Shown here one piece after another: positions 1 through 64,000 of a DNA stretch of 64,000 bases. The DNA lies in NCBI GenBank assembly GCA_016186995.1, contig JACPKQ010000020.1, positions 19,417 through 83,416 on the forward strand. The letters are read 5' to 3'. Source of the stretch: Deltaproteobacteria bacterium (GTDB lineage: Bacteria; Bdellovibrionota; JACOXK01). The translations under genes and the position numbers were made by a program. The notes beneath the pieces were generated by a model. It was not told where the DNA came from and did no database searches. It was given only the letters and a program-made list of their open reading frames with translations. Each line of letters begins with the position of its first letter. Positions within the stretch are counted from its first letter, which is position 1.

Positions 1-244
<244 letters not shown>

Positions 245-1573
245 TTATGAAGAAAAAACAATATGATCTATCTTCTTTCTGACTGCTTCCTGTGGAATGC
301 TTTCTATAATTTCACTTACAAAAGCATGAATGAGCATTTTTCGTGCTTCTTCCTCTGAAATACCTCGTGATTTTAAGTAAAAAAGCGCTTTTTGATCAAG
401 CTGTCCTGTAGAAGATCCGTGAGTACACTCCACATCATCTGCATAAATTTCTAAATTAGGCTTTGCAAAAACTTGAGCGCCTTCTGATAAAAGTAAGTTT
501 TTATTAATCTGACGTGCTTGTGTCCCTTTTGTTCCTTTAGCAACTATAATTTTGCCATCAAAAACTCCTTGAGCTTTTTCTTCCACAACAGCTTTGAAAA
601 ACTGATCACTCACACAGTTGGAAACGTTATGTTCCACCAAAGTATGGAAATCAATCACCTGAGAACCTTTTGGTTTTAAAAGCCCCTTTAAAAAACACTG
701 CGCATGTCCCTGCGTAAAAGGCACATTTACATCTTGTCTTGAAAATCTTCCACCAATGCCAAATAAAAAACTTCTCACTTCACTTTTTAACCCCTGCTCA
801 AAATAAAGATCAGAAATATGAAAAGCATTTTTTCCCTCAAGCTGGAAACGATAATGTTCACATTGTGATTGTTCTTGTGTTACAATTTGAGAAACAACAG
901 AATTAAAATAGTGGGCGTTCTCTTCCCCTCCAAAAGATTCTAAAATAGTCACTTTCGAAGCTTTTCCTATGATAAAAAGATTCCTTAAATAATGAGCACT
1001 GTTAGAATTTGTAGAAAAATAAATAAAATGCAATGGTTTCTTTATTTTTTGACCCTCTCTTACATAAAGACAAGCTCCATTTGAAAAAAGCGCTGTATTT
1101 AAAGATGTAAAAGCATTTTTCTTCGAATGAAGTTTTTTATTCACATAGTTTCGAGCTATGTGAGGGTGACATTTTATAAACTCTTGTAAATTACCTAAAA
1201 ATACTTGAGAAGGAAGATCTTCTATTTTAGATAAATCTTTTGAGAAAAGACCATTTATAAAAACAACTCTATAGCAATCAAGCCCTTCAAATATAAAAGG
1301 CTCAATATTTTCTTTCCCATCACCAAAGATTGCGAGATCACCACGGATTCTTTCAGAATCCTCGTGATGACGAGGTTTAAAAGAACTCTCTAAAAAAGAA
1401 GAAATATCTGTATACTTCCATTCTTCTACTTTTTTGTTTGGAAATCCTTGTTTTTGAAATTGCTCTATGGCGCTGTCTTTAAGCTCTTTAAGCCAAGGAG
1501 ACACACTTCCATTCAGAGATTGTTTTAAACTCTTGTATTGAGAAACATAATCTTGAACAGTGTGAAGTGTCAT
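245..1573 (-). CDS. sufD: SufD, Fe-S cluster assembly scaffold subunit
   Basis: A 442-residue protein of the SufB/SufD beta-helix family. The C-terminal half carries the family signatures VIDFHTLVEHN and DVECTHGSSTGQLD followed by LFYLKSRGISEEEARKMLIHAF, which is diagnostic of SufD. The N terminus has the KKVEEWKYTD motif, also typical of SufD. SufD joins SufB and SufC in the cytosolic SufBC2D complex that builds Fe-S clusters. It lies 5 bases downstream of sufC and 9 bases upstream of sufS, so it is clearly cotranscribed. Length is normal for the family. The local need is obvious: the nitrate reductase, Psr-like enzyme and MoaA all carry Fe-S clusters. Confidence 0.95.
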   Translation of the reverse strand: MTLHTVQDYVSQYKSLKQSLNGSVSPWLKELKDSAIEQFQKQGFPNKKVEEWKYTDISSFLESSFKPRHHEDSERIRGDLAIFGDGKENIEPFIFEGLDCYRVVFINGLFSKDLSKIEDLPSQVFLGNLQEFIKCHPHIARNYVNKKLHSKKNAFTSLNTALFSNGACLYVREGQKIKKPLHFIYFSTNSNSAHYLRNLFIIGKASKVTILESFGGEENAHYFNSVVSQIVTQEQSQCEHYRFQLEGKNAFHISDLYFEQGLKSEVRSFLFGIGGRFSRQDVNVPFTQGHAQCFLKGLLKPKGSQVIDFHTLVEHNVSNCVSDQFFKAVVEEKAQGVFDGKIIVAKGTKGTQARQINKNLLLSEGAQVFAKPNLEIYADDVECTHGSSTGQLDQKALFYLKSRGISEEEARKMLIHAFVSEIIESIPQEAVRKKIDHIVFSS

Positions 1574-1578
1574 ATTTT

Positions 1579-2316
1579 TTACCCAACCCCGTCATACCCC
1601 TTTTCTTCAAGAAGAAGTGCCAGATCTTTTCCTCCAGAACGAATAATTTTTCCATCTGAAAGAACATGAACCTTATCTGGAACAATATAATTTAAAAGTC
1701 TTTGATAGTGGGTAATGACAAGAAAACTTGTATGAGGCCCTCTTAAAGAATTTACACCTTGAGATACAATTTTAATAGCATCGATATCAAGACCCGAATC
1801 TGTTTCATCAAGAATAGAAAGTTTAGGCTCTAACATCGCCATCTGAAAAATTTCATTTCTTTTCTTCTCTCCACCAGAAAAACCTACATTTAAAGAACGA
1901 CTCATGAAAACTTCATCCATTTGAAGAAGCTTCATCTTTTCTTTCATGAGTTTTAAAAAATCAAGAGCATCTATTTCACTTTCCCCTCGATATTTTTTAA
2001 TAGAATTGACAGCTGTTTTAAGAAAGTTAGTGACAGAAACCCCTGGTATTTCAACTGGATATTGAAAGCTTTGGAAAACTCCTTTACAGGCTCTTTCTTC
2101 AGGTGCCATGTGAAGTAAGCTCTTTCCTTCATAAAGTACTTCACCTTGAGTCACTTCATAATCTTCTCTACCAGAAAGTACATTAGCCAAAGTACTCTTG
2201 CCTGAGCCATTAGGCCCCATAAGGGCATGTACTTCACCTTTTTTGAGCTCTAGATGAATACCCTTGAGTATTTCTTTACCCCCTACTTTGGCATGTAAGT
2301 TTTTTATTACTAACAT
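1579..2316 (-). CDS. sufC: SufC, ABC ATPase of Fe-S assembly complex
   Basis: A 245-residue ABC ATPase. The Walker A motif GPNGSGKSTLANVLSG is near residues 34-49, followed by a Q-loop, the SufC-type signature LNVGFSGGEKKRNEI (ABC signature GFSGGEKKR), Walker B LSILDETDSGLD and the H-loop VITHYQRLL. These variants match SufC rather than transport ATPases. SufC powers the SufBC2D scaffold. It sits between sufB (11 bases upstream) and sufD (5 bases downstream) in the canonical order B-C-D-S. Nothing looks damaged. Confidence 0.96.
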   Translation of the reverse strand: MLVIKNLHAKVGGKEILKGIHLELKKGEVHALMGPNGSGKSTLANVLSGREDYEVTQGEVLYEGKSLLHMAPEERACKGVFQSFQYPVEIPGVSVTNFLKTAVNSIKKYRGESEIDALDFLKLMKEKMKLLQMDEVFMSRSLNVGFSGGEKKRNEIFQMAMLEPKLSILDETDSGLDIDAIKIVSQGVNSLRGPHTSFLVITHYQRLLNYIVPDKVHVLSDGKIIRSGGKDLALLLEEKGYDGVG

Positions 2317-2327
2317 AACTGACTCCT

Positions 2328-3776
2328 TTAGCCGACAGCGCCTTCAAGGCTTACGTCAAGAAGTTTTTGGGCCTCAACGGCAAATTCCATAGGAAGTTTT
2401 CTAAAAACTTCTTTACAAAATCCGTTCACAATAAGCGAAACCGCATCTTCTTCTGACATCCCTCTTTGTCTGCAATAAAAAAGTTGATCATCCCTTATTT
2501 TTGAAGTTGTTGCTTCATGCTCTACCCGAGCTGTTTTATTTTTAGACTCAATATAAGGGAAGGTATGGGCCCCGCACTGACTTCCTAATAATAGAGAGTC
2601 GCATTGTGAATAATTTTGAGCCCTGTCTGCACCTTTTTGAATTTTGACAAGCCCTCGATAAGTATTTTGTCCATGCCCCGCTGCAATGCCCTTTGAGATA
2701 ATAGTACTTCTTGTATTTTTACCAATGTGAATCATTTTAGTACCTGTATCTGCTTGTTGATAGTTATTGGTAAGGGCAACAGAGTAAAATTCACCTACTG
2801 AATTATCACCTTTTAAAATACAACTTGGATATTTCCATGTAATGGCAGAGCCTGTTTCAACCTGTGTCCAAGAAATTTTAGAATTTTTTCCAGCACATTT
2901 ACCTCGTTTAGTTACAAAATTATAAATACCACCCTTTCCTTCTTTATCCCCTGGATACCAGTTTTGGACTGTGGCATATTTAATCTCAGCATTGTCTTTA
3001 GCTAAAAGCTCAACGACCGCTGCATGCAATTGATTTTCATCACGCATAGGAGCTGTGCAACCCTCTAAGTAACTTACATAACTTCCTTCTTCTGCAATAA
3101 TAAGAGTTCTTTCAAACTGCCCTGTGTTGGCAGCATTAATTCTAAAATAAGTAGAAAGCTCCATAGGACATCGAACACCTTTTGGAATGTAGCAAAATGA
3201 ACCGTCACTAAAAACAGCTGAATTGAGTGTTGCAAAATAATTATCAGTGTAAGGAACGACACATCCTAAATATTCTTCTATCAAATGAGGATGCTCTCTC
3301 ACTGCTTCAGAAAAAGAACAAAAAATAATTCCTAATTCTTTTAATTTCTTTTTAAAAGTGGTTGCAACAGACACACTATCGAGAACTGCATCGACTGCTA
3401 CACCCGAGAAGCGCTTTTGCTCATCTAAAGAAATACCTAATTTTTGAAACATAGATCTTAATTCTGGATCTACTTCATCCAAGCTCTTAAGCTCTTTTTT
3501 AGGTTTAGGTGCTGAGTAATAAATAATTTTTTGGTAATCGATAGGGGCATATTTCACATGCTGCCATGTGGGTTCTTCCATTTTAAGCCAATGCCTATAA
3601 GCTTTAAGGCGCCACTCGAGAAGAAAAAGAGGTTCTTTCTTTTTTTTGGAAATAAAACGTATAATATCCTCATTAAGCCCACAAGGTGCTTGTTCAGATT
3701 CAATGTGTGTTTCGAAGCCATATTTATACTCTTGCTCCGTTATTTTTTTAATGGCTACGTTTTTTTCTTGTGGCAT
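2328..3776 (-). CDS. sufB: SufB, Fe-S cluster assembly scaffold
   Basis: About 482 residues of the SufB family. Family stretches visible are [22 protein letters not shown] (read in two parts), YLEGCTAP, and the C-terminal [22 protein letters not shown] followed by [16 protein letters not shown]. In E. coli SufB the cysteine in the GSQCGAH region and a neighbouring glutamate help in cluster assembly; [13 protein letters not shown] is present here. The start is set at an ATG preceded by GGAGG with 5-base spacing; an ATG four codons upstream (3788) with AGGA at 6 bases is an equally open alternative. It follows the Rrf2-type regulator gene after 76 bases and opens the structural part of the operon. 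Confidence 0.95.
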
Positions 3777-3852
3777 CAGAGCCTCCATTTTGTTTCCTAA
3801 ACTTCACGTTTTCTTAAATCCATACCTTTTTGTCAACTTTCTATTAAAAAAC

Positions 3853-4329
3853 CTATCTCATTCCAATAACCTTTGCCTGCTCTTGAATAATTTCTTCCAT
3901 CTGTTTTTTCATGCCCCTTTCATCCTGAAGAAGCTGATCTAAAGTTACTTCGTTCATAACTGAACTCATGTATTTATAAATAACACTCCACACAGATTTC
4001 ACTGAACAATTAGCATTATGCACACAAACATTTGCTAAACCCGTGTGATCCAAACAAAACTCACTATTAAACATAGAACTCCCCAAAGCCTTTGACACCT
4101 CTGCCAAACTAATGGAACTAGGGTCTTTCCTCAAAGAATATCCACCATGAACACCGCGTTTTGCTTCGATTAACTTTGACTTTTTCAAAAGGGAGGTAAT
4201 TTTAGAAACATATTCTTGAGACAAACCTTCTTTTTCAGATATCTCTCTAATAGAAATACCCTCATCCCACACACGAGCTATCTGCAAAAGACATCTTAAG
4301 CCATATTCTTCTAAAGCAGTAATTTTCAT
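3853..4329 (-). CDS. Rrf2/IscR-family transcription regulator of the suf operon
   Basis: A 158-residue winged-helix protein. The N-terminal ALEEYGLRCLLQIA and the HGGYSLRKDPSSISLAEV segment are the Rrf2-family signatures. Three cysteines (about residues 92, 102 and 108) in a C-X9-C-X5-C pattern match the position where IscR and related members bind a [2Fe-2S] cluster, so it probably senses Fe-S status and represses suf. It is the promoter-proximal gene of the suf operon. The start is placed at ATG 4329, which has AGGGGG five bases upstream; a GTG two codons upstream would overlap that ribosome site. SufR- or IscR-like activity is inferred. Confidence 0.9.
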   Translation of the reverse strand: MKITALEEYGLRCLLQIARVWDEGISIREISEKEGLSQEYVSKITSLLKKSKLIEAKRGVHGGYSLRKDPSSISLAEVSKALGSSMFNSEFCLDHTGLANVCVHNANCSVKSVWSVIYKYMSSVMNEVTLDQLLQDERGMKKQMEEIIQEQAKVIGMR

Positions 4330-4359
4330 GAACACCCCCTACACTTTAATTATAGCAAA

Positions 4360-4387
4360 TCTATACTAAAAAGTACTCTTTTGTCAA
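4360..4387 (-). promoter_or_regulatory. Probable sigma70-type promoter of the suf operon
   Basis: On the minus strand a perfect TTGACA -35 box (4387-4382) is followed after 16 bases by TATAGA (4365-4360); a TATAAT lies a little further downstream (4354-4349) but is badly spaced. An AGTACT-centred palindrome with A/T-rich arms lies between the boxes, where a repressor such as the first operon gene product could bind. The operator role is inference. Confidence 0.6.
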
Positions 4388-4433
4388 TAGTCTAACATAT
4401 TGAAATTAAAGATATTTTTAAAATGGTGGCCGC

Positions 4434-5129
4434 TTAATCTTCAGGAAATTTAAGATGTCTGAGATATTGTAAATAGACAAATCCAAGAACTTGTTCATCA
4501 TGTGGAGTGGGTTTGCGATCACAGACAGGGATTCTTTTAAAATACATAATATCTTCTTTATGATTCGAATGTTGCATGCCTATCAGATGTCCCACTTCAT
4601 GCGTGACGATACCTTCAAGACAAAAGCTAAAAAAAACTTCTCGCAAGCCTTCCATATGCCATTGATCTTGTGTGTGAAAACCATACCACTCATTGATAAC
4701 AATATCTCCTCCAACCGAGCTCCAGTTGCCATTTTCATCCAACAGATGATGGGCTTTAGCAAGTTTATGCTCATGAGGTTCATCAAACGCTTCTCTTCTC
4801 ACAATATGAACCTGATCACCGGAATCAGTGGGAAAGTCTGCCAAACCTAAATATTTAAAATGAAAATTCGTTGCTGTTAATTTTCGAATGATGGGTTCCC
4901 AGTTTTTAAAGCCTTGCTGAATGGTTTCAATTTCTTCTTTCGTAAATGCGTTGTCTTGAATATAATACTCACTGGGGAAAATAGGCTTAATGTATTGATT
5001 GAAAATTTCTTTACGTTCTTGCTCCGGGATGTGAGAAATGTTGCAGCCTGCAAAAAATTGAATAATAACAACGCACAGAAATAAAACAGAACGCTTTCTT
5101 TTTAAGAAACTTTTAAACCACACAATCAC
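4434..5129 (-). CDS. Matrixin-like zinc metalloprotease, predicted lipoprotein
   Basis: A 231-residue protein with a hydrophobic N-terminal segment ending in a lipobox (FFAGC, Cys29), so it is predicted to be lipid-anchored after export. The zinc motif THEVGHLIGMQHS gives HEXXHXXGXXH (His177, Glu178, His181, His187) and a downstream DIMYF is a plausible Met-turn; together these define metzincins of the matrixin (M10) type. No propeptide or cysteine switch is evident. It has a paralogue at 12401-13048 with the same architecture. The annotated start is a GTG. A TTGACA (5167-5162, minus strand) with the small palindrome CAAAG-TTA-CTTTG just downstream is a possible promoter and operator. The substrate is unknown. 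Confidence 0.83.
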   Translation of the reverse strand: MIVWFKSFLKRKRSVLFLCVVIIQFFAGCNISHIPEQERKEIFNQYIKPIFPSEYYIQDNAFTKEEIETIQQGFKNWEPIIRKLTATNFHFKYLGLADFPTDSGDQVHIVRREAFDEPHEHKLAKAHHLLDENGNWSSVGGDIVINEWYGFHTQDQWHMEGLREVFFSFCLEGIVTHEVGHLIGMQHSNHKEDIMYFKRIPVCDRKPTPHDEQVLGFVYLQYLRHLKFPED

Positions 5130-5269
5130 GGTCTAAAACACGTAAATAAACAAAGTTACTTTGTCAACCATCTTCGATGGTTTATCCAAAAACTCACTTT
5201 TTCTCATCCCTGCGCAGATTGCAATTTTTTCATTGACCGGAAAATAAATTTCAAATATCACATAAGTGT

Positions 5270-5914
5270 ATGTATCGTATGTGTGTAACGTTGTTGTGTA
5301 TGAGCCTATGCTTTCTTCCATTAGCCCATGGAAAAATTTCATTTGAGACAGAACAGATGATTCAGCAATTAGACTGGGATATGACCCGAATCGGTCGTCA
5401 AGGTCAAAAAGCGCGAAATCGGGCAGTTACCAAATTGACTTGTCTTGGCAAAAGAGAAGAAGAAACACGTCAACGCGTTTTAGAAACCGCGGGCAGACTT
5501 CTGGGACATTCAAATATTATTGTAAATGAGGCGGCTATGAACGTTTTTCAAAATTTAGATGCCGTTCAAGAAATGAATGATTATAAACAGAAATTTCTGC
5601 TTCGGTATGGATCTCCCCAAAACAGGAATGAAGTAAAAGAGATCTTTCATGAAATATTCACACGTGAAGATGAAGGGCTTGAGGTGATCAAAGAATTTTA
5701 TCCGGATAGAGATGATGTCATCTATCTAAACGAACTCTCTGATTTATATAATGACCACACCGGTCAGAGACTCAAAATACGTTTGCGTACCTTTTCACTC
5801 AAATATCCTGATCGTCAAGAACGCGATAATATTTCACATATTCAGGCTGAAGTCATAGAAGATTTTCATGTGTCTGAAATGGTTCCAACGGATCCAGCTT
5901 GCAAGCCGCTTTGA
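5270..5914 (+). CDS. Exported protein of unknown function, helical repeats
   Basis: A 214-residue protein whose first 20 or so residues (hydrophobic, ending LAHG) look like a cleavable signal peptide. The mature part is charged and mostly helical; the stretch around residues 45-85 (helix, LLGHSN, helix) resembles a HEAT-like repeat, but no enzyme motif is seen. It is divergent from the metalloprotease at 4434 with about 140 bases between them, and a second exported HEAT-like protein lies at 7286. No good ribosome site precedes the ATG at 5270; the ATG at 5279 is also possible. Function cannot be assigned. Confidence 0.6.
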   Translation: MYRMCVTLLCMSLCFLPLAHGKISFETEQMIQQLDWDMTRIGRQGQKARNRAVTKLTCLGKREEETRQRVLETAGRLLGHSNIIVNEAAMNVFQNLDAVQEMNDYKQKFLLRYGSPQNRNEVKEIFHEIFTREDEGLEVIKEFYPDRDDVIYLNELSDLYNDHTGQRLKIRLRTFSLKYPDRQERDNISHIQAEVIEDFHVSEMVPTDPACKPL

Positions 5915-5992
5915 CCCTGGTAATTATCCTAGGCCCCTTGGTACTTACATACCATTAAAGACTCTTCACACTATCACCGATAAAGAGTTGTT

Positions 5993-7282
5993 ATGTCACA
6001 AAACAATATTCTTACTTCTGCTATTAAACAAATGGAGAAAGCTCGGGAATTCACTGATATTTCACATGAAGTCATTGATAGATTAGAACATACAAAAAAT
6101 ATTCTTGAAGTCTCTATTCCTGTTCGCATGGATGACGGCTCTCTTAAAATTTTTACTGGCATGCGCGTTCGACATAATGATTTGAGAGGTCCAACCAAAG
6201 GGGGTATTCGCTATCATCCCGAGGTTAATCTTAACGAAATAAAAACTCTTGCATTTTTAATGACTTTTAAATGTGCTGTATTGAACCTACCTTTTGGGGG
6301 AGCTAAGGGTGGTATTATTGTAAACCCTAAAGAGCTATCTCGTTTTGAACTTGAAAGACTGAGCCGTGGCTACATAGAAATGATCTCTGATTTTATTGGA
6401 CCAGATACAGACATCCCAGCTCCTGATGTTTATACAAATGAAATGATCATGGGTTGGATGGCCAGTGAATACAATATTATTAAAAGGCAAAAATATCCAG
6501 CCGTCATTACTGGAAAACCTTTAAGTTTAGGCGGAAGTCTTGGAAGAGATACCGCAACAGCACGTGGAGCTTTTTATATTATCGAGGAACTCAAAAAATT
6601 AAAAAAAATTAATCCTGAAAAAACAAAAGTTGCCGTTCAGGGATTCGGCAATGCCGGGTTTCATATAGCCGCTCTGCTCTTTGATGCAGGTTATAAAATA
6701 GTAGCTGTGAGTGACTCACAAGGCGCTATTTATAGTGAAAAAGGACTTAACCCTTATCACGTAAAAAAATTTAAAGATGAACATAAAGCTCTCAAAGCAG
6801 TTTATTGTGAAGAATCTGTGTGTGATATTCTTGAACATAAAAGTATTACAAATGCAGAACTTCTTGAGTTAGATGTCGATATACTCATCCCTGCTGCTCT
6901 TGAAAATCAGATTACAAAAGAAAATGCTAGTACAATTAAGGCTCCTATCGTTGTTGAACTAGCTAATGGTCCTGTTACCGATGAGGCAGATGATATTTTA
7001 GAAAAAAAGAATATTCTAGTTATCCCTGATATTCTTGCTAATGCAGGGGGTGTCACCGTCTCTTATTTTGAGGGGGTTCAAAATAAAAGTAGGTATTATT
7101 GGCCACTCAAAGAAATTCATGAAAAACTCTCTGAAAAAATGAAATCTTCATTCCATGATGTTTACAAGATTCATGAAAAAAATAAAATAACAATGCGCAC
7201 AGCCGCCTATGTCCTAGCTTTGAAGCGAATTGGGGATGCCGTAAAATCTTTAGGGACAAAAGAATATTATATAGCTGCTTAA
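5993..7282 (+). CDS. gdhA: Glutamate dehydrogenase (Glu/Leu/Phe/Val dehydrogenase family)
   Basis: A 429-residue protein with the family hallmarks: [10 protein letters not shown], the glycine-rich PFGGAKGGI stretch with the catalytic lysine region [11 protein letters not shown], and the DIPAPDVYT motif. The Rossmann half follows with [10 protein letters not shown] and the LANGPVT motif. It interconverts glutamate with 2-oxoglutarate plus ammonium in the cytosol. This is of local interest because the NrfA enzyme encoded downstream makes ammonium. Cofactor preference cannot be decided by eye; DSQGAIYS after the second strand would fit NAD. It is monocistronic and ends only 3 bases before the stop of the convergent gene at 7286. 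The ribosome site is weak (AAAGAG). Confidence 0.93.
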
Positions 7283-7285
7283 ATC

Positions 7286-8314
7286 TCACCTCATTTCTAA
7301 AAAATTTATAAAGTATATATGTCTCTCACCTCTGAAAAAGGACTTATCTTTTTGATAGTGAATTTTTCCTTTGATCACAACTTCTTTACCCCGATAATGT
7401 TTGAGCTCTGAATAGCGTTCTTTGGAAACCTTGACTGGGGTAATCGTATCTCCGTTAGCATCGACAAGCTTAAATTGCCCATACTCGCCACCCCCACTTT
7501 TTAAAGTGCCCCTTAAAAGAATTTCAGATGCCTCTTCATACACAATGAAGTTTTGATGATACTGAACTCTTAAATCCGGAAACCAATCATTGACCATAAC
7601 TTTAAAGATTTCTGATGAAATAGCTGGTTCATCGCTTAACGCAGTGAGGAAGAAAAAAGCCATTTCTTGGGCATATTTATCTATTAATGTGGAAGGATTA
7701 CCAGGAAGAGAAAAATCAGGAGGTAATATAGTCGTTGTTGCTAACAAGAGTGGCTTGATGTTGTGATACAAATCTATTAATTCATTTCTTGGAAATTTTC
7801 TAAAAACCAACATGATAGATTTTAATGCTTCACCTCTTATGAGTGATAATCCTGCTGTTAAAAAGACCGTATTTTTAACTACGTCTGGAATCCTAGAAAA
7901 ATAATTAAAAACATCACCTATCACAGACGTGTTTCCTAATTTTCCCATATTTTCCACCAATGCGCGCAGTAACCATTCTTGGTTTTTAGTAAAAAGATCC
8001 ATCTTTGCTGGTGGTGTTTCTCTAAACAGTAACTGTTGAAAATAAGGATAAGCCTCTGGATGAGCATGTTTCCCCAATGCTTTTATTGTGTATCTCACCA
8101 CCATGGCATCTCTATCAAACAGAGCATCAAGCAGTGCATCAAAAGCTCTTTTACTTTCTTTATAGTCGCCAAGTTCAATCGCTGCACCAGCCCTCTCAAC
8201 CCCCAACTCTGCATTTTTTAAGGTAAAAATGAGTTGATCTAATTTTTCCTCGGATCCAGCATAGGACCAGCTCGCAACGACCATCAATGCAAATATGACA
8301 AGAATTTTTCTCAT
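7286..8314 (-). CDS. Exported HEAT-repeat-like protein, unknown function
   Basis: A 342-residue protein with a clear signal peptide (MRKILVIFALMVVASWSYAG). Residues 30-120 contain helical pairs such as DALLDALFDRDAMVVRYTIKA (read as HEAT-like: DRDAMVVRYTIKALGKHAHP) typical of HEAT/PBS-lyase repeats. The last 70 residues (around HYRGKEVVIKGKIHYQKDKS) are strand-rich and look like a small OB-type barrel. No catalytic motif is visible. An AGGAGG ribosome site precedes the ATG, with 10-base spacing. The gene converges on gdhA with almost no gap. The role is unknown; a protein-binding periplasmic function would fit the repeats. Confidence 0.6.
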   Translation of the reverse strand: MRKILVIFALMVVASWSYAGSEEKLDQLIFTLKNAELGVERAGAAIELGDYKESKRAFDALLDALFDRDAMVVRYTIKALGKHAHPEAYPYFQQLLFRETPPAKMDLFTKNQEWLLRALVENMGKLGNTSVIGDVFNYFSRIPDVVKNTVFLTAGLSLIRGEALKSIMLVFRKFPRNELIDLYHNIKPLLLATTTILPPDFSLPGNPSTLIDKYAQEMAFFFLTALSDEPAISSEIFKVMVNDWFPDLRVQYHQNFIVYEEASEILLRGTLKSGGGEYGQFKLVDANGDTITPVKVSKERYSELKHYRGKEVVIKGKIHYQKDKSFFRGERHIYFINFLEMR

Positions 8315-8413
8315 TGGAAAAAGTCCTCCTATCTAAAATTTTAAATTGCTACACAACACTCAACGACTGCAACCATTATATTGCTATACAAAATATTGTA
8401 AAGGCCTTTCCCG

Positions 8414-9736
8414 TTACCTCTTAAGAACTTCTCTCAAAGCAGGGAAAATTTTAGGTGGGGCATCTTCAGACTGAAATGTGACATCAAAAAACTTAGCTAC
8501 GTCGATCGCTGAACTCACAGCGTCTTCATGGAGTCCATATCCAAAATAACTTCCGCAAAAAAAACTATTTTTTTCCCCATTTAAAGTAGGCAGTTGCTGA
8601 ATTGTTGGATACGAAGAAAAATCATAAATGGGTGTTCTTAAAGTAAGATCTAATTCTATGAGTTCATCCCGAATAGGAAAATTAGGATGTTGTGTACCAA
8701 TATATTCACAATCTTTAGAAACATAAGATTGATGCCAGGTAGATCCACTCACAGATGTATCAACCACCCCATTTCTATTCGTATAAAGGAATGTATAAGC
8801 TTGCATTAAATCGCGCGGTGGAAATGAGGAATAATCTCGATGAACGGCTAAACGACCATTATAGTATCTCCAAGCTCCTAAAATTTTTCTCTCAGCATCG
8901 GTAGGACTTTCTATAAGAGGGAGAGCTTGATCTGCATTACAAGCAAAAACCACTTGATCAAAAGGACGTTTTTCTCCATCCTTCATGACTAATGTAACAC
9001 CTTTTTCATCTCGCAAAACAGTTTTAATCTGTGCATTAAAAATCACTTTACTGCGAAATGATGCAGACAGAGCCTCTACATAACTCTTTGTACCTCCATC
9101 TACACAACGGATGGAATAAAGAGCCTTAGGAGAGAGAAAATCATTATGAACTTTAAGTTTATTCAGAAAAAAGCTTGCTGGAGAGTTTAAAATATCCGAA
9201 CCCTTCATAGAAGAAAGCAAGCATAAAGTGCACATAAAAATTGTTCTTGCGTCTCCTTTAAACTGAGGAATTTTTTGTAGACATTCATCTAAAGTAAGCC
9301 CCTCTACCTCACCTGCCTTCAATAAAGCTTGGGCTTTCTTTAATCCTAAATAAACTTGCATGAGCATTTTCAAACTGCTCGCCCGAAGAAGCTGAAATTT
9401 TTGTTTCCGAATACCTTTAAAAGTGGGTGTTAAATAAATTCCTTCATGGGTGTCCAAATCACGCAAACTCATAAAAGAAGTAGGACACAAACTTGTTCCA
9501 ATATCTAGCTCAGAAAGAAGAGCAAAAAAGTTTTTGTAGCCTTTTCTACCAAAAGCAGCAACTGCAACATCCATTGAGTCACCTTGAGGAGATATATGAG
9601 TATAAGCATTTCCTCCAATTCGTGAGGACTTTTCAAATAAAGTAACATCATGCTTTTGATTGATTAGATATCCAGCGGTTAAACCCGCAATGCCGCCACC
9701 AATAATAGCTACATTCCTTCTTTTCATTTTCTTCAT
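8414..9736 (-). CDS. FAD-dependent amine-oxidase-like oxidoreductase (COG2907-like)
   Basis: A 440-residue flavoprotein. The N terminus has the dinucleotide fold VAIIGGGIAGLTAGYLI followed by the LFEKSSRIGGNAYT motif of amine-oxidase and phytoene-desaturase-type enzymes; the C terminus has CGSYFGYGLHEDAVSSA, the second FAD contact. The overall pattern (WHQSY, CGSYFGYGLHEDA) resembles the predicted FAD proteins often found beside DUF1365 and cyclopropane-fatty-acid synthase genes. It is the last gene of a three-gene operon and overlaps the stop of the decarboxylase-like gene by 4 bases. The substrate is unknown; a lipid or polyketide-like substrate is inferred from the neighbours only. Confidence 0.82.
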   Translation of the reverse strand: MKKMKRRNVAIIGGGIAGLTAGYLINQKHDVTLFEKSSRIGGNAYTHISPQGDSMDVAVAAFGRKGYKNFFALLSELDIGTSLCPTSFMSLRDLDTHEGIYLTPTFKGIRKQKFQLLRASSLKMLMQVYLGLKKAQALLKAGEVEGLTLDECLQKIPQFKGDARTIFMCTLCLLSSMKGSDILNSPASFFLNKLKVHNDFLSPKALYSIRCVDGGTKSYVEALSASFRSKVIFNAQIKTVLRDEKGVTLVMKDGEKRPFDQVVFACNADQALPLIESPTDAERKILGAWRYYNGRLAVHRDYSSFPPRDLMQAYTFLYTNRNGVVDTSVSGSTWHQSYVSKDCEYIGTQHPNFPIRDELIELDLTLRTPIYDFSSYPTIQQLPTLNGEKNSFFCGSYFGYGLHEDAVSSAIDVAKFFDVTFQSEDAPPKIFPALREVLKR

Positions 9737-10503
9737 TCAATCAGTGTTGGTTCAAATAATATTCCCTCACAACTCGGAGAATATAAAAACTGGATTTGCT
9801 TTCCAAGATTGAGCTCGTGGAAGGGTTGACTTTTAGGATGATCTCCCAATCGAAGACTCACTCGAGGCACCAAAAATGAAACCCCGAATTCTTTTTGATG
9901 AATGAAGACCTTTCCATGAAGTGGTCTTCCATCTTTGATTGGATAAGAGTTTAAAGTCATGATGTTAGACTTACTTCTTATCTTTATTTTTCGAGCCTCA
10001 AACTCTAAAATCAATTCTGACGACTCTTTGTCTCTTAATGTGCAAACACGATGAGTTGCAGTTTCTCTAAAGGTAATGTCAGCAAGATATTTTGGATAAT
10101 TGAAATAATCAATCCCACCATAGAGAGCAACATCGGTAGTGACAGGAAGTTCTTTAATAAACCCGTAATAATCTGACTTTAAAGTAGACTTAAGTAAATG
10201 AATGAAGGTGTGATGAGTTTTTTTTCCATATTGAACCGCGAAGGAAAGAGAAACTTCATTATAAGGACCAATATCAGATTGCTTATATTCCATACAATGA
10301 ATAGCAGCTAAACCTCGTCCGGGTAAAATACTTAACGGATAATAATCCTCTGAAGGTAAATACTTTTGAATTGTTTTCAAGTCCGCCGTAAAAACGCAGC
10401 CCATTAAATTTATATCTTGATAAAATAAGGGAGATTTTCCTTTAAAATCACGAATGGGTAATTCTTTTTGTCTATACCCTTCAAAAAAATAATTTTGGTT
10501 CAT
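9733..10503 (-). CDS. Acetoacetate-decarboxylase-like protein
   Basis: A 256-residue protein resembling the acetoacetate decarboxylase (ADC) fold family. The clue is IDYFNYPKYLADITF, which matches the ADC active-site region (YPKKL in Clostridium). The lysine that forms the Schiff base is kept, but the neighbouring lysine that lowers its pKa is a tyrosine here. That change argues against classical acetoacetate decarboxylation; divergent ADC-like enzymes do aldol or dehydration chemistry. It overlaps both operon neighbours by 4 bases (ATGA), so the three products are probably made together. Assignment to the family is fairly good; function is open. Confidence 0.65.
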   Translation of the reverse strand: MNQNYFFEGYRQKELPIRDFKGKSPLFYQDINLMGCVFTADLKTIQKYLPSEDYYPLSILPGRGLAAIHCMEYKQSDIGPYNEVSLSFAVQYGKKTHHTFIHLLKSTLKSDYYGFIKELPVTTDVALYGGIDYFNYPKYLADITFRETATHRVCTLRDKESSELILEFEARKIKIRSKSNIMTLNSYPIKDGRPLHGKVFIHQKEFGVSFLVPRVSLRLGDHPKSQPFHELNLGKQIQFLYSPSCEGILFEPTLIE

Positions 10504-11378
10504 GGATGGAATACCCCCTGATTCATTAACTTTTTATACACTCTATAAATTAAAGAATCATTAAAAGAAGGAACAAACTTTTTTAATAAATAAAAGGCAT
10601 GAGCATCTGGATTAATCAAAGTAAGTTTTTTCTTGTGTACAATGGCTTGAATAATCGTGTGAGATGCTTTTTCTGGATTTGAGCCAAACTTTTTCACAAT
10701 CCTATTCATTTTGTGAACCCGGTCATCCTCTCCTTCTCCGTGAGAAAGAGGCCCTAATATTGAATGACTCGCAATTTGTGTTTTGACAAAAGCGGGGCAA
10801 ATCGTACAGACAGCGACTCTATCCTTAAGCTCTAGACTCAACGCCTCAGAAAACCCAACCACTCCAAACTTTGAAGTGCTATAAGCAACCATACCTGGCA
10901 TGCCAATGAGTCCCCCCAAAGAAGAAATATTGACGATAGCCCCATTCTTACTTTCTAATAATTTTGGAAGTAGAGCTTTTGTGAGCCGAACAGTTCCCAT
11001 TAAATTGGTTTCAATCACCGTCTCAAAATCTTCAATTTTTGATTTTTCAAAAAGCCCACTATAAGTAACACCCGCATTATTAATGAGAATATCAAGGGGA
11101 TGATCAGCAATTTCTTCTATAGCTTTTTCGAAATTTTTTTTTGATGACAAATCACAATGTAAAATTTTAATTTTTTGAGAACGATGAGATGGATTGCCCA
11201 CATCTTCTAAGTCTTTCTTTAATATCTCAAGTCCTTTTAGATTTTTATCTAATATGGTTAAATGACAATGCTCCTTAAAATAAAAATCCTTACTTAACTG
11301 ACGCCCTATTCCTGACGCGGCACCTGTAATAAAAACGTGGTTATTTTTAAAATGAAACTTTTTTCGAAACAAACTCAT
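10500..11378 (-). CDS. Short-chain dehydrogenase/reductase (classical SDR)
   Basis: With the ATG at 11378 the protein has 292 residues beginning MSLFRKKFHFKNNHVFITGA. It shows the SDR cofactor motif TGAASGIG, the NNAG motif (LINNAGVTYSG), a serine before the active site (NISSLGG) and the catalytic YSTSK. It is an NAD(P)-dependent oxidoreductase of unknown substrate. The open frame continues upstream to 11555, but those 59 residues lack SDR similarity and overlap low-complexity, repeat-like DNA, so they are excluded. A TTGCCA-16-TATATA promoter would put the transcript start almost at the ATG (AGGG is only 3 bases away), so a leaderless message is possible. First gene of the SDR/ADC-like/FAD operon. 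Confidence 0.85.
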   Translation of the reverse strand: MSLFRKKFHFKNNHVFITGAASGIGRQLSKDFYFKEHCHLTILDKNLKGLEILKKDLEDVGNPSHRSQKIKILHCDLSSKKNFEKAIEEIADHPLDILINNAGVTYSGLFEKSKIEDFETVIETNLMGTVRLTKALLPKLLESKNGAIVNISSLGGLIGMPGMVAYSTSKFGVVGFSEALSLELKDRVAVCTICPAFVKTQIASHSILGPLSHGEGEDDRVHKMNRIVKKFGSNPEKASHTIIQAIVHKKKLTLINPDAHAFYLLKKFVPSFNDSLIYRVYKKLMNQGVFHP

Positions 11379-11651
11379 AACCCTATATAGTATGCAAACA
11401 TGTGTTGGCAAGGGACTTTCTTCAAGGGGCCCCTCTTCGCTGTCTAATTCTCCCAATCCCTCACCAGGTTTCACGACTTGAGTCAATACGGTAGAAAGCA
11501 TACCCCTTACGGGATGCTGAGATGTGCTAAAATCGACAAATTGCGTCACATCCATGTAAACCAGATTAACAGAGATTCTTTATAAATAACTGAATTTACT
11601 CATATTTTATTTATTAAATTATGGCATGTGTTTTGCTATTTGTACTATGAT

Positions 11652-12326
11652 ATGAAGAAACGCTCTCTTTTCTACATTTTTGGTCTGGCTGCGCTTGGTT
11701 TTGTGGCGCTCAACGTAACACCTTCACATCAGATTTTTGCAGCAGCTACCCAGGAACGGTCTAAAATCCTAAAACCACATCAGAAGGTCAAAGAGTCTTC
11801 TAAAATTGAAGATATAAACCACTTTATTTTGGCAGATAAAACCGTGTACATGAGTGTGAGCAATCAGGTATGGATATCTCAAGATATTAATGCAAAGGAA
11901 TACTTAAAAAAAGTTTATCACATTCACGGAACATTAAATGCTGAGAGTAATAAAGATATCGATCCGAACCCCTGGTGGGGCAGTGGGTATGCAGGACAGG
12001 TCAACCATCACACCATAAAAACAGAAGTGGATGCTGAATATATGATATTTTTAGTCACATCTAGTTTCAAAGCTCATATATCCATTAGAAAAAAGAATCA
12101 TAATCTCGACTCGATTCTAGATTCAGCTTTTGAGACGACAGAAGATTTCGGTGGAAAAAATGTGAGTGCGAGCTTGCGTTTTAAAACAGATACAGGTGCT
12201 GTGAGGTTTGATGCTGGAACATTAGGTGAAACCCATATCAGTGTGAGCAATGGTATGGGTAATACTTCTCTTTATGGTGACTATGACCTCATTGTTTTCA
12301 AAGTGCTTCCCTATAAATCTAAATAG
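11652..12326 (+). CDS. Exported or anchored protein of unknown function
   Basis: A 224-residue protein starting MKKRSLFYIFGLAALGFVAL, an N-terminal signal or membrane anchor. The rest is predominantly beta, with NPWWGSGYAGQVNHHT and a C-terminal strand-rich half. No catalytic motif or known domain is recognised. The ATG eight codons upstream (11628) is in frame but would put extra residues before the signal peptide, so the inner start is preferred. No Shine-Dalgarno is visible; TACTAT lies a few bases upstream of the ATG and could be a -10 box for a leaderless message. It is transcribed alone and converges on the second metalloprotease gene. Confidence 0.55.
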   Translation: MKKRSLFYIFGLAALGFVALNVTPSHQIFAAATQERSKILKPHQKVKESSKIEDINHFILADKTVYMSVSNQVWISQDINAKEYLKKVYHIHGTLNAESNKDIDPNPWWGSGYAGQVNHHTIKTEVDAEYMIFLVTSSFKAHISIRKKNHNLDSILDSAFETTEDFGGKNVSASLRFKTDTGAVRFDAGTLGETHISVSNGMGNTSLYGDYDLIVFKVLPYKSK

Positions 12327-12400
12327 ACGATCTTTAAAAGAAAAGCCGATCCCTTAGAATATTTCTAAATTAGCTTCATTCTATCTTTTTCTAACTTCAT

Positions 12401-13048
12401 TTATTTAAATTGATATTGAATGAGTACTTTTAAATAAAGTTCTTCGAGGGCTCGTTCATCATTTTCAGTGGGTACACGAATACAAGTTGCATTTCCGCCT
12501 TTATACATCAAATCATTTGGATTTGTAGAATGCTGTAAACCTAAAAGATGTCCTACTTCATGTGCAACAGTATTCTCTAAGCATTGTGAAAAGTACTCAC
12601 GCCATCCACCCATATGCCACTGATCCATGGTATGAAATGAAACATCAGAGTTAATAAAGATATCTGCTCCCAAAAGTGGTTTAGAAGATTGATCATAACA
12701 TGTTATTAGTTTTGTACATGCCGCTGTATTTGGAGATAAGTCCAACCTTACAACAACATGAAGATTATCACTATGATCAATAGGAACTTCTTTAATCCCC
12801 ATATACTTAAAATGAATTTCTTTCCCTGCTAATTTTGAAAGAATTGGTTCCCAATTTTTAAATCCCTGTTTGATTGTGGCAATTTCTTCAGTTGTAAATT
12901 GATCGGGATAAATAGTGTATTCTGTTTGAAACACAGGTTGAATATAACGATTAAAAATGGAGGTTCTTTCACGACTAGAAAAGTCTGTTACCCGACATGC
13001 CGACAAAGAAAACATAACGGAAATAATAACGAAGAGCTTCAATTTCAT
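12401..13048 (-). CDS. Matrixin-like zinc metalloprotease, predicted lipoprotein (paralogue)
   Basis: A 215-residue protein, start taken at the ATG giving MKLKLFVIISVMFSLSAC, a lipoprotein signal with Cys18 in the lipobox. The zinc motif AHEVGHLLGLQHS (HEXXHXXGXXH) and the following DLMY Met-turn candidate match the protein at 4434-5129. Further shared segments are IKQGFKNWEP and HTMDQWHM, so the two are paralogues. It is probably an outer-membrane-anchored or periplasmic peptidase. An in-frame ATG at 13072 is less likely because it adds polar residues before the signal. Remnants of two other genes lie directly upstream. Confidence 0.8.
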   Translation of the reverse strand: MKLKLFVIISVMFSLSACRVTDFSSRERTSIFNRYIQPVFQTEYTIYPDQFTTEEIATIKQGFKNWEPILSKLAGKEIHFKYMGIKEVPIDHSDNLHVVVRLDLSPNTAACTKLITCYDQSSKPLLGADIFINSDVSFHTMDQWHMGGWREYFSQCLENTVAHEVGHLLGLQHSTNPNDLMYKGGNATCIRVPTENDERALEELYLKVLIQYQFK

Positions 13049-13100
13049 GCCATGCATATAGTCATAAAACAAACATTATGCAATATGTATCTGGCCTTAT

Positions 13101-13174
13101 TCAATAAATTATTGCGTCTTAAAAAAATTGAACGCATAGGCTTAGGTCGAAGTACGAGATATAGAAAACTGTAA
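13101..13174 (+). pseudogene. Fic-protein gene remnant (3' end only)
   Basis: The last 24 or so codons here encode NKLLRLKKIERIGLGRSTRY and RKL, the same as the C terminus of the Fic protein at 55806-56867. Bases 13104-13177 match 56797-56870 with four differences in 74, and all four are silent. There is no Fic core upstream, so this is a truncated copy. The silent-only differences suggest that both copies were coding while they diverged. Confidence 0.85.
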
Positions 13175-13178
13175 TTAA

Positions 13179-13373
13179 GCTTTTATTAGAAAGCCGGATC
13201 TTCAATCTGGAAATATTAGTTACAAACTTATGAAATCTATTGGACAGGCAGAGGTTGTGGTCCCCATTTTACTTGGAATGAAAAAACCAGTTCACGTATT
13301 ACAACACAACTGCTCTGTTACAGACATTGTTAACATGGCCGCCATAACAGTTGTTGAGGCTAAAGATAAATAA
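13179..13373 (+). pseudogene. Malic enzyme / phosphotransacetylase C-terminal remnant
   Basis: An open stretch with no start codon encodes KPDLQSGNISYKLMKSIGQA followed by EVVVPILLGMKKPVHVLQ and SVTDIVNMAAITVVEA, then TAA. This is the C-terminal end of the phosphate-acetyltransferase-like domain found in NADP-dependent malic enzyme (MaeB) and in Pta. About 60 codons remain out of several hundred. It directly follows the Fic remnant, so the junction joins two broken genes. Reading frame and codons are intact, which suggests a recent truncation. Confidence 0.8.
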
Positions 13374-13394
13374 AGAATACCAAAAAGCCACCCA

Positions 13395-14168
13395 TCAAAT
13401 GATTCCGCTTCCCAACAAAATAGCAATGATCCCTAACAAAACTGCGACGGATAGTTGAACACCTTTAAACGTTATTTTCTTCAACAGCTTGTTTCCAATA
13501 TAAGCACCGGTGAACGCAGATAGCGTTGCGGCAACCAACACAATAATATTGTCATTGAAGTTCAGTGCCAACATGTGTGTCCCATAAACAGAAATTCGTA
13601 TAAAATCAACCAAACACGCAGTCACGATCCCTGTTCCAATAAATTTTTCTTTGGATATGCCTGTACGAATCAGAAAAGCACTCCGCAAAGCACCTTGATG
13701 TCCTGACAGCCCACCGAAAAATCCACTAAGAACTCCGCCAAGCGGAAGGAGTTTCTTGTCCACAGTCCATTGATTTAGTTTTGGAACAATTTCAAACATA
13801 CAAAAAATAACCATCAAAACAGCAATGGCAACCTTGACCGGTTCAACACTGTATTCAGTTCCATTGAGCATGTATGTGAACAGCGGATCAAAATCAGTTA
13901 GGGTAACAAGAAGATATGACCCCACAAACGCGGCAGGAATCGTCGGAAGTGAAAAGCGCAGGAAAACAGACTTGTCCACGTGCCTTCCAACAAGGCCAAG
14001 TTTAAACAGGTTGTTCAAAAAATGAACCACCGCTGTCAAACCAACAGCAACCTGAATCGGAAAAAAAAGCGAAAAAACAGGAAGTAAAATTGTTCCGAGG
14101 CCAAAACCTGAAAAAAAAGTCAGGCCCGAACCCATAAGTGCAACAATTGAAATCAGCAATATATCCAT
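13395..14168 (-). CDS. TSUP (TauE/SafE) family membrane permease
   Basis: A 257-residue, strongly hydrophobic protein with about seven to eight membrane segments. The repeated glycine-rich motifs MGSGLTFFSGFGLGTILLP (near the N terminus) and LSGFFGGLSGHQGALRS (middle) are typical of the TauE/SafE/TSUP family, which exports or imports sulfite, sulfoacetate or related organosulfur anions. The substrate cannot be told. The ATG is only 8 bases after the 3' end of tRNA-Ala on the same strand and has no ribosome site. By eye, G+C looks higher than in neighbours. Both points suggest acquisition at the tRNA gene. Confidence 0.85.
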   Translation of the reverse strand: MDILLISIVALMGSGLTFFSGFGLGTILLPVFSLFFPIQVAVGLTAVVHFLNNLFKLGLVGRHVDKSVFLRFSLPTIPAAFVGSYLLVTLTDFDPLFTYMLNGTEYSVEPVKVAIAVLMVIFCMFEIVPKLNQWTVDKKLLPLGGVLSGFFGGLSGHQGALRSAFLIRTGISKEKFIGTGIVTACLVDFIRISVYGTHMLALNFNDNIIVLVAATLSAFTGAYIGNKLLKKITFKGVQLSVAVLLGIIAILLGSGII

Positions 14169-14175
14169 ACAAGTT

Positions 14176-14248
14176 TGGACCCGACTGGTTTCGAACCAGC
14201 GACCTCGTCAATGCCATTGACGCGCTCTCCCAGCTGAGCTACGGGCCC
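14176..14248 (-). tRNA. tRNA-Ala (anticodon GGC)
   Basis: A 73-base cloverleaf folds on the minus strand: acceptor stem GGGCCCG with CGGGTCC, D arm GCTC-AGCTGGGA-GAGC, anticodon stem CGTCA/TGACG with loop ATGGCAT (anticodon GGC), and T arm with GGTTCGAAACC. The acceptor stem holds the G3:U70 wobble pair, the alanine identity element. CCA is not encoded. Confidence 0.96.
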
Positions 14249-14302
14249 ATATTGTATTCCAACTTCACTACCCATAACCCATTGTAGAAACACTCCCTTT
14301 TT

Positions 14303-14902
14303 TTATCCTCGAATAATACTTACTTTAGTAATCACCACATCTTTCAACGGTTTATCTCGCCCATCTCTTTCCACATGAGCTATTTGAGTCACAACTTCAA
14401 AGCCTTCAACAACTTGACCAAAAATAGAATGGCGATCATCTAACCAAGGTGTAGGCACCTCTGTAATAAAAAATTGAGAACCATTCGTATTAGGGCCAGC
14501 ATTGGCCATAGAAAGCATGCCGGGTTTATCGTGTCGAAGCTCTGAGTTAAATTCATCAGAGAACTCATAACCAGGGCCTCCCATTCCTGTTCCTGTCGGA
14601 TCTCCACCCTGAATCATAAAGTTAGGAATAACACGGTGAAAAACAATACCGTCATAATAAGGCCGTTTAACTTCTTCCCCTGTTTCGGGATCAGTAAATT
14701 CCTTTGTACCTTCAGCTAAACCCACAAAATTAGCCACTGTTTTTGGAGCTTGCTTATGAAAAAGCTCAATCTTTATGGTTCCCATATTGGTTTCCATGAT
14801 AGCATACATTTTTTTTCCCTCTCCTTTAACAAAAATTAAATAGAAAACACCTAAAACAACAAAACAAGTGAACACGACAGCTAATATTTTTTTATATTTC
14901 AT
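14303..14902 (-). CDS. Cyclophilin-type peptidyl-prolyl isomerase, membrane-anchored or exported
   Basis: A 199-residue protein with an N-terminal hydrophobic segment (residues 8-24) and then a complete cyclophilin domain: [36 protein letters not shown] and [12 protein letters not shown]. The active-site Arg (FHRVI), Phe and Gln (GSQFFIT) are present, so it should catalyse proline isomerisation during protein folding in the periplasm. A GGAG ribosome site precedes the ATG. It is a single gene between tRNA-Ala and a small membrane-protein gene. Confidence 0.93.
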
Positions 14903-14993
14903 AACGGCTCCGGGAGAGTTCTTAGCCAGACTCTCGTGGGCTCATTTAACAATTCAGAATAATTTTTGACAAGATTTTTTTTAAAATGAGTTA

Positions 14994-15521
14994 TCACACA
15001 AACTTTTTTAAGTAACGATACATAATATAAATTAAAGAAATAAAAACCAAAACCCACTTTATCAAGGCACAAAAGGTGGCTAAGAATACAAGGTAAGAAA
15101 AGAGATCCTTCGCTGCGCTCAGGATGACGGGAGAGTCGCTCAGAACAACATTATTTAGTAAAATAAGATGAAAAGAATTTTCCACCCAATCTAAAATGGC
15201 AGCAAGAAATGGTAGTAATAAAAAAGGTAGCTGTGCTTTCTGGATTCCGATAAGACTTGAAAGAAAAAAAGAATAAGCAATGGGAAAAAAATAATCAACA
15301 TAAAGTATGTTTTTAAAAGCCTGTACGCCTTGATCTCCCCAAAGCATCAAGATGTTTTGAAAGGCTTCCAGAGAATAAACAAATTGTATCTCTAAAGGTG
15401 TTGGAGAGTGTGAAGGGCGTGCTTGATCAAAATATCCAAAAATAAAAATACAAAGAAGACCTGCAAAAAAAGAACCCCATAAAATGTAAGGAGATTTAAG
15501 TTTTTTATAAAAAGATTCCAT
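14994..15521 (-). CDS. Membrane protein of unknown function with in-frame repeat insert
   Basis: A 175-residue protein with about four to five membrane segments and no recognised domain. Residues 128-140 (SDSPVILSAAKDLF) are encoded by one of the dispersed palindromes (15103-15140), which sits in frame between two membrane helices without breaking the gene. It starts 10 bases after the thioesterase stop, with no clear ribosome site, and is probably the last gene of the plsB-like/gpsA/thioesterase operon. No function can be given. Confidence 0.6.
   Translation of the reverse strand: MESFYKKLKSPYILWGSFFAGLLCIFIFGYFDQARPSHSPTPLEIQFVYSLEAFQNILMLWGDQGVQAFKNILYVDYFFPIAYSFFLSSLIGIQKAQLPFLLLPFLAAILDWVENSFHLILLNNVVLSDSPVILSAAKDLFSYLVFLATFCALIKWVLVFISLIYIMYRYLKKFV
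15103..15140. repeat. Dispersed palindromic element inside a membrane-protein gene
   Basis: The core GATCCTTCGCTGCGCTCAGG followed by ATGAC is a short imperfect palindrome of the ATGAC-ending family. It is translated in frame as VILSAAKDL. Confidence 0.7.
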
Positions 15522-15531
15522 TTATTTTAAT

Positions 15532-15951
15532 TTAAGACAAAGATTTTTCAAAGTTTTCAATTTTTTTTCTTAATTTATCCATCATAGGAACAACTTTATT
15601 TTCATGATAATTATAAGTAACTTGAACAGTTTTTCCACTGGCTAAAAGGGTTCCTGTTTTGTGATCTTTCACTTCATAATCCATATCAAAACTGGAGTTT
15701 CCAATACGTGTTATGCCACAGAAAATATCTAATGAATCTCCTCCAAAACTGGGTGCTTTAAAATCACAACTGACATGGGCTAAAATAAATGAAAAATCTT
15801 TTAAAGAACGAGCACGATCGTAACCCAAAGCCTTTACATAAGCTAAACGAGCCTCTTCAAAATAAGTAATATAAGCTGCATTATTAGTATGGGCTAGGCC
15901 ATCCACATCTGAAAAACGAACATGAAGACTGTGTTTAAATTTAAGTTTCAT
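15532..15951 (-). CDS. Acyl-CoA thioesterase (YbgC/4-hydroxybenzoyl-CoA thioesterase family)
   Basis: A 139-residue hotdog-fold protein. The N-terminal motif VRFSDVDGLAHTNNAAY contains the catalytic Asp of the YbgC/4HBT family, followed by YFEEARLAY on the central helix. It hydrolyses acyl-CoA or acyl-ACP thioesters in the cytosol. It lies downstream of gpsA and the PlsB-like acyltransferase, so a role in phospholipid or fatty-acid turnover is plausible. The ATG at 15951 gives the normal length; the GTG at 15963 is only 3 bases from its upstream G-run and is less likely. Confidence 0.88.
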   Translation of the reverse strand: MKLKFKHSLHVRFSDVDGLAHTNNAAYITYFEEARLAYVKALGYDRARSLKDFSFILAHVSCDFKAPSFGGDSLDIFCGITRIGNSSFDMDYEVKDHKTGTLLASGKTVQVTYNYHENKVVPMMDKLRKKIENFEKSLS

Positions 15952-15969
15952 TTCTATAAGCACCCTCCC

Positions 15970-16002
15970 CTTTGTCCCCTCCCATCAAGGGAGGGGACAA
16001 AG
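15970..16002. repeat. Perfect 14-bp hairpin between gpsA and thioesterase gene
   Basis: CTTTGTCCCCTCCC and its exact reverse complement flank the loop ATCAA. It is a G+C-rich stem without a T-run in the transcribed direction. The CCCTCCC..ATCAAGGGAGGG core recurs at 32529-32569 and, in part, at 20512-20575, so it is a dispersed repeat that may also stabilise the message. Confidence 0.8.
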
Positions 16003-16007
16003 AAAAA

Positions 16008-17114
16008 CTAAAATAAATATTCTGGTGTTGGAAATTTATTAACTAATAAATGCTTTGCTTCAGTAAAAACTGTTTTATATCCCTCATCTTCATAAGTTAC
16101 ATCAAATTTCAAAAGCCCTTTAAGAACAACCTCGACTGAAGCTCTTTCAAATAAAATTTTATAAAGCCCTTCTGTAATAGGCATTGGAATTTGAAATTTT
16201 TGAGAAATTTCGTAAGCAATTTCCGTTGTATAAACCCCTTCTACAACCATTCCAATTTCCTTTAAAATAGCTTCTTTGCTTTTTCCTTGAGAGAGTAGCC
16301 TTCCAAAAGTATTGTTCCGACTTAAAGTTGAAAAACAGGTTGTTACTAAATCTCCCATTCCAGAAAGCCCCAAAAAAGTCTCCTTTTGTGCCCCTAAAAA
16401 AACTCCTAAACGAGTCATCTCTCCTAACCCCCGTGTTACTAAAAATGATTTTGAATTTGTTTGAAGTCCTAAGCCCGTTGCAATTCCAGATCCAATAGCA
16501 ATAATGTTTTTGAGCGCACCCCCTAACTCAACACCTTTTAAATCATAACTACCATAAACTTTAAAAGGAAAATAGGAACTGGATCCCGGATCTTTGTGCG
16601 GGATGACAGAGGTAGAAAACAAATCGATAACATCATGAATGACTTCTTCATAATGAGAACCCACCACAGCCCCTGAGGGCTGACCTGATAAAATTTCATT
16701 TGCAATATTAGGCCCTGAAAGAGAGCCTACTTTTTTACAACAGGTTTCCTCCTTAAGAATATCTGACATTGTTTTGCATGTTCCTTTTTCAATTCCTTTC
16801 GTACCACTTACAAGAATCTGATCGCCCCTCACTGTATGACCTAATTCAAAGGAAACTTCACGAAAAACTTGTGAAGGTACAATCACAAATATAATAGAAC
16901 AGTGATCTGTCACTTCTTTTAAATTTTGAGTTGCTTTTATTTTTTTGGAAAGTGGAGAAGAACCTGTATATTTCTTATTGGTGTGATACTCATTCATCTC
17001 ATGTAACACTTCTCTATTTCGAGTGCACAAAACAACATCGCGCCCATTTGTAGCTAACAGATGTGCAACCGTTGTTCCCCAATTACCCGAACCTATAACA
17101 CCCACTTTATTCAT
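16008..17114 (-). CDS. gpsA: Glycerol-3-phosphate dehydrogenase [NAD(P)+]
   Basis: A 368-residue GpsA. The nucleotide fold VGVIGSGNWGTTVAHLLA opens the protein; the family motifs SGTKGIEKGT, LSGPNIANEI, GVELGGALKNIIAIGSG and GLSGMGDLVTTCFS follow. It reduces DHAP to sn-glycerol-3-phosphate for phospholipid synthesis in the cytosol. It overlaps the PlsB-like acyltransferase gene by 4 bases, so the G3P maker and user are co-made. It is about 30 residues longer than usual: part is an insert (about residues 165-178, VIPHKDPGSSSY) from a palindromic repeat at 16579-16613, placed in frame in a loop just before FKVYGSYDLKGVELGG. A good GAGGGAG ribosome site is present. Confidence 0.94.
   Translation of the reverse strand: MNKVGVIGSGNWGTTVAHLLATNGRDVVLCTRNREVLHEMNEYHTNKKYTGSSPLSKKIKATQNLKEVTDHCSIIFVIVPSQVFREVSFELGHTVRGDQILVSGTKGIEKGTCKTMSDILKEETCCKKVGSLSGPNIANEILSGQPSGAVVGSHYEEVIHDVIDLFSTSVIPHKDPGSSSYFPFKVYGSYDLKGVELGGALKNIIAIGSGIATGLGLQTNSKSFLVTRGLGEMTRLGVFLGAQKETFLGLSGMGDLVTTCFSTLSRNNTFGRLLSQGKSKEAILKEIGMVVEGVYTTEIAYEISQKFQIPMPITEGLYKILFERASVEVVLKGLLKFDVTYEDEGYKTVFTEAKHLLVNKFPTPEYLF
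16579..16613. repeat. Dispersed palindromic element inside gpsA
   Basis: CTGGATCCCGGATC and GCGGGATGACAG form an imperfect palindrome inserted in frame in gpsA. It adds about 12 residues not expected in the family. Confidence 0.75.
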
Positions 17115-18745
17115 AAACTCCCTCTTAAAGCACCTTCAATGTTATATCCCACAAGTCTATTATGATAATAATAAAGAAGAAAAATATCTCCTATGTAAAT
17201 TTCATTTCCCTTTCTATAAATAGTTTTTCTTTTATGATAAGTAGCGAAAATTCGAAGAGCGTTGTGAAGAATTTCTGAAGATGTTTTTTTTCTTAAACTG
17301 TCACTATAACTAATTTTATTCTTCGCACTTAAATCACTCAAGATTTTTCTAACCACATCAATCTGTTCACACACAACACCCACAGGAATAGGTTTAAAAT
17401 AGGCGTGTTTCCGAGAAAACTGATAAATATCCCCTTTATTTTGAGAGGCTATGTATTCATAAAGAGTAAAAGCCACAAGATGAGTGCTTAAAACTCTATT
17501 ATTTTTGTGAAAAACTTCTAAAAGTGATTGTCCTAATTCACGAGTATAGTTTTGATCTCTGTCTTCGTTTAGAAGTATTTTTCTATTTTTCTCGACATAT
17601 TTTTGAATATCAATAGTTCTTCCGTGTCGATCCATGGAAACCCCATTTTGATCCACTTGATTTCCAAAAAGATCAAGTGGATCACCAAAATGAATGAATG
17701 TTTTAGAATGAAGTTTTGTATACGTTTTCAGAAAAGAAAAAATTCTTTGGGGTTTTGAAAATTCATCATTTTCAATAATGTACCTGGATTTTCCAACTGC
17801 TCTTAAAAAATCATCTATCAATGTTTCTGCTTCTAAAGTTAAATGCGAGCTTAAATTCATAGGAATGACAAAAATATTTTTATTTTTCTTCTTGTGTTGA
17901 AGATTGCGAATATAAGCCTTGATCCCCCCACCCATAAGACCTAGCTTAAGCTTTTTCTCAACAGCTCCTGAACGGCTTCTTGTACCCCCTGGAAAAAACA
18001 AATTATGAAAACCCATCTCTAAAGAACTTGTTGTATATTCTTTAAGAACATTTTTATAAAGTTCATGAACTTTAAGCCGGTCTACTTTATAAGCCCCTAA
18101 GTTTTTCATGAAATAACCAATCAATTTACTTCTAAAAAGATTAAGCCCTGCCCCGTACATCACAGGATCAAGCCCTGCTTGATGAAGTGCTGTTCCAATC
18201 AAAATAGAATCTAAGTTACTTACATGGGTAGGTGTGTAAATGAGAGTTGCTTCATGTGAGAGCTTTCCAATTCGTTCAAGATCTCCTGTAAGAACAAGAT
18301 TTTCATTAATGAAAGATTTTGTATAAGAATAAAACCTCTTCAAAGAAGATGCATTCATAAGGAAATCTAAAAAACGAGGAATAATCTGAACTGAAAAACG
18401 ATAGGTTTTAGGGTTGAAGTTTCCAACAATTTCGTCGGTATAATTAAAAATAGCTTCCTTAAAAATATAGGCTTTATCTTCTTCATCTAAAGTTTTTACG
18501 TATCTCTGCCTAAAACGATTCCAGTAAGAAAGCTCTCTTTTTTTCTTAAAACCCCATGAAACTCTCTTAACCCTTTGAGTTTCCCAATAAATCATGTCCT
18601 CAATAAGCTCATCTTTCTTGCTTTGAGGATAGGAAAGTACCTCTAGCAAAGAGTTATCAATAACTCTTTGCTTAAGCTCCTTTTTTCTATCTTCGGTAAA
18701 GTGGAATAAACTCATGGGAGGCACAACATAGGCTAAAATACCCAT
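17111..18745 (-). CDS. PlsB-like glycerol-3-phosphate/lysophosphatidate acyltransferase
   Basis: A 544-residue protein with the PlsB/PlsC acyltransferase blocks: block I PTHVSNLDSILIG (HX4D, catalytic His-Asp) near residue 170, a GAYKVDRL block II, and block III LFFPGGTRSRSGAVEKK near 250, then a VIPMNLSS block IV. The FPGGTRSRSG variant lies between PlsC (FPEGTRS) and PlsB (GGRSRTG); the length and long C-terminal part favour the PlsB side. It would acylate glycerol-3-phosphate at the membrane. It lies directly upstream of gpsA with ATGA overlap. The start has AGGGG 9 bases upstream. Exact acyl acceptor is inferred. Confidence 0.83.
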   Translation of the reverse strand: MGILAYVVPPMSLFHFTEDRKKELKQRVIDNSLLEVLSYPQSKKDELIEDMIYWETQRVKRVSWGFKKKRELSYWNRFRQRYVKTLDEEDKAYIFKEAIFNYTDEIVGNFNPKTYRFSVQIIPRFLDFLMNASSLKRFYSYTKSFINENLVLTGDLERIGKLSHEATLIYTPTHVSNLDSILIGTALHQAGLDPVMYGAGLNLFRSKLIGYFMKNLGAYKVDRLKVHELYKNVLKEYTTSSLEMGFHNLFFPGGTRSRSGAVEKKLKLGLMGGGIKAYIRNLQHKKKNKNIFVIPMNLSSHLTLEAETLIDDFLRAVGKSRYIIENDEFSKPQRIFSFLKTYTKLHSKTFIHFGDPLDLFGNQVDQNGVSMDRHGRTIDIQKYVEKNRKILLNEDRDQNYTRELGQSLLEVFHKNNRVLSTHLVAFTLYEYIASQNKGDIYQFSRKHAYFKPIPVGVVCEQIDVVRKILSDLSAKNKISYSDSLRKKTSSEILHNALRIFATYHKRKTIYRKGNEIYIGDIFLLYYYHNRLVGYNIEGALRGSL

Positions 18746-18899
18746 AAAATCAAACCCCTAAAAATCTACTAGCTTTTCTTTTTAATTCTGCTATATTCGC
18801 CACCATTAAAGTTAACCAGTCGCAAGTGGGCTCGAGTTTTTTTGAAAAAATATTCTCCTTGCTCTTTTTAGCGACACCAAAACTCATAGGAGGGTATTT

Positions 18900-19214
18900 A
18901 TGGCAAAAAAACTTTATGTAGGGAATCTAAGTTACACAACCACAGAACAAGATCTTTCTGATCTGTTCTCACAATGCGGAACTGTTGAATCTGCAAAAAT
19001 CATCACTGACAGAGACACAGGTCGCAGCAAAGGCTTTGGCTTTGTTGAAATGTCAAATGACGATGAAGCACAAGCAGCCATCAGCAAGTTTAATAATGCA
19101 GAACAAGATGGACGCGCACTTAAAGTCAACGAAGCAAGACCTATGGCACCACGAAGTGGTGGCCGTGGTGGCGGTGGCGGAAGATTCGGTGGCGGCTTCA
19201 GCAGAAGAAGATAA
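18900..19214 (+). CDS. RNA-binding protein with one RRM and a glycine-rich tail
   Basis: A 104-residue protein with a complete RNA-recognition motif: RNP2 KLYVGNLSY (residues 4-12) and RNP1 SKGFGFVEM (residues 44-52). The C-terminal tail is Gly/Arg-rich (GGRGGGGGRFGGGFSRRR). Such small RRM proteins occur in cyanobacteria and many delta-type bacteria and bind RNA, often in cold response. The gene is monocistronic, with a strong AGGAGGG ribosome site and a textbook terminator. Target RNAs are unknown. Confidence 0.95.
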   Translation: MAKKLYVGNLSYTTTEQDLSDLFSQCGTVESAKIITDRDTGRSKGFGFVEMSNDDEAQAAISKFNNAEQDGRALKVNEARPMAPRSGGRGGGGGRFGGGFSRRR

Positions 19215-19234
19215 TTATTTTTCCAAACAAATAG

Positions 19235-19269
19235 AAAGAGGGTGGTAAACAAAACCACCCTCTTTTTTT
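19235..19269 (+). terminator. Rho-independent terminator of the RRM gene
   Basis: AGAGGGTGGT and ACCACCCTCT form a 10-bp stem with a 7-base loop, followed by a run of seven T. It lies 20 bases after the RRM stop codon. Confidence 0.95.
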
Positions 19270-19321
19270 ATTTCCTCAAAAGTATGGGTTCAAAGAATTA
19301 AAAAGCTAAAATAATTTAGTT

Positions 19322-20425
19322 TCAAAAAGGTAATGCATCTTTCAAATCTTGTAAAAGATCACCCCCCTCTTTTGTTGGTTTTTTCAAGATATCTGTAATT
19401 TTTTGAAGTCGGCTTAACTGCTTTTGAAAAGCTTCTGCCACAGCTTGGCTAATACCACTTACCCAACTAAAGTTAGGATCTTTAATATCTCCATCAATTC
19501 TAAATCTAAGTTCAAGTTTGTCTCCTTGTGGACCTTGTATGAAAGCGAGAAAAGCGCCACCTAAAGCACTCGCAACATTTCGCCCTTGTTCAAGTTTTAA
19601 CTTATGAAGTTGAAGCTCATGTTCAGATCGAAGGATGCTTCCCTGTAAATGCGCCTTTGAAGTTAAATGAGCTGTTCCACCTGTTGGATAAATATTAAAA
19701 TAATTTCCTATAAGATCTCTTGTCACCGCAACAGTAACATCCTTTATTTTAAGTGTACTCTCTAGACTCAATTCCTTATTCTTTTTTGAAATGAAAGTAC
19801 CTTGATAATCAAATTGAGCCTTTTCGGGAACTCTCATTTTTAAAGTAAGAGGTACTTTCATGGGTTCTGGATACTTTACATTGTGTGCTGTTAAATATCC
19901 TTTATCAATGACGTATTCAAACTGAGTATCTGGAAATTTTTCCTGAAAACTAAATTTAAAATTATTAACCCACACATTTTCAACTGAAACAGTGTAATCA
20001 AATGGTTTTGCTTTTTTGGGGGAAGATTTTTCTTCTTTTACAGAAGCTGTTTTTCTTTGAGAGGCACTTAACTTAGAAAGATTAATATTATTTTTTTCTT
20101 TTTTAACATAAATCCAAGGATCTTCAATTTTAACACCGTGAATAATAATTTTTTTCTTTAATAAAGGAAATAAATCAAAATTAACATGGGCCATTCCTAG
20201 TTTAAAAATAGAATTTCCACGATCATGAATGTGAACATGGTTAACAGTTACAGTACCTTTTAAGAGTGAGACATTAAGACTTCCAATATTAAGCTCTGCT
20301 TGAGTTGCCTTTGCAAATTCTTTTTCAATAAATTTTTTAGCAACAAAAAGCCCACTATTTTTAACTAAAAAATACCCCCCAAAAACAAAAATAATAAAAA
20401 TAACAAGAAACTTAATTTTTCTCAT
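19322..20425 (-). CDS. AsmA/DUF748-like inner-membrane-anchored protein
   Basis: A 367-residue protein with one N-terminal membrane helix (residues 5-23) and a long, strand-rich periplasmic part. The block AELNIGSLNVSLLKGTVTVN followed by LFPLLKKKIIIHGVKIEDPW resembles the start of AsmA-like and DUF748 proteins, which are bridge-like or scaffolding factors for outer-membrane lipid traffic. The C-terminal SALGGAFLAFIQ and a helix ending in DLLQDLKDALPF are also of that kind. AAGGAG precedes the ATG. It is probably a single gene. The lipid-transport role is inferred from the family. Confidence 0.72.
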   Translation of the reverse strand: MRKIKFLVIFIIFVFGGYFLVKNSGLFVAKKFIEKEFAKATQAELNIGSLNVSLLKGTVTVNHVHIHDRGNSIFKLGMAHVNFDLFPLLKKKIIIHGVKIEDPWIYVKKEKNNINLSKLSASQRKTASVKEEKSSPKKAKPFDYTVSVENVWVNNFKFSFQEKFPDTQFEYVIDKGYLTAHNVKYPEPMKVPLTLKMRVPEKAQFDYQGTFISKKNKELSLESTLKIKDVTVAVTRDLIGNYFNIYPTGGTAHLTSKAHLQGSILRSEHELQLHKLKLEQGRNVASALGGAFLAFIQGPQGDKLELRFRIDGDIKDPNFSWVSGISQAVAEAFQKQLSRLQKITDILKKPTKEGGDLLQDLKDALPF

Positions 20426-20511
20426 AACATCTCCTTCTTTATTGAATATCTCGGTTAGTTATTAGAAAATCTTAAACTCGGTTGTGTTCAAAAAGTCTGG
20501 GATCTTCATTC

Positions 20512-20575
20512 ACCCTCACCTCAGATCCTCTCCCCTCGAGGGAGAGGAAGGAAAGGAGAGGGGGACAGAATTCGA
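20512..20575. repeat. Dispersed CCCTCTCCC / GGGAGAGG-type repeat
   Basis: In the 203-base gap between the AsmA-like gene and oligopeptidase B, TCCTCTCCCCTCGAGGGAGAGGA forms a palindrome (12-base self-complementary core CTCCCCTCGAGGGAG), followed by GACAGAATTCGAGTCCATGAG. The latter tag recurs near 46785 and, in part, near 35165. No gene is seen in this gap. Confidence 0.65.
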
Positions 20576-20628
20576 GTCCATGAGAGAATATCCCAATTCA
20601 GAAACAAGGTGGTAGAAAAAGATGGAAG

Positions 20629-22689
20629 CTACGCTTTTATGCCAAAGACTTTGAAGATGAAAGTATATTCTAAGGCAAAATCTTTGAGATATTCATAACG
20701 TCCAGAGGCACCAAAGTGGCCAGATCCCATTTTAATATAAAGAAGCTGATAGTTTTTATCTTTTTTAAGATCTCTTATTTTAGCAATCCATTTAGCAGGC
20801 TCCCAATAACACACACGAGGATCATTAAGTCCTCCGGTAGCTAAAATATGGGGATACTCACCCTCTTTTAAATTATCATAAGGTGAATAAGACTTAATAT
20901 ACTCAAAATATTCCTTGTCTTTTGGGTTGCCCCACTCATCATACTCTATTTGTGTAAGTGGTAAGGTATCATCAAGCATTGTATTTAAGGCATCCACAAA
21001 GGGGACGTGTGCTACGACTGCTTTAAAAAGCTCTGGCTTCATATTAAGTACAGCTCCTACTAAAAGCCCACCAGCACTTCCTCCTACAATGACAATTTTC
21101 CCCTTGGATGTATAATTGTGAGAGATGAGCTCTTCTGCTGAAGAAACTAAATCTTTAAAAGTATTTTTCTTTTTCAAAAACTTTGCATCTTCGTACCAAT
21201 ACCGCCCCTTTTCAGTACCACCTCGAATATGGGCTAAAGCAAAAATAAAACCCCTTTCTAAAATAGAAATCCGATTGCTCGAAAACTGAGGATCAATACT
21301 AATACCATAAGCACCATATCCATAAAGATAAACAGGGTTATTTCCATTTTTTTTAAGCCCTTTTTTATAAACAAGATCCATAGGTATCTTTTCCCCATCC
21401 CATGAAGTTGTATAAATACGTTCTGTTTCATACAAAGAAGTGTCTACATTGGGTACAACTTTATCTTTCTTAAGTTCTTGTGTTTTTGTTTTCATATTAT
21501 AATCAAAAACTTTAAGTGGTATGGTAGGAGACGTAAGCGTGTATCTTAAAATTGTTGTATCAAATTCAGGATTGGTAGAAAGAGAAAGCTTATAAACAGG
21601 TTCATCAACATGGATGTAATGTTCTTTGGCTTCAACTAAATTGATTACTTTTATAAAAGTAAGGGCGTCTTTTCTTTCAAAAACTATCAGGTGTTCTTTA
21701 AAAGCCTCAATATCAGCGATAAAAACGTCCTTTTGCGGTGCAATAATTTCTTTCCAGTTTTCTTGTTCTGGGTGGTCCACATGCACCTTACAAACACGAA
21801 AATTGGGGTGAAGATCGTTTGTGAGAATAAAAAAATCTTCTCCATGATGCGCTAAATAATATTCATGTCCGCGTTTTCTTTTTTGAATGAGTCTTAGTTT
21901 TGAGTTAGAGTCGTCAGCATCTAAAATATGATTCTCTTGTGTCATAGCACCATGGATAGAGAGCACAAGATACTTTTCACTTCGTGTCTTATGACACCCT
22001 ACAAACATTTCTGCTGTTTTTTCTTCATACACTTTTATATCTTTTTTAGGGTCTTCCCCTAGGCAATGTTTATAAACAGCATAAGGCCTGTGGTTTTTAT
22101 CTAAAATACTATACAAAAAGGTTTTATGGTCATTAAACCAAGCAATGCTTCCAGCGGTGTTTTCAATTTTTTCTGGAGCAAGCGTTCTACCCTCTAAATC
22201 TTTAATAAAAAGAGTGTATTTTTCACTTCCATCGAAATCACAACTATAAGCTAAAAGTTTGTGGTTAGAAGAAAGCGCAAAACCACCTAAAGAAAAAAAT
22301 TTCTGCCCACAGGCCAACTCATTTAAATCTAAAATGATTTCTTCTTGTGGATTCCCGCTCTTGCCGGAATGACGTGGCGTACGGCAATAAATTTCATATT
22401 CTTTTCCCGCTTCGTAACGATAATAATAGTAATATTCACCATCTTTTTGAGGAACTGAAGATTCATTTTCAAGAATTCTTGACTTAAGCTCTGTAAATAA
22501 ATTTTCACGAAGTTCTTTTTCTGGTTCTAAAATAGATTCTGTATATTTATTTTCGGCTTCTAAATAGTGAGTCACCTGAGGGTTTTCTTTTTCTCGAAGC
22601 CAAAAGTAAGGATCTTCGAGTATTTCTCCATGTATTTTTGTAGTATGATTTTTTTTCTCTGGTTGGGGTGCTTTTAACGCTTCTTTCAT
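20629..22689 (-). CDS. ptrB: Oligopeptidase B-like serine peptidase (prolyl oligopeptidase family, S9A)
   Basis: A 686-residue protein opening with the family start HGEILEDPYFWLREKENPQV, followed by a beta-propeller region and a C-terminal alpha/beta-hydrolase domain. Catalytic residues are visible: Ser in GGSAGGLLVGAV, Asp in GGLNDPRVCYWEP and His in GSGHFGASGR. The sequence LYGYGAYGIS also marks the S9A group. It cleaves short peptides, often after basic residues. The gene is of normal length except for an in-frame repeat (22347-22375, about residues 105-114, RHSGKSGNPQ) in the propeller part. It is monocistronic. Confidence 0.93.
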   Translation of the reverse strand: MKEALKAPQPEKKNHTTKIHGEILEDPYFWLREKENPQVTHYLEAENKYTESILEPEKELRENLFTELKSRILENESSVPQKDGEYYYYYRYEAGKEYEIYCRTPRHSGKSGNPQEEIILDLNELACGQKFFSLGGFALSSNHKLLAYSCDFDGSEKYTLFIKDLEGRTLAPEKIENTAGSIAWFNDHKTFLYSILDKNHRPYAVYKHCLGEDPKKDIKVYEEKTAEMFVGCHKTRSEKYLVLSIHGAMTQENHILDADDSNSKLRLIQKRKRGHEYYLAHHGEDFFILTNDLHPNFRVCKVHVDHPEQENWKEIIAPQKDVFIADIEAFKEHLIVFERKDALTFIKVINLVEAKEHYIHVDEPVYKLSLSTNPEFDTTILRYTLTSPTIPLKVFDYNMKTKTQELKKDKVVPNVDTSLYETERIYTTSWDGEKIPMDLVYKKGLKKNGNNPVYLYGYGAYGISIDPQFSSNRISILERGFIFALAHIRGGTEKGRYWYEDAKFLKKKNTFKDLVSSAEELISHNYTSKGKIVIVGGSAGGLLVGAVLNMKPELFKAVVAHVPFVDALNTMLDDTLPLTQIEYDEWGNPKDKEYFEYIKSYSPYDNLKEGEYPHILATGGLNDPRVCYWEPAKWIAKIRDLKKDKNYQLLYIKMGSGHFGASGRYEYLKDFALEYTFIFKVFGIKA
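22347..22375. repeat. Dispersed palindromic element inside oligopeptidase B gene
   Basis: GGATTCCCGCTCTTGCCGG followed by AATGACG is the common ATTCCCG..CGGGAATGAC-type palindrome, here translated in frame. Confidence 0.7.
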
Positions 22690-22774
22690 AGAAAAGAATA
22701 TTCTTTCATAAGAGCCTGTAAGTCAAAATAAATTTGGTTTTAAAGATTCAATAGGTTTTCAGATCATTTTAGAT

Positions 22775-23068
22775 TCATTTTGCTTCTTTTATTTTCTGAA
22801 CCTGGTTACCTAGCTTGGAAAGAGCTAGATCAATAGAGGAATACATATCTGGGGATACCCCCTCAGCATAAAACTTCATATTGCGACCATAAAGTGTAAT
22901 ACATGCACTGTGTTCTTTCTTTTCAACATTAAAGACACAATTAACTGCTTCAACTTGGTTGCAATTTTTTTGAAGAGCCTTTAACTTCTCCCGAAGGTAT
23001 TTCTCTATTGCAAGGGATTTTCTTAAATGATGCCTAAATGTAAGTTGTATTTTAAAGTTCTCTTTCAT
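22775..23068 (-). CDS. hpf: Ribosome hibernation promoting factor / sigma-54 modulation protein
   Basis: With the ATG at 23068 the protein has 97 residues (MKENFKIQLTFRHHLRKSLA...). The HPF/YfiA fold is indicated by the helix SLAIEKYLREKLKAL after strand 1, the basic residues, and the end strand-helix YAEGVSPDMYSSIDLALSKLGNQVQK (LALSKLGNQVQK). It binds the 30S ribosomal subunit and helps silence ribosomes in starvation or anoxia. It is the short form, without the C-terminal dimerisation domain. An upstream in-frame ATG at 23116 adds a hydrophobic stretch foreign to the family and is rejected. It follows the FNR-like gene and is probably cotranscribed with it. Confidence 0.85.
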   Translation of the reverse strand: MKENFKIQLTFRHHLRKSLAIEKYLREKLKALQKNCNQVEAVNCVFNVEKKEHSACITLYGRNMKFYAEGVSPDMYSSIDLALSKLGNQVQKIKEAK

Positions 23069-23128
23069 ACTCACACTCAACAATAAAAATAAACAAAAAA
23101 ATATGACGAAGATCATATATTTAACTTT

Positions 23129-23803
23129 TTACTGTTCAAGGAACTGCTGCTTGAGAACCGTAATGGATTTAGCCTTTGTTTTAATAAAACCCTTCTTTTT
23201 CCAGTCAGAAAAAACCCTAATAACTGTTTCTGGACGGGCTCCAATAAGAGAGGCGATTTCTTCTCTTGAAAGCAACAATTGTTGCTCACAATTTATATTT
23301 CTAAAAATCATTTTCAAAAAATGGGCTAAACGCTGCTCAACCGTTTTATCAGCTAGGTCAGTAAATTTCTCCTCAGCCTGTCTTAATTCAACGCACACCA
23401 TTTTTAGAAACTCAAACCCTAGGTTTGGGTATTCTTTAAAAACCTTTTCAATTCCCTCTTTTTTAACAAAACAAAGTGTTGTTTCACTCACAGCCTGAGC
23501 CGAAGCTTGATATTTTTCACCGGAAAAAAAAGATCTATACCCAAGCATTTCACTCCCTTGCGAAAGAAGAAGAATTTGTTCTTTTCCACTTTCGGTTGTT
23601 TTAATAACTTTGACAACACCAGAAAACGTACAGTAAAAACCTTGAGGTGTTTCTCCTTGTCGAAAAATATAATCCCCCTTTTTATAGGTTTGGGTTGATT
23701 TGTATTGATTAAGGGTTTTCAGTTCAAGTTCTTTTAAAGAACAAAAAAGCCCGTACAGCCTAGGAAGACAATCATTACAATCGATCATATTTTTTGTTTC
23801 CAC
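23129..23803 (-). CDS. CRP/FNR-family regulator with FNR-like cysteines (paralogue 1)
   Basis: A 224-residue regulator, taken from the GTG at 23803; this gives exactly the length of the paralogue at 54609-55283, which also starts at GTG within the same VETKNMIDC context. The cyclic-nucleotide-type fold contains KGDYIFRQGE and SGVVKVIK; the C-terminal winged helix has SREEIASLIGARPETVIRVF. Cysteines 9, 12 and 21 (C-X2-C-X8-C) plus Cys111 could bind an O2-sensitive Fe-S cluster as in FNR. In the recognition helix E-T-V-I-R replaces FNR E-T-I-S-R, keeping Glu and Arg but not Ser. It stands divergent to the nrf genes and is a good candidate for controlling them. TTG 23854 is an alternative start. 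Confidence 0.9.
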   Translation of the reverse strand: METKNMIDCNDCLPRLYGLFCSLKELELKTLNQYKSTQTYKKGDYIFRQGETPQGFYCTFSGVVKVIKTTESGKEQILLLSQGSEMLGYRSFFSGEKYQASAQAVSETTLCFVKKEGIEKVFKEYPNLGFEFLKMVCVELRQAEEKFTDLADKTVEQRLAHFLKMIFRNINCEQQLLLSREEIASLIGARPETVIRVFSDWKKKGFIKTKAKSITVLKQQFLEQ

Positions 23804-23856
23804 TAGAGCGGATATATCATGAGCACAAAGATTCTGTTCAAAAAAACACTCCAAAC

Positions 23857-23899
23857 ATGATCTATATCATTTTTTTATTTCACTTTTTGAGATTATACT
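23857..23899 (+). promoter_or_regulatory. FNR-type box and -10 element of the nrf operon
   Basis: ATGATCTATATCAT (23857-23870) is an FNR-like palindrome centred 35.5 bases before the end of a TATACT -10 hexamer (23894-23899). That is the geometry of a class II FNR promoter (box about -42 from the predicted start near 23906). It lies between the divergent FNR-like gene and the first gene of the nrf unit. Confidence 0.75.
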
Positions 23900-23912
23900 T
23901 GTTCTCATTAGT

Positions 23913-24323
23913 ATGAGTAAGTATTCAAGACTTTTTACCATTACAAGCTTGCTTTATCTTTTACTTGCCTCTCTCATGGGCTTAACCATGGCAACCAATC
24001 CTTCTATGGCAGGACTTCTTCGATTTCCTCACATTCACACAATGATGATTGGCTGGGTTTCCATGATGATTTTTGGTTTGGCATATCATGTTGTACCCCG
24101 CTTTGCAGGAAGCCCCCTTATTAAAGACAGATGGCAAGGAATTCACTTTTGGTGCGCTAACATTGCCCTTTTAGGAATGATCTTAACCCCACAATCTTCA
24201 TTTGTCTTTTTTGCTGTTTTTGGATCACTTCAAGGCGTAGGAATTCTTATCTTTGTTTTTACAATGCTTCGAGCTCTTAAATTTAAAATGCCTTCAAAAC
24301 CTTGTTGCAACTCTTGTCAGTAA
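23913..24323 (+). CDS. Small heme-copper-oxidase-like membrane protein
   Basis: A 136-residue protein with four membrane helices. The segment FPHIHTMMIGWVSMMIFG followed by AYHVVPRFAG is like helices of CcoN/NorB subunit I or NnrS-type proteins, in which such histidines bind heme. The tail has cysteines (CCNSC). At about a quarter of the length of subunit I it cannot be a whole oxidase; it could be a heme-binding helper in nitrite or NO metabolism. It is the first gene after the FNR-type promoter, followed by nrfH, and has little or no ribosome site, so the leader is very short. Family link is moderately sure; function is not. Confidence 0.65.
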   Translation: MSKYSRLFTITSLLYLLLASLMGLTMATNPSMAGLLRFPHIHTMMIGWVSMMIFGLAYHVVPRFAGSPLIKDRWQGIHFWCANIALLGMILTPQSSFVFFAVFGSLQGVGILIFVFTMLRALKFKMPSKPCCNSCQ

Positions 24324-24372
24324 TGACCCTCTCTTAAGAAATTTTGAATTTGAAAGTTTTTGAGGAATTGCT

Positions 24373-24825
24373 ATGCTAAGACTATTGATGAAAAACGGGG
24401 CCATTTTATTATTTTTTTCGATACCATTAGGAATAGGCCTTTATCTCTTCGTTTATGCCAAAGGGTATTCGTACCTAACCAATAATCCAGAAACCTGCAT
24501 GAACTGCCATGTGATGAGGGATCAATTTTCTACCTGGAATAAATCTTCGCATCATACCATTGCCTCTTGTCAAGATTGCCACATGTCAGGATCCATTCTC
24601 AATAAAATAAAGATAAAAATTTCTAATGGATTTTGGCACTCATGGGCCTTTACAACAGGCCGCTTCAAAGAACCCATCCGAATTAAAGAGCATAATATGA
24701 AGATTGTTGAAAATTCATGTTTTCATTGTCATAGTGAATTATTGCAGTCATCCAATATCGGGGCTCATAAAGCAAAAGCACTCTCTTGCATGCAGTGCCA
24801 TCAGGGTGTGGGACATATAAAATGA
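24373..24825 (+). CDS. nrfH: NrfH, tetraheme quinol dehydrogenase of nitrite reductase
   Basis: A 150-residue NapC/NirT-family cytochrome c with one N-terminal membrane anchor (residues 10-28) and four CXXCH heme sites: CMNCH (42-46), CQDCH, CFHCH and CMQCH. It takes electrons from menaquinol and hands them to NrfA at the outer face of the inner membrane. It overlaps nrfA by 4 bases (ATGA), which fixes the nrfA start. A GAGGAA ribosome site is present. Length matches NrfH (about 150-190), not the longer NapC. Confidence 0.94.
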   Translation: MLRLLMKNGAILLFFSIPLGIGLYLFVYAKGYSYLTNNPETCMNCHVMRDQFSTWNKSSHHTIASCQDCHMSGSILNKIKIKISNGFWHSWAFTTGRFKEPIRIKEHNMKIVENSCFHCHSELLQSSNIGAHKAKALSCMQCHQGVGHIK

Positions 24826-26198
24826 TTCTGAAGAAAAAAATAGTTTTATGGAGTTTTGTTTTTATTATTTTAATGGGTGCTACCATACTTTCTGTAGTGC
24901 TTCTTGTAGATATTTTTGAAAAAAAACAAGAATCCAAAAATCCATTTTATCGTGTTGTTGATCTCACACATGAAACGGAAGACCCTGTTATTTGGGGAAA
25001 GAATTTTCCCCATCAATACGATGGTTATAAAAGAACAGTAGATCAAATCAGAACTCGCTATGGAGGAAGTGAAGCTATTCCCAAAACACCTTCGGATGTG
25101 GATCCTCGCTCTGTTGTAGCCCAATCTAAAATTGAAGAAGATCCCAGGTTGAAAAGAATGTGGGCGGGATACGCTTTTTCAATTGATTTTAGAGAGGAAC
25201 GCGGGCATGCCTTCATGCTCGACGATCAAACTTATACAGAACGCCAGAAAGTTGGGCAACCAGGAACATGTATCAATTGCCATGCATCAACCTATGTCCC
25301 CATGATGAAATTGGGCAAAGGAAATATTATGCATGGCTTTGAACAATTGAATCAAATGCCCTATTCAGAAGCAAGAAAATGGGTCAAACATCCTGTCACT
25401 TGTATTGATTGTCATGATCCAAAAACGATGGAGCTACGAGTCACTCGCCCTGCATTCATGGAGGGAATTGCATCATATAAATCCAAAGATGGTATAAAAA
25501 ATTATGAGGTCAATAAGACTGCAACTCGACAAGAAATGAGAACGTTTGTATGTGCTCAATGCCATGTCGAATATTATTTTAAGGGAAAGGAAAAAAGACT
25601 TACCTATCCATGGTCAAAGGGGCTCAAGGGAGATGAAATACTCGCCTATTATGATGATCTTCAATTTAAAGACTGGGTTCATAAAGAAACCGGGGCAGAC
25701 GTTTTAAAAGCACAACATCCAGAATTTGAAATGTGGAGCCAGGGCATTCATGCAAAATCTAATGTCTCTTGCTCTGACTGTCACATGCCCTACCAACGCG
25801 TAGGTGCAATGAAAATAACCGATCACCACGTCAAAAGTCCGTTGCTTACAATCACAAGGTCGTGTCAAACCTGTCACCGATTGCCAGAGGCAGAACTTCG
25901 TGCACGGGTTGAAACCATTCAGAATCGCACCTTTGAAATGCGTAACCGCACCATGGATGCATTGATGGAACTTATTTCTGATATTAAGGCCACCAAAGAA
26001 TTATCAACAATTCATCCAAACTTAACAAAAGCACGAAACTATCAAAGAAAAGCACAGTTTCTGCTAGATTTCGTTGAAGCCGAAAATTCAACAGGCTTTC
26101 ATGCCCCTCAAGAGGCTGCAAGGTTACTCAACCAATCACTCGATTATATTCGAAAAGGGCAAGTAAGTTTAAGAAAAAACTCTTCTACTCAAAAATAG
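24822..26198 (+). CDS. nrfA: NrfA, pentaheme ammonia-forming nitrite reductase (CXXCH type)
   Basis: A 458-residue cytochrome c552 with an N-terminal membrane or signal segment (residues 7-28). It has five heme sites, all CXXCH, at 150-154, 194-198, 244-248, 317-321 and 348-352. In the classical enzyme the first site is CXXCK, the lysine binding the active-site heme iron; here it is CINCH. Catalytic residues are kept: Arg141 before heme 1, Tyr251 or 252 after the third site (CAQCHVEYYF) and His299 in KAQHPEFEMW. It reduces nitrite to ammonium with NrfH as partner. The ATG is fixed by the ATGA overlap with nrfH. It converges on mobA with two bases between. Confidence 0.95.
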   Translation: MILKKKIVLWSFVFIILMGATILSVVLLVDIFEKKQESKNPFYRVVDLTHETEDPVIWGKNFPHQYDGYKRTVDQIRTRYGGSEAIPKTPSDVDPRSVVAQSKIEEDPRLKRMWAGYAFSIDFREERGHAFMLDDQTYTERQKVGQPGTCINCHASTYVPMMKLGKGNIMHGFEQLNQMPYSEARKWVKHPVTCIDCHDPKTMELRVTRPAFMEGIASYKSKDGIKNYEVNKTATRQEMRTFVCAQCHVEYYFKGKEKRLTYPWSKGLKGDEILAYYDDLQFKDWVHKETGADVLKAQHPEFEMWSQGIHAKSNVSCSDCHMPYQRVGAMKITDHHVKSPLLTITRSCQTCHRLPEAELRARVETIQNRTFEMRNRTMDALMELISDIKATKELSTIHPNLTKARNYQRKAQFLLDFVEAENSTGFHAPQEAARLLNQSLDYIRKGQVSLRKNSSTQK

Positions 26199-26200
26199 CT

Positions 26201-26788
26201 CTACTCATTCACATAAGCCCTTGGCCTATTAAAATTTTCGAAGTAACTCATATTGACTTTCTTATCACCCATATCAAAAAGGCTTACAAAAAGCTTTTTC
26301 GAAACAGGAAGGCTATATAAAAATGCCTTTAATGAAGCTCTTTTTTCAAAGGAAAATATTTTCAATGTGTCATAAAAACTTTTTGGATAGATCCCAATGA
26401 GCGGCTCTAAACGAGTTGTATAAGGAACAACAATTTTGTTTGGATCTTTCAAAAGAGCCAAAGATTTAAGATATTCGACTGGTAGATTCGGTACATCACA
26501 AGGCAAAACAAAAACAAAGGGTGTTTTTGAATATTTTAATGCGGAAAGCACGCCAGCTAGAGGCCCTTCGACTTCTAAATCATCAAAAATATGAGGATAT
26601 GGAGTCAAAGGTGATGGGGGAGAATCTCTAAAAACACACACTGTTTCAAAGCAAATCTGATTTAAATTTTGAAAACTAATCTCTAAAAGAGTTTTTCCTT
26701 TGTGTTGAAATAACCTTTTGTCAGATCCAAAGCGCTTGGACTTTCCTCCACAGATGAGAGCTCCAGTCATATCCTGAAACTTATTCAT
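26201..26788 (-). CDS. mobA: MobA, molybdenum cofactor guanylyltransferase
   Basis: A 195-residue nucleotidyltransferase. The N-terminal LICGGKSKRFGSDKRL is the MobA GTP-binding signature (GGxSxRxGxDK), and FVLPCDVPNLPVEYL carries the metal-binding Asp. It converts Mo-molybdopterin to the bis-MGD cofactor needed by NarG and the Psr-like catalytic subunit in this window. It is the last gene of the cofactor operon and overlaps moaE by 8 bases. Only MobA, not MobB, is present. Confidence 0.93.
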   Translation of the reverse strand: MNKFQDMTGALICGGKSKRFGSDKRLFQHKGKTLLEISFQNLNQICFETVCVFRDSPPSPLTPYPHIFDDLEVEGPLAGVLSALKYSKTPFVFVLPCDVPNLPVEYLKSLALLKDPNKIVVPYTTRLEPLIGIYPKSFYDTLKIFSFEKRASLKAFLYSLPVSKKLFVSLFDMGDKKVNMSYFENFNRPRAYVNE

Positions 26789-27209
26789 GTTGGCATTGTA
26801 CCCCTAACCATAAACTTCCATCTTCATAAAATTCTTTTTTCCAAAGTGGCACAGTTTTTTTCAAAGATCTCATTATGAATTGAGAAGCCTCGTAGGCTTC
26901 TTTTCGATGAAAGGATGAAATAAGCAGTGCTACTGCCGTTTCTCCTACACAAAGTCTGCCCACACGATGCACAAAAATACATTTTTCAAAAGGCCATTTG
27001 TGAAAAGCTTCTTCCACAATCTTGTGCATTTCTTTTTCTGCCATTTCTTTATAAGCGCTATACTCAAGAGAAAGAACTTTTTTACTTTCGTTATGGTTTC
27101 TAACCTTTCCTAGAAAACAAAGCGTAGCACCACAAGTAGGACTCCACACCCAGTCTTCCAACCTTGAAACGTCAATTTTTTCTTCGGTTATAAAAACTTT
27201 GCTTTCCAT
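26781..27209 (-). CDS. moaE: MoaE, molybdopterin synthase large subunit
   Basis: A 142-residue MoaE. The visible family stretches are CFLGKVRNHNESKKV (substrate pocket), LEYSAYKEMAEKEM, VHRVGRLCVGETAVAL and VPLWKKEFYEDGSLW with the active-site lysines. With MoaD it inserts two sulfurs into cyclic pyranopterin to form molybdopterin. GGAGG lies 7 bases before the ATG. The gene is 3 bases from moaD and overlaps mobA. Confidence 0.95.
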   Translation of the reverse strand: MESKVFITEEKIDVSRLEDWVWSPTCGATLCFLGKVRNHNESKKVLSLEYSAYKEMAEKEMHKIVEEAFHKWPFEKCIFVHRVGRLCVGETAVALLISSFHRKEAYEASQFIMRSLKKTVPLWKKEFYEDGSLWLGVQCQHE

Positions 27210-27212
27210 AGA

Positions 27213-27458
27213 CTATCCTCCTGATACCGGAGGAACAAAAATGAGTTCGTCTCCTTCTTGTAGTACATGAGTTTTATCAACATACTCTTGATTCACAGCA
27301 AAAAGGGTTGAAGATAAAAGCTTTTCTTTGAGAGGTGAGCTTTTTAAAAGCATTTTAAAAACATCTTCTACGTTCAAAGGTTTTTCTAAAACTATTTCTT
27401 CACACTCTTTTTTGAAATAATCTCTGTAAAATGCAAAATATTTTATTTTAATTTTCAT
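27213..27458 (-). CDS. moaD: MoaD, molybdopterin synthase sulfur carrier
   Basis: With the ATG at 27458 this is an 81-residue ubiquitin-like protein (MKIKIKYFAFYRDYF...) ending in FVPPVSGG; the C-terminal Gly-Gly is adenylated by MoeB and thiocarboxylated. The ATG overlaps the moeB stop (ATGA). The open frame runs 25 codons upstream, but that part is encoded by the tandem palindromic repeats at 27461-27538 and is not expected in MoaD. There is no Shine-Dalgarno, so translation is probably coupled to moeB. Confidence 0.92.
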   Translation of the reverse strand: MKIKIKYFAFYRDYFKKECEEIVLEKPLNVEDVFKMLLKSSPLKEKLLSSTLFAVNQEYVDKTHVLQEGDELIFVPPVSGG

Positions 27459-28552
27459 AAGATTGCCACGTCGTCTTCGACTCCTCGCAATGACAGAGGG
27501 GCTTTGATTGCCACGTTGCTGCACTCCTCGCAATGACGAAGTGTGTCATAGCCCTGATCCAAAATAAAAACATTTTTAAAACCATTTTCTTCTAAAACTC
27601 CTTTTGCAAAGGGGGTTTTAAGATGTTTTTCACAATAAAGCACATAGGTTTTATCCTTATCATAATTCTTGAGCGCGTCAGGCGATTGCAATAACGACCG
27701 ATATGAAAGATGCTCGGCCCCTTCTAGGGCATCTTTTTCATATTGTTCACGTTCACGAATATCTAAAAGAATAATATTTTTGTCCTTTTTTTTCCAATTT
27801 AAATAGGTGTTATAAGATATTTCGGGAAGAGAAGTACGACCATTCAAGCAATTTTTATTTTTCTTGATTTTTATTTTACTCACTTCAAAGTTTTTTGTAT
27901 CAATCAAATAAAGAAAAGACTGGTTCCCCTCCGGAAAAAGGATTTCTTGCAAAACAAGCTGGGCTTGGAACATCGCAACCATACCCACACTTGGCCCCAA
28001 AACGCCACTTTCATTGCAATTTTGAAAAAGTCCTTCTTCAATGTTAGGGAAAATACAATTCAAACAAGGGCCTCGACTTCGAAACACAGCACATTCTCCG
28101 TGCCACTGATCAATACTCCCATACACCCATGTTTTGTTATTCTGTTTACAAAAATTATTAATCAAAAAGCGCGTTTTGAAATTATCTGTTCCATCTACTA
28201 CAATATCAACATTAGATAAAATTTTATCAATATTATTTTTCTGGAGATGAATCGGAAAAGATTCAACACTTATTGTTGAGTTGAGTTCTTTTATTTTTTT
28301 ATGCATCGCATGAGCTTTGTTTTCTTTAATATCTTTTTCAGAAAATAAAATTTGGCGATGAAGATTGGACAACTCAACACTATCACCATCAATAAGTTTT
28401 ATTCGCCCAACTCCAGCGGGAGCAAGATAAGAGGCTATTACGTTTCCAAGCCCTCCTACACCTACAACAGCAACACTTGCAGCGTTCAGTTTTTTTTGAC
28501 CTGCTTCGCCTATTTCCGAAAGCTTGATTTGCTTTTCGTATCTATTTTGCAT
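27455..28552 (-). CDS. moeB: MoeB/ThiF-type adenylyltransferase with C-terminal rhodanese domain
   Basis: A 365-residue protein. Residues 1-235 form the E1-like domain: VAVVGVGGLGN (ATP loop), the Arg-finger region LHRQILF, and DGTDNFKTR. A rhodanese domain follows (about 255-340) with the active-site cysteine in VLYCEKHLKT. This MoeB-rhodanese layout (as in MoeZ or MOCS3) lets one protein adenylate and sulfurate MoaD. One zinc CXXC pair is present (PCLNC), but the second is reduced to CLNG. The last 25 residues (LRHCEECSNVAIKAPLSLRG...) come from two palindromic repeats. Start is 1 base after the mogA stop, without ribosome site. Confidence 0.92.
   Translation of the reverse strand: MQNRYEKQIKLSEIGEAGQKKLNAASVAVVGVGGLGNVIASYLAPAGVGRIKLIDGDSVELSNLHRQILFSEKDIKENKAHAMHKKIKELNSTISVESFPIHLQKNNIDKILSNVDIVVDGTDNFKTRFLINNFCKQNNKTWVYGSIDQWHGECAVFRSRGPCLNCIFPNIEEGLFQNCNESGVLGPSVGMVAMFQAQLVLQEILFPEGNQSFLYLIDTKNFEVSKIKIKKNKNCLNGRTSLPEISYNTYLNWKKKDKNIILLDIREREQYEKDALEGAEHLSYRSLLQSPDALKNYDKDKTYVLYCEKHLKTPFAKGVLEENGFKNVFILDQGYDTLRHCEECSNVAIKAPLSLRGVEDDVAIL
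27461..27538. repeat. Two tandem copies of GATTGCCACGT..CTCGCAATGAC repeat
   Basis: Copies at 27461-27496 and 27506-27538 share GATTGCCACGT and ACTCCTCGCAATGAC with a variable centre. They lie at the moeB 3' end and just upstream of the moaD start, and are read through as the MoeB tail. Confidence 0.85.
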
Positions 28553-28553
28553 A

Positions 28554-29075
28554 TTAATTAGATTTAGATCCCCGCCTCCGCGGGGATGACGGGGACGGAT
28601 GCTCTGCTGTTCCTCTTAAAATTCCCAAACCATGTTCCAAAACTGGCATCAGAATTTCTAAAGATTCTTCTACCCCACGAGAAGAGCCTGGAAGATTAAT
28701 AATAAGTGAGTTTTTACGAAGCCCCGCTATGGCGCGTGATAAAAGAGCCAAGGGTGTTTTTTTAAAACCCTCGAGTCGCATCACCTCTCCAAAACCAGGA
28801 ACCTCCCGTTCAATCACTTTCTTTGTGGCCTCAGGAGTAATATCTCTTTTTGAAAAACCTGTTCCTCCTGTAGTTAAGATAAGCCCCACACTCATTTCAT
28901 CTACAAGTTTCTTTAAGTGGTTTTCAATAATATCCATTTCATCTGGAATGACTTCATAAGAAACAAGCTTGCAACTTGTATTCTTAAACATTTCTTGAAT
29001 AATCTTGCCACTTTTATCAATACGCTTTCCTTCAGAACAACGATCACTGACTGTAACAATAGCTAAAGTCATCAT
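28554..29075 (-). CDS. mogA: MogA/MoaB-type molybdopterin adenylyltransferase
   Basis: A 173-residue protein with VSDRCSEGKRIDKSGK, the nucleotide-binding TTGGTGFSKRDITPEAT and the LPGSSRGVEESLEIL stretch. It adenylates molybdopterin before MoeA inserts molybdenum. The start overlaps the moaC stop (ATGA) with AGGA six bases upstream. The C-terminal SPSSPRRRGSKSN is encoded by a palindromic repeat (28568-28592), so the original stop has probably been displaced. Confidence 0.93.
   Translation of the reverse strand: MMTLAIVTVSDRCSEGKRIDKSGKIIQEMFKNTSCKLVSYEVIPDEMDIIENHLKKLVDEMSVGLILTTGGTGFSKRDITPEATKKVIEREVPGFGEVMRLEGFKKTPLALLSRAIAGLRKNSLIINLPGSSRGVEESLEILMPVLEHGLGILRGTAEHPSPSSPRRRGSKSN
28568..28592. 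repeat. Dispersed palindromic element at mogA 3' end
   Basis: ATCCCCGCCTCCGCGGGGAT is a clean palindrome, followed by GACGG. It encodes the end of MogA (SPRRRG). Confidence 0.8.
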
Positions 29076-29587
29076 AAAATATCCTGGATCCCAGCCTTCG
29101 CTGGGATGACACTCCTTGTCATTCCCGCGGAGACGGGAATCTTATTTGATTTAGTTTTTTCTAAAAGGCGAATGTTTTCAAAAAACATGTTTTTATCTAC
29201 CGCCTTACACATGTCATAAATCGTTAACAAAGCCACGTTCACTGCCGTTAAGGCTTCCATTTCAACCCCTGTTTTGGCACTTGTTATGACTTGAGCTTGC
29301 ACTTCAATCCCCCCTTCTTGAAATTCAAAATCTATACTCACATGATCTAAGTTAAGAGAATGACAAAGAGGAATAAGATCTGCTGTTTTTTTAGCCGCTT
29401 GAATACCTGCAATGCGAGCACAAGCAAATACACTTCCTTTAGGTATTTTTTCATTTCGAATTTTTTCTAAAACAGATGGCGACATTTTAATAAAACCTCG
29501 AGCCCGAGCATATCTCTCAACAATAGGTTTAGCCTGCACCGGAACCTGTCTGATTTCTCCTTTTTTATCTAAATGTGTCAATTTCAT
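29072..29587 (-). CDS. moaC: MoaC, cyclic pyranopterin monophosphate synthase
   Basis: A 171-residue MoaC. The motifs GSVFACARIAGIQAAKKT, LIPLCHSLNLDHVSIDF, TSAKTGVEMEALTAVN and TIYDMCKAVDK are diagnostic and hold the catalytic lysines. It acts after MoaA to form cPMP. The last 20 residues (IPVSAGMTRSVIPAKAGIQD...) come from two adjacent palindromic repeats (29084-29142) and are foreign to the family, whose proteins end soon after the KTKS helix. AAAGGAG precedes the ATG. Confidence 0.94.
   Translation of the reverse strand: MKLTHLDKKGEIRQVPVQAKPIVERYARARGFIKMSPSVLEKIRNEKIPKGSVFACARIAGIQAAKKTADLIPLCHSLNLDHVSIDFEFQEGGIEVQAQVITSAKTGVEMEALTAVNVALLTIYDMCKAVDKNMFFENIRLLEKTKSNKIPVSAGMTRSVIPAKAGIQDIL
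29084..29142. repeat. Pair of dispersed palindromes at moaC 3' end
   Basis: CTGGATCCCAGCC-TTCG-CTGGGATGAC (29084-29110) is followed by GTCATTCCCGCGGAGACGGG (29118-29137) and AATCT. Both are of the ATGAC-ending family and both are translated in MoaC. Confidence 0.8.
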
Positions 29588-29599
29588 ACTTCTCCTTTG

Positions 29600-30808
29600 T
29601 TAAGCCTCCAAGGGATAGACACTCACAAGTGTATCTTGAAGTACTGTGTCAGAACCTTCTGGTATTGAAATAAAACAATTTGCAAGGGATAAAGAAAGCA
29701 CATTACCCGAAGAGAGTTTTAAAGGTGTGACACTTTCAACCCCTAAGTTACTTTTAAGAACTCCTGGAATAAAAACATGTCTTTTTTGTTGGTGAATTTC
29801 TTCTGTTACATAAGCATTTTTTTCCTCTAAAAAATAACAACAACGATTTTGCATTTTACAAATGAGGGGATAAATAAAATGGTAGAATCCCACTTGAGCA
29901 GATAAAGGATTACCAGGTAGTCCAAAAATAAATGTGTCCGCTTTTCTTGAAAATAAAATAGGTTTTCCTGGTTTTATGGATACTTTATGAAAAATAATAC
30001 GAGCTCCCAACTCCTCTAAAATTTCTTTAACAAAATCGTGTTTTCCTACAGAAACACCACCTGTTAAAATAAGAAACTGAGGTTCTTTTAAAAAAATTTG
30101 TTTTATTTTTTCAGAAAGTTTGAAAGGTTCATCTGGAGATATACCTTCGTCTTCAAATTCACATCCCTCTTTTTGAAAAAGTCCTAGAAGAGAAAAGGCA
30201 TTGCTATTATAAATGTGATGTTCTTGTCTTTGCTCTTCGAGAGAAATAATCTCATTCCCCGTTGCAAGATAAGAAACTTTAACCTTCTTATAAACAGACA
30301 GCCTTTTCTCACCAAAGCTTGCAAGCACTCCTAAATCATTCGGTTCTATTTTTTTTCCTTTTCTAAAAATAAGACTCCCTTTTTGAATGTATTCACCTTG
30401 AAGTCGAATATGTGATCCTTTGTGGCAAGGCTTTGAAAAATAAGCCTGATCTCCTTTTACTTGAACTTCTTCTTTCATCACAACAGAATCAGCGCCTTGA
30501 GGTAACGGAGCTCCCGTTGCAATTTCTTGGACAAAACCTTCTTGAAGAACAGAAAAGGAAGAGCCTGCACTTTGATAAGATTGAATCGGCAAACTTTGAG
30601 GGTTTTCTCGAGAGGCACTTTCCACATCTTCTGCCCTCACAGCAAAACCATCCATTGCAGAGTTTGTAAAAACAGGCTGATCAAAACGAGCAAAAAGTGA
30701 GTGCTCTAAAATACGACCTACTGATTCTTGCAAGTTTATTACTTCAACCCCCAACTCTTTATTTGATTCACGGGTGATCCTTTGCTGTGCTTCTTTAAGA
30801 CTTATCAT
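29600..30808 (-). CDS. moeA: MoeA, molybdopterin molybdenumtransferase
   Basis: About 402 residues, taken from ATG 30808 (GGAGG 11 bases upstream). Domain order matches MoeA: ALMDGFAV-like NSAMDGFAVRAEDV near residue 50, IATGAPLPQGADSVV, the MPT-binding-like domain with STGNE-type YLATGNEIIS, LTGGVSVGKHDF and FGLPGNPLSAQVGFYHF, and a C-terminal beta domain. It inserts molybdate into adenylated molybdopterin. It is 8 bases downstream of moaA. The longer frame to 30826 uses a TTG that overlaps the ribosome site. Confidence 0.95.
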   Translation of the reverse strand: MISLKEAQQRITRESNKELGVEVINLQESVGRILEHSLFARFDQPVFTNSAMDGFAVRAEDVESASRENPQSLPIQSYQSAGSSFSVLQEGFVQEIATGAPLPQGADSVVMKEEVQVKGDQAYFSKPCHKGSHIRLQGEYIQKGSLIFRKGKKIEPNDLGVLASFGEKRLSVYKKVKVSYLATGNEIISLEEQRQEHHIYNSNAFSLLGLFQKEGCEFEDEGISPDEPFKLSEKIKQIFLKEPQFLILTGGVSVGKHDFVKEILEELGARIIFHKVSIKPGKPILFSRKADTFIFGLPGNPLSAQVGFYHFIYPLICKMQNRCCYFLEEKNAYVTEEIHQQKRHVFIPGVLKSNLGVESVTPLKLSSGNVLSLSLANCFISIPEGSDTVLQDTLVSVYPLEA

Positions 30809-30815
30809 GGCAGTA

Positions 30816-31805
30816 TTATCCTCCAATATTTACAAAACTTTGTACATTTCCAATTTGTCCCTTTCCTAAATCATGGTGTTTGGGTTTCAATCGTAAGTTT
30901 TCTATTAATGTCTCTTCTAGTTTTTTCTCCCAATGCGAAGAACGTAAAATAGAAAGAAGATTTCTATCTTCCTGGCTAAAGAGGCACAGTTTGAGATCTC
31001 CTTTGGCTGTTATCCTGATTCTATTACATTTATCACAAAAATTATGTGATAAAGGAGAAATAAAACCAATTTCTCCTTTTCCCCCATCCACTTTAAAATA
31101 AGAAGAAGGCCCGGTTTGTTCTTTTTGAATTTTGGGGGTTAAAGAAAACTTTTCTTTTATTCTTAAAAGCGCCTCATGATTTGAAAAATAATAAACTTGA
31201 TGCTCAGCTTGAGTAAAACCTGTCGGCATAAACTCAATAAACCGTACAATAAAAGGATAGTGAATAGAAAATCTTACAAAATCAAAAAGCTCTTCATCAT
31301 TCATACCCTTGACAAGAACGGCGTTTATTTTAATAGGCTCCAAACCTACGTCATAGGCTTTCACAATACCTTTTTTGACTCTTTCTAAACTTAAAGTTTG
31401 CGTTATTTTTTGAAAAGATTTTTCATTTAGAGAATCAAGACTTACATTGACTCTGTGAAGGCCTGCTTCTTTTAAATCAAAGGCTTTCTTTTCAAGAAAA
31501 AAACCATTTGTAATCAAAGAAATATCTTGAATATAAGAATTGTCGCGCAAAACCCTCACAATATCTACAATATCTTTTCTCAAGAGAGGTTCTCCCCCAG
31601 TAAGTTTAACTTTTCTAATCCCTAGTCTTCCTAAAACAATAAAAAGTTTTTCGATATCAGCAACTGTTAAATAAGAATGATCAGGTACAAATTCTTGTTT
31701 AAAAAGTGAAGGTCTGCAATAAAAACATTGAAAATTACACTTATCAGTCACAGAAAGTCTTACGTAATCAATTTTTCTATTGTATGGATCAATGAGTTGC
31801 TTCAT
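30816..31805 (-). CDS. moaA: MoaA, GTP 3',8-cyclase (radical SAM)
   Basis: A 329-residue radical SAM enzyme. The N-terminal cluster motif is CNFQCFYC (CX3CX2C), followed by KLTGGEPLLRKD. The C-terminal second cluster is supplied by FCDKCNRIRITAKGDLKLCL. The protein ends in IGG; the C-terminal Gly-Gly is needed for activity in MoaA. It starts cPMP synthesis from GTP. It overlaps the MOT1-type transporter gene by 17 bases; AAAGG lies upstream of the ATG. Confidence 0.96.
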   Translation of the reverse strand: MKQLIDPYNRKIDYVRLSVTDKCNFQCFYCRPSLFKQEFVPDHSYLTVADIEKLFIVLGRLGIRKVKLTGGEPLLRKDIVDIVRVLRDNSYIQDISLITNGFFLEKKAFDLKEAGLHRVNVSLDSLNEKSFQKITQTLSLERVKKGIVKAYDVGLEPIKINAVLVKGMNDEELFDFVRFSIHYPFIVRFIEFMPTGFTQAEHQVYYFSNHEALLRIKEKFSLTPKIQKEQTGPSSYFKVDGGKGEIGFISPLSHNFCDKCNRIRITAKGDLKLCLFSQEDRNLLSILRSSHWEKKLEETLIENLRLKPKHHDLGKGQIGNVQSFVNIGG

Positions 31806-33009
31806 AAATACCTTTTCTTAAATATTGAACTCCATAATAAACACCACTACCCACTAAAAGAGCTCCTCCTGCATGCCAAAATACAAAAGCACAACTTGTA
31901 GCCACTAAAGACACAACTTCTTTAAAACCACGAATTAAAAAAGCGCGCTTACAAAGATCAAAAGCTGGAAATATAAATAAAATCCCCAAAAGAGGTTTTG
32001 GGAAGTGTGTTGCAAGGGTCAAGAAAAAAGAACCTAATAAAAGTGCAACGGTTATTTTTAAAAAGCCCAAAAATACAATACTAAAACCAGTACGCGCTCC
32101 AAATATCATTTGTGCTGCTAAGCCCCCTGCACCATGACACGAAGGCATACCTCCAAAGGGGCACGTCAGTAAGTTGACCAAACCTACAGATTTTGAGATC
32201 TCTGAAACACCCACATGAGATTGTGGAAACTCATCTTGAATGAGAAGTGCTGGAGAAAAAATAGAGTTAGCCATTGTGAGGGGAAGCTGAATAAGGATCA
32301 GCAACAATATTGTTTGAGTACTGGATGACATGAAAGAATCGGGGGATGACAATAATGGTAGTTGGAGAAACTCTAATGAAAACCCTATATGAGGAAAAGC
32401 AAGCACCCCACTGTCAGATAAAACAAAAATACCAAAACCAAAAATTAAAAAAGTGAGAAGAAATTGTAATTTATGAAAGAAAAAGAACAAAAAGAAAATG
32501 ACAAAAAAGAATAAGATCCCTATTAAGACACCCTCGCCCCACTCCTCTCCCATCAAGGGAGAGGGCGTTGAGAAGATTAATTCGAAGGCTTTTTTTAAAA
32601 AAACAATTCCCAAGCCCAGTTGGATCCCTCGAATGACAGCTTGTGGAAAAAAACGATAGAGTTTTTCGAAAAGATGGAGGTCATTCAAAATAAGGATCAC
32701 AACTCCCAAACAAAAACCTGCCAAGAGTAACTCTCCTTGAGAAACTCCGTAAGTAATAGCGTAAAGCCCCATTGCCTTCATAGGCTGCAAAGGAAGTGGA
32801 ATTTTAAAGATAAACCCAATCACAATGTGACAAAGACCACTCCAAAAAAGAATACTTAAAGGGTTAAAACCTGCATGTTGTGACAAACCCACTATGAGTA
32901 TAAAAAAAAGTGGAAGATCTCCAAGTGCACCTGAAATTTCATGAATATAAAAAGAAAGCTTGTTCAAAAAATCTCCTTTCCAAACTTGGGGAGGAAGAAG
33001 CGTTTCCAT
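31789..33009 (-). CDS. MOT1/sulfate-permease-like molybdate transporter
   Basis: A 406-residue membrane protein with about ten helices. HEISGALGDLPLFFILIVGL near the start, the IPLPLQPMKAMG motif and GMPSCHGAGGLAAQ match the MOT1 molybdate-transporter family (COG SulP-like, PF16983 type) known from plants and bacteria. Its position at the head of the moa/moe operon supports molybdate uptake. ATG 33009 is preceded by AGGGAAG; the open frame to 33102 would include a palindromic repeat (33043-33069). A second repeat (32529-32569) inserts STPSPLMGEEWGEG in frame in a loop near residue 150. Confidence 0.82.
   Translation of the reverse strand: METLLPPQVWKGDFLNKLSFYIHEISGALGDLPLFFILIVGLSQHAGFNPLSILFWSGLCHIVIGFIFKIPLPLQPMKAMGLYAITYGVSQGELLLAGFCLGVVILILNDLHLFEKLYRFFPQAVIRGIQLGLGIVFLKKAFELIFSTPSPLMGEEWGEGVLIGILFFFVIFFLFFFFHKLQFLLTFLIFGFGIFVLSDSGVLAFPHIGFSLEFLQLPLLSSPDSFMSSSTQTILLLILIQLPLTMANSIFSPALLIQDEFPQSHVGVSEISKSVGLVNLLTCPFGGMPSCHGAGGLAAQMIFGARTGFSIVFLGFLKITVALLLGSFFLTLATHFPKPLLGILFIFPAFDLCKRAFLIRGFKEVVSLVATSCAFVFWHAGGALLVGSGVYYGVQYLRKGIYEATH
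32529..32569. repeat. Dispersed CTCTCCC..ATCAAGGGAGAG repeat inside transporter gene
   Basis: CTCTCCCATCAAGGGAGAG is a hairpin like that at 15970-16002, preceded by ACCCTCGCCCCACTC. It is translated in frame in the MOT1-like gene. Confidence 0.8.
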
Positions 33010-33042
33010 TTCTTCCCTATCGGTCTTAAACCTTAACAACAA

Positions 33043-33069
33043 TGGATCCCCGTTTTCACGGGGATGACA
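33043..33069. repeat. Dispersed palindromic element in 5' leader of transporter gene
   Basis: GGATCCCCGTTTTCACGGGG followed by ATGAC. It lies just upstream of the likely ATG at 33009. Confidence 0.75.
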
Positions 33070-33118
33070 TTCTGCCGTAGGTTTTAAGACTCGGAGAATC
33101 AAACTCTATCGTACCGAA

Positions 33119-33159
33119 GTTATCACGCTTTGGAAGGAAAAAAATATGACCTAGATCAA
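33119..33159 (-). promoter_or_regulatory. FNR-type box between molybdenum-cofactor operon and porin gene
   Basis: ATGACCTAGATCAA (33146-33159) resembles the boxes at the nrf and nar promoters. On the minus strand a GATAAC hexamer ends 33.5 bases from the box centre, fitting a class II promoter for the MOT1-moa operon. On the plus strand the best -10 (TATACT, 33178-33183) is only 30.5 bases away, so control of the porin gene is less sure. Confidence 0.55.
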
Positions 33160-33193
33160 TTTTACTAATATAAATTATATACTTCGTGAGTAT

Positions 33194-33239
33194 ACCCTTC
33201 ACTCTCGTTCAGGGTGACAGGGGGTTTCCAGGGATGACA
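33194..33239. repeat. Dispersed repeat upstream of porin gene
   Basis: CCCTTCACTCTCGTTCAGGG followed by TGACAGGGGGTTTCCAGGG and ATGAC is a member of the ATGAC-ending family. It lies in the leader of the porin-like gene. Confidence 0.6.
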
Positions 33240-33297
33240 AAGAGGGAAAGGGAGATGATAATAAGAGAAGTGAGTACAGTTAAAAAAAGGAGACAAG

Positions 33298-34440
33298 ATG
33301 AGAATAAAAATCACACGTTTTTTTGTAGGTGGATTCTTTTTATTAAGCTTATGGACGATGCCACAAGTAAGAGCTGAAAATAATGTAACTTTAGCTAACG
33401 TTTTGACAAAGTTAAAAATTAAAGGACGTGCAGCCATGGGGTATCTGAGAGGTGGGCGTATGTCTTCTTTTCCATCGGGTTCTTTTGACATCCCTGATGC
33501 AAAAATTATTTTTAATTTTTTTCCTGATAATAATATTGATTTAACAGCTCGTTTCAACCTGAATAATGCTGGTGGATCCGCTGCCTCAGGTGCTACGAAT
33601 GCTCCTTTAGTCGATTATCTTTATATACAAGGCAAAGATTTCATACCTTCTTTAAAAGGTACCCCTTGGAGTTTGAATGGTAGGCTTGGAAGGGCAAAAA
33701 TAGGGGTTGGAGAAGAAACCTGGTCAGATAACCCTATTGAAGGACCTTTGCCCTCTAACTCTGCTGCAGCCTTAGGTGGAAGTGATGAACTGGTAGAACT
33801 TTCTGGAAAATTTTGGGCTGTGAGTATTGGAAATGGAAGCCGAGGGGTTGTAACAGATACAAGTGTTGCTAAAGCTGTTTATGCAAGGCTTTTTTATACA
33901 CCCTTAGATTCTTTGTATATCAGTGGATATTATTACAACTCAGGACAACTTGGAATAACTTCATCAGAAGCCTCTATTGCAGGGCTTGTAGCAGTACCTG
34001 CCGGTGCAACAAATTGGAAACGGCAGGTGTGGGGTGGAGATATACGGTATGATTTTAAAAAAGGGAAAAAATTTGTAAAACCCCTCTTTTTTTCTGATAG
34101 TAAAGCTGCTTTTCGCGTTTCGTTAGCTCAATTTAAAGATAGTGTAAGGGGTGCGGCTAATAGAAATGGAACATTTGGGCACATCGATGGCATTTATAAT
34201 TTTACATCATCATTTTTTGTGGCAGCGCGACTCAGTGGCATTCAATTAGCGGGCTCACAAACACAATCTATAAATACCGTAACAACCCATTATTATGGGC
34301 GTGCCTCTTTAGGTGGTGGTTATCGTTGGTCAGACAATGTTTGTGTAAAGCTCAGTTACGATTACAACAAAAATGGAGGGGCTGGCACTAACGATGCCAA
34401 TGATGATTTAGTTTCAGTGCTTCTCACGATGGCATTGTAA
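33298..34440 (+). CDS. Outer-membrane porin-like beta-barrel protein
   Basis: A 380-residue protein with a signal peptide (first 26 residues, ending PQVRAEN). The mature part alternates short polar turns and amphipathic strands (for example VYARLFYTPLDSLYISGYYY) and ends in a strand, SVLLTMAL, as in barrel proteins. No specific porin family is recognised. Position between the molybdenum-cofactor and nar operons, and an FNR-type box upstream, suggest a pore for nitrate, nitrite or molybdate, but that is inference. AAGGAG precedes the ATG. Gly/Ala-rich loops such as GGSAASGATNAP look periplasmic or external. Confidence 0.72.
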   Translation: MRIKITRFFVGGFFLLSLWTMPQVRAENNVTLANVLTKLKIKGRAAMGYLRGGRMSSFPSGSFDIPDAKIIFNFFPDNNIDLTARFNLNNAGGSAASGATNAPLVDYLYIQGKDFIPSLKGTPWSLNGRLGRAKIGVGEETWSDNPIEGPLPSNSAAALGGSDELVELSGKFWAVSIGNGSRGVVTDTSVAKAVYARLFYTPLDSLYISGYYYNSGQLGITSSEASIAGLVAVPAGATNWKRQVWGGDIRYDFKKGKKFVKPLFFSDSKAAFRVSLAQFKDSVRGAANRNGTFGHIDGIYNFTSSFFVAARLSGIQLAGSQTQSINTVTTHYYGRASLGGGYRWSDNVCVKLSYDYNKNGGAGTNDANDDLVSVLLTMAL

Positions 34441-34464
34441 CGAATTATCGTCGAAAAATATGGC

Positions 34465-35133
34465 CTAGATCGAGAACTTTTTATAGAGTTTCAGGCTTGC
34501 TTCAATATCATTCGAACTCACATGTTTATGAGATAAAGGAAGGATGATATTATCCTCTCTGAAAATATGAAGTCTCACCGTTTCTATGAGTGACTTTCCC
34601 TGCTCGAGCGCAGTATCTAAAACAACAATAGAAGATTTTTCTTGGGGTAAGCGAGGTGCCATCCCTAAAAGATTAAAACACACGGAGGCCGTTTGAAGAA
34701 TTTTTATATGATCTTCCTCCATCATATCTACCGGGGTCATAGGGGCCTCATTATGACTGTGCTCGCCATTCTCTAACAATTTTTTATGAAGAAGAGGAAA
34801 AAGAATTTTCTCTTCTTTTTGATGATGTTTCAAAAACTCAGAATCAAAAAACTGAAAAAATTCTTTAAATTGATGAAAACTTTCCTTTCGCGGCCCCTTT
34901 TCTTGAACACTTAAGAGAGCTTCTTCAAATTGATCAAGTTCTTTTTTGAATTTAATATGTTCATCGTTAAGTTTTTGTAAAAAAGGGTGCATATCTTGAT
35001 AAGCAACCAGTTCTTCCTTTTTAAGTGGTTCGTAGCTGTCGGGTGGGTCCATTGGGGAAAACTCCAGAGTTTCTAGATTTTTTGCAACACTTCTTTGTAA
35101 GGGATCATTTTTTTGTGTTTCACGTAAGTCCAT
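34465..35133 (-). CDS. Hemerythrin-like (HHE domain) protein
   Basis: With the ATG at 35133 (AAAGGAG upstream) the protein has 222 residues. The hemerythrin-like four-helix pattern gives metal ligands in LNDEHIKFKKEL, FLKHHQKEEKILFPLLHKK, EEDHIKI and VRLHIFREDNIILPL. Such di-iron proteins sense O2 or NO, or repair nitrosative damage to Fe-S clusters (YtfE type). It is the last gene on the nar operon strand, 72 bases after narK2, which fits protection against NO formed during nitrate respiration. Upstream in-frame ATG codons (to 35199) would add a non-conserved segment. Confidence 0.8.
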   Translation of the reverse strand: MDLRETQKNDPLQRSVAKNLETLEFSPMDPPDSYEPLKKEELVAYQDMHPFLQKLNDEHIKFKKELDQFEEALLSVQEKGPRKESFHQFKEFFQFFDSEFLKHHQKEEKILFPLLHKKLLENGEHSHNEAPMTPVDMMEEDHIKILQTASVCFNLLGMAPRLPQEKSSIVVLDTALEQGKSLIETVRLHIFREDNIILPLSHKHVSSNDIEASLKLYKKFSI

Positions 35134-35205
35134 TTTTTTCTCCTTTGAGTAGGGCGACGGAAAACTCGAATTCATGAGAGAGAGGGGGTATGTTTTCAAT
35201 GACGG

Positions 35206-36759
35206 TTAGCACTTTACCTCCGAGTTTGTGCGATCGTAATACCACCAATTCAAAACAAGACAAATAAAATAATAAAGTGCAAAACCATACAGTGCATACT
35301 CGGGATGCCCTATTTTAATTTGCTTTCCAAATACTTGCGGAATAATAAAAGCCCCATAAGCTGCGATTGCTGAAGTCCACCCTAATACCGGACCTGCTTG
35401 ATTTTTTTCAAAAATATAGGGAATACTTCTAAAAGTAGAACCATTTCCAATTCCTGTAGTAATAAATAAAATAAGAAATAAAATGAGAAACGGAAAAAAA
35501 TAAGTCTCAGGGGTTGTAGCTGTACGAGCACTCACCGTGCAATAAGCAACACCCAAAGCGGCGCCAATCATGGCGACCGTTGTCCAATGAGTCACTTTAG
35601 AACCACTCTGGATTTTATCAGAAAGCCACCCACCTATAGGGCGAACAAGAGAACCGACTAAGGGGCCTAACCAGGCATAAGCAAAAGGATTCGGTGCATG
35701 TGGATTTAAAGAACCATTGGGCAATACCCCAAAAATATCTTGAATCAATTTTGGAAAAGCTGCCGAGTAACCAATAAAGGAACCGAATGTCATGGTATAA
35801 ATAACCGTCATCACCCAATTATGCTTATTATTAAAAATAGCAAATTGTTTATGAAGATTGCTTTTAAGCTCTCCAGGTGAAAGATACTTCATGAAAAGAA
35901 CAGTCAGAAAAATGGTAATAGGTAAAACAATCCACATATTCCATTGAAGTTGTAGTAAAAGAATAAGCCCTATTGCGGCAGCCACCCCCCCCAAAGCGAT
36001 GAGAAACAAAATTTTCCCGAAACTTACAAGTGTCGAACCTAACTCAGGTGAAGCTCCCAATAAATTATTCATCCCGAAAAAGGAGGCAACTGCAATCACG
36101 ATCAGAATAGGCACCCATGTAAACCCACAGTTTTGAATATAAATAAAAGTTTCTTTTAAAATTTGCCCTTCACCACCTAAAACACCAAACAAAGCAAAAC
36201 CCATGGTCAAGGGAAGCAGAACTTGCATCACACTGACACCCAGATTTCCAAGACCTGCATTTAAGCCCAATGCAGTTCCTTGCATGCTTTTAGGAAAGAA
36301 AAAACTAATATTTGACATGGACGAAGCAAAGTTACCCCCACCAAAACCAGAAAGTGCAGCTAAGACAGCAAAAATCATATAGGAAGTATTCTTATCTTGA
36401 AGTGCTACTCCAACACCTACTGTTGGAATAAGAAGTAAGGCTGTTGTGAGGAAAATGACATTCCTTCCACCGCCAATGGCTATTAAAAAAGAATTAGGAA
36501 TTCTAAACGTAGCCCCAGCAAGACCTGCGATAGCAGGAAGTGTGTAGAAAAGAGCCCGATTCGCAGCTGGATCTGGATCAAATACAAAACCCAAATTTTG
36601 CATCTGAACAATAATAATGCTCCAGATCATCCACACAGCAAAGGCAAGCAAAAGACAAGGAATGGATATAAGAAGATTACGCATCGCACTTTTTTTACCT
36701 TGAGAATTCCAAAACTTTAGATCTTCCACATTCCATTCTTTAATATTTACTGATTTCAT
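35206..36759 (-). CDS. narK2: NarK2-type nitrate/nitrite transporter (MFS)
   Basis: A 517-residue, 12-helix MFS protein. The nitrate signature GFGGGNFASSMSNISFFFPK near residue 145 is that of NarK-type nitrate/nitrite antiporters; the second signature (GIGNGSTFRSIPYIF) lies in the C-terminal half. It exchanges external nitrate for the nitrite formed by NarGHI. The start at 36759 has GAGGAG upstream; the longer frame to 36810 would overlap narK1. The two narK genes lie in tandem, as in Thermus and Paracoccus, where NarK1 (symporter) and NarK2 (antiporter) work together. Confidence 0.92.
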   Translation of the reverse strand: MKSVNIKEWNVEDLKFWNSQGKKSAMRNLLISIPCLLLAFAVWMIWSIIIVQMQNLGFVFDPDPAANRALFYTLPAIAGLAGATFRIPNSFLIAIGGGRNVIFLTTALLLIPTVGVGVALQDKNTSYMIFAVLAALSGFGGGNFASSMSNISFFFPKSMQGTALGLNAGLGNLGVSVMQVLLPLTMGFALFGVLGGEGQILKETFIYIQNCGFTWVPILIVIAVASFFGMNNLLGASPELGSTLVSFGKILFLIALGGVAAAIGLILLLQLQWNMWIVLPITIFLTVLFMKYLSPGELKSNLHKQFAIFNNKHNWVMTVIYTMTFGSFIGYSAAFPKLIQDIFGVLPNGSLNPHAPNPFAYAWLGPLVGSLVRPIGGWLSDKIQSGSKVTHWTTVAMIGAALGVAYCTVSARTATTPETYFFPFLILFLILFITTGIGNGSTFRSIPYIFEKNQAGPVLGWTSAIAAYGAFIIPQVFGKQIKIGHPEYALYGFALYYFICLVLNWWYYDRTNSEVKC

Positions 36760-36761
36760 GA

Positions 36762-38261
36762 TCACTCCTCTGCAAATGCATCTTCGTGTTCTTTGAGAAA
36801 AAAAGCACAATATATAAAACTAAAAAAAGCCCCTACTGCTACACAATAAAAAAAGGTTTTATCATCAACCAACGAATACAAAACAAGATAGAAGACAGCG
36901 CCCACATTACCATAGGCCCCTGCCATACCTGCAACCTGTCCTGTCATTCTTCGATTCACTGTGGGAATAATAGCATAGGTTGCCCCTTCAGCTCCTTGAA
37001 CAAACACGGAACAAAGAATGGTAATGACAATAGCAACAATAAGCCACACATTTCCTGAAAACTGGGGAATCACTGTTTGAACACCATCAACAATAGGCCC
37101 CCATTTTCCGATAAAGCCCATTGCCAGAAAACCACACGTAATTCCAACCATGTAAATCAACATTGTACGTTTCCGGTGCCCCATGCGATCAGAGAGCCAC
37201 CCCCCCAAAGGACGTGCAAACAGATTCACAAAGGCAAAGGAAGAAGCAATTAAACCAGCTGCTGTCGCGCTCACAGTAAAGACTTTTTCAAAAAACATTG
37301 GCAACATGGAAACAACAGCAAGTTCTGCACCAAAGTTTGCAAAATAGGTAGTATTGAGAGCCGCTACATTACTCCACGCATATTTATCTTTTTCTGCGAC
37401 CCCCTTCTGCAAAATAGGAAGATTAACATGTAATACCTTTAAGCAATGCACAATGTAAACAAGCCCTAAACCCCAGTAAACAACATAGATGTATTGGGTT
37501 CCTACGATTCCCCCTATGCGCCATGTTAGAAGACCGAGAGCTCCCATTAACGGAGCTGACCATATGAGGTATTGGAATAAATCCACATAAGAAGACACAG
37601 TCATTGGCTGAACTTTTTCTACTTTTCTAAAGTGAAATAATTTGCTGACACCTGATTGAGGCACATCACGCACAAGAAAATAATACATAACACCGTAAAC
37701 CAAACATACAAAACCATTAAGTGCCATAGCATAACGCCAACCATCCGTATAAGAACCAAAAAGTGTAAGAGCAACCCACGGTAAAGTCATCGCGGCAAAG
37801 GCTGAACCAAAGTTTCCCCAACCCGCATAAAATCCCTGAGCAAAACCAACATGCTTAGGAGGAACCCACTGTGCAACCATTTTAATTCCAATTACAAAAC
37901 TGGTGCCAATAACACTGAGAACCAAACGCGAAATAAGTAGTTGAGCAAATGTATTACCAAATGCAAATACAAACGTTGGAATAGACATCGCAACCAGAAG
38001 TAGCGAGAAAATGAGCCTCGGTCCAAAGCGATCAATGAGTGCTCCGATAATAACCCGTCCTGGAATTGTAAGTGCAACATTGCAAATCGCAAAAATCTTC
38101 AGATGTTCAGCAGTCAGCCACCCCACATTTTTCAACATAGTTGTCGCAAGAGGAGCCATGTTAAACCATACATAGAATGAAATAAAAAAAGCAATCCAGG
38201 TAAAGTGAATAACTCTAATTTCTTCTCTATCAATTTTAAAAAGATCTCTTACTTTCATCAA
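36762..38261 (-). CDS. narK1: NarK1-type nitrate transporter (MFS)
   Basis: A 499-residue MFS protein with 12 predicted helices. WFNMAPLATTML in helix 1, IGTSFVIGIKMVAQWVPPKH and GFYAGWGNFGSAFAA (nitrate signature) mark the NarK1/NasA branch, and QGAEGATYAIIPTVNRR the second half. NarK1-type carriers act as nitrate/proton symporters to start respiration. It follows narI by 12 bases and precedes narK2 by 2. It is clearly not a duplicate of narK2; the two differ strongly in sequence and helix ends. Confidence 0.9.
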   Translation of the reverse strand: MMKVRDLFKIDREEIRVIHFTWIAFFISFYVWFNMAPLATTMLKNVGWLTAEHLKIFAICNVALTIPGRVIIGALIDRFGPRLIFSLLLVAMSIPTFVFAFGNTFAQLLISRLVLSVIGTSFVIGIKMVAQWVPPKHVGFAQGFYAGWGNFGSAFAAMTLPWVALTLFGSYTDGWRYAMALNGFVCLVYGVMYYFLVRDVPQSGVSKLFHFRKVEKVQPMTVSSYVDLFQYLIWSAPLMGALGLLTWRIGGIVGTQYIYVVYWGLGLVYIVHCLKVLHVNLPILQKGVAEKDKYAWSNVAALNTTYFANFGAELAVVSMLPMFFEKVFTVSATAAGLIASSFAFVNLFARPLGGWLSDRMGHRKRTMLIYMVGITCGFLAMGFIGKWGPIVDGVQTVIPQFSGNVWLIVAIVITILCSVFVQGAEGATYAIIPTVNRRMTGQVAGMAGAYGNVGAVFYLVLYSLVDDKTFFYCVAVGAFFSFIYCAFFLKEHEDAFAEE

Positions 38262-38273
38262 AGTTTCTTCAAA

Positions 38274-39002
38274 TTAATTGTTCCGTGGACGAGTCACCGT
38301 CCACACCGTTTCAGCTCGACGCACCTTTTTTCGATCCCAATACCAAATGACAACTTGATAAGGCCTCCACACATAATGCAAAGGCACCATAAGAAAATGA
38401 ATCAATCTTGTAAAAGGAACCAAAAGAATGATGAGAAATGCTCCTACAATATGAAGCTTAATCACCCAAGGCATCGCTTGCACAGCTCCTATTTCCGGGT
38501 TGAATTTAAAAATCGACCACAGATAAGGGGAGAGATCAGCCGCAAACCACGATGATCCCCAACGATAACCTAAGGCACTCCAACAACCTAAAATCACTTG
38601 TGCTAATAATAAAAACTCAATAAAAATATCTGCGGGGCTTGTGACAACACGAATGCGCGCCTGGGAAAGACGTCTTACAATAAGTCCTACAAGACCTACG
38701 AGAACTAAAACCCCGAAAGTAAAAGCAGTGACTTCAAGAATAATGAGACGAATAGGCTGACTATTCCACAAAAGTTGTGTTTTTGGAAACATAAAAGCAA
38801 GAAGATGACCGAAAAAAACAACCACAATACCCCAGTGAAAAGGCACAGACCCCCAAAAAAGTTTTCTTCCCTCTAAAAACTGGCTTGAAAAAGAAGAAAC
38901 TGTAAAGCCCGATTGGCGATAACGATAAATACAGCCAATCGCAAAAATAACGAGAGCTAAATAAGGTAATGCCACAAACAAAAAACTATCTAACATATTC
39001 AT
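38274..39002 (-). CDS. narI: NarI, cytochrome b subunit of nitrate reductase
   Basis: A 242-residue membrane protein with five helices. Histidines expected to hold two b hemes are visible in VPFHWGIVVVFFGHLLAF (helix 2) and IKLHIVGAFLIILLVPFTRLIH (helix 5, read in parts). It takes electrons from quinol and passes them to NarH. It overlaps narJ by 4 bases and is followed by narK1. Length is normal (about 225-245). Confidence 0.94.
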   Translation of the reverse strand: MNMLDSFLFVALPYLALVIFAIGCIYRYRQSGFTVSSFSSQFLEGRKLFWGSVPFHWGIVVVFFGHLLAFMFPKTQLLWNSQPIRLIILEVTAFTFGVLVLVGLVGLIVRRLSQARIRVVTSPADIFIEFLLLAQVILGCWSALGYRWGSSWFAADLSPYLWSIFKFNPEIGAVQAMPWVIKLHIVGAFLIILLVPFTRLIHFLMVPLHYVWRPYQVVIWYWDRKKVRRAETVWTVTRPRNN

Positions 39003-39655
39003 GTGTGAACCCCTTCTATTTCTATTTCTTCAGTTACAGATTTTAGAAAATCCTTACTTTTGGAAAAATCTTTTTTAGGTGTGATTTTAAAATCACTTTT
39101 TAAAATCTCATACAAAATTTTTAAGGGAAGAGAAAAAACAGTTGCCTTTTCTTCATCAAGCTCAATCAGTGTTTTATAATGTTTTTGATAGCGCTCTGAT
39201 TTTTCTTTCATTTTTTGAACTTCAAACTCAGAAATCATTTTTCTTAAGGCAGGCTCTAAAATTTCTTCTACCAATTCTTGTAAAAGTGCATTGTCCTGAA
39301 GGAGGGGTAACAATCTTAAAATATTAGGAAGATGATCGGCCAGTTCATTTCGGCAGTCATTCTTATATTTACAATGTTCACGATTTAAATGAGAAAGAAG
39401 CTCCCCTCTTTTATAATCATCTCCAAAAAGAATATAACCAACATCTAAAGTAGTAGCTGACTGAACAAGAAAGGTTCTTGTAAAAAGCTCTTCCACTTCA
39501 TAAAAACTCATACTTGCAAGAGTGTCGGAGAAAAATTTGAAACTATTCACTCGCAATGACTGTAAATACTTTTCCACATTTTGAATTTTTGTTTGATAAT
39601 CTATTTGAGGGTAATCAAATACCTCGGCTAATAATACATAATGATTTAAATTCAT
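38999..39655 (-). CDS. narJ: NarJ, nitrate reductase assembly chaperone
   Basis: A 218-residue TorD/NarJ-family chaperone. LAEVFDYP near the start, FYEVEELFTRTFLVQSATT and FGDDYKRGELLSHL are like NarJ conserved stretches; DHLPNILRLLPLL matches the ELPDHLP region of the family. It helps insert the molybdenum cofactor and Fe-S clusters into NarG before membrane attachment. It lies 3 bases after narH and overlaps narI. Sequence is more divergent than the structural subunits. Confidence 0.9.
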   Translation of the reverse strand: MNLNHYVLLAEVFDYPQIDYQTKIQNVEKYLQSLRVNSFKFFSDTLASMSFYEVEELFTRTFLVQSATTLDVGYILFGDDYKRGELLSHLNREHCKYKNDCRNELADHLPNILRLLPLLQDNALLQELVEEILEPALRKMISEFEVQKMKEKSERYQKHYKTLIELDEEKATVFSLPLKILYEILKSDFKITPKKDFSKSKDFLKSVTEEIEIEGVHT

Positions 39656-39658
39656 TTT

Positions 39659-41215
39659 TTATAATCCTCTTTCTGCTGTAGCATCTTTAAAACCAAAACC
39701 CGTACTTCCTTTGGCATCTCCTGCAAAATCAAGCATTTCGATGGCTTGCTCACGGTGAGAAGCTGGAATCACAAAACGATCATCAAACTTAGCAAGTGAG
39801 GTAAGATAATAAATTTGGTTCGCAAGTTTTCCTGTATACCCCACCTCAGCCAAAGCTTTGTTGGCTTTTTCTTGACTCACATCACCCACTGTTTTCCACC
39901 GACGATAAAGCCTTACAGCCATAAGTTTTTTAAGCTTATCCTTTACTAACTCCTCATCACCAGCACTAAAAAGATTGGCCATATACTTGAGTGGAAAGCG
40001 CGCCTGCTCGATTGTCCCCCACAGCTCTTCTGTACTTGTATCGTAAAGCCAATTATCACTCCACACTTTAGAAATAGGATCTAAGTTCTTTTGTTGCTCT
40101 ACTTTTTGTGTTGATTCTTTAAGGTTTGCCATCACAGGCAAAAGAGGTGGCACATAAAAAAGCATGGGTAATGTTCTAAACTCTGGATGCAAAGGTAATG
40201 CTAAACCCCATTTTTTCACAAACTTATAGGTTGGGGAGTCCTGGGCTGCTTTAATCGTTGAATCTGGAATTCCATTTTTTTGTGCATGTTTAATCACAAC
40301 AGGATCATCTGGATCCAAAAGCAGTGAAAGTTGTGCTTGCACTAAATGATGTTCCTCAGAAGAAGCGACTGTGTGAATCTGATCTGCGTCGTAAAGAATA
40401 ACACCTAGATAGCGAATTCGCCCAACACAGGAGTGCATACAAGCTGGAGCAAAACCAGCCTCAATACGTGGATAACAAAGAATACACTTTTCAGATTTTC
40501 CTGTATTCCAATTGTAATAAGTTTTTTTATAGGGGCAGGCTGTAACACACATTCTCCAGGCACGACATACACTTTGATTAATAAGAACAATGCCATCTTC
40601 ACCTCTTTTATAAAGAGCTCCTGACGGGCATGAAGCAACACAGGCAGGATTCAAACAATGATTACAAATACGTGGCAGATAAAAGAAGGCCATTCTTTCC
40701 AGTTGAAACATAGCCTCTTGTTCTGCAGCAGATAAATTTCCAAGATTAGGATCATGACGTGCATAATCAGGAGTTCCACTTAAATCATCATCCCAATTAG
40801 GCCCCATTTTAATATCAATGGGACGTCCTGTAATGAGAGAAACAGGCCTGGCCGTGGGTTGATCATCCATATCTCCCGATTCAATCAAATCTAAATACTT
40901 GTATGTAAAAGGCTCATAATAATCGTCAATGAGAGGTAAATGAGGATTATGGAAAATGTTAAGTAACCCTTTCCCCTTACCAGCACCTTTGAGCTTAATG
41001 CCATCCCCGCTTTTTTCCCAACCACCTTTGTAAATATCTTGTTCTTCCCACTTGCTGGGGTAACCCGTACCTGGTTTCGTTTCAACGTTATTCCACCACA
41101 TGTATTCAGCACCTTTTCGATCAGTCCAAATATTTTTACAAGCGATGGAACAGGTGTGGCAGCCAATGCATTTATCCAGATGAAATACCATTGAAATTTG
41201 AGCTCGAACATCCAT
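39659..41215 (-). CDS. narH: NarH, Fe-S subunit of nitrate reductase
   Basis: A 518-residue NarH. Four cysteine groups are seen: CIGCHTCSIACKN (near residue 16), CNHCLNPACVASCPSGA, CRAWRMCVTACPYKK and CILCYPRIEAGFAP with CMHSCVGRIRYLG. The tryptophan in CRAWRMC replaces one Cys as in E. coli NarH, giving one [3Fe-4S] and three [4Fe-4S] clusters. It wires NarI to NarG at the cytosolic membrane face. The start is the ATG at 41215 with AAGGAG 7 bases upstream, not the TTG at 41221. Confidence 0.96.
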   Translation of the reverse strand: MDVRAQISMVFHLDKCIGCHTCSIACKNIWTDRKGAEYMWWNNVETKPGTGYPSKWEEQDIYKGGWEKSGDGIKLKGAGKGKGLLNIFHNPHLPLIDDYYEPFTYKYLDLIESGDMDDQPTARPVSLITGRPIDIKMGPNWDDDLSGTPDYARHDPNLGNLSAAEQEAMFQLERMAFFYLPRICNHCLNPACVASCPSGALYKRGEDGIVLINQSVCRAWRMCVTACPYKKTYYNWNTGKSEKCILCYPRIEAGFAPACMHSCVGRIRYLGVILYDADQIHTVASSEEHHLVQAQLSLLLDPDDPVVIKHAQKNGIPDSTIKAAQDSPTYKFVKKWGLALPLHPEFRTLPMLFYVPPLLPVMANLKESTQKVEQQKNLDPISKVWSDNWLYDTSTEELWGTIEQARFPLKYMANLFSAGDEELVKDKLKKLMAVRLYRRWKTVGDVSQEKANKALAEVGYTGKLANQIYYLTSLAKFDDRFVIPASHREQAIEMLDFAGDAKGSTGFGFKDATAERGL

Positions 41216-41226
41216 AATCAATCTCC

Positions 41227-44200
41227 TTAAAAAATAACTTTATCCATTTTTTTCACAACCACGTGTGTATCTCTCTGTGGAGCAATGGGCCCCCAATAAT
41301 TAAAGTGATAGGAAAACTGTCCGTAACCACCTGCTAAAAAATTGGGTTTTAAATGAATTCGAGTAAAACTATTATGCCCACCCGCTCGTTTATTCCCCCG
41401 AACTTGTGATTTTGGAATACCCACCGTTCGTTCAGGCACGTGATAAACAATACACACTCCTTGTGGAATACGAGAACTCACAACAGCGCGCGTACAATAA
41501 ACACCATGATCATTATAAACCTCAACCCAATCGTTATCTTTGATTCCTAACTCTTCTGCATCTTTTTCATTAATCCAGCAAGGTTCACAACCCCGAGATA
41601 AGGTCAACATTCTTAAATTTTCCATATAGGTAGAGTGAATATGCCACTTACCATGAGGTGTAAGACAATTAAGAACTTTGGCTTTTTGATTTTTGAGTGT
41701 TTCTTTTAAATCTCCATAGACCTGAGGCCTTGGTGAAGGCTTATAGGTTGGAAGATGCTCTCCATAAGCTAAATACATTTCATGATCGAGATAAAAATGC
41801 TGACGTCCTGTGAGCGTTCGCCATGGAACAAGTTTTTCAACATTATAAGTATAAGGTGCATAAGCCCGTCCCTTATTCATAAGACCTGACCATAAAGGAG
41901 AAGTATTATACCTTCGAGGTTGCGCCTGAAGATCAGCGTAAGTCAAACGTAAATCTCGTTGTCCTTCTGATAAATCAACTAATTTTAATCCCGTTTTCTT
42001 TTCAACATTTTTATAAGCACGATAGGTAAGCTCCCCATTGGTGAGGGTTGAAAGATGTAAAACAACATTTGCCGCTGAAACATCTTCTTTTAAAGAAGGA
42101 TAGATTTCTTCGTCCCACTCTTCTTTAGGGAAATGGTTTGAAGAAAGCATCTCATCATACTCCTCTTCGCACTTGTAAGAGTTTCCATGAGCACCTAACC
42201 CATTTTCTCTCACACCCTTACCCAAAGAAATGTATTTTTTGTAAAGTTTCGTATAATCTCGATCAACCACAGCTAACTTGTGCATTGTTTTTCCAGGAAT
42301 GGCTTCGCACTCCCCTAAATACCAATCTTTAACTTTAGGTTGAGTGATTTCTCCAGGTGAATCATGAGAAATAGGCTCTGCAATAATATCTTTTTGAGAC
42401 TCACTTAAATATTTTTCTGCTAATTCACTTGTTTTTTGAGCTAGATTCTTAAAAATATCCCAATCTGTTTTTGACTCCCACACAGGCGCTATAGCTTGAG
42501 AAAGCGGGTGAATAAATGAGTGAAGGTCAGTACTATTAAGGTCAGCTTTTTCATACCAAGAAGCCGCTGGAAGAACAATATCAGAGTAAAGGGCTGAAGA
42601 ATCCATTCTGAAATTAAGATCCACAACAAGATCCATTTTTCCCTGAGGGGCCACTTCGTGCCATTTTATTTCATCAGTATGGCGAGAATCATCAGTGGAA
42701 ATAGCATTTGAATGTGTTCCTAGATAATGTTTAAGGCAATATTCATGCCCCTTCATACTTCCCATAATGGCATTACCTCGCCAGATGTACCACACACGTG
42801 GAAAGTTTTCGGGGGAATCTGGATCTTGAACTGCATAACCCAATTCTTTTGATTTTAATTTTTCAAGAACATATTTTTGAATTTCTTCGTTTGTGTGAGC
42901 ACCCTTAGATTGAGCCTCTTTCGTTAATTCGAGAGAATTTTTATTAAACTGCGGATAGAATGGCATCCACCCCATTCGAACAGATTTGAAAATTTGATCA
43001 GCTGTATGTTTTTTTGTCCATTCATTATCTGGCACTGTGTTGTATTTTGAAAACTGTCCATCATAACGATATTGGCACGTATTAATATAATGCCAAATGG
43101 GGGCTTGTTGTAATCTCGAAGCCCTATGCCAATCTTTTCCAAAAGCAATGGAGCCCCACGAATCTACAGGTGCTAATTTTTCTTGACCCACGTAGTGGTT
43201 CATTCCTCCACCATTTCTTCCCACACAACCACACAGCATGAGGGCCATAATGGCAGAACGATACATAAGATTGGCATGATACCAATGGTTAATACCAGCA
43301 CCGATAATCACCATACATTTACCCTTCGTAACGTGGGCCGTATGTGCCCATTCTCTTGCAAATTGAATGACGGTTTTTTGATCCACACCTGTAAAAACTT
43401 CTTGCCAGGCTGGGGTATAGCCAGCGTCTTTATCTTGATAATCTTGTGGATAATCACCTTCTAAACCACGACTCACACCATATTGAGCAAAAGTGAGATC
43501 ATAAACTGTTGTGACAGGAATTTTTCCATCTACTGTTTCAATATATTTGACAGGAACACCTCTTAAGGTATCACGGCCCAAGCCAAATTCTTTTAAATGA
43601 ATTTTCACAACTTCATCATGATCACTTAAGAAAGTAAGTTGTGGATCATAAGGTTTATGATCAGTGGAATTCTCAAGTTTCATGTTCCAATGACCACCCT
43701 CTTTTTCCCATCGATGCCCTGAACTTCCTTGAGGAACAACAAACTCTTTTGTTTTTTCATCGATGTTTAAAAACTTCCACTCCCCATTTTCGATATTTTT
43801 AAATTGGGAAAGGCGATTGGCACGAACAAGCTGCCCTGGCTCATAATGATCACCCACTTTTTTAAGTTCAACCAAGTAAGGGCTATCTGTATATTGCTTG
43901 GTATACTCAATAAAATAAGGTGTTTTCTTCTCATGATGAAATTCTTTTAAAATGACATGTGTAGCAGCCATCCAAAAAGCGCCATCACTCCCGGCATGAA
44001 GTGGCACCCACTGATCTGCATATTTACACACCTGGCTAAAATCAGGTGAAAAAACAACAGTTTTAGTACCGTTATGGCGTGATTCAGCAAAATAATGACA
44101 ATCGGGTGTGCGAGTCATATTAAGACAAGCACCCATGTCTGCTATCATCTTGGCATTGTACCAATCAGCACTTTCACAAACGTCGGTTTGCTCACCCCAA

Positions 44201-44844
44201 ATTTCTGGAAAAGCTGTGGGTAAATCACAATACCAATCATAGAAACTTAAATTCACCCCTCCAAAAAGTTGTAAAAACCGTGAGCCTGCTGCATAAGAAA
44301 GCATAGACATCGCAGGAATGGGTGAAAAACCGATAACCCGATCTGGACCGTATTTTTTAGCCGTGTAAAGATTGGCAACTGCCATAAGCTCCAAAACTTC
44401 ATCCCAACTAGCTCTTCGAAATCCACCACAACCTCGAGCTTTCTGATATTTTTTTCTTTTTTCTGAATTATTCTGAAGATTTTCCCACGCTTGATAGGGA
44501 TCACCGCCTGCCTTTTCTTTTTCTTCTCGAAAAGCATCAATCAAAGCGCCACGTACCAGTGGGTATTTAATTCTTAAAGGACTGTAGAGATACCAAGAAA
44601 ATGAAATCCCTCTTTGACATCCGCGAGGTTCATAGGGAGGAAGAGAATCTTCAAGCAAAGGATAATCGAGTTGTTGTGTTTCCCACACAACAATGCCGTC
44701 TTTCACATGAATTTGCCAAGAACACCCCCCTGTACAATTAACACCGTGCGTACTCCGTACCACTCGATCATGTTGAAAACGATTTCTATAAAATTCTTCC
44801 CACTTTCTTGTTTGGGGTGAAATAATATCTTTAATCCAGCTCAT
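41227..44844 (-). CDS. narG: NarG, molybdenum catalytic subunit of nitrate reductase
   Basis: A 1205-residue NarG. The N terminus has the FS0 ligands [11 protein letters not shown] (His plus cysteines) and [11 protein letters not shown], as in E. coli NarG. The region [20 protein letters not shown] holds the Asp expected to bind molybdenum, and [14 protein letters not shown] follows. The C terminus has the MopB dinucleotide-binding domain ([19 protein letters not shown]). No Tat motif, consistent with a cytosolic enzyme. It reduces nitrate to nitrite with bis-MGD. GGAGG precedes the ATG at 44844. It follows narC and precedes narH by 5 bases. Confidence 0.97.
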
Positions 44845-44864
44845 TCTAACCTCCACAAAGATCG

Positions 44865-45674
44865 TTACTCAGATTTTATCTGACGATCATATATTTCTTG
44901 ATTCACTGAAACTTTCTTTCTTCGATACCCATAAAGAGCAATGAAGATAAAAAATAATGTTGCTCCAAAAACACCACTTAAAAGCAAACCCAAACCGTAA
45001 TCTTTTGGCTTTTGATACATGTGCTGTTGATCCGCTGATTGCAAAAAGGCCACAAGTGTTCGAACCTCATCATCTTCTAAAGGTTTATCTTTATAAGCTT
45101 GTTGCATGACAGGGAAAGGAGGCCCTCCTAAAATAATCCGAACACCCTCTCCGCCTAATCTTGAAAAAACAGTTGTCAGATCTTTGGCTAAAATCCCCCC
45201 ACCGATAATGGCATCATTTTTGACATGGTGACAGGCAATGCAAGATGGCCCTCCATGAGCAAACCTTATTTTTCCTTGGAAAAAATCCGCACCTGTCTGT
45301 ATGTCTTCATCACTAAGATTCCCGCCTTCACGGGGATCTATTTCTTCACCCTCTGATGCAGCTCGCAAACTTAAAATTCCCTCAATTATTTTTTTTACCT
45401 CTGTTTCAGAAAGTGTTGGGTGTGGGGGCATCGGCATATCTCCCCACTTACCGCTTGAACCTTCTCTTACAGATTGAATGAGAGATTTTATATTATTGGA
45501 ATTCAATTCATATTTATCCGCCATTTCCTTAAAAGACGGACCTATTAATTTTTGATTTTCCTTGTGACAGGCTAAACAATCTGACTTTTGCATAAGCACT
45601 TCGGCTTGATCAAAACCGCCTGCATTAAGAACACTCAAAAAGAAAAAAAACAAACTAAAATAAAGAGGCTTCAT
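44865..45674 (-). CDS. narC: NarC-like membrane-anchored diheme cytochrome c
   Basis: A 269-residue protein with a signal peptide, two CXXCH heme sites (CLACH near residue 35; CIACH near 145) and a C-terminal membrane helix (about 235-255, [20 protein letters not shown]). Methionine ligands may come from [12 protein letters not shown] and [10 protein letters not shown] diheme c-type cytochrome as first gene of a nar operon is the layout of Thermus thermophilus narC, which is needed for assembly and electron flow of the Nar complex. A short palindromic repeat (45317-45338, residues DPREGGN) is inserted in frame between the two heme domains. AGGAGA precedes the ATG. Confidence 0.87.
45317..45338. 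repeat. Dispersed palindromic element inside narC
   Basis: GATTCCCGCCTTCACGGGG followed by ATC, translated in frame in the linker between the two cytochrome domains. Confidence 0.65.
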
Positions 45675-45718
45675 ATACTTTTCTCCTGCTTTCTCTCATT
45701 AAATGCAACGCGTCTCAG

Positions 45719-45759
45719 AATATATAGAAATCTAAAGCGAAAAAAATGACCTAAATCAT
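45719..45759 (-). promoter_or_regulatory. FNR-type box and -10 element of the nar operon
   Basis: On the minus strand the palindrome ATGATTTAGGTCAT (45759-45746) is centred 33.5 bases before the end of a TATATT -10 hexamer (45724-45719). The predicted start is near 45712, about 38 bases ahead of narC. This is class II FNR geometry. The box also faces the EamA gene on the other strand. Confidence 0.78.
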
Positions 45760-45787
45760 ATTTTCTCATTTTGATATATTTGAGTGA

Positions 45788-46726
45788 ATGTGTTTGAATG
45801 GGAAAGCCGTGTTTCAAAAAAAAATCTTTCTTGTTTTTGCCACACTTTTCTGGGGAGGCACTTTTATTGCGGGAAAATTTGCTGTTCAAGACATGCATGC
45901 ATTTCAAATTGCTTTTTATAGATTTGCTCTTGCAAGCCTTTGCTTTTTACCTTTTCTCATACGAGAAATACGAAAAACTCCTTTTAATTTAAAATTACAC
46001 TTAGGTTATTTCGTTTTGGGCTTTCTAGCTATTTTTAGTTATCATTATCTTTTTTTCTATTCTCTTACCCTCACCTCCGCTATCTCTGCTGCCTTTATCG
46101 TAGCTTTAAATCCTATTATAACAACTCTACTTTCCTCTCTTTTTTTTCGAGATGAAAGTTTGAATTATTTTAAGCTGAGTGGTGCCACTATCGCTTTTTT
46201 AGGAGTTCTTTTTGTCATCACATCTGGGAACCTAAATCTTATGACTCATCACTCCCTAAATTATGGAGATATTCTCATGTTTCTTGCAGTTTTTTGTTGG
46301 TCGGCCTCCATTCTTTTAAGCAGGCGTCTCATGAGAAATTCAAAGGCACTTCCTCTTACCTGTTTTTCAACTTTCTATGGCGCCCTCATTCACCTTCCAT
46401 TTCTTTATTGGAAGGGTTTTTTAGGTACTTTTCCGCAAGCCTCCCTTCTTACCTGGGGCTCTGTCATCTACATGGCCATTTTTTCAACGGCTATTGCTTA
46501 CATTTTTTATTACGAAAGCATCCAAAAATTAGGGGCTTCTTTCACAGCTCTCATGCTTAACCTTATTCCTATATGGGCTCTTTTTTTCGCTGTACTTATT
46601 TTAGGAGAATCTCTTACAGTGGAAAAAGTTGTAGGAGTCGTTTTGGTATTGAGTGGTATTAGTTTTATTAATTTGAAATCAAGGTCATCACTGAGGAATG
46701 ACATTCCTTGTCATTCTGAGGAGTGA
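45788..46726 (+). CDS. EamA/DMT-family transporter
   Basis: A 312-residue protein with ten membrane helices in two EamA halves; the first opens with FATLFWGGTFIAGKFAVQ and the second with DILMFLAVFCWSASILLSRR, ending SFTALMLNLIPIWALFFA. It is a drug/metabolite exporter-type carrier, substrate unknown. The C-terminal RSSLRNDIPCHSEE is encoded by a palindromic repeat (46685-46727), so the natural stop has been replaced. It is divergent from the nar operon. An alternative start is a GTG seven codons in, preceded by GGGAAA. Confidence 0.85.
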   Translation: MCLNGKAVFQKKIFLVFATLFWGGTFIAGKFAVQDMHAFQIAFYRFALASLCFLPFLIREIRKTPFNLKLHLGYFVLGFLAIFSYHYLFFYSLTLTSAISAAFIVALNPIITTLLSSLFFRDESLNYFKLSGATIAFLGVLFVITSGNLNLMTHHSLNYGDILMFLAVFCWSASILLSRRLMRNSKALPLTCFSTFYGALIHLPFLYWKGFLGTFPQASLLTWGSVIYMAIFSTAIAYIFYYESIQKLGASFTALMLNLIPIWALFFAVLILGESLTVEKVVGVVLVLSGISFINLKSRSSLRNDIPCHSEE

Positions 46727-46727
46727 C
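46685..46727. repeat. Dispersed palindromic element at EamA gene end
   Basis: GTCATCACTGAGGAATGACA followed by TTCCTTGTCATTCTGAGGAG and TGAC contains repeated TGAGGA-TGAC units in both directions. It encodes the last residues of the transporter. A further 134-base gap holds GGTGACAGAATTCGAATCCA (repeat tag) and the inverted repeat at 46814. Confidence 0.65.
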
Positions 46728-46813
46728 AAAATCACGACGAAGAATATACTTCTGATAGGAGTGCGTTCAGGGTGACAGAATTCGAATCCATGAGCGAGTT
46801 TAAATTCGTGTTC

Positions 46814-46846
46814 ATGTGAAGATGGGCTGGAGGTTTTGAAGGGGAG
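46814..46846 (+). repeat. 33-bp inverted repeat, left copy, flanking the lipid operon
   Basis: ATGTGAAGATGGGCTGGAGG followed by TTTTGAAGGGGAG. The reverse complement occurs at 54507-54539 with one mismatch in 33. The two copies bracket the six-gene operon 46861-54392 exactly; the left one ends 14 bases before the first ATG. Confidence 0.85.
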
Positions 46847-46860
46847 CCAAGGTTGTTTTT

Positions 46861-48495
46861 ATGAAATACTTAGAAAAATGGTGGGGTTGGGGGGAGCTTG
46901 ATAAAGTTTATCCCAAAGACTTAACCTCTCACATCCACAATATTCTTAAAGAAAGATTTCATTTAAGCTCTCATCATTCAGCCATCCCTCAAGAAGAAAA
47001 AATTGAACTACCCACATCTCGTTTATCCACCACAGATTTTGAAGATTTAAAAAATATATCTTCTTCTGCAACTGAAGATCATAAAACACGTCTTTGCCAC
47101 AGCCTGGGTAAAAGTTACATCGATCTTATTGAGGCTCGAAAATTAAAAAGATTTTATGCTCCTGATGCGGTGGTCTTTCCAACATCCGTTGAAGAAATTG
47201 TGCACGTTCTTCAATTTTGCAAAACAAGAAAAATCAGTCTTGTTCCTTTCGGTGGGGGATCCAGTGTGCTTGGCGGTGTTTCTCCAGAAAAAAAAGAAGA
47301 TCATCAAGCTGTCATCACCTTAAACCTTCAAAAAATGAAACAAATATTCGAAATCAACCCCCTATCAAATACTGTTCACACACAAACAGGTATTTTAGGT
47401 CCAGCTTTAGAAAAAGAGCTTAACCAAAAAGGATTTACACTGGGACACTTTCCACAATCATTTGAGTTTTCAAGTGTGGGTGGTTGGATTGCAACACGAA
47501 GTGCAGGACAAAACTCCACATTTTATGGAAAAATTGAAGATATGGTTGTGGCTCTTAAGATACTCACTCCTCAAGGCCTCATTCAAACAAAAACTGTTCC
47601 TGCTTCAAGTTGTGGACCTAGTTTTAAAGATTTTTTTATCGGAAGTGAGGGGTGTTTTGGTATTATTGTCGAAGCTACTTTAAAAATACATCCTTTGCCT
47701 CAACACAAGACTTATCAAAGTTTTTTATTTCCAGATTTTTTGCAAGGCATTCGAGCACTCAGCCACATAAAAAAGCTAAACCTTTCTCCTTCTTTAGTCC
47801 GCCTCTCGGATGCAAAAGAAACTGAGTTTCTTTTTAAAATGGAATCTTTAAAAAAAGATTTTTTTCATCTTTTCCAAAAAAAGTTTTTTTCATTCCTTCT
47901 GAAAAAAAAGAAAATAAACTTGGGCCGAGCCTCACTTCTTCTTATTGGTTTAGAAGGTTCTCATAAAGAAATTCGATATCTTAAAAAACAACTTAAAATG
48001 TTAGCGAAAAACACTCTTTCTTTAGGAAGTCGCCCTGGGTGGAAGTGGCACAAGTCACGCTTTGAACTTCCTTACTTAAGGGATGCCCTTATAGATCAAG
48101 GCGTTATGATTGAGACCTTTGAAACAGCCACTGAGTGGCACAATATCGAAAATCTCTACCGCAAAGTTTATGATACAACTCACACTATTTTAGGCCCAAA
48201 AGCACTTGTTTTTTGCCATATTTCTCATATTTATCTGACAGGAGCTTCTCTTTATTTTACTTTCCTTACACAAGCGAAAAACGACCCCATTCTCCAATGG
48301 CATCAAGTTAAAGAAAGGGTCACAAAAACTCTTCTTCAAGAAGGAGGTACTCTTTCTCATCATCATGGCATAGGCCGTGATCATAAAAAGTTTCTCATTG
48401 AAGAACACGGCCCTTTATTTGTTGAAACGTTGAAAGAGGTGAAACATTTTTTAGATCCACAGCATATTCTAAACCCAGGAAAGCTTATTGAATGA
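46861..48495 (+). CDS. Alkyl-DHAP-synthase-like FAD-linked oxidase/transferase
   Basis: A 544-residue flavoprotein of the VAO/FAD-binding type 4 family. It begins with WWGWGE as does AGPS (alkyldihydroxyacetonephosphate synthase). FAD contacts are VPFGGGSSVLGG (128-139) and SFEFSSVGGWIATRSAGQNS (200-219). A YLRD block, ETFETATEW, Tyr465 in GASLYFTF (AGPS catalytic Tyr position) and SHHHGIG (499-505) all match AGPS rather than glycolate or D-lactate oxidase. AGPS swaps the acyl chain of acyl-DHAP for a fatty alcohol, forming the ether bond. It overlaps the GlpD-like gene by 4 bases. Ether-lipid synthesis is inferred; other type 4 oxidases share parts of this pattern. Confidence 0.8.
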   Translation: MKYLEKWWGWGELDKVYPKDLTSHIHNILKERFHLSSHHSAIPQEEKIELPTSRLSTTDFEDLKNISSSATEDHKTRLCHSLGKSYIDLIEARKLKRFYAPDAVVFPTSVEEIVHVLQFCKTRKISLVPFGGGSSVLGGVSPEKKEDHQAVITLNLQKMKQIFEINPLSNTVHTQTGILGPALEKELNQKGFTLGHFPQSFEFSSVGGWIATRSAGQNSTFYGKIEDMVVALKILTPQGLIQTKTVPASSCGPSFKDFFIGSEGCFGIIVEATLKIHPLPQHKTYQSFLFPDFLQGIRALSHIKKLNLSPSLVRLSDAKETEFLFKMESLKKDFFHLFQKKFFSFLLKKKKINLGRASLLLIGLEGSHKEIRYLKKQLKMLAKNTLSLGSRPGWKWHKSRFELPYLRDALIDQGVMIETFETATEWHNIENLYRKVYDTTHTILGPKALVFCHISHIYLTGASLYFTFLTQAKNDPILQWHQVKERVTKTLLQEGGTLSHHHGIGRDHKKFLIEEHGPLFVETLKEVKHFLDPQHILNPGKLIE

Positions 48496-50060
48496 ACTTG
48501 AGTAAACTTACATCAACCGAATTTGATCTACTCATCATTGGGGGAGGTATTACAGGCTGTGGTATTGCTAGAGATGCTGCTCTACGAGGCCTCAAGGTAG
48601 CACTCATTGAAAAAGGAGATTTCGCAAGTGGAACGAGCTCTCATTCTTCTAAACTTCTCCATGGAGGGTTTCGCTATTTAGAAAGGGGGCAATTAAACCT
48701 TGTTTTCGAAGCACTTCATGAAAGAAATCTGATTCACAAGCAACTTTCTTATTTAGCTACCCCACTTCCTTTTTTGATTCCTATCTACAAAACAAGCCGA
48801 ATCAGTCTCACAAAACTCATACTAGGCGCATGGCTTTATGATGGACTTTCTTTTTTGAGACAACCCCATATGCACAAAACCCTTTTCCCAAAAAGAATTT
48901 TCAAAGAAGAACCCCTCCTTAAAAAAGAAAACCTCAAAGGAGGAGTTCTTTTTTATGATTATTTTACAAACGATGCTCGCCTCACCCTTGAAATTGCAAA
49001 ATCGGCACTTCAAGAAGGAGCTCTTCTTTTCAACTACGTTACATTCGATTCTTTTAAAAAAGAGAATCAGAAGATCGTCGCTGCTTATGCTCATGATAAT
49101 TTTACACATGAAAAAAAGGTCATCAAAGCAAAACACTTTATTAACAGCACCGGTCCTTGGGCTGATATCACTCAAAAGTACGCCAATCCACACAGCTCTC
49201 CACTTTTAAGACCTACGAAAGGAGTGCATCTCATTTTTTCGAGAGAAAAACTAAAAACCAAACATACAATAACCATGGAAACAGAAAACGGACGTTTTAT
49301 TTATCTCATTCCTTGGGGAGAGTATAATATTTTAGGTACGACAGACACAGATTATCAAGATTCAGCCGACGATGTTTATGCTACGCGAAAAGATGTTGAG
49401 TCCCTTCTTAAAACCCTTAAAACTTATTTTCCAACATGCCTTATCAAAGATAGTGACATCATCAGTACCTATGCCGGTGTCAGGCCTTTGTTATATGAAA
49501 ACTCTTTAACAGAAAGCGAAACTTCAAGAGAACATCGCATTATCAAAGATCCTTCTGGACTCATCAGTATTGTCGGTGGAAAACTCACCACCTATCGAAA
49601 AATGGCAGAAGAACTTGTGGATCTTCTGACAGACAAACCTTGCCTTACTCATCAAAGACCTTTTGAAAATCAAGTTATCACTCAAACAACTTTACCCCCT
49701 TCTTATACATTCCTTGTTGAAAGATATGGCCCTCACAATGCACATTCTATTATGAAACTTATCCATAAAAATCCCTCACTTAAGGAAACTCTTTATGAAA
49801 ACCCTCTCATTTTAAAAGCAGAAATGGACTACACTATTCGATATGAAATGGTAAAAACTCTTTGCGATTTTCTTTTAAGAAGAACCTCGATTTTTTTAAC
49901 AACCCAAGATCAAGGTTTGAAAGTAGCACAAAAAATAGCCCCTTATATGGGCGCACTTCTAGAATGGGATGAGGCAAGAATACAAAAAGAAATAGAAACA
50001 CTCCAACATAAAATTTCCCTTTCTAAAAGATTTCTTTCTGGTAAAGGTGAAAATCAATGA
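48492..50060 (+). CDS. glpD: GlpD-like FAD-dependent glycerol-3-phosphate dehydrogenase
   Basis: A 522-residue flavoprotein: LIIGGGITGCGIARDAALRG (FAD fold), FASGTSSHSSKLLHGGFRYLE (GlpD signature), FTNDARLTLEIAKSA, WGEYNILGTTDTDYQ and SIVGGKLTTYRKMAEE. It oxidises sn-glycerol-3-phosphate to DHAP, giving electrons to the quinone pool at the membrane. Lying between an AGPS-like and an SDR gene, it may supply DHAP or act on an alkyl-glycerol-3-phosphate, rather than serve glycerol catabolism (no glpK or glpF nearby). ATGA overlaps bind it to both neighbours. Confidence 0.9.
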   Translation: MNLSKLTSTEFDLLIIGGGITGCGIARDAALRGLKVALIEKGDFASGTSSHSSKLLHGGFRYLERGQLNLVFEALHERNLIHKQLSYLATPLPFLIPIYKTSRISLTKLILGAWLYDGLSFLRQPHMHKTLFPKRIFKEEPLLKKENLKGGVLFYDYFTNDARLTLEIAKSALQEGALLFNYVTFDSFKKENQKIVAAYAHDNFTHEKKVIKAKHFINSTGPWADITQKYANPHSSPLLRPTKGVHLIFSREKLKTKHTITMETENGRFIYLIPWGEYNILGTTDTDYQDSADDVYATRKDVESLLKTLKTYFPTCLIKDSDIISTYAGVRPLLYENSLTESETSREHRIIKDPSGLISIVGGKLTTYRKMAEELVDLLTDKPCLTHQRPFENQVITQTTLPPSYTFLVERYGPHNAHSIMKLIHKNPSLKETLYENPLILKAEMDYTIRYEMVKTLCDFLLRRTSIFLTTQDQGLKVAQKIAPYMGALLEWDEARIQKEIETLQHKISLSKRFLSGKGENQ

Positions 50061-51127
50061 CTCTCAATGAACACTCAAATGTTTTAATCACAGGGTTTCC
50101 AGGATTTATTGGGAAGTTCTTAACAAGAGAGCTTGTTAAAACTCACCCCCATTTAAAACTGTGGCTTCTCACTCATCCTACAATGCACGAACAAGCACAA
50201 AAAACATTTCAAGAATTAAAACTGAACCCTCAAACACACCACATCGTTTTCGGAGACATTACAAAACCTCAGCTTGGTTTAGAAGGAGACACGTTAGAAA
50301 ATATTCAAAAAAACACCCATATCGTTTTTCATCTTGCTGCCATCTATGACCTCACTGTTCCAGAAAAAAAAGCTCACCATGTTAATGTGTTTGGCACACA
50401 AAACATGCTTGATTTTTTTTCACACTCTCCTTCACTCATAAGATTTAATTATATTTCTACGTGCTACGTATCGGGCTCGGTGAAAGGCATCATAACACCC
50501 GATAAACTTCAGCAAAATCAATCATTTCATAATTTTTATGAATCCACAAAACACGCTGCCGAAGTCTTGGTAAAAAATAAAATAAATGATTTACCGATCA
50601 CTATTTTCAGGCCTGCCATTGTTGTAGGGCACTCTCAAACAGGCGAAACCGAAAAGTTTGATGGCCCTTATGTAGTCATGAAGTTTCTCCACAGAATAAA
50701 ATTCCTCTTAAGATTAGTTCCTAATTTGGGCTATGATTATTGCGAAGTGAATACCGTGCCCGTTGATTATTTAGTGAAGGTTCTTGTTTATTTAGGTTTT
50801 AATGAAAAAGCTAAAGCGAAAACTTATCAAATCTGTGATGAAACGCCCCCTACAACGGAAGAATTCTTTGAAGAAATTGTCACAATAATAGGGCATGTTA
50901 AACCTTATCATTGCAGATTTCTCAAATACATTATTCTTAAACTTCTTCGCCTCTCGCTTGTTTCAAAAATAACAGGTATAACTCGGGAACATCTAGATTA
51001 TTTTTTACATGAAGGAAGGTATCGTTCTCCAAACTTAAAAAAAGATCTTGAGGGTTCACATATGGAACTCGGCTCTTATAAAAAATTCTATCCAACCCTT
51101 TATCAATATATGAAGGATCACATATGA
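50057..51127 (+). CDS. Extended SDR / fatty-acyl or thioester reductase-like protein
   Basis: A 356-residue NAD(P)-binding protein. TGFPGFIGKFLTRELV (GXXGXXG, residues 12-27), FGDIT, VFHLAAIYDLTVP, NYISTCYVSG and the catalytic YESTK (Tyr161, Lys165) show an extended SDR. The TGFPGFIG start and the TCYVSG block resemble the NAD-binding-4 (male sterility, thioester reductase) group that reduces acyl thioesters to aldehydes or alcohols. With the AGPS-like and alcohol-oxidase-like genes, a fatty-alcohol-forming or alkyl-lipid-reducing role is attractive but unproven. ATGA overlaps on both sides. Confidence 0.78.
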   Translation: MTLNEHSNVLITGFPGFIGKFLTRELVKTHPHLKLWLLTHPTMHEQAQKTFQELKLNPQTHHIVFGDITKPQLGLEGDTLENIQKNTHIVFHLAAIYDLTVPEKKAHHVNVFGTQNMLDFFSHSPSLIRFNYISTCYVSGSVKGIITPDKLQQNQSFHNFYESTKHAAEVLVKNKINDLPITIFRPAIVVGHSQTGETEKFDGPYVVMKFLHRIKFLLRLVPNLGYDYCEVNTVPVDYLVKVLVYLGFNEKAKAKTYQICDETPPTTEEFFEEIVTIIGHVKPYHCRFLKYIILKLLRLSLVSKITGITREHLDYFLHEGRYRSPNLKKDLEGSHMELGSYKKFYPTLYQYMKDHI

Positions 51128-51537
51128 ACCTCAATCTCTTTAGAAAAATGATGCTCTTGTGGAGTGTTTGTTTTTTAATAGCAGGTCTCTTCTTTATCAT
51201 AACCCCACACACAGTCATTGCCCTTCTCAACCACAGTGCCCAACTCTTTCATTTTTCAAAGAGTATTCCTTTTCACGAGGATTACTTATGGCTTTCACTG
51301 GCTGGATCGATGATGATCACTATTTCTTATTTAAGCTATGAGGCTTATAAAAATCCAAAAAACCATCCTGTTATACAGGGGCTTTTAATTTGCAAATTAG
51401 CAAGCTCTTTGCTTTTTATTATTTCTGCATGGAGAACCCAGAATAACACTTATTTGTTGGGAACAGCCGTCGATTTTCCTATTTTTTTAATTATTTTTAT
51501 TTTTTATCTTCAAACCAGGAGGTTGTCCCGGGAATGA
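51124..51537 (+). CDS. Small four-helix membrane protein, unknown
   Basis: A 137-residue protein with four predicted membrane helices (about 10-27, 55-75, 85-102, 112-130) and no recognised motif. The ATG overlaps the SDR stop (ATGA) and has AAGGAT upstream, so it belongs to the operon. The stop lies inside a dispersed palindromic repeat (51525-51559). A role in bringing a membrane lipid substrate to the neighbouring enzymes is a guess. Confidence 0.65.
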   Translation: MNLNLFRKMMLLWSVCFLIAGLFFIITPHTVIALLNHSAQLFHFSKSIPFHEDYLWLSLAGSMMITISYLSYEAYKNPKNHPVIQGLLICKLASSLLFIISAWRTQNNTYLLGTAVDFPIFLIIFIFYLQTRRLSRE

Positions 51538-51559
51538 CAGAGGGGGTTACAGGGATGAC
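51525..51559. repeat. Dispersed repeat between membrane protein and CrtC-like gene
   Basis: GTCCCGGGAATGACAGAGGG followed by GGTTACAGGGATGACA, two ATGAC-type half units. It provides the stop of the upstream gene and lies next to the ribosome site (AAAGG) of the downstream one. Confidence 0.6.
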
Positions 51560-51567
51560 AAAGGCTA

Positions 51568-52497
51568 ATGGATATTAAATTTAAATCTCAATTTCCGTTT
51601 TATGAAGTGTGGTATGGAAAACTCAACATAGACACACAAAGAGCTTTCTGGTTTCGCTACACCCTTCTCCACGGACAACACCAAGAATCAGCACTCTGGG
51701 CTCTTTTTTTTGATCAGGATAAAATTACTTATCAGAAAAAAAGTTTCATATTAGAAAACATCCGTTTATCGTCTGATGAAATTCATCTTCCACAAGGAAA
51801 GCTCACACATTCTTTATGTAAAGGAGAACTTCCTCACATCAAATGGACTCTCAGTTACAAAAATAGAGGTGGTAGTTTTGATCCAATCCCCCCTCTTTTA
51901 AAACTATTACATCTCACACAATCACATACCCATACACCCATGATTGACCTCGAATTTTCAGGAACTATTGAAGTAGAAAATAACATCCACACTTTTCAAA
52001 AGGCTCGTGGCATGATTGGCCACGTATGGGGAAAAAAACAGGCCCATGCCTGGGCATGGGCGCACTGTAATCATTTTAAAGAATCGCAAGATATTATTTT
52101 TGAAGGTTTATCAGGAGAAATTCAGATTTTTAAAAAAACACTCAAACCCCTTACCTCTTTATATTTAAAATGGAATGGAAAAGAATATTATTTCAATACA
52201 CTGATGCATTTATTTAAAACATCTTCCTCCTATGGATACGGCTTTTGGAATTTTACTGCAACACACCCTGAAATCATCTTAGAGGGGAAAATAAAGAGCC
52301 TTCCACAAAATATTGCTCAAGTACAATATACAGACACAGATGGCTCAACTCTCTATTGTTATAATTCAAAAAAAGCTAATCTAGAATTGACTCTTTGCAA
52401 TCGGAAAAACCATCAAAAAATGACACTTCATGCAGAACACACGGCAGCCTTGGAATGGGTCACAAGAACCCCTATGATGGAGCGCTCTCGTTTATGA
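51568..52497 (+). CDS. CrtC/AttH-like (lipocalin-fold) protein, unknown function
   Basis: A 309-residue, strand-rich protein. The stretch RGMIGHVWGKKQAHAWAWAH (W-G followed by W-x-W) resembles the motif of hydroxyneurosporene synthase (CrtC)/AttH and related DUF2804-like proteins, which bind hydrophobic ligands such as carotenoids in a lipocalin-like barrel. No signal peptide is visible. In this operon it could hydrate, isomerise or carry a long-chain lipid. AAAGG precedes the ATG, and the stop overlaps the GMC gene start. Family assignment rests on a short motif only. Confidence 0.55.
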   Translation: MDIKFKSQFPFYEVWYGKLNIDTQRAFWFRYTLLHGQHQESALWALFFDQDKITYQKKSFILENIRLSSDEIHLPQGKLTHSLCKGELPHIKWTLSYKNRGGSFDPIPPLLKLLHLTQSHTHTPMIDLEFSGTIEVENNIHTFQKARGMIGHVWGKKQAHAWAWAHCNHFKESQDIIFEGLSGEIQIFKKTLKPLTSLYLKWNGKEYYFNTLMHLFKTSSSYGYGFWNFTATHPEIILEGKIKSLPQNIAQVQYTDTDGSTLYCYNSKKANLELTLCNRKNHQKMTLHAEHTAALEWVTRTPMMERSRL

Positions 52498-54392
52498 AAA
52501 GACCTCTTTTTTCTTGGACTCATGCCGTTTTAAAAAGTTATGCTGAGCTTCATGCTGAGCCTCATGACTTAAAAGAAACTCTCCACAAAGCACAAGAACA
52601 CATTCAAAACTTACCTTTTAAATACTATTTCTTATCTCAATTTTTCTTTTTTTTTATAGAATTTTTGATTCCTCTTTTTTATGGCGAGTTCGGGCGTTTT
52701 TCAAAATTACCTCGAGGAAAAACGCTTAAAATCATTCAAGCACTGCAACGAACAAAATTTCTTTTTTTGAGACTTTTTTTCTTCCTGTGTAAATCTCCTG
52801 TTTTGTTATCTCTTAAAACACTTAATTCTGAATACCCCTCTGTCATTCCAGCCCCCGATCGCAGTCGAGGGCAGGCTCCGGCTGGAATCCAGAAAAATAA
52901 AAATTCTGGATCCCAGACAATGCTTCGCATTTCTGGGATGACAAAAAAAGACGAAAGAAAAATATATGATTTTTGCGTTATAGGGTCAGGCGCCGGTGGC
53001 GCTGTCGCTGCTAGAGCTCTTCAAGAAAATGGCTTTCACGTTGCTCTTTTAGAAAAGGGTGGTTTTGCAAAAAAAGGGCACGATGAACTTTCCTCTTTTA
53101 CAAAGTATTACCGAGATCAGGGGCTGATGGGTGCGCTCGGAAATACTTTCATTGGTGTTCCTACAGGAGAAGTGGTCGGGGGCACAACCAAAATTAACTC
53201 AGGCACTTGCTTTGAAACTCCACAATCTGTTGTAGAAGAGTGGCGCCATAGACTTCATTTAAATATTTCCTATGAAGAACTATTACCCCATTTTGAAAAG
53301 TTGAGAGATATTTTATCTATTCAAGAAGTTCCTTATGATAAGGTTTCCAACGCAAATAAACTTTTTGCTCACGGTTTGGAAGCTTTAGGTTTTAACAATC
53401 ATTTTCCTCTCAATCGTAATGCAAAAAATTGCGAAGGCTCTGGACGATGTTGCTTCATTTGCCCACAAGATGCCAAACAATCGACAGATATCGCCATGAT
53501 ACCTAAGTTTTTAAAACAAGGAGGCTCTCTTTTTACTCAAACAGAGGTGATAAGCATAAAAGAAAAAAAAGACCATGTTCTTTTAGTTTGCAAAAATCAT
53601 TTGGGGGAAAAAATTCTTTTCTCCTGTCAAAAACTTATTATTTCTGGGGGTGCACTCTCCTCACCTACCCTTATAAGAAAAAATAAATTAGGTTCTGAAT
53701 GGAAAAAGGCAGGAAACAAATTAACCGTTCATCCCGCTGCAAAAGTTTTGGCAAAGTTTTCCTCAAATGTTCAAGGATGGCATGGGGTTCCTCAAGCTCT
53801 TGGATTTAAACACCCTCATTTCCCGAGTCTTTCTTTTGAAGGTGTCTTCACCCCCCCTCAATTAGCAGCTATGGTTCTACCCCTTGAAGGAGAAGAGCTT
53901 AATGAATGGCTTAATTCTTATGAAAAAGTAGCTTCATTCGGTGTCATGGTGAAAGATAGCGGTCAAGGAAAGGTAAGAAAATACCCTTGGATCGGATCCT
54001 TTTTAAGCTATCATCTTCACCCTGATGATTTTAAAGCACTTGTAGAAGGAGCGCGATTTATGGGGCTTACGTATTTAGCGGCAGGAGCAGAAAAAATTCT
54101 TCTTCCATTTAATGGAATTAAAAATGAATTTTCTTCTATGGATGAACTGAAAAATTATGATTTCTCTTTGCTTAAACCACGAGGACTTTATTCAATGGGT
54201 TTTCATCCTTTGGGTACATGCGGCATGGGAAGAGTGGTTGATGGGGAGCTTAAACTTTATGGGAGTCATCGAATCTATGTAGCCGATGGATCTGTCGTGC
54301 CCACGTCGTTAGGAGTTAATCCTCAAATCACCATTATGAGCCTTGCATTACGTTTAGCACAAAATCTCGCTGCTTCACAACCTTGCTTCTGA
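52494..54392 (+). CDS. GMC-family oxidoreductase, long-chain alcohol oxidase-like
   Basis: A 632-residue flavoprotein starting at the ATG that overlaps the upstream stop (ATGA). Residues 1-110 form a helical N-terminal domain with a hydrophobic segment, as in long-chain fatty-alcohol oxidases. The FAD fold FCVIGSGAGGAVAARALQEN lies near 165; GGTTKINSGTCFETP, CEGSGRCCFICPQDAKQSTD (typical of the FAO branch) and the GMC end PLGTCGMGRVVDGELKLYG with GVNPQITIM follow. It would oxidise fatty alcohols or sterol-like alcohols. About residues 117-150 are an insert from two palindromic repeats (52842-52943) in the linker between the domains, without loss of frame. Confidence 0.85.
   Translation: MKRPLFSWTHAVLKSYAELHAEPHDLKETLHKAQEHIQNLPFKYYFLSQFFFFFIEFLIPLFYGEFGRFSKLPRGKTLKIIQALQRTKFLFLRLFFFLCKSPVLLSLKTLNSEYPSVIPAPDRSRGQAPAGIQKNKNSGSQTMLRISGMTKKDERKIYDFCVIGSGAGGAVAARALQENGFHVALLEKGGFAKKGHDELSSFTKYYRDQGLMGALGNTFIGVPTGEVVGGTTKINSGTCFETPQSVVEEWRHRLHLNISYEELLPHFEKLRDILSIQEVPYDKVSNANKLFAHGLEALGFNNHFPLNRNAKNCEGSGRCCFICPQDAKQSTDIAMIPKFLKQGGSLFTQTEVISIKEKKDHVLLVCKNHLGEKILFSCQKLIISGGALSSPTLIRKNKLGSEWKKAGNKLTVHPAAKVLAKFSSNVQGWHGVPQALGFKHPHFPSLSFEGVFTPPQLAAMVLPLEGEELNEWLNSYEKVASFGVMVKDSGQGKVRKYPWIGSFLSYHLHPDDFKALVEGARFMGLTYLAAGAEKILLPFNGIKNEFSSMDELKNYDFSLLKPRGLYSMGFHPLGTCGMGRVVDGELKLYGSHRIYVADGSVVPTSLGVNPQITIMSLALRLAQNLAASQPCF
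52842..52943. repeat. Two palindromic elements in frame inside the GMC gene
   Basis: GTCATTCCAGCCCCCGATCG ... GGCTCCGGCTGGAATCC (52842-52890) and CTGGATCCCAGACAATGCTT ... CTGGGATGAC (52906-52943). Together they add about 34 residues (VIPAPDRSRGQAPAGIQ... and SGSQTMLRISGM) to the interdomain linker. Confidence 0.82.
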
Positions 54393-54506
54393 ATTGGGGG
54401 ACTATTTTAGTTCGATACCTTGGTTCTGAGAGGGGAACTCTTTTCCGATACTTAAGTTCTTGATGGCCTGGAGGTCTCTCAGGGGCCCCTCCGCCCAGTG
54501 TGGATC

Positions 54507-54539
54507 CTCCCCTTTAAAACCTCCAGCCCATCTTCACAT
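54507..54539 (-). repeat. 33-bp inverted repeat, right copy, flanking the lipid operon
   Basis: Read on the minus strand it is ATGTGAAGATGGGCTGGAGG followed by TTTTAAAGGGGAG, one mismatch from 46814-46846. The flanks share AATTCG as well. It lies 115 bases after the GMC stop, in a 216-base gap without genes that also holds CATCCCGGGCGAAGCCCCGG (54555-54574). Confidence 0.85.
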
Positions 54540-54554
54540 AGACTCGAATTCTAT

Positions 54555-54581
54555 CATCCCGGGCGAAGCCCCGGGGTACCC
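54555..54581. repeat. Dispersed palindromic element downstream of GMC gene
   Basis: CATCCCGGGCGAAGCCCCGG contains CCCGGGC-GAA-GCCCCGGG. It is a strong hairpin and may end transcription of the operon or of the convergent regulator gene. Confidence 0.6.
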
Positions 54582-54608
54582 GATAACCCAAAAAGTAGAT
54601 TTTTTGGA

Positions 54609-55283
54609 TTATTGTTCTAAGAACTGAGGATTGAGAATAGTAATGGACTTGGCTTTGGTTGCAATAAAGCCTTGCTTTTTCCAATCAGAAAAAACACGAA
54701 TCACTGTTTCTGGACGGGCCCCAATAATAGAGGCTATTTCTTCTCTTGAAAGCGGAAGTTGATTATTGCAATTTACATTTCCAACAATCATTTTTAAAAA
54801 TTGGGCTAACCGCTGTTCAACTGTTTTATCAACAAGATCTGTAAATTTTTCCTCTGATTGTCTTAACTCCTCACACACTTTTTTTAAAAAAACAAAACTT
54901 AACTCTGGAGAAGTTTTAAAAACTTTTTGGACTCCCTCTTTCTTAATAAAACAAAGCGTTGTTTCACTCACAGCCTGTGCCGAAGCATGATATTTTTCAT
55001 TTGAAAAAAAAGATCGATACCCCACCATTTCACTTCCTTGAGAAAGAAGAAGAATCTGTTCTTTACCACTTTCTGTTGTTTTAAAAACCTTAACAACCCC
55101 AGAAAATGTACAATAAAGCCCTTTAGGGTTTTCTCCTTCTCTAAAAATAAAATCCCCTTTTCTGTAAGTTTGGGTGATTTTGTATTGATTGAGGATATCG
55201 AGTTCCTGCTCCTTTAAAGCACAAAAAAGGCCATAGTGCCTGGGAAGGCAATTCTTACAATCAATCATGTTTCTTGTTTCCAC
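54609..55283 (-). CDS. CRP/FNR-family regulator with FNR-like cysteines (paralogue 2)
   Basis: A 224-residue paralogue of the protein at 23129-23803, with most residues identical by eye. The effector domain contains RKGDFIFREGE and SGVVKVFK; the winged helix SREEIASIIGARPETVIRVF is the same. Cysteines 9, 12, 21, 58 and 111 stand at exactly the same places as in paralogue 1, so an Fe-S sensor is likely for both. It starts at a GTG because an upstream in-frame TAG excludes a longer start. It is not adjacent to a respiratory operon. The two identical recognition helices predict the same DNA site, hence redundancy or competition. Confidence 0.88.
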   Translation of the reverse strand: METRNMIDCKNCLPRHYGLFCALKEQELDILNQYKITQTYRKGDFIFREGENPKGLYCTFSGVVKVFKTTESGKEQILLLSQGSEMVGYRSFFSNEKYHASAQAVSETTLCFIKKEGVQKVFKTSPELSFVFLKKVCEELRQSEEKFTDLVDKTVEQRLAQFLKMIVGNVNCNNQLPLSREEIASIIGARPETVIRVFSDWKKQGFIATKAKSITILNPQFLEQ

Positions 55284-55428
55284 AAAAGCATTTATACCAC
55301 TCCACCCTTTCTTCTACAATAAGGCTACCTATCGTCGAATTGAATCATAAGAAAAGGTCATAAATATGCTCTTTAATAACCCATTGTTATTACTTATGTT
55401 TTTTAAAAAATAATCTTAGATTTAAAAA

Positions 55429-55668
55429 ATGGAATTGAAAACTCCATTTTTTAATGTAAAATGGAAGATTGAAATAAAAAGAAAATCTAGAATTCAATCT
55501 CAGGATGTCTCTTCACTTAATCTTTTTTCTAAAGACTATCCTATGGCTAAAAAAATGATCGTTTATGGTGGAGAGAAAAAGATGAGTTTCAAAAATGATA
55601 TTGCAATTATTCCTATTCATGATTTTTTGACAGAACTTCCTCATATTTTAGAAAACAAAACCCCGTAA
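55429..55668 (+). pseudogene. C-terminal remnant of a DUF4143-type AAA ATPase
   Basis: A 79-codon frame encodes EIKRKSRIQSQDVSSLNLFS, then AKKMIVYGGEKKM and IAIIPIHDFLTELPHIL. This matches the C-terminal nuclease-like end of DUF4143 (ATP-binding, AAA_14) proteins, which normally have about 400 residues. The ATPase domain is absent upstream, and the frame has no ribosome site. It lies directly before the Fic gene, so it is probably debris of an accessory or toxin-type locus. Confidence 0.7.
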
Positions 55669-55747
55669 AAATTCAGCCTTTAATGTGAAGGGTTTCTCGA
55701 ATGGATTTATATAATTTTTACTTGTAGTTTTTCATTGTTTGTTTTTT

Positions 55748-55776
55748 TTGACTTCGTTTTTTTAATCTTATATAAT
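55748..55776 (+). promoter_or_regulatory. Strong sigma70-type promoter of the Fic gene with tandem repeat
   Basis: TTGACT (55748-55753), a 17-base spacer and a perfect TATAAT (55771-55776). The decamer AATCTTATAT is repeated in tandem across the -10 (about 55764-55783), a possible operator for the winged helix at the C terminus of the Fic protein. Confidence 0.8.
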
Positions 55777-55805
55777 CTTATATAGTTAAATTATAAGGTC
55801 ATTTT

Positions 55806-56867
55806 ATGAAAGAAAAGAGTAAATTTGATAAGCGATTAGAGAACCTGCCATCTCACATATGGTCAAAGATTGCCCAAATTGAGCAACTCAAGGGGCAATG
55901 GATAGCTGGGGCGCAATTAAATCCACAAGTTTTGGGCCGTCTTAAAAAGTCTGTCTTGGTGACTTCAACGGGCGCTTCGACCCGCATAGAAGGGGCAAGA
56001 CTTTCTGATGAAGATATTGAAAAAATGATGCGCGGTATTTCTATGCAAAAGTTTACAGATCGAGATCAACAAGAAGTTAAGGGGTATTATGAGCTTCTTC
56101 AAAATGTGTTTAATTCTTGGAAAACAATTGATTTTTCTGAAAACTCTATCAAGCATTTTCATCAAGAACTTTTAAAACACGTTCAAAAAGATGAATCTCA
56201 TCGGGGAGAGTATAAAAAAAGAGAAAATAAAGTTCATATGATTGATGAAGTGGAAAAGTCTATTGGCGTTTTGTTTGATACAACCTCTGCTTATCTTACC
56301 CCCAAAGAAATGCAAGAATTGGTAGAATGGGCTCAGAATTCATTTAAGGAAAAGAAGCATCATGTTTTACTTGTCATCGGAAATTTTCTTGTAGAGTTTT
56401 TGAAGATCCATCCTTTTCAAGATGGAAATGGGCGTTTATCTCGAATTATCACAAATTTTCTTTTACTTAAAGCGGGGTATTTATATGTGCCTTATATTTC
56501 TCATGAAAAATTGGTTGAAGATAATAAGCCTGATTATTATCTGGCCTTACGCAATAGCCAAAAAACCTTTAAAAAAGATAAAGAAACCATTATTCCTTGG
56601 TTAGATTTCTTTTTGTCGGTTCTTCTAAAACAATCAGAAATGGCTGTTGAACTATTATCGAAAGAAAATGTTGAAAAGATTTTGTCTGCGAAGCAGCTGG
56701 CTGTATGGCAGTATCTTCAAAATGTTGATGAAGCATCCCCAGGAGAAATTTCCAAAAAAACAAAAGTGGCCCGGCCTACCATCAACCAAGTTCTTGATAA
56801 ATTGTTGCGTCTTAAAAAAATTGAGCGCATAGGCTTAGGCCGAAGTACGAGATATAGAAAATTGTAA
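55806..56867 (+). CDS. Fic-family AMPylase-like protein with C-terminal winged helix
   Basis: A 353-residue Fic protein. The N-terminal domain holds the inhibitory motif ASTRIEG (Ser58, Glu62, Gly63; class II), which blocks ATP binding until released. The Fic core has HPFQDGNGRLSR (His202 to Arg210), complete for nucleotide transfer to a protein hydroxyl. The C terminus (about 290-353) is a winged-helix domain (EISKKTKVARPTINQVLDKL) that could bind DNA at its own promoter. AAGG precedes the ATG. A 74-bp piece of a second copy survives at 13101-13174. Target protein unknown. Confidence 0.92.
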   Translation: MKEKSKFDKRLENLPSHIWSKIAQIEQLKGQWIAGAQLNPQVLGRLKKSVLVTSTGASTRIEGARLSDEDIEKMMRGISMQKFTDRDQQEVKGYYELLQNVFNSWKTIDFSENSIKHFHQELLKHVQKDESHRGEYKKRENKVHMIDEVEKSIGVLFDTTSAYLTPKEMQELVEWAQNSFKEKKHHVLLVIGNFLVEFLKIHPFQDGNGRLSRIITNFLLLKAGYLYVPYISHEKLVEDNKPDYYLALRNSQKTFKKDKETIIPWLDFFLSVLLKQSEMAVELLSKENVEKILSAKQLAVWQYLQNVDEASPGEISKKTKVARPTINQVLDKLLRLKKIERIGLGRSTRYRKL

Positions 56868-56871
56868 TTAG

Positions 56872-56934
56872 GGCGTGTTCGGAGATCGTCATCCTGAGCA
56901 CGAAGTGCGAAGGATGACGATCTCCGAACATGCT
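56872..56934. repeat. Long hairpin downstream of the Fic gene
   Basis: TGTTCGGAGATCGTCATCCT (56876-56895) and its exact reverse complement (56911-56930) extend with wobble pairs to about 24 bp; the loop can also pair GCAC-GAA-GTGC. It belongs to the ATCCT..AGGATGAC repeat family and probably also stops transcription. Confidence 0.88.
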
Positions 56935-56940
56935 CTAAAT

Positions 56941-56954
56941 ATGACCTTTGTCAT
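56941..56954 (+). promoter_or_regulatory. FNR-type palindrome upstream of small membrane-protein gene
   Basis: ATGACCTTTGTCAT has perfect ATGAC/GTCAT arms. It is centred about 64 bases before the predicted start of the 57013 gene, a class I position rather than the class II spacing seen at the nar and nrf promoters. Confidence 0.45.
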
Positions 56955-56975
56955 AAAATGAAATAGGTTCTTAGA

Positions 56976-57005
56976 TTGACACAAACAATAAGTACATCTT
57001 ACAAT
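56976..57005 (+). promoter_or_regulatory. Promoter overlapping the gene start at 57013 (possible leaderless message)
   Basis: TTGACA (56976-56981), an 18-base spacer and TACAAT (57000-57005). The expected transcript start near 57012 would coincide with the ATG at 57013. Confidence 0.55.
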
Positions 57006-57012
57006 GAAGCAG

Positions 57013-57492
57013 ATGACCTATACTAAGTTTGATCTTAAATACGACGACTTAAACCCATTAGAAAAAGCAGTTGTCAGGCATGCACATCCTAAAGCCTTTA
57101 TTCTTCATCTGATTGGCCTTATATGGAGTGGTTATTTTTTGTGGACTCATAATCTTCTTCTAGCCATTTTTTGCTTTGGTGGCATTACAGGGGTAGGACA
57201 ATTCTTAGGCTATTGTGATAAAAACTACCTGAAGTGTGCACAATCAAAACTGAATCTTTTTCAAAAAATGCTTGTTTATCATGCCAATTATAAAAACCTC
57301 ATTTATCATATTGTTGGCTTTGCCTTTTTTGTATGGGGTGCTTACGAAAATTCTTTTCTAAAACTTCTTATTGCTCTTTCTTTTGTTCTCTTAGGCCACA
57401 TGTTTGCATGGCATAGACATCATTGTGAAACAATCCAACATGAGTGTGCCATTGAAGAAAACGATTCTCCTCATTCAGAACCAAGGTTGTAA
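57013..57492 (+). CDS. Histidine-rich small membrane protein, unknown
   Basis: A 159-residue protein with about three to four membrane helices in pairs (ILHLIGLIWSGYFLWTH and LIYHIVGFAFFVWGAYE, then LLIALSFVLLGHMFAW). The two halves look like an internal duplication (H..HPKAFILHLIGLIWSGY and YHANYKNLIYHIVGFAFFVWG). The C-terminal HRHHCETIQHEC is rich in His and Cys and might bind metal. No family is recognised with confidence. The ATG at 57013 is chosen because the promoter -10 box covers the ATG at 57004. An FNR-type palindrome lies upstream. Confidence 0.6.
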   Translation: MTYTKFDLKYDDLNPLEKAVVRHAHPKAFILHLIGLIWSGYFLWTHNLLLAIFCFGGITGVGQFLGYCDKNYLKCAQSKLNLFQKMLVYHANYKNLIYHIVGFAFFVWGAYENSFLKLLIALSFVLLGHMFAWHRHHCETIQHECAIEENDSPHSEPRL

Positions 57493-57505
57493 TGATGCCA
57501 TTCAG

Positions 57506-57525
57506 GAAGTTACATCCGTAACTTC
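57506..57525. terminator. Possible terminator hairpin after the 57013 gene
   Basis: GAAGTTAC-ATCC-GTAACTTC forms an 8-bp stem 14 bases after the stop. The T-rich tract only follows about 20 bases later, so termination is uncertain. Confidence 0.4.
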
Positions 57526-57588
57526 TTGAAACCCTTATCATTTTTTATTTTACTTTTTCTGTTTTGAAAGGGGTGTATAATGGGGGGT

Positions 57589-57630
57589 GAGATCCAAATC
57601 ATAGAGCCTTCATTGAAGAACTTTCATGAT
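57589..57630 (+). promoter_or_regulatory. FNR-type box and -10 element of the hsp20-uspA unit
   Basis: GAGATCCAAATCAT (57589-57602), with a good right and a weak left half-site, is centred 34.5 bases before the end of CATGAT (57625-57630), the same geometry as at the nar and Psr-like promoters. Predicted start near 57637, about 43 bases before the Hsp20 ATG. Confidence 0.5.
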
Positions 57631-57679
57631 CATTGTAGATCAAAATAAAAAATTCAGAAATAATAAAAAAGGGGGAATT

Positions 57680-58132
57680 ATGAAAATCGTTAAAAAAGAA
57701 AGAAACGAGGTCTTAGGCACAGACTTTAACGTGCCTAAAAGGGAGGATTTTAACTTCCCTAAAATGCTAGAGAACTTTTTCTCTGACAAGTGGCTCTCAT
57801 CCCATGCTTTTACACCTACCATTGATGTTACTGAAGATGCCAAAGCCATTCATGTGGAAGCAGAGCTTCCTGGTATGGATGAAAATGACATTAAGGTAGA
57901 GCTTACAGATGGTTATTTAAACATCTCTGGTGAAAAAAGAGAAGAATCAGAGAAAAAAGGTAAGAACGTCTATCGTTTAGAGAGGAAATACGGTTCTTTT
58001 TCAAGAACCCTACCTCTTGGAAACAACATAGATGAAAACAGAATAGTTGCTTCTTACAAAAAAGGGATTTTAAAAATTGATATCCCAAAATTGAAAATCA
58101 ATACTGCTAAAAAAATAAAAATAGCAGGTTGA
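57680..58132 (+). CDS. Hsp20/alpha-crystallin small heat-shock protein
   Basis: A 150-residue small heat-shock protein, starting at the ATG behind GGGGGA (57680). The alpha-crystallin domain (about 45-140) shows TPTIDVTEDAKAIHVEAELPG, KVELTDGYLNISGEKR, SFSRTLPLGNNID and the YKKGILKIDIPK strand with the conserved A-x-x-x-G-I-L motif. It binds unfolding proteins without ATP. It lies 73 bases before uspA, and a possible FNR-type promoter suggests induction on loss of oxygen. The frame upstream to 57626 is not needed. Confidence 0.92.
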   Translation: MKIVKKERNEVLGTDFNVPKREDFNFPKMLENFFSDKWLSSHAFTPTIDVTEDAKAIHVEAELPGMDENDIKVELTDGYLNISGEKREESEKKGKNVYRLERKYGSFSRTLPLGNNIDENRIVASYKKGILKIDIPKLKINTAKKIKIAG

Positions 58133-58148
58133 TTTTCTTTTGAACTCT

Positions 58149-58181
58149 GTCATCCCGGGTCTTGTCCCGCGAGATGACAGA
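58149..58181. repeat. Dispersed palindromic element between hsp20 and uspA
   Basis: GTCATCCCGGGTCTTGTCCC followed by GCGAGATGACAG, a member of the ATGAC-ending family, 25 bases ahead of the uspA start. Confidence 0.7.
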
Positions 58182-58205
58182 GGAATTTAGGTCTAAGGAG
58201 TCAAT

Positions 58206-58664
58206 ATGAAACAATTAAAAAGTATTTTAGTGGCTATCGACTTTTCAAGTAACTCACATAAGGCTCTTAAAAGTGCAGAGCTTTTAGGAAAGAAATTAAA
58301 TGCTGCACTTCACCTTATTCATGTTGCTGAAACAGGAGAACAATTTGTAGCAAGTCCTGTGTTTATGTATTCAGATACAGATTACGTCGAGGATTTTTTG
58401 AAAAAATATACAAAAAATTTGAATAAAAAAATGGAAAAACTTGTTCAAAAAACAAAGAAAGAAACAAAATTACAAATAAATGGACGGGTTCTAGACGGCA
58501 AAGCTCATGAAATGATTCTGAAAGAAGCCAAAAAAGTAAAAGCAGACATGATTGTTATGGGCACTCATGGTCACTCGGGCCTTGATCATCTTCTGATGGG
58601 AAGTACTGCAGAAAGGGTTTTAAGAAAGGCCACCTGTCCTGTTCTTACAGTAAAAAATAAATAG
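58206..58664 (+). CDS. Universal stress protein (UspA family)
   Basis: A 152-residue UspA-type protein. ILVAIDFSSNSHKALKSAEL opens the fold and the ATP-binding loop MGTHGHSGLDHLLMGSTAERV (G-2X-G-9X-GS) ends it, followed by CPVLTVK. Single-domain USPs are induced in stress, and in Pseudomonas some are under Anr control for survival without oxygen. An AAGGAG ribosome site precedes the ATG. It converges on the TorD-like gene. Confidence 0.94.
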   Translation: MKQLKSILVAIDFSSNSHKALKSAELLGKKLNAALHLIHVAETGEQFVASPVFMYSDTDYVEDFLKKYTKNLNKKMEKLVQKTKKETKLQINGRVLDGKAHEMILKEAKKVKADMIVMGTHGHSGLDHLLMGSTAERVLRKATCPVLTVKNK

Positions 58665-58678
58665 ACTCATCATTTATT

Positions 58679-59332
58679 TTAGTTTCTTTTGGTCCCAACT
58701 TTTCTTGATGGCAGGTCAAGACTGTCTCTTTTTAAAAACATTTTTAACAAGCATGCAGCATTTTTATAAAAATCAGTGTGTGCATTATCAAATACCTTGT
58801 GTGCGAAAAATCCACCCCACACTCCTAAATGTTCTTTAAAAAAAGTGGCTGCTTTTTCTTTTTTCCCATTTTTCAAAAGATAACCCCAAAATTCAAGTTC
58901 GCAGCCGATATGATCGGGTAAATCCTGCATGCTTTGATCTATGCTAAAATCTTCGGACTGATAAAGTAATTTTACTTGTGAAGAAGAAGGGCCCACAATA
59001 AAACCTTTCATTCCCCTTTGAACAGAGGTTTTAGAAAAATCCTTCCAATCTCCGAAACCAATTTGAATTTCATCTCTATAATAGGATTCATAAAGTGCTA
59101 CTTTTTTTGAGGATGGCACAGAAAAGAGGGATGCATAATCAACTTCTATATCTGAAATTGTTTCAAGCCATGCAGAACTTTCAAGAATTTCAATCTCAGA
59201 CTCTTTTGAAAACCTGGCTAAATGAGTAGTGAAAATTTTTTGGTCGATGACCTCCTTCACAAAAGCTCTTGAAGGAGGTAGTGAAAAAATTTTTGAAAAA
59301 AAATAAGAACTCTCCACAAGGGGTTTTGTCAT
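58679..59332 (-). CDS. TorD-family chaperone for the Psr-like molybdoenzyme
   Basis: A 217-residue helical protein of the TorD/DmsD/NarJ family. VDYASLFSVPSSKKVALYESYY resembles the E/D-Y-x-x-L-F...P-YES motif, and QDLPDHIGCELEFWGYL matches the PDH motif (E-PDH-x-x-x-ELEF) of the family. Such chaperones bind the Tat signal and help load the cofactor into their partner enzyme. It overlaps the molybdopterin oxidoreductase gene by 4 bases, so that is the likely client. Confidence 0.88.
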   Translation of the reverse strand: MTKPLVESSYFFSKIFSLPPSRAFVKEVIDQKIFTTHLARFSKESEIEILESSAWLETISDIEVDYASLFSVPSSKKVALYESYYRDEIQIGFGDWKDFSKTSVQRGMKGFIVGPSSSQVKLLYQSEDFSIDQSMQDLPDHIGCELEFWGYLLKNGKKEKAATFFKEHLGVWGGFFAHKVFDNAHTDFYKNAACLLKMFLKRDSLDLPSRKVGTKRN

Positions 59333-61644
59333 ACTTTATAAACTCGCACGCAAATTTCTTTATGCAAAGCTTGCCCAGAAAGTCCATCAGCTTTAGAAGG
59401 CAGAAGAAACCCTGTGTGAAACCCTCTTCCTTTTGCAACTTCACCCAATGCCCAATGTCCCCATCCATGCTGTGTTCCTACAACCTCAGGATGAATGCCT
59501 TCAGTTAATTCTGCCACCCCTTGTATTTTTCCATGAGGAGATTCAATCCAGATTTTATCTCCGTTTTTAATACCTAATTTAACGGCTGTTTTGGTATTGA
59601 TTCGCAATGTATCTGTTGATTTGATTTCAGCTAAATATTTATTATTTTGCGAACGGGAGTGCGTTTGACTTGCTTCCTTCCAATTAATGAGAAACAAAGG
59701 GTATTCGTTTGAAGGTTGCCATTCACGAGGAATATAAACCGGTAATGGAAAGACCTCGGCGCCATAAGCATCTTTTTTTCCTTCATGCTCTGAAGCATAA
59801 AATTGCATTTTCTGAGAAGGAGTTGAAAACCCTTTTTCTTTATACTTCTCGTGCTTTGTTCCTTCTTGACTCACCCATGTAGCACCCGGAAGTTTCTTAA
59901 GTTCTTCGAGTGTTATTTTGGGTTCTCCATTTTTAAGTTCTTTACTCAAAAATTCTTCATACCATGATGTTTTATCTTCAATGCTCTCTTCTGACATGAC
60001 TCCTTTCCAGAAAAAATCATTGCCATTCGTTTCTTTCAATCCTAAACGTCGTCCTAACTCGACAACAAACTCATATTCTGCAGGTTGTCCAAAGAGAGGT
60101 TTTACAACAGGTTGTCTTAAACCCACAACCGGCCATGTTACCCAGTGTGTATTCAAATCATAACGTTCTAAGTAAGTAGTTCCTGGAATCACAATATCAG
60201 CCATCTGAGCGGTTTCACTCATCATGGTATCGACACACACCACAAATTCAAGATTCTTAAGTGCTTGTTCAACATTGCGAGTTCCTGGAATAGAAAGCAT
60301 CATGTTTTGAAAAACAATCACAGCCATTTTAGGTTGATACGGGCCTTTTCCATCAACAAGACGGTTGATCATCTCTACATACACGCCCGATTTATGAAAA
60401 TAAGGCCATTTCTCCTTCCCACCATCAAAACGAGGATATTTTGATTTTTCTGTATGAAGATGCTGATGACTGTTCCCTTTTTTAGTAGGAATCATTAAAG
60501 TTCCGGGTTGATCCACTTGCCCTGTCAAAGCAGCCAATGCTCCAACAGCCCAGATACCGTACACTCCATTTGTAGAGTGTGTACCTGACCAAATATCTAG
60601 AACCGCAGGTTTTGTTGTTGCAAATTCTCTCGCGATCCTGCGTATTGTCTTCGCAGGGACTGTTGTTATTTTTTCTGCCCACTCAGGTGTTTTGTCTTTG
60701 ACATAATCTTTGTATTTCTCAAACCCAACGGTCCATTGTTCAATAAATTTTTTATCATGAAGATCTTCTTGAATAATGACGTGTCCCAACGCTAATGCGA
60801 ATGCACCATCTGTTGCTGGACGTATGGGAACCCATTCCGTTGCCTTTGAAGCCGTGTAAGAAAAATGAGGATCCACCACAACAAATTTTGCTCCGTTTTC
60901 AAGAGCACGTGTAAAGATCCTGGGTAAATGAGCCCATTTTGTTGCGGAAAGCGGGTTCCAACCCCAGAGGAAAATATATTTAGAATTTAAAGCATCTGGA
61001 ACAGGACGATCGATCCCCATCAGCATCTTAAACCCAGCTTTACGTGCTGTATCGCAGAGATTTGAATGCATACTATAATTAGGAGTTCCAAAAAGATCAC
61101 AAAAATCGCTTTGAATATGCGTAAAACAATGATCTTCTGAAAACCATAAAAGTTTATGGGCCTCAGATTGATCACGCAGTGTTTTCAAACGAGCTACAAT
61201 TTCTGTATAGGCCTCTTCCCACGTTATCTCTTTAAATTGAGGGTCGACTCCTATTCCTTTTTGTGGATTGGTTCTTTTCAGTGGCTTTCTGATACGTTCA
61301 GGATCGTAAAGAGCCATAACACCCGCATTTCCCTTCGGGCACATCACAGCCCCTTCTTTCTGGCCATTTTCAAAAAAATCTCCTGATATATTAGAAAAAC
61401 CAACTGGATTGTGAGAGTTAGGTTTAATGCGAACAACACGCCCTTCTACGACTTGGGCCAAAATACCTGTTGTCCCTCCGCACATATGGCAACAGCTTGG
61501 AATCCATTCTCCAGCTTGATAAGTCGTCAAAACATCTTTTTTTATTGATCCAGCACTGGCTTTTTTATGCCACAACGGATTTAAAACAGAGCCCACCCCG
61601 ACTGCCCCCGTTAATTTAAGAAAATCACGTCTGTTTACTTTCAT
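59329..61644 (-). CDS. Tat-exported molybdopterin oxidoreductase, Psr/Phs-like catalytic subunit
   Basis: A 771-residue DMSO-reductase-family enzyme. RRDFLKLTGAVGVG is a Tat signal. The FS0 region reads SCCHMCGGTTGIL...CPKG (Cys51, 52, 55 and 102); the third cysteine expected in CX2CX3C is Thr59. The Mo ligand is probably Cys197 (HSNLCDTARKAG), as in polysulfide and thiosulfate reductases. The C-terminal cofactor domain has INWKEASQTHSRSQNN and GTQHGWGHW. Operon order B-C-A-TorD, with a quinone-linked NrfD-type subunit, points to respiratory reduction of polysulfide, thiosulfate, tetrathionate or a similar acceptor. The actual substrate cannot be told. AAGGAG precedes the ATG. Confidence 0.88.
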   Translation of the reverse strand: MKVNRRDFLKLTGAVGVGSVLNPLWHKKASAGSIKKDVLTTYQAGEWIPSCCHMCGGTTGILAQVVEGRVVRIKPNSHNPVGFSNISGDFFENGQKEGAVMCPKGNAGVMALYDPERIRKPLKRTNPQKGIGVDPQFKEITWEEAYTEIVARLKTLRDQSEAHKLLWFSEDHCFTHIQSDFCDLFGTPNYSMHSNLCDTARKAGFKMLMGIDRPVPDALNSKYIFLWGWNPLSATKWAHLPRIFTRALENGAKFVVVDPHFSYTASKATEWVPIRPATDGAFALALGHVIIQEDLHDKKFIEQWTVGFEKYKDYVKDKTPEWAEKITTVPAKTIRRIAREFATTKPAVLDIWSGTHSTNGVYGIWAVGALAALTGQVDQPGTLMIPTKKGNSHQHLHTEKSKYPRFDGGKEKWPYFHKSGVYVEMINRLVDGKGPYQPKMAVIVFQNMMLSIPGTRNVEQALKNLEFVVCVDTMMSETAQMADIVIPGTTYLERYDLNTHWVTWPVVGLRQPVVKPLFGQPAEYEFVVELGRRLGLKETNGNDFFWKGVMSEESIEDKTSWYEEFLSKELKNGEPKITLEELKKLPGATWVSQEGTKHEKYKEKGFSTPSQKMQFYASEHEGKKDAYGAEVFPLPVYIPREWQPSNEYPLFLINWKEASQTHSRSQNNKYLAEIKSTDTLRINTKTAVKLGIKNGDKIWIESPHGKIQGVAELTEGIHPEVVGTQHGWGHWALGEVAKGRGFHTGFLLPSKADGLSGQALHKEICVRVYKV

Positions 61645-62837
61645 ATGCGCTCCTTCGTCTGTAATGGCAGAAATTTAAGCCCTAAAGTAAAAACAAAAAT
61701 ACCTAAAGAAATAATAAAAACACTTACAAGCCATTCCATAAGACTTGGAAAATAATAAGTTGAAAAACGAGCTGAGCGATAAGCTTCTACTAACCCTTTA
61801 ATTTCCTCAGAGGCAAGCGCAGGAATAACGATGTTCAGTCGAACCCCAATAAAACCAACAAGCACACACAACACAGCGGTGAAAACAAAAGAAATATTTT
61901 TTTTTGTTTTGGGATAGGACAACAACAGCACCGGAATCATCATCCCCACACATAACTGAACAACCCAAAATACCCACCAAAAAGGCCCTTTCATAACCGT
62001 CAAAAAGGGTTCAATGTGGTGAGGAATCGCCCCATAAAGACCCACTAATATTTCTGAAATGTTAAACAAAATATCTACTGCTAGAAAATATAAAACAAGT
62101 TGTCCTAAAGATTGAATGAGTTCGCTGTATTTTTCTTTATCTTTTTGTATGAAAATAAAAATAAACGTAATGAGGGCCCCTCCAGATGCTAAAGCAGAAA
62201 TGAGAAAAATAATAGGGTATAAACCAGAATGCCAATAAGGCCTGGCAGAAACAACACCAAATAAAGCCCCCACACCCCCGTGAAACATAATAGCTAAAGG
62301 AACTCCAATACTCCCAAGAATACGAACATATTTTCTATCACGGGCTATCCCTTCCGAGCTTTGTGAACCAAACCCAAGTGAAAAAATCTTCCACATTCCA
62401 CCCATTTTTAAAAAATCACTTCTCAATAAAAAATAAGCCTCACAGATAAGTACAAGAAAATAAATGGTATAAAGCCATACCATCCATGCCATCATAGAAT
62501 GAAAATTAGGTGTAAGAAGTACCCGCCACGCTCGCTCCATATGTCCCAAATCAAACCAAATAAAGATAAGAGCCATAAACAATGTTACAAGCGCAACAAA
62601 AACAGAAAGCTTACCTAACGGTTCAAATTTCTTAATTTGAAAAACATAAACAAGAGAAGAAATGAGGAAGGCTCCTGCACTCAAACCTACAAAATAAATA
62701 TAAAGAGCCACCCATAATCCCCAGGGAATGATGGACCCGTAGTTAGCTTGGAGATGTTCTGTGGTCAGCCTCTCATACACCCCTATGAGTCCAATACCCA
62801 ATCCTATAACAAGGGTTACCCAAAAGAATTTTTTCAT
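61641..62837 (-). CDS. NrfD/PsrC-type quinone-binding membrane subunit
   Basis: A 398-residue protein with about ten membrane helices. IPWGLWVALYIYFVGLSAGAF near the N terminus and AIMFHGGVGALFGVVSARPYWHSG in the middle match the NrfD/PsrC/HybB family, whose members exchange electrons with quinone without heme. It anchors the Fe-S and Mo subunits on the periplasmic face. AAGGAG lies upstream; the stop overlaps the catalytic-subunit ATG. Its place between the Fe-S and Mo subunit genes is as in many Psr-like operons. Confidence 0.92.
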   Translation of the reverse strand: MKKFFWVTLVIGLGIGLIGVYERLTTEHLQANYGSIIPWGLWVALYIYFVGLSAGAFLISSLVYVFQIKKFEPLGKLSVFVALVTLFMALIFIWFDLGHMERAWRVLLTPNFHSMMAWMVWLYTIYFLVLICEAYFLLRSDFLKMGGMWKIFSLGFGSQSSEGIARDRKYVRILGSIGVPLAIMFHGGVGALFGVVSARPYWHSGLYPIIFLISALASGGALITFIFIFIQKDKEKYSELIQSLGQLVLYFLAVDILFNISEILVGLYGAIPHHIEPFLTVMKGPFWWVFWVVQLCVGMMIPVLLLSYPKTKKNISFVFTAVLCVLVGFIGVRLNIVIPALASEEIKGLVEAYRSARFSTYYFPSLMEWLVSVFIISLGIFVFTLGLKFLPLQTKERI

Positions 62838-62849
62838 AACTTTGCTCCT

Positions 62850-63680
62850 TTATAAAGCATAATAAACATTAGGTTGTGTTCCCAATTCTTCTTTAAGACG
62901 AATTGTATTTCGACGAGCTAAAAGTTTGCTCACTTCACTTTCAGGATCTAAAAAATCTCCAAAATGAATGGCTTTCCCCATACATGTTTTTGCACAAGCA
63001 GGTAAGTCAGTATAGTTTCCTTCTTCATCTTGAAGATGTAAGCAAAAATCACATTTTCGTACTGTTCCAATAGGTGCCTTTCCATGCTCACGAACACCCT
63101 GAACACCCCCCCACTCTGGAGAAGGAATGTGATTATAATCATTTCCCTTATCAGCAATATATTCCTCACCAAAGTCAAAGCTACGAGCCCCATAAGGACA
63201 TGCTGTAATACAGTATCGACAGCCAATACATTTATGAGGATCTATGACAACAATCCCATCTTCTTTTCTTTTATAGGTTGCTGTCACAGGGCATACAGGT
63301 ACGCAAGGAGGTTGTTCGCATTGAAAACAGGGTTTTGGAAACCACCGGCGCCTCACATTCGGAAACTCTCCCAACTCTTCCTCAACAACAGGATTATAAA
63401 CAACCCCAGGAGGTAGTTTGTGTTCAGATCGACAGGAAACAGTGCATGCCTTACAATTAACACAACGTACGAGATCAATCACCATTCCCCATCTGTGTTT
63501 TTTTTGAGAGTTGAGTTCGAGTGCTTCTACTTGCTTGGAAAAAACATTTGAAAAAGAGGCAACCAAACTACCGAGTGATACTAACCCTGTCAGTTTGAGA
63601 AATTCTTTTCGGCTTACAATACTCTCGGAAAAGACATTCTCGAGAGACTCCCCATTGTGAACATCTTTGTCTTCTGCCAT
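62850..63680 (-). CDS. PsrB/DmsB-type 4Fe-4S electron-transfer subunit with Tat-like signal
   Basis: A 276-residue protein, from the ATG at 63680 behind AAGGAG. Near residue 25 SRKEFLKLTGLVSLG is a Tat-type signal with RK in place of RR. Four cysteine groups follow: CVNCKACTVSCRSEH, CFQCEQPPCVPVCP, CIGCRYCITACPYG and CDFCLHLQD with CAKTCMGKAIHFGD, enough for four [4Fe-4S] clusters. It transfers electrons from the NrfD-type subunit to the Mo subunit in the periplasm. First gene of the operon, under an FNR-type promoter. An ATG nine codons upstream (63707) contains the ribosome site and is unlikely. Confidence 0.93.
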   Translation of the reverse strand: MAEDKDVHNGESLENVFSESIVSRKEFLKLTGLVSLGSLVASFSNVFSKQVEALELNSQKKHRWGMVIDLVRCVNCKACTVSCRSEHKLPPGVVYNPVVEEELGEFPNVRRRWFPKPCFQCEQPPCVPVCPVTATYKRKEDGIVVIDPHKCIGCRYCITACPYGARSFDFGEEYIADKGNDYNHIPSPEWGGVQGVREHGKAPIGTVRKCDFCLHLQDEEGNYTDLPACAKTCMGKAIHFGDFLDPESEVSKLLARRNTIRLKEELGTQPNVYYAL

Positions 63681-63724
63681 GACCTTCTCCTTTTGTGAAA
63701 AACTCATTCACTCTTAGACTATAA

Positions 63725-63766
63725 GTTATAACAGCCTTGCATGTAAAACAAACTGATCCACATCAC
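63725..63766 (-). promoter_or_regulatory. FNR-type box and -10 element of the Psr-like operon
   Basis: On the minus strand GTGATGTGGATCAG (63766-63753) is centred 34.5 bases before the end of TATAAC (63730-63725), ideal class II FNR geometry. Predicted start near 63718, 38 bases ahead of the Fe-S subunit ATG. Confidence 0.75.
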
Positions 63767-63798
63767 AAAAAATAATTTAAATTGTGTTTATTTTGTCA

Positions 63799-64000
63799 TC
63801 ATAATTTAAGCTTTTCAAGTTCTCTTACAAACAAACCATCTCGAAGTGAATAATCTGTCGTATATACTTTTTTAATTTCAAGGGTTTTGAGGATTTCATC
63901 CAGGAGCACAGCGCCTGCTAAAATAATATCGGCCCTTTTTTCCTGCATACCGGGTATTTTAATCAGCGCTGAAAGTGTGAGAGACTCCATCTTTTCAATA
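63799..64000 (-). CDS. Ppx/GppA-type phosphatase, C-terminal end (cut by window edge)
   Basis: About 66 residues are visible and the frame stays open to the window edge (…IEKMESLTLSALIKI). PGMQEKRADIILAGAVLLDEI and the end VYTTDYSLRDGLFVREL match the R-A-D-I-I-x-A-G-A and S-x-x-G-L-R-x-G-L-x stretches of exopolyphosphatase/guanosine pentaphosphatase (Ppx/GppA). The family breaks down polyphosphate or pppGpp. The nucleotide-binding and catalytic parts lie outside the window. It is transcribed towards the Psr-like operon with about 90 bases between. Confidence 0.82.
   Translation of the reverse strand, partial: IEKMESLTLSALIKIPGMQEKRADIILAGAVLLDEILKTLEIKKVYTTDYSLRDGLFVRELEKLKL

Follow-up and report, generated by a model that had tools for sequence, protein, structure and literature searches.

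The window analyzed here, a stretch of 64,000 nucleotides, very likely contains operons of an anaerobic-respiration regulon that is controlled by two near-identical FNR-type activators acting through a shifted box. Our comparisons showed that a palindrome close to ATGAYnTAnRTCAT, the putative operator, stands ahead of the nrf, nar and molybdenum cofactor (moco) operons and of further cytochrome and anaerobic operons, both in this genome and in its relatives. This consensus is not the classical TTGATnnnnATCAA. Measured from the center of the box, a -10-like hexamer tends to end 33.5 to 35.5 bases away, which would place the center at about -41.5 from the predicted transcript start. The initial annotation had tied five units of the window to one signal; the box shared by nrf, nar and moco upholds this for three of them, hsp20-uspA drops out and the Psr-like operon is an unproven member.

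Boxes in the window and the genes behind them

The initial annotation had reported five palindromes near TGAYCYANATCA, and all five 14-mers were found at the positions it gave. It had treated the five as equals, whereas the nrf, nar and moco boxes are strong, the Psr-like box lies at the edge of the noise and the hsp20 box lies within it. The ranks given below are those obtained with the weight matrix described in the next section.

23857-23870, plus strand: nrf box ATGATCTATATCAT, rank 1 in the window, exact match to ATGAYNTANRTCAT
23894-23899, plus strand: predicted nrf -10, TATACT, 35.5 from box center to end
23913-26198, plus strand: nrf unit, encoding a 136-aa CcoN-like membrane protein, an NrfH-like cytochrome and NrfA (Pfam COX1, Cytochrom_NNT, Cytochrom_C552)
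26201-32965, minus strand: moco operon, MOT1, moaA, moeA, moaC, mogA/moaB, moeB, moaD-like, moaE, mobA (Pfam)
32957-33108, minus strand: Moco riboswitch RF01055, between the box and MOT1 (64.5 bits, gathering 36)
33146-33159, minus strand: moco box TTGATCTAGGTCAT, rank 5; moco genes of relatives boxed too
35206-45674, minus strand: nar operon, cytochrome c, narG, narH, narJ, narI, two MFS transporters (Pfam, NCBIfam narG)
45719-45724, minus strand: predicted nar -10, TATATT, 33.5 from box center
45746-45759, minus strand: nar box ATGATTTAGGTCAT, rank 2
56941-56954, plus strand: box missed by the initial annotation, ATGACCTTTGTCAT, rank 4
57589-57602, plus strand: claimed hsp20 box GAGATCCAAATCAT, rejected, rank 266
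63753-63766, minus strand: box of the Psr-like operon, GTGATGTGGATCAG, weaker, a candidate, rank 11

The gene order of the nar operon is Thermus-like, and the nrf box is also upstream of the divergent fnr1. The distances from box to -10 hexamer in the initial annotation are arithmetically right for all five units, but only nrf and nar have a convincing hexamer at that distance, Psr less so, and moco and hsp20 do not. As far as the sequence can tell, the nrf and nar boxes are textbook cases, with transcript starts predicted at about 23906 and about 45712. The moco box itself is good and retains one outer T; the -10 at 33.5, GATAAC, is weak, and a transcript start near 33112 is predicted from the position of the box. 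The match to the Moco riboswitch begins at 33108, four bases past this start, which provides a further check on the prediction. Judged by this match, the moco operon is additionally under a Moco riboswitch, and locus L057 shows the same layout of box and riboswitch (RF01055 at 79.6 bits, gathering 36).

Two boxes that the initial annotation had missed are at least as good as the moco box. The one at 56941-56954 is located about 64.5 bases ahead of the predicted start of 57004-57492, a class I-like position, and has TTGACA and TACAAT downstream. The other, at 23103-23116, is found where an HPF-like gene has its start codon, and it may be a coding coincidence.

Distinguishing the boxes from chance palindromes

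The weight matrix was built from ten boxes of relatives that precede nar, moco, fnr or CcoN-like genes and were chosen by gene context rather than by pattern search. Among about 64,000 positions of the window, it placed the nrf, nar and moco boxes first, second and fifth with scores between 18.6 and 21.5; the score of moco, 18.6, compares with 9.7 for the best position below rank 5, while Psr came 11th and hsp20 266th. Allowing up to one mismatch, ATGAYNTANRTCAT occurs 5 times in the window versus 0.75 in dinucleotide shuffles, and none of 100 shuffles reached 5; the looser TGAYNNNNRTCA occurs 10 times versus 4.84, a count reached by 4 of 100 shuffles. Exact copies of ATGAYNTANRTCAT number 6 in the 1.68-Mb genome to which the window belongs (about 1.4 expected) and 25 across eight genomes of the class. 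The base-matched control TTGAYNTANRTCAA, which has the form TTGA...TCAA and is nearer to the textbook FNR box, is found 0 times in the own genome and 8 times in the eight genomes. All eight control sites fall within called open frames, seven of them clearly inside genes; the frame around the eighth, which is 67 bases ahead of a cytochrome c gene, is small and doubtful, and this TTGA-type site is probably real.

The initial annotation had proposed a genome scan as a check. We scanned the own genome through pattern searches together with the stretches around the matches, and the matches with an intact motif were intergenic and mostly ahead of cytochrome or anaerobic genes. Among 40 sites with at most one mismatch, those with an intact TGAYnTAnRTCA were intergenic in 11 of 11 cases, compared with 5 of 22 for those in which the core was broken (Fisher test, 2e-5). 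In 20 boxes of relatives the outer A or T was present at 97% of the outer positions, a figure that includes some boxes collected with that very pattern; the outer T...A of the classical FNR box TTGATNNNNATCAA is not what is found here.

These results bear on the alternative that the boxes are chance palindromes in AT-rich promoter DNA for which -10 hexamers were chosen to fit. The core TGATNNNNATCA by itself does occur at chance level genome-wide, with 61 copies seen versus about 56 expected from base composition at 37% G+C, so a claim built on the core alone would be worthless and independent evidence is needed. That evidence, namely the matrix trained on relatives, the base-matched control, the intergenic bias and the independent spacing peak described below, opposes a chance origin of the nrf, nar and moco boxes and has already refuted it. 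The hsp20 box is such a chance case and the Psr box may be one; as an account of the boxes in general, we regard chance as highly improbable.

The inclusion of hsp20-uspA in the regulon did not survive. Its box has three mismatches to the motif and a rank in the noise, the claimed -10 is CATGAT, a TATAAT precedes the box at 57576-57581, and the gene's sole homolog in the class has no box ahead of it, so the unit was dropped. The Psr-like operon, put forward as a third respiration, is a candidate member by its sequence: the core TGAT-N4-ATCA is intact and TATAAC is located at 34.5, but the box is weak, with 3 mismatches to the family motif, and the class offers no ortholog to footprint. For its first gene, the relatives offer partial homologs, at about 48-52% across the C-terminal part, which belong to other operons and have no consistent box. 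The C19 copy of the Psr core, TGATGTGGATCA, is located inside a gene.

The box in related genomes

As relatives we searched seven genomes from the class (G001-G007) and read in them the upstream regions of orthologous nar operons, moco genes and fnr operons; their NarG proteins are 81-89% identical. Nearly all of the leaders that were read contain a palindrome near ATGAYnTAnRTCAT. Counting the own genome, nar is boxed in five genomes (with G001, G004, G005 and G006) and moco in four (with G002, G004 and G006). Among the relatives, fnr operons are boxed in G002 and G004 and the copper nitrite reductase NirK in G002, G004 and G007; in G002 the same holds for the small CcoN-like gene with which the nrf unit opens in the window. 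MtrB-like porins are boxed in two genomes, as is ResB, and the own ResB gene has a box with one mismatch. Boxes of the relatives also precede PFOR, multihaem cytochromes and outer-membrane proteins that occur as similar pairs, and cytochrome maturation is among the targets. In the own genome, boxes precede nrf, nar and moco, and also three multihaem cytochromes, a malic enzyme, a B12/radical-SAM protein and what we read as a secreted protein with CxxCH; the regulon would include about eight operons outside the window. This gene set matches what is expected of an anaerobic-respiration regulon. Against it stand some boxes ahead of genes that are not obviously anaerobic, such as malic enzyme, and others that are found where a contig ends or where two genes converge (L081, L105).

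Distance between box and promoter

In class II geometry the activator sits near -41.5 and the distance from its center to the end of the -10 is about 34.5, and this is the arrangement found here, the starts being predicted ones. We oriented pairs of site and gene by hand and counted -10-like hexamers at every distance, with an E. coli-like matrix as the -10 model; both choices weigh against the result. At the lower threshold, the 33.5-35.5 interval held a hexamer in 6 of 11 own promoters versus a mean of 1.2 elsewhere (maximum 3; binomial 5e-4), and in 9 of 21 promoters of the relatives versus a mean of 1.55 elsewhere (maximum 5; binomial 8e-6). At the stricter threshold this interval ranked highest in the own set and next to highest in that of the relatives. 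The class II geometry that had been claimed for nrf, nar and moco is thus reinforced by a peak that recurs in independent relatives; since these lay outside the data of the initial annotation, the peak there was a real prediction that came true.

The boxes could instead be mainly repressor sites or class I sites, with class II activation in a minority of promoters. In about half of the boxed promoters, no clear -10 stands where class II geometry would require it, better hexamers are located 16-28 bases from the box at L095, L104 and L121, and the box at 56941, near -64.5, has its own TTGACA. Such promoters, L095, L104 and L121 among them, may be subject to repression or class I control. As a description of the majority, however, we find this quite unlikely, given that at the lower threshold 33.5-35.5 is the highest of 54 intervals for the own and the relatives' sets alike. 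Class II activation is the reading that we retain for nrf, nar and moco. The analysis shows that even in distant bacteria the sequence itself can reveal class II spacing, and that footprinting in related genomes can serve as the check.

The two Crp/Fnr proteins

23129-23803, minus strand: fnr1, a regulator of the Crp/Fnr type that has CxxCx8C plus a Cys equivalent to the fourth one of the FNR cluster and reads PETVIR in the recognition helix
54609-55283, minus strand: fnr2, paralog, 80% identical to fnr1, with the same recognition helix

These are the only two proteins with a Crp/Fnr helix-turn-helix found in the genome, which agrees with the proposal that the two paralogs are the natural controllers. 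Both have the cyclic-nucleotide-binding fold and the Crp-type helix-turn-helix (Pfam PF00027 and PF13545). The best-matching family, Fnr PRK11161, gave 81-88 bits, well under the curated NCBIfam cut-off of 228, so we describe the proteins as FNR-like and do not file them as Fnr proper. A search of named public genomes with Fnr2 returned distant proteins only. By sequence, the nearest solved structure is A. fischeri FNR. The structure model matches it in the sensor domain at Z ~16, and matches many other cyclic-nucleotide-binding folds likewise. In the AlphaFold model, made from an alignment of three sequences that includes one without the cysteines (L033), the N terminus has low confidence (blocks 54-71).

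Both paralogs possess four cysteines, in the form of CxxCx8C (versus C-x2-C-x5-C) and a Cys111 that aligns with the fourth of the cluster cysteines in A. fischeri FNR, and this set is kept in four of five orthologs of the class. In a relative of the same family (L008) the third Cys is replaced by Ser, which makes cluster ligation uncertain. In the recognition helix, the E and R of the E-xx-S-R pattern are kept and the Ser is Ile, in both paralogs and in 5 of 5 class orthologs. The main box contacts of E. coli FNR are Glu209, Ser212 and Arg213 (PMC4505428), and recognition-helix positions, 180 and 181 in particular, track box letters in the Crp/Fnr family (PMC1274295). Retention of Glu and Arg together with the TGA/TCA core, and loss of Ser together with the outer T, would fit this tracking.

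We take the signal to be O2 rather than NO. The boxes could also be real and bound by these proteins in response to nitric oxide or another redox cue, in the manner of DNR/NnrR or HcpR. Targets such as nar, nir and nrf are equally typical of DNR and NnrR (PMC1274295), DNR appears among the matches by structure and by sequence, and the replaced third Cys of L008 points the same way. We nevertheless judge this unlikely, because CxxCx8C and the equivalent of the fourth Cys are kept in both window proteins and in four of the five class orthologs, and PFOR and cytochrome maturation among the targets suit a general anaerobic regulator.

Proposed mechanism

With oxygen as the presumed signal, the FNR dimer would at low oxygen retain an iron-sulphur cluster bound by the N-terminal cysteines together with the Cys at position 111, and would bind the box through the Glu and Arg of the recognition helix. 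From -41.5 it would contact RNA polymerase and so substitute for a -35 contact. Pro and Ile in place of Val208 and Ser212 of E. coli FNR may make A, and no longer T, the preferred outer base. For the moco transcript, the Moco riboswitch directly downstream of its start would act as a further gate. Since fnr genes are boxed too, their autoregulation is likely, and the two paralogs may be redundant.

A bolder possibility, which we put forward tentatively, is that a lineage-wide FNR branch, with the Ser-to-Ile helix and the displaced third cysteine, co-evolved with the ATGAYnTAnRTCAT box, and that the paralogs share boxes and perhaps respond to different oxygen levels, so that genes for nitrate, nitrite and extracellular electron transfer would come under graded control. 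If the specificity is indeed altered, ATGATCTATATCAT should be clearly preferred over TTGATCTATATCAA and GAGATCCAAATCAT. An amino-acid change in the FNR recognition helix would then be linked, within one natural lineage, to a change of the box. For anaerobic control in this uncultured class, the analysis supplies a list of targets and a weight matrix that has been tested. We found no description of the altered box and helix of this lineage in the literature searched, outside of which most subscription journals lie.

Comparison with known systems

The closest known parallels are E. coli nrf, with an FNR site at -41.5 (PMC5434802), and E. coli moaA, which combines an FNR site with the Moco RNA (PMC2408646). 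The regulon resembles that of E. coli FNR (TTGATNNNNATCAA) in its TGAT...ATCA core, class II spacing and nrf/nar/moa targets (PMC5434802, PMC4505428, PMC2408646), in the FNR-like places of its four cysteines and in the pairing of FNR site and Moco RNA at moaA. It differs from it in the box, which here has outer A...T and not T...A, a central TA and C or T at position 5 of the half-site; in the protein, which has PETVIR and not VETISR, a third Cys spacing of x8 and not x5, and two paralogs; and in the targets, to which this class adds NirK, MtrB-like porins and multihaem cytochromes. The DNR, NnrR and HcpR branches likewise control nitrogen-oxide respiration via related palindromes (PMC1274295), whereas here there is no sign of a dedicated NO role, the cysteine set is retained and the box is spelled differently from TTGATnnnnATCAA, TTGACnnnnGTCAA and GTAACnnnnGTTAC. 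Among Crp/Fnr relatives from other families of the phylum (L009-L026), which are 30-37% identical, most share the CxxC...C N-terminus and the ET(V/L)IR helix. The FNR-type regulon is thus of a known kind, and the altered box with its altered helix is a variant of it.

Additional cysteine in the FNR-type regulators

The two Crp/Fnr paralogues of the window, fnr1 and fnr2, and their class orthologues (L004-L008) carry an additional cysteine at position 58, in the motif (L/F)YC or LFC preceding FSG. This residue might be a cluster ligand; it is kept in all class orthologues, including L008, in which serine takes the place of the third N-terminal cysteine.

Moco riboswitch leader

The molybdenum cofactor genes MOT1/moaA are preceded by a Moco riboswitch in the window and, at the equivalent position, in a relative.

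Window 32957-33108, minus strand: Moco riboswitch between the FNR-type box (the predicted activator site) and MOT1/moaA
L057 14557-14674, minus strand: Moco riboswitch of the relative, likewise between box and MOT1/moaA

The variable loop of the window copy holds a hairpin insert, TCATCCCCGTGAAAACGGGGATCC, which is similar to nearby intergenic repeats.

Boxes at other genes

In two genomes, the window's own (L095 1994-2497) and G004 (L112 2609-3091), a box lies upstream of a gene whose secreted product, about 160 residues long, has no Pfam match, an arrangement that hints at an anaerobic function not yet recognised. A high-scoring box (window 23103-23116) overlaps the start codon of the HPF-like (S30AE) gene; it could act as a site for repression, or the match could be a chance effect of the coding sequence.

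Another strong box, at 56941, lies upstream of the gene for a 162-aa membrane-like protein (box and gene together at window 56941-57492), where TTGACA and TACAAT place it near -64.5. The start codon is possibly at 57013, and the predicted transcript would be nearly leaderless. This box is separated from the Fic gene by an inverted repeat that is mobile-element-like in kind:

Window 56869-56936: CGGAGATCGTCATCCTGAGC...GGATGACGATCTCCG, long inverted repeat

First genes of the nrf and nar operons

The nrf operon, whose predicted leader is only about 7 bases long, begins with a gene (window 23913-24323) for a 136-aa protein similar to a fragment of CcoN, the cbb3 oxidase subunit I; its homologue in G002 (L054 9153-9638) also has a box. 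The first gene of the nar operon (window 35206-45674) encodes a c-type cytochrome and the last two encode MFS transporters, a gene order similar to that of Thermus narCGHJIK1K2.

Follow-up and report, generated by a model that had tools for sequence, protein, structure and literature searches.

An AGPS-GlpD gene pair joined to a second, separable module in a six-gene operon of a Bdellovibrio relative, with a possible role in ether-lipid synthesis

The window analysed here (the whole stretch of 64,000 nucleotides) comes from a small nitrate-respiring relative of Bdellovibrio, and carries a six-gene operon which, as judged from its sequence and from gene order in relatives, combines two older, separable modules in a single transcription unit. 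Module 1 encodes an AGPS-family flavoprotein and a GlpD; module 2 encodes an extended SDR, a small membrane protein, an AttH/CrtC-like protein and a GMC flavoprotein. An evenly balanced case can be made that the joined modules carry out alkyl-DHAP chemistry for ether-lipid synthesis, with the SDR supplying the fatty alcohol. The sequence-only reading had proposed an ether-lipid/fatty-alcohol operon; its AGPS, GlpD and SDR families stand, but the idea of a single dedicated pathway is not supported, since the modules are separate in relatives.

All six genes lie on the forward strand where they had first been placed and, as claimed, mostly overlap by ATGA: four of the five junctions, read directly from the sequence, are 4-base ATGA overlaps (at 48492, 50057, 51124 and 52494), and the fifth is a 30-base gap between the small membrane protein gene and the CrtC-like gene. 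A dispersed intergenic repeat flanks the operon as two copies in opposite orientations, one just upstream of the AGPS gene (46803–46846, forward strand) and one just downstream of the GMC gene (54507–54550, reverse strand). A gene for a CRP/FNR-family regulator, identified by family search (54609–55283, reverse strand), is convergent to the operon and may be linked to it; its homologue lies close to AGPS in the class-mate genome G004, and in G001 and G003 it is close to CrtC-like genes. Control of the operon through FNR boxes was rejected: scanning the window for TTGAT-N4-ATCAA found 10 sites with no more than one mismatch, within the range of shuffled sequences (3–12), and none upstream of AGPS. 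Promoter and terminator counts were also at chance level.

By score, residues and phylogeny, the first gene product (544 aa; 46861–48495) is a true AGPS family member. It contains both the FAD_binding_4 and FAD-oxidase_C domains, and its closest solved relatives, over most of its length, are Dictyostelium and mammalian AGPS (PDB 2uuu, E 1.8e-96; 4bby, E 1.9e-79), the match to D-lactate dehydrogenase (D-LDH) being far weaker (E 3.4e-35). In the residue table, R314, R407, Y465 and H500–502 correspond to R419, R515, Y578 and H615–617 of the guinea-pig enzyme, all lacking in the D-LDH rows; the altered PDB chains 4bc7 (R419H) and 4bca (Y578F) mark two of these key residues. The WWGWGE start, Tyr465 and SHHHG from which the sequence-only reading had called the protein AGPS-like were all found, and in the phylogeny against D-lactate and glycolate dehydrogenases that it had suggested, the protein falls with both eukaryotic AGPSs inside a 23-row AGPS clade (100/99), apart from 11 D-LDH-like proteins that form a clade of their own (100/100); branching order inside the AGPS clade carries no resolution, and M. 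xanthus AGPS was left out of this tree. A glycolate or lactate oxidase identity, the outcome that would have refuted the sequence-only reading, was thus rejected, with scores, residues and tree all against it. The likeness to eukaryotic AGPS extends to near whole-length homology, both domains and all the key residues, but the sequences are distant, and here there is no peroxisome and the gene for the putative enzyme sits in a bacterial operon with GlpD.

These residues are by themselves no proof of ether-lipid synthesis, and count somewhat against that reading, because dioxane and PEG degraders have plasmid-borne AGPS-family genes whose products share the key R, Y and HHH. AGPS-like genes occur on plasmids of X. 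dioxanivorans, S. macrogoltabida and M. dioxanotrophicus, and also adjoin genes for FGGY kinase or PdxA2/four-carbon kinase; this would fit an enzyme whose substrate is a small ether or resembles a sugar phosphate, with no part in membrane lipids. We regard such a role as distinctly improbable for the protein studied here, given that in the tree the xenobiotic/polyol relatives either group in their own 100/100 clade or sit on long, outlying branches, that it retains R515, which the Xanthobacter, Sphingopyxis and Moraxella proteins lack (residue table), and that nearer relatives have a lipid-kinase context.

The second gene product (522 aa; 48492–50060), described beforehand as GlpD-like, is by motif a canonical GlpD of the FAD glycerol-3-phosphate dehydrogenase/oxidase type, with DAO and DAO_C domains, the HGGxRYL, GxRPL and GGKLTTYR motifs and a match to 3da1 (E 9.8e-92); the genome has a second glpD paralogue besides this gene. 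In six Bdellovibrionota genomes (G000, G001, G003, G004, G125 and G209), the AGPS and GlpD genes are at most 4 bases apart, and a YegS/DAGK lipid kinase often accompanies them, adjoining the pair in G125 and G209. Class-mates have either a long AGPS with GlpD or a short AGPS with GlpA/GlpB and the kinase, and none has both, which suggests that the two sets replace each other. Module 2 stands 10 kb from AGPS-GlpD in G004, and occurs in G002 and G005 without a long AGPS, a point against the synthesis reading. Of 290 sampled genomes of the phylum, this was the only one in which all six genes were seen fused into one unit. Because relatives keep AGPS-GlpD apart from the SDR, membrane protein, CrtC-like and GMC genes, we rejected an ancient standing for the six-gene unit. 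The earlier statement that no operon with this exact set had been described agrees with our findings; the AGPS-GlpD pairing itself is widespread.

The pairing extends to actinomycetes, in which a glpD1-TetR-flavoprotein-lipid kinase set (Rv2249c–Rv2252; L092, L093), whose order is found on actinomycete plasmids, likewise places GlpD beside an AGPS-family gene, and the lipid kinase also joins AGPS-GlpD in other Bdellovibrionota. The actinomycete genes are however divergent, with the TetR gene in between, whereas those studied here are co-directional, overlap by ATGA and include no kinase. In BCG, Rv2249c, Rv2250c, Rv2251 and Rv2252 change together by 2.1–2.3 (PMC4564863).

In module 2, the SDR (356 aa; 50057–51127) is nearest to fatty-acyl/thioester-reductase types, in line with its first description as thioester-reductase-like, and is a candidate fatty acyl or aldehyde reductase: its NAD_binding_4 score passes the Pfam gathering score (159.5 versus 20.1 bits), while its NCBIfam scores, including that for PRK07201, are below the cut-offs (209 versus 549 and 106.7 versus 213). 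The small membrane protein (137 aa, 4–5 helices; 51124–51537; model pLDDT 91.7) has no Pfam or NCBIfam match and is a conserved partner of the CrtC-like protein (alignment A1). Its model best matched tetraspanin-like bundles (Z about 10.8, rmsd 4–5, 114–123 aligned) and EBP (Z 8.8); an identity based on fold was rejected, as such Z values are too low to be meaningful for a helical bundle. The next product (309 aa; 51568–52497), earlier called CrtC/AttH-like, indeed belongs to the Tocopherol_cycl family (PF14249, 3.3e-12), and its model, a two-domain beta protein (pLDDT 94.2), has a predicted AttH/CrtC fold (AttH, 2ich: Z 24.3, rmsd 3.0, 262 aligned). The catalytic motif of the carotenoid 1,2-hydratase CrtC is HxW followed about 27 residues on by YxD (PMC4717167); H152-x-W154 is present here, but the family does not conserve this W, and inspection by eye of alignment A2, which has no CrtC row, showed no YxD at the expected distance. 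No CrtC-like protein was found on plasmids.

The GMC reading frame was called as 665 aa from TTG 52395, but ATG 52494 is the likelier start (632 aa; 52494–54392). It equals two genes of class-mates, an N part of ~110–150 aa and a GMC of ~470 aa, split from each other in L032, L072 and L073; here the N part (~52494–52840) and the GMC domains (~52936–54392) are joined in one frame by an inserted dispersed repeat (about 52841–52943, no strand assigned) with partial copies elsewhere in the genome. GMC_oxred_N and GMC_oxred_C are both present, as expected of the long-chain-alcohol-oxidase-like GMC first proposed, yet by sequence the protein bears only a distant resemblance to any solved structure and is inseparable from cholesterol-oxidase-type GMCs with the libraries used, in which we saw no characterised FAO (nearest named model, cholesterol oxidase, 56 bits of the 850 needed). 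Module 2 could be a sterol, hopanoid or isoprenoid module, unrelated to AGPS and only co-transcribed with it, with a 3-beta-HSD-like SDR (3Beta_HSD, 8.3e-15), a cholesterol-oxidase-like GMC and an AttH-fold lyase or hydratase, that fold including the 25-phosphosteroid lyase of anaerobic steroid degradation (Z 19.9). This seems rather unlikely: the 3Beta_HSD score (55 bits) is far below those for NAD_binding_4 and PRK07201, the likeness of the GMC to cholesterol oxidases does not extend beyond a C-terminal stretch of 57 residues, and AttH and [4+2] cyclases are better fold matches than the lyase.

For ether-lipid synthesis, we infer the substrates, the direction of flux, the acyl-DHAP source and every product as follows. 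GlpD would oxidise glycerol-3-phosphate (G3P) to DHAP, passing electrons to the quinone pool, and the AGPS-family flavoenzyme would, via an FAD N5 adduct, replace the acyl group of acyl-DHAP with a long-chain alcohol; the product, alkyl-DHAP, is the precursor from which ether phospholipids are made. Module 2 would handle a hydrophobic alcohol or aldehyde, most simply with the SDR making the fatty alcohol and the GMC removing its excess or acting on a related lipid. Acyl-DHAP may come from a PlsB-like acyltransferase encoded 30 kb away (17111–18745). The scores, kept residues and tree position of the AGPS-family protein, the recurrence of AGPS-GlpD, the actinomycete set, the co-change in BCG, reductase-type SDR genes adjoining AGPS in G252 and G264, and the Myxococcus xanthus operon MXAN_1676-1675-1674 (AGPS; FAR1+GNPAT; SDR) argue for synthesis. 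The latter is similarly short, with AGPS beside reductase/SDR genes, but has FAR and DHAP acyltransferase domains and lacks GlpD, AttH-like and GMC genes; AGPS there accounts for a minor share of ether-lipid synthesis, its loss lowering ether lipids only slightly (PMC9131029). The myxobacterial elb operon, also proposed to make ether lipids and also containing extended SDRs, differs in its multidomain enzyme ElbD and in having no AGPS or GlpD (PMC9131029); the ORF list for 44000–57500 holds no ElbD-like multidomain ORF. AGPS homologues are reported in many bacterial phyla (PMC11868695). Our literature searches found nothing on point about ether lipids in Bdellovibrionota, the function of Rv2251 or a GMC/CrtC operon, and almost no genetics of bacterial AGPS beyond Myxococcus.

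Several observations count against synthesis. The operon has no dedicated DHAP acyltransferase (absences in this genome rest on single family searches), the PlsB-like gene adjoins GpsA and looks like one for ordinary G3P acylation, a GMC oxidising an alcohol would counter ether formation from that alcohol, the loss of AGPS in M. xanthus has only the slight effect given above, and the second GlpD and five acyl-CoA dehydrogenases of the genome are compatible with catabolism. Ether cleavage is kept in view because of the alcohol-oxidase-like GMC gene, the second glpD copy and the lack of a dedicated DHAP acyltransferase. In such a breakdown, alkyl-G3P formed by the lipid kinase would be oxidised by GlpD to alkyl-DHAP, reversed AGPS would convert this with a fatty acid or water to acyl-DHAP or DHAP plus fatty alcohol, GMC and SDR would oxidise the alcohol, and the operon GlpD would feed the quinone pool and nitrate respiration. 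The five dehydrogenases, the lipid kinase as usual AGPS-GlpD neighbour, the divergent arrangement in G209 of AGPS-GlpD-kinase and cyt c-narG, which resembles that of the window, and the glycerol genes close to AGPS-family members in L003 and L101 are in its favour. Nevertheless we find it unlikely: all AGPS enzymes known to us serve synthesis, the motifs of GlpD are the ordinary G3P ones, the lipid kinase lies outside the operon beside aspS-hisS-like genes, and no enzyme here is known to act on alkyl-G3P. More speculative, and very unlikely, is that AGPS-GlpD, with or without the kinase, serves respiratory ether-lipid cleavage or remodelling from Bdellovibrionota to Mycobacterium, GlpD paralogues oxidising alkyl-G3P straight to alkyl-DHAP, AGPS running in reverse and, here, GMC/SDR oxidising the freed fatty alcohol, for which nitrate would be the terminal acceptor.

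Whichever the direction, the AGPS-GlpD-lipid kinase neighbourhood, including M. tuberculosis Rv2249c–Rv2252, offers a small, testable gene set for the role of bacterial AGPS, and may tell whether GlpD supplies the ether-lipid branch or draws from it.

The ORF calls and family searches bear out the sequence-only description of six genes at window positions 46861-54392, encoding an AGPS-family flavoprotein, a GlpD, an SDR, a membrane protein (MEM), a CrtC/AttH-like protein and a GMC protein. Read directly, four of the junctions are ATGA overlaps (48492, 50057, 51124 and 52494), and 30 bases intervene ahead of 51568, which makes a single transcription unit likely; the GMC frame should start at ATG 52494 instead of TTG 52395. 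The operon is bracketed exactly by inverted copies of a dispersed repeat (46803-46846 and 54507-54550; 91% over 44 bases) that has about 20 matches genome-wide, and through a second repeat (52841-52943) the N part of the GMC protein is joined, in frame, with its GMC domain. Either repeat may have helped assemble the six-gene arrangement, and the repeat evidence examined gave no sign of mobility of the unit. The repeat within the GMC gene is one of several short palindromic repeats of the VIPAxAGIQ / RGVEDDVAIL type that occur in frame within or at the ends of genes, including the ends of the ORFs at 27455, 28554, 29072 and 31789.

The solved structures nearest to the flavoprotein are Dictyostelium AGPS (1.8e-96) and mammalian AGPS (1.9e-79), D-lactate dehydrogenase (D-LDH) ranking behind (3.4e-35). 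R314 and Y465 are identical to the aligned R419 and Y578 (guinea-pig numbering), at which PDB chains 4bc7 and 4bca, respectively, depart from wild type in the printed alignments; R407 (R515) and H500-502 (H615-617) are also kept. These key residues are absent from 11 D-LDH-like proteins of the phylum. In a maximum likelihood tree of 45 proteins, the window protein groups with three class-mates (support 100/97) inside the AGPS clade (23 rows, 100/99, both eukaryotic AGPSs included). The D-LDH set is separate (100/100), and branching order within the AGPS clade is not resolved. One clade with 100/100 support consists of proteins encoded on plasmids, among them those from Xanthobacter dioxanivorans, Sphingopyxis macrogoltabida and Mycobacterium dioxanotrophicus; because R419, Y578 and HHH are common to these as well, the signature is a marker of the family and no indicator of substrate. 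In loci L097 and L098, plasmid AGPS-family genes of dioxane/PEG degraders adjoin glutathione S-transferase and AMP-ligase genes, and their products are possibly an ether-cleaving branch of the family.

AGPS and GlpD genes lie at most 4 bases apart in class-mates G000, G001, G003 and G004, and equally in G125 and G209, from another family, where a YegS/DAGK-type lipid kinase joins them; G233 has an AGPS-kinase arrangement. Streptomyces fungicidicus and Tsukamurella show the order glpD, TetR, AGPS, lipid kinase, and the same gene set is carried by BCG, in which Rv2249c (glpD1), Rv2250c, Rv2251 (flavoprotein) and Rv2252 (diacylglycerol kinase) change similarly in expression (PMC4564863). In several Bdellovibrionota families (L138-L141, L148, L149), GlpD is replaced, a short AGPS-like gene being followed by Fe-S (GlcF-like) and DAGK-family kinase genes.

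The organism, which we infer to belong to Bdellovibrionota, comes from a small, uncultured class with eight genomes in the comparison set, its own being a 1.68-Mb draft in 30 contigs. Four of the eight carry the long AGPS with GlpD, whereas in the other four an AGPS-like protein of 460 residues is encoded within reach of a lipid kinase and a GlpB-like gene, GlpA also being near in three of them. Both sets together were found in none of the eight, four of which are <90% complete. The short AGPS-like gene adjoins aspS-hisS-like genes in G002, which lacks the long AGPS; in the window's genome, the lipid kinase is immediately next to such genes, and an AGPS-like gene is absent at this site. The simplest reading of these gene contents, from eight genomes of which half are so incomplete, is that one AGPS set replaced the other.

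The window also contains narGHJ-type genes, an nrfHA-like pair, a second molybdoenzyme cluster and molybdenum cofactor genes with a Mo/W riboswitch, so that the organism likely respires nitrate. In G209, a member of a distant family (L135, 4312-13001), a cytochrome c gene and narG point away from AGPS-GlpD-lipid kinase, as at window 41227-50060, a shared divergent arrangement from which a link between AGPS-GlpD and nitrate respiration is possible. Close CRP/FNR-family paralogues lie beside the nrfHA-like genes (23129-23854) and convergent with the operon (54609-55283).

The remaining four genes behave as a separate module. AGPS-GlpD and SDR-MEM-CrtC-N part-GMC are 10 kb apart in G004, with the molybdenum cofactor genes between them; in G002 and G005, MEM-CrtC-N part-GMC is present and the SDR is at another place. 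The MEM-CrtC pairing is widespread across the phylum, frequently without GMC, and in many family f8 genomes (L084-L091) such a GMC-less pair is near secretion-type (CpaF-like ATPase) and metK-like genes. Of 290 genomes, 47 have CrtC-like matches and 22 have AGPS-family matches, with 17 having both (Fisher p 3e-11; 10/14 outside the class, p 7e-7); the p-values take no account of shared descent and include short forms of AGPS as well as two CrtC matches that are weak. The CrtC-like protein model (pLDDT 94.2) matches AttH (Z 24.3, rmsd 3.0, 262 aligned), [4+2] cyclases (Z 23-24), kievitone hydratase (21.9) and 25-phosphosteroid lyase (19.9), which suggests hydrophobic substrates and gives a predicted fold, not a reaction. 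A second lipid-looking cluster (8414-11555) encodes classical SDR, acetoacetate-decarboxylase-like and FAD amine-oxidase-like proteins.

AGPS catalysis proceeds by a known FAD mechanism, by which the window enzyme would convert acyl-DHAP and a fatty alcohol to alkyl-DHAP; GlpD, which retains its standard motifs, would be linked both with this backbone and with quinone, and the fatty alcohol would come from the SDR. None of the genome's four PF01553 acyltransferases could be singled out as a dedicated DHAP acyltransferase: one is PlsC-sized (250 residues), one has about 300 residues, one is fused with an MFS transporter, and one, PlsB-like, adjoins GpsA (17111-18745). The genome also encodes five acyl-CoA dehydrogenases. 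The same chemistry may possibly run in reverse, given the GMC gene, an extra GlpD copy (contig C25, 47% identical) and beta-oxidation-type genes. Alkyl-DHAP synthesis is favoured by AGPS-SDR neighbourhoods elsewhere, a reductase-type SDR coming after AGPS in G252 and G264 and an SDR being included in the AGPS neighbourhood of M. xanthus (PMC9131029), and is, as judged from gene content, the most likely reading of the operon.
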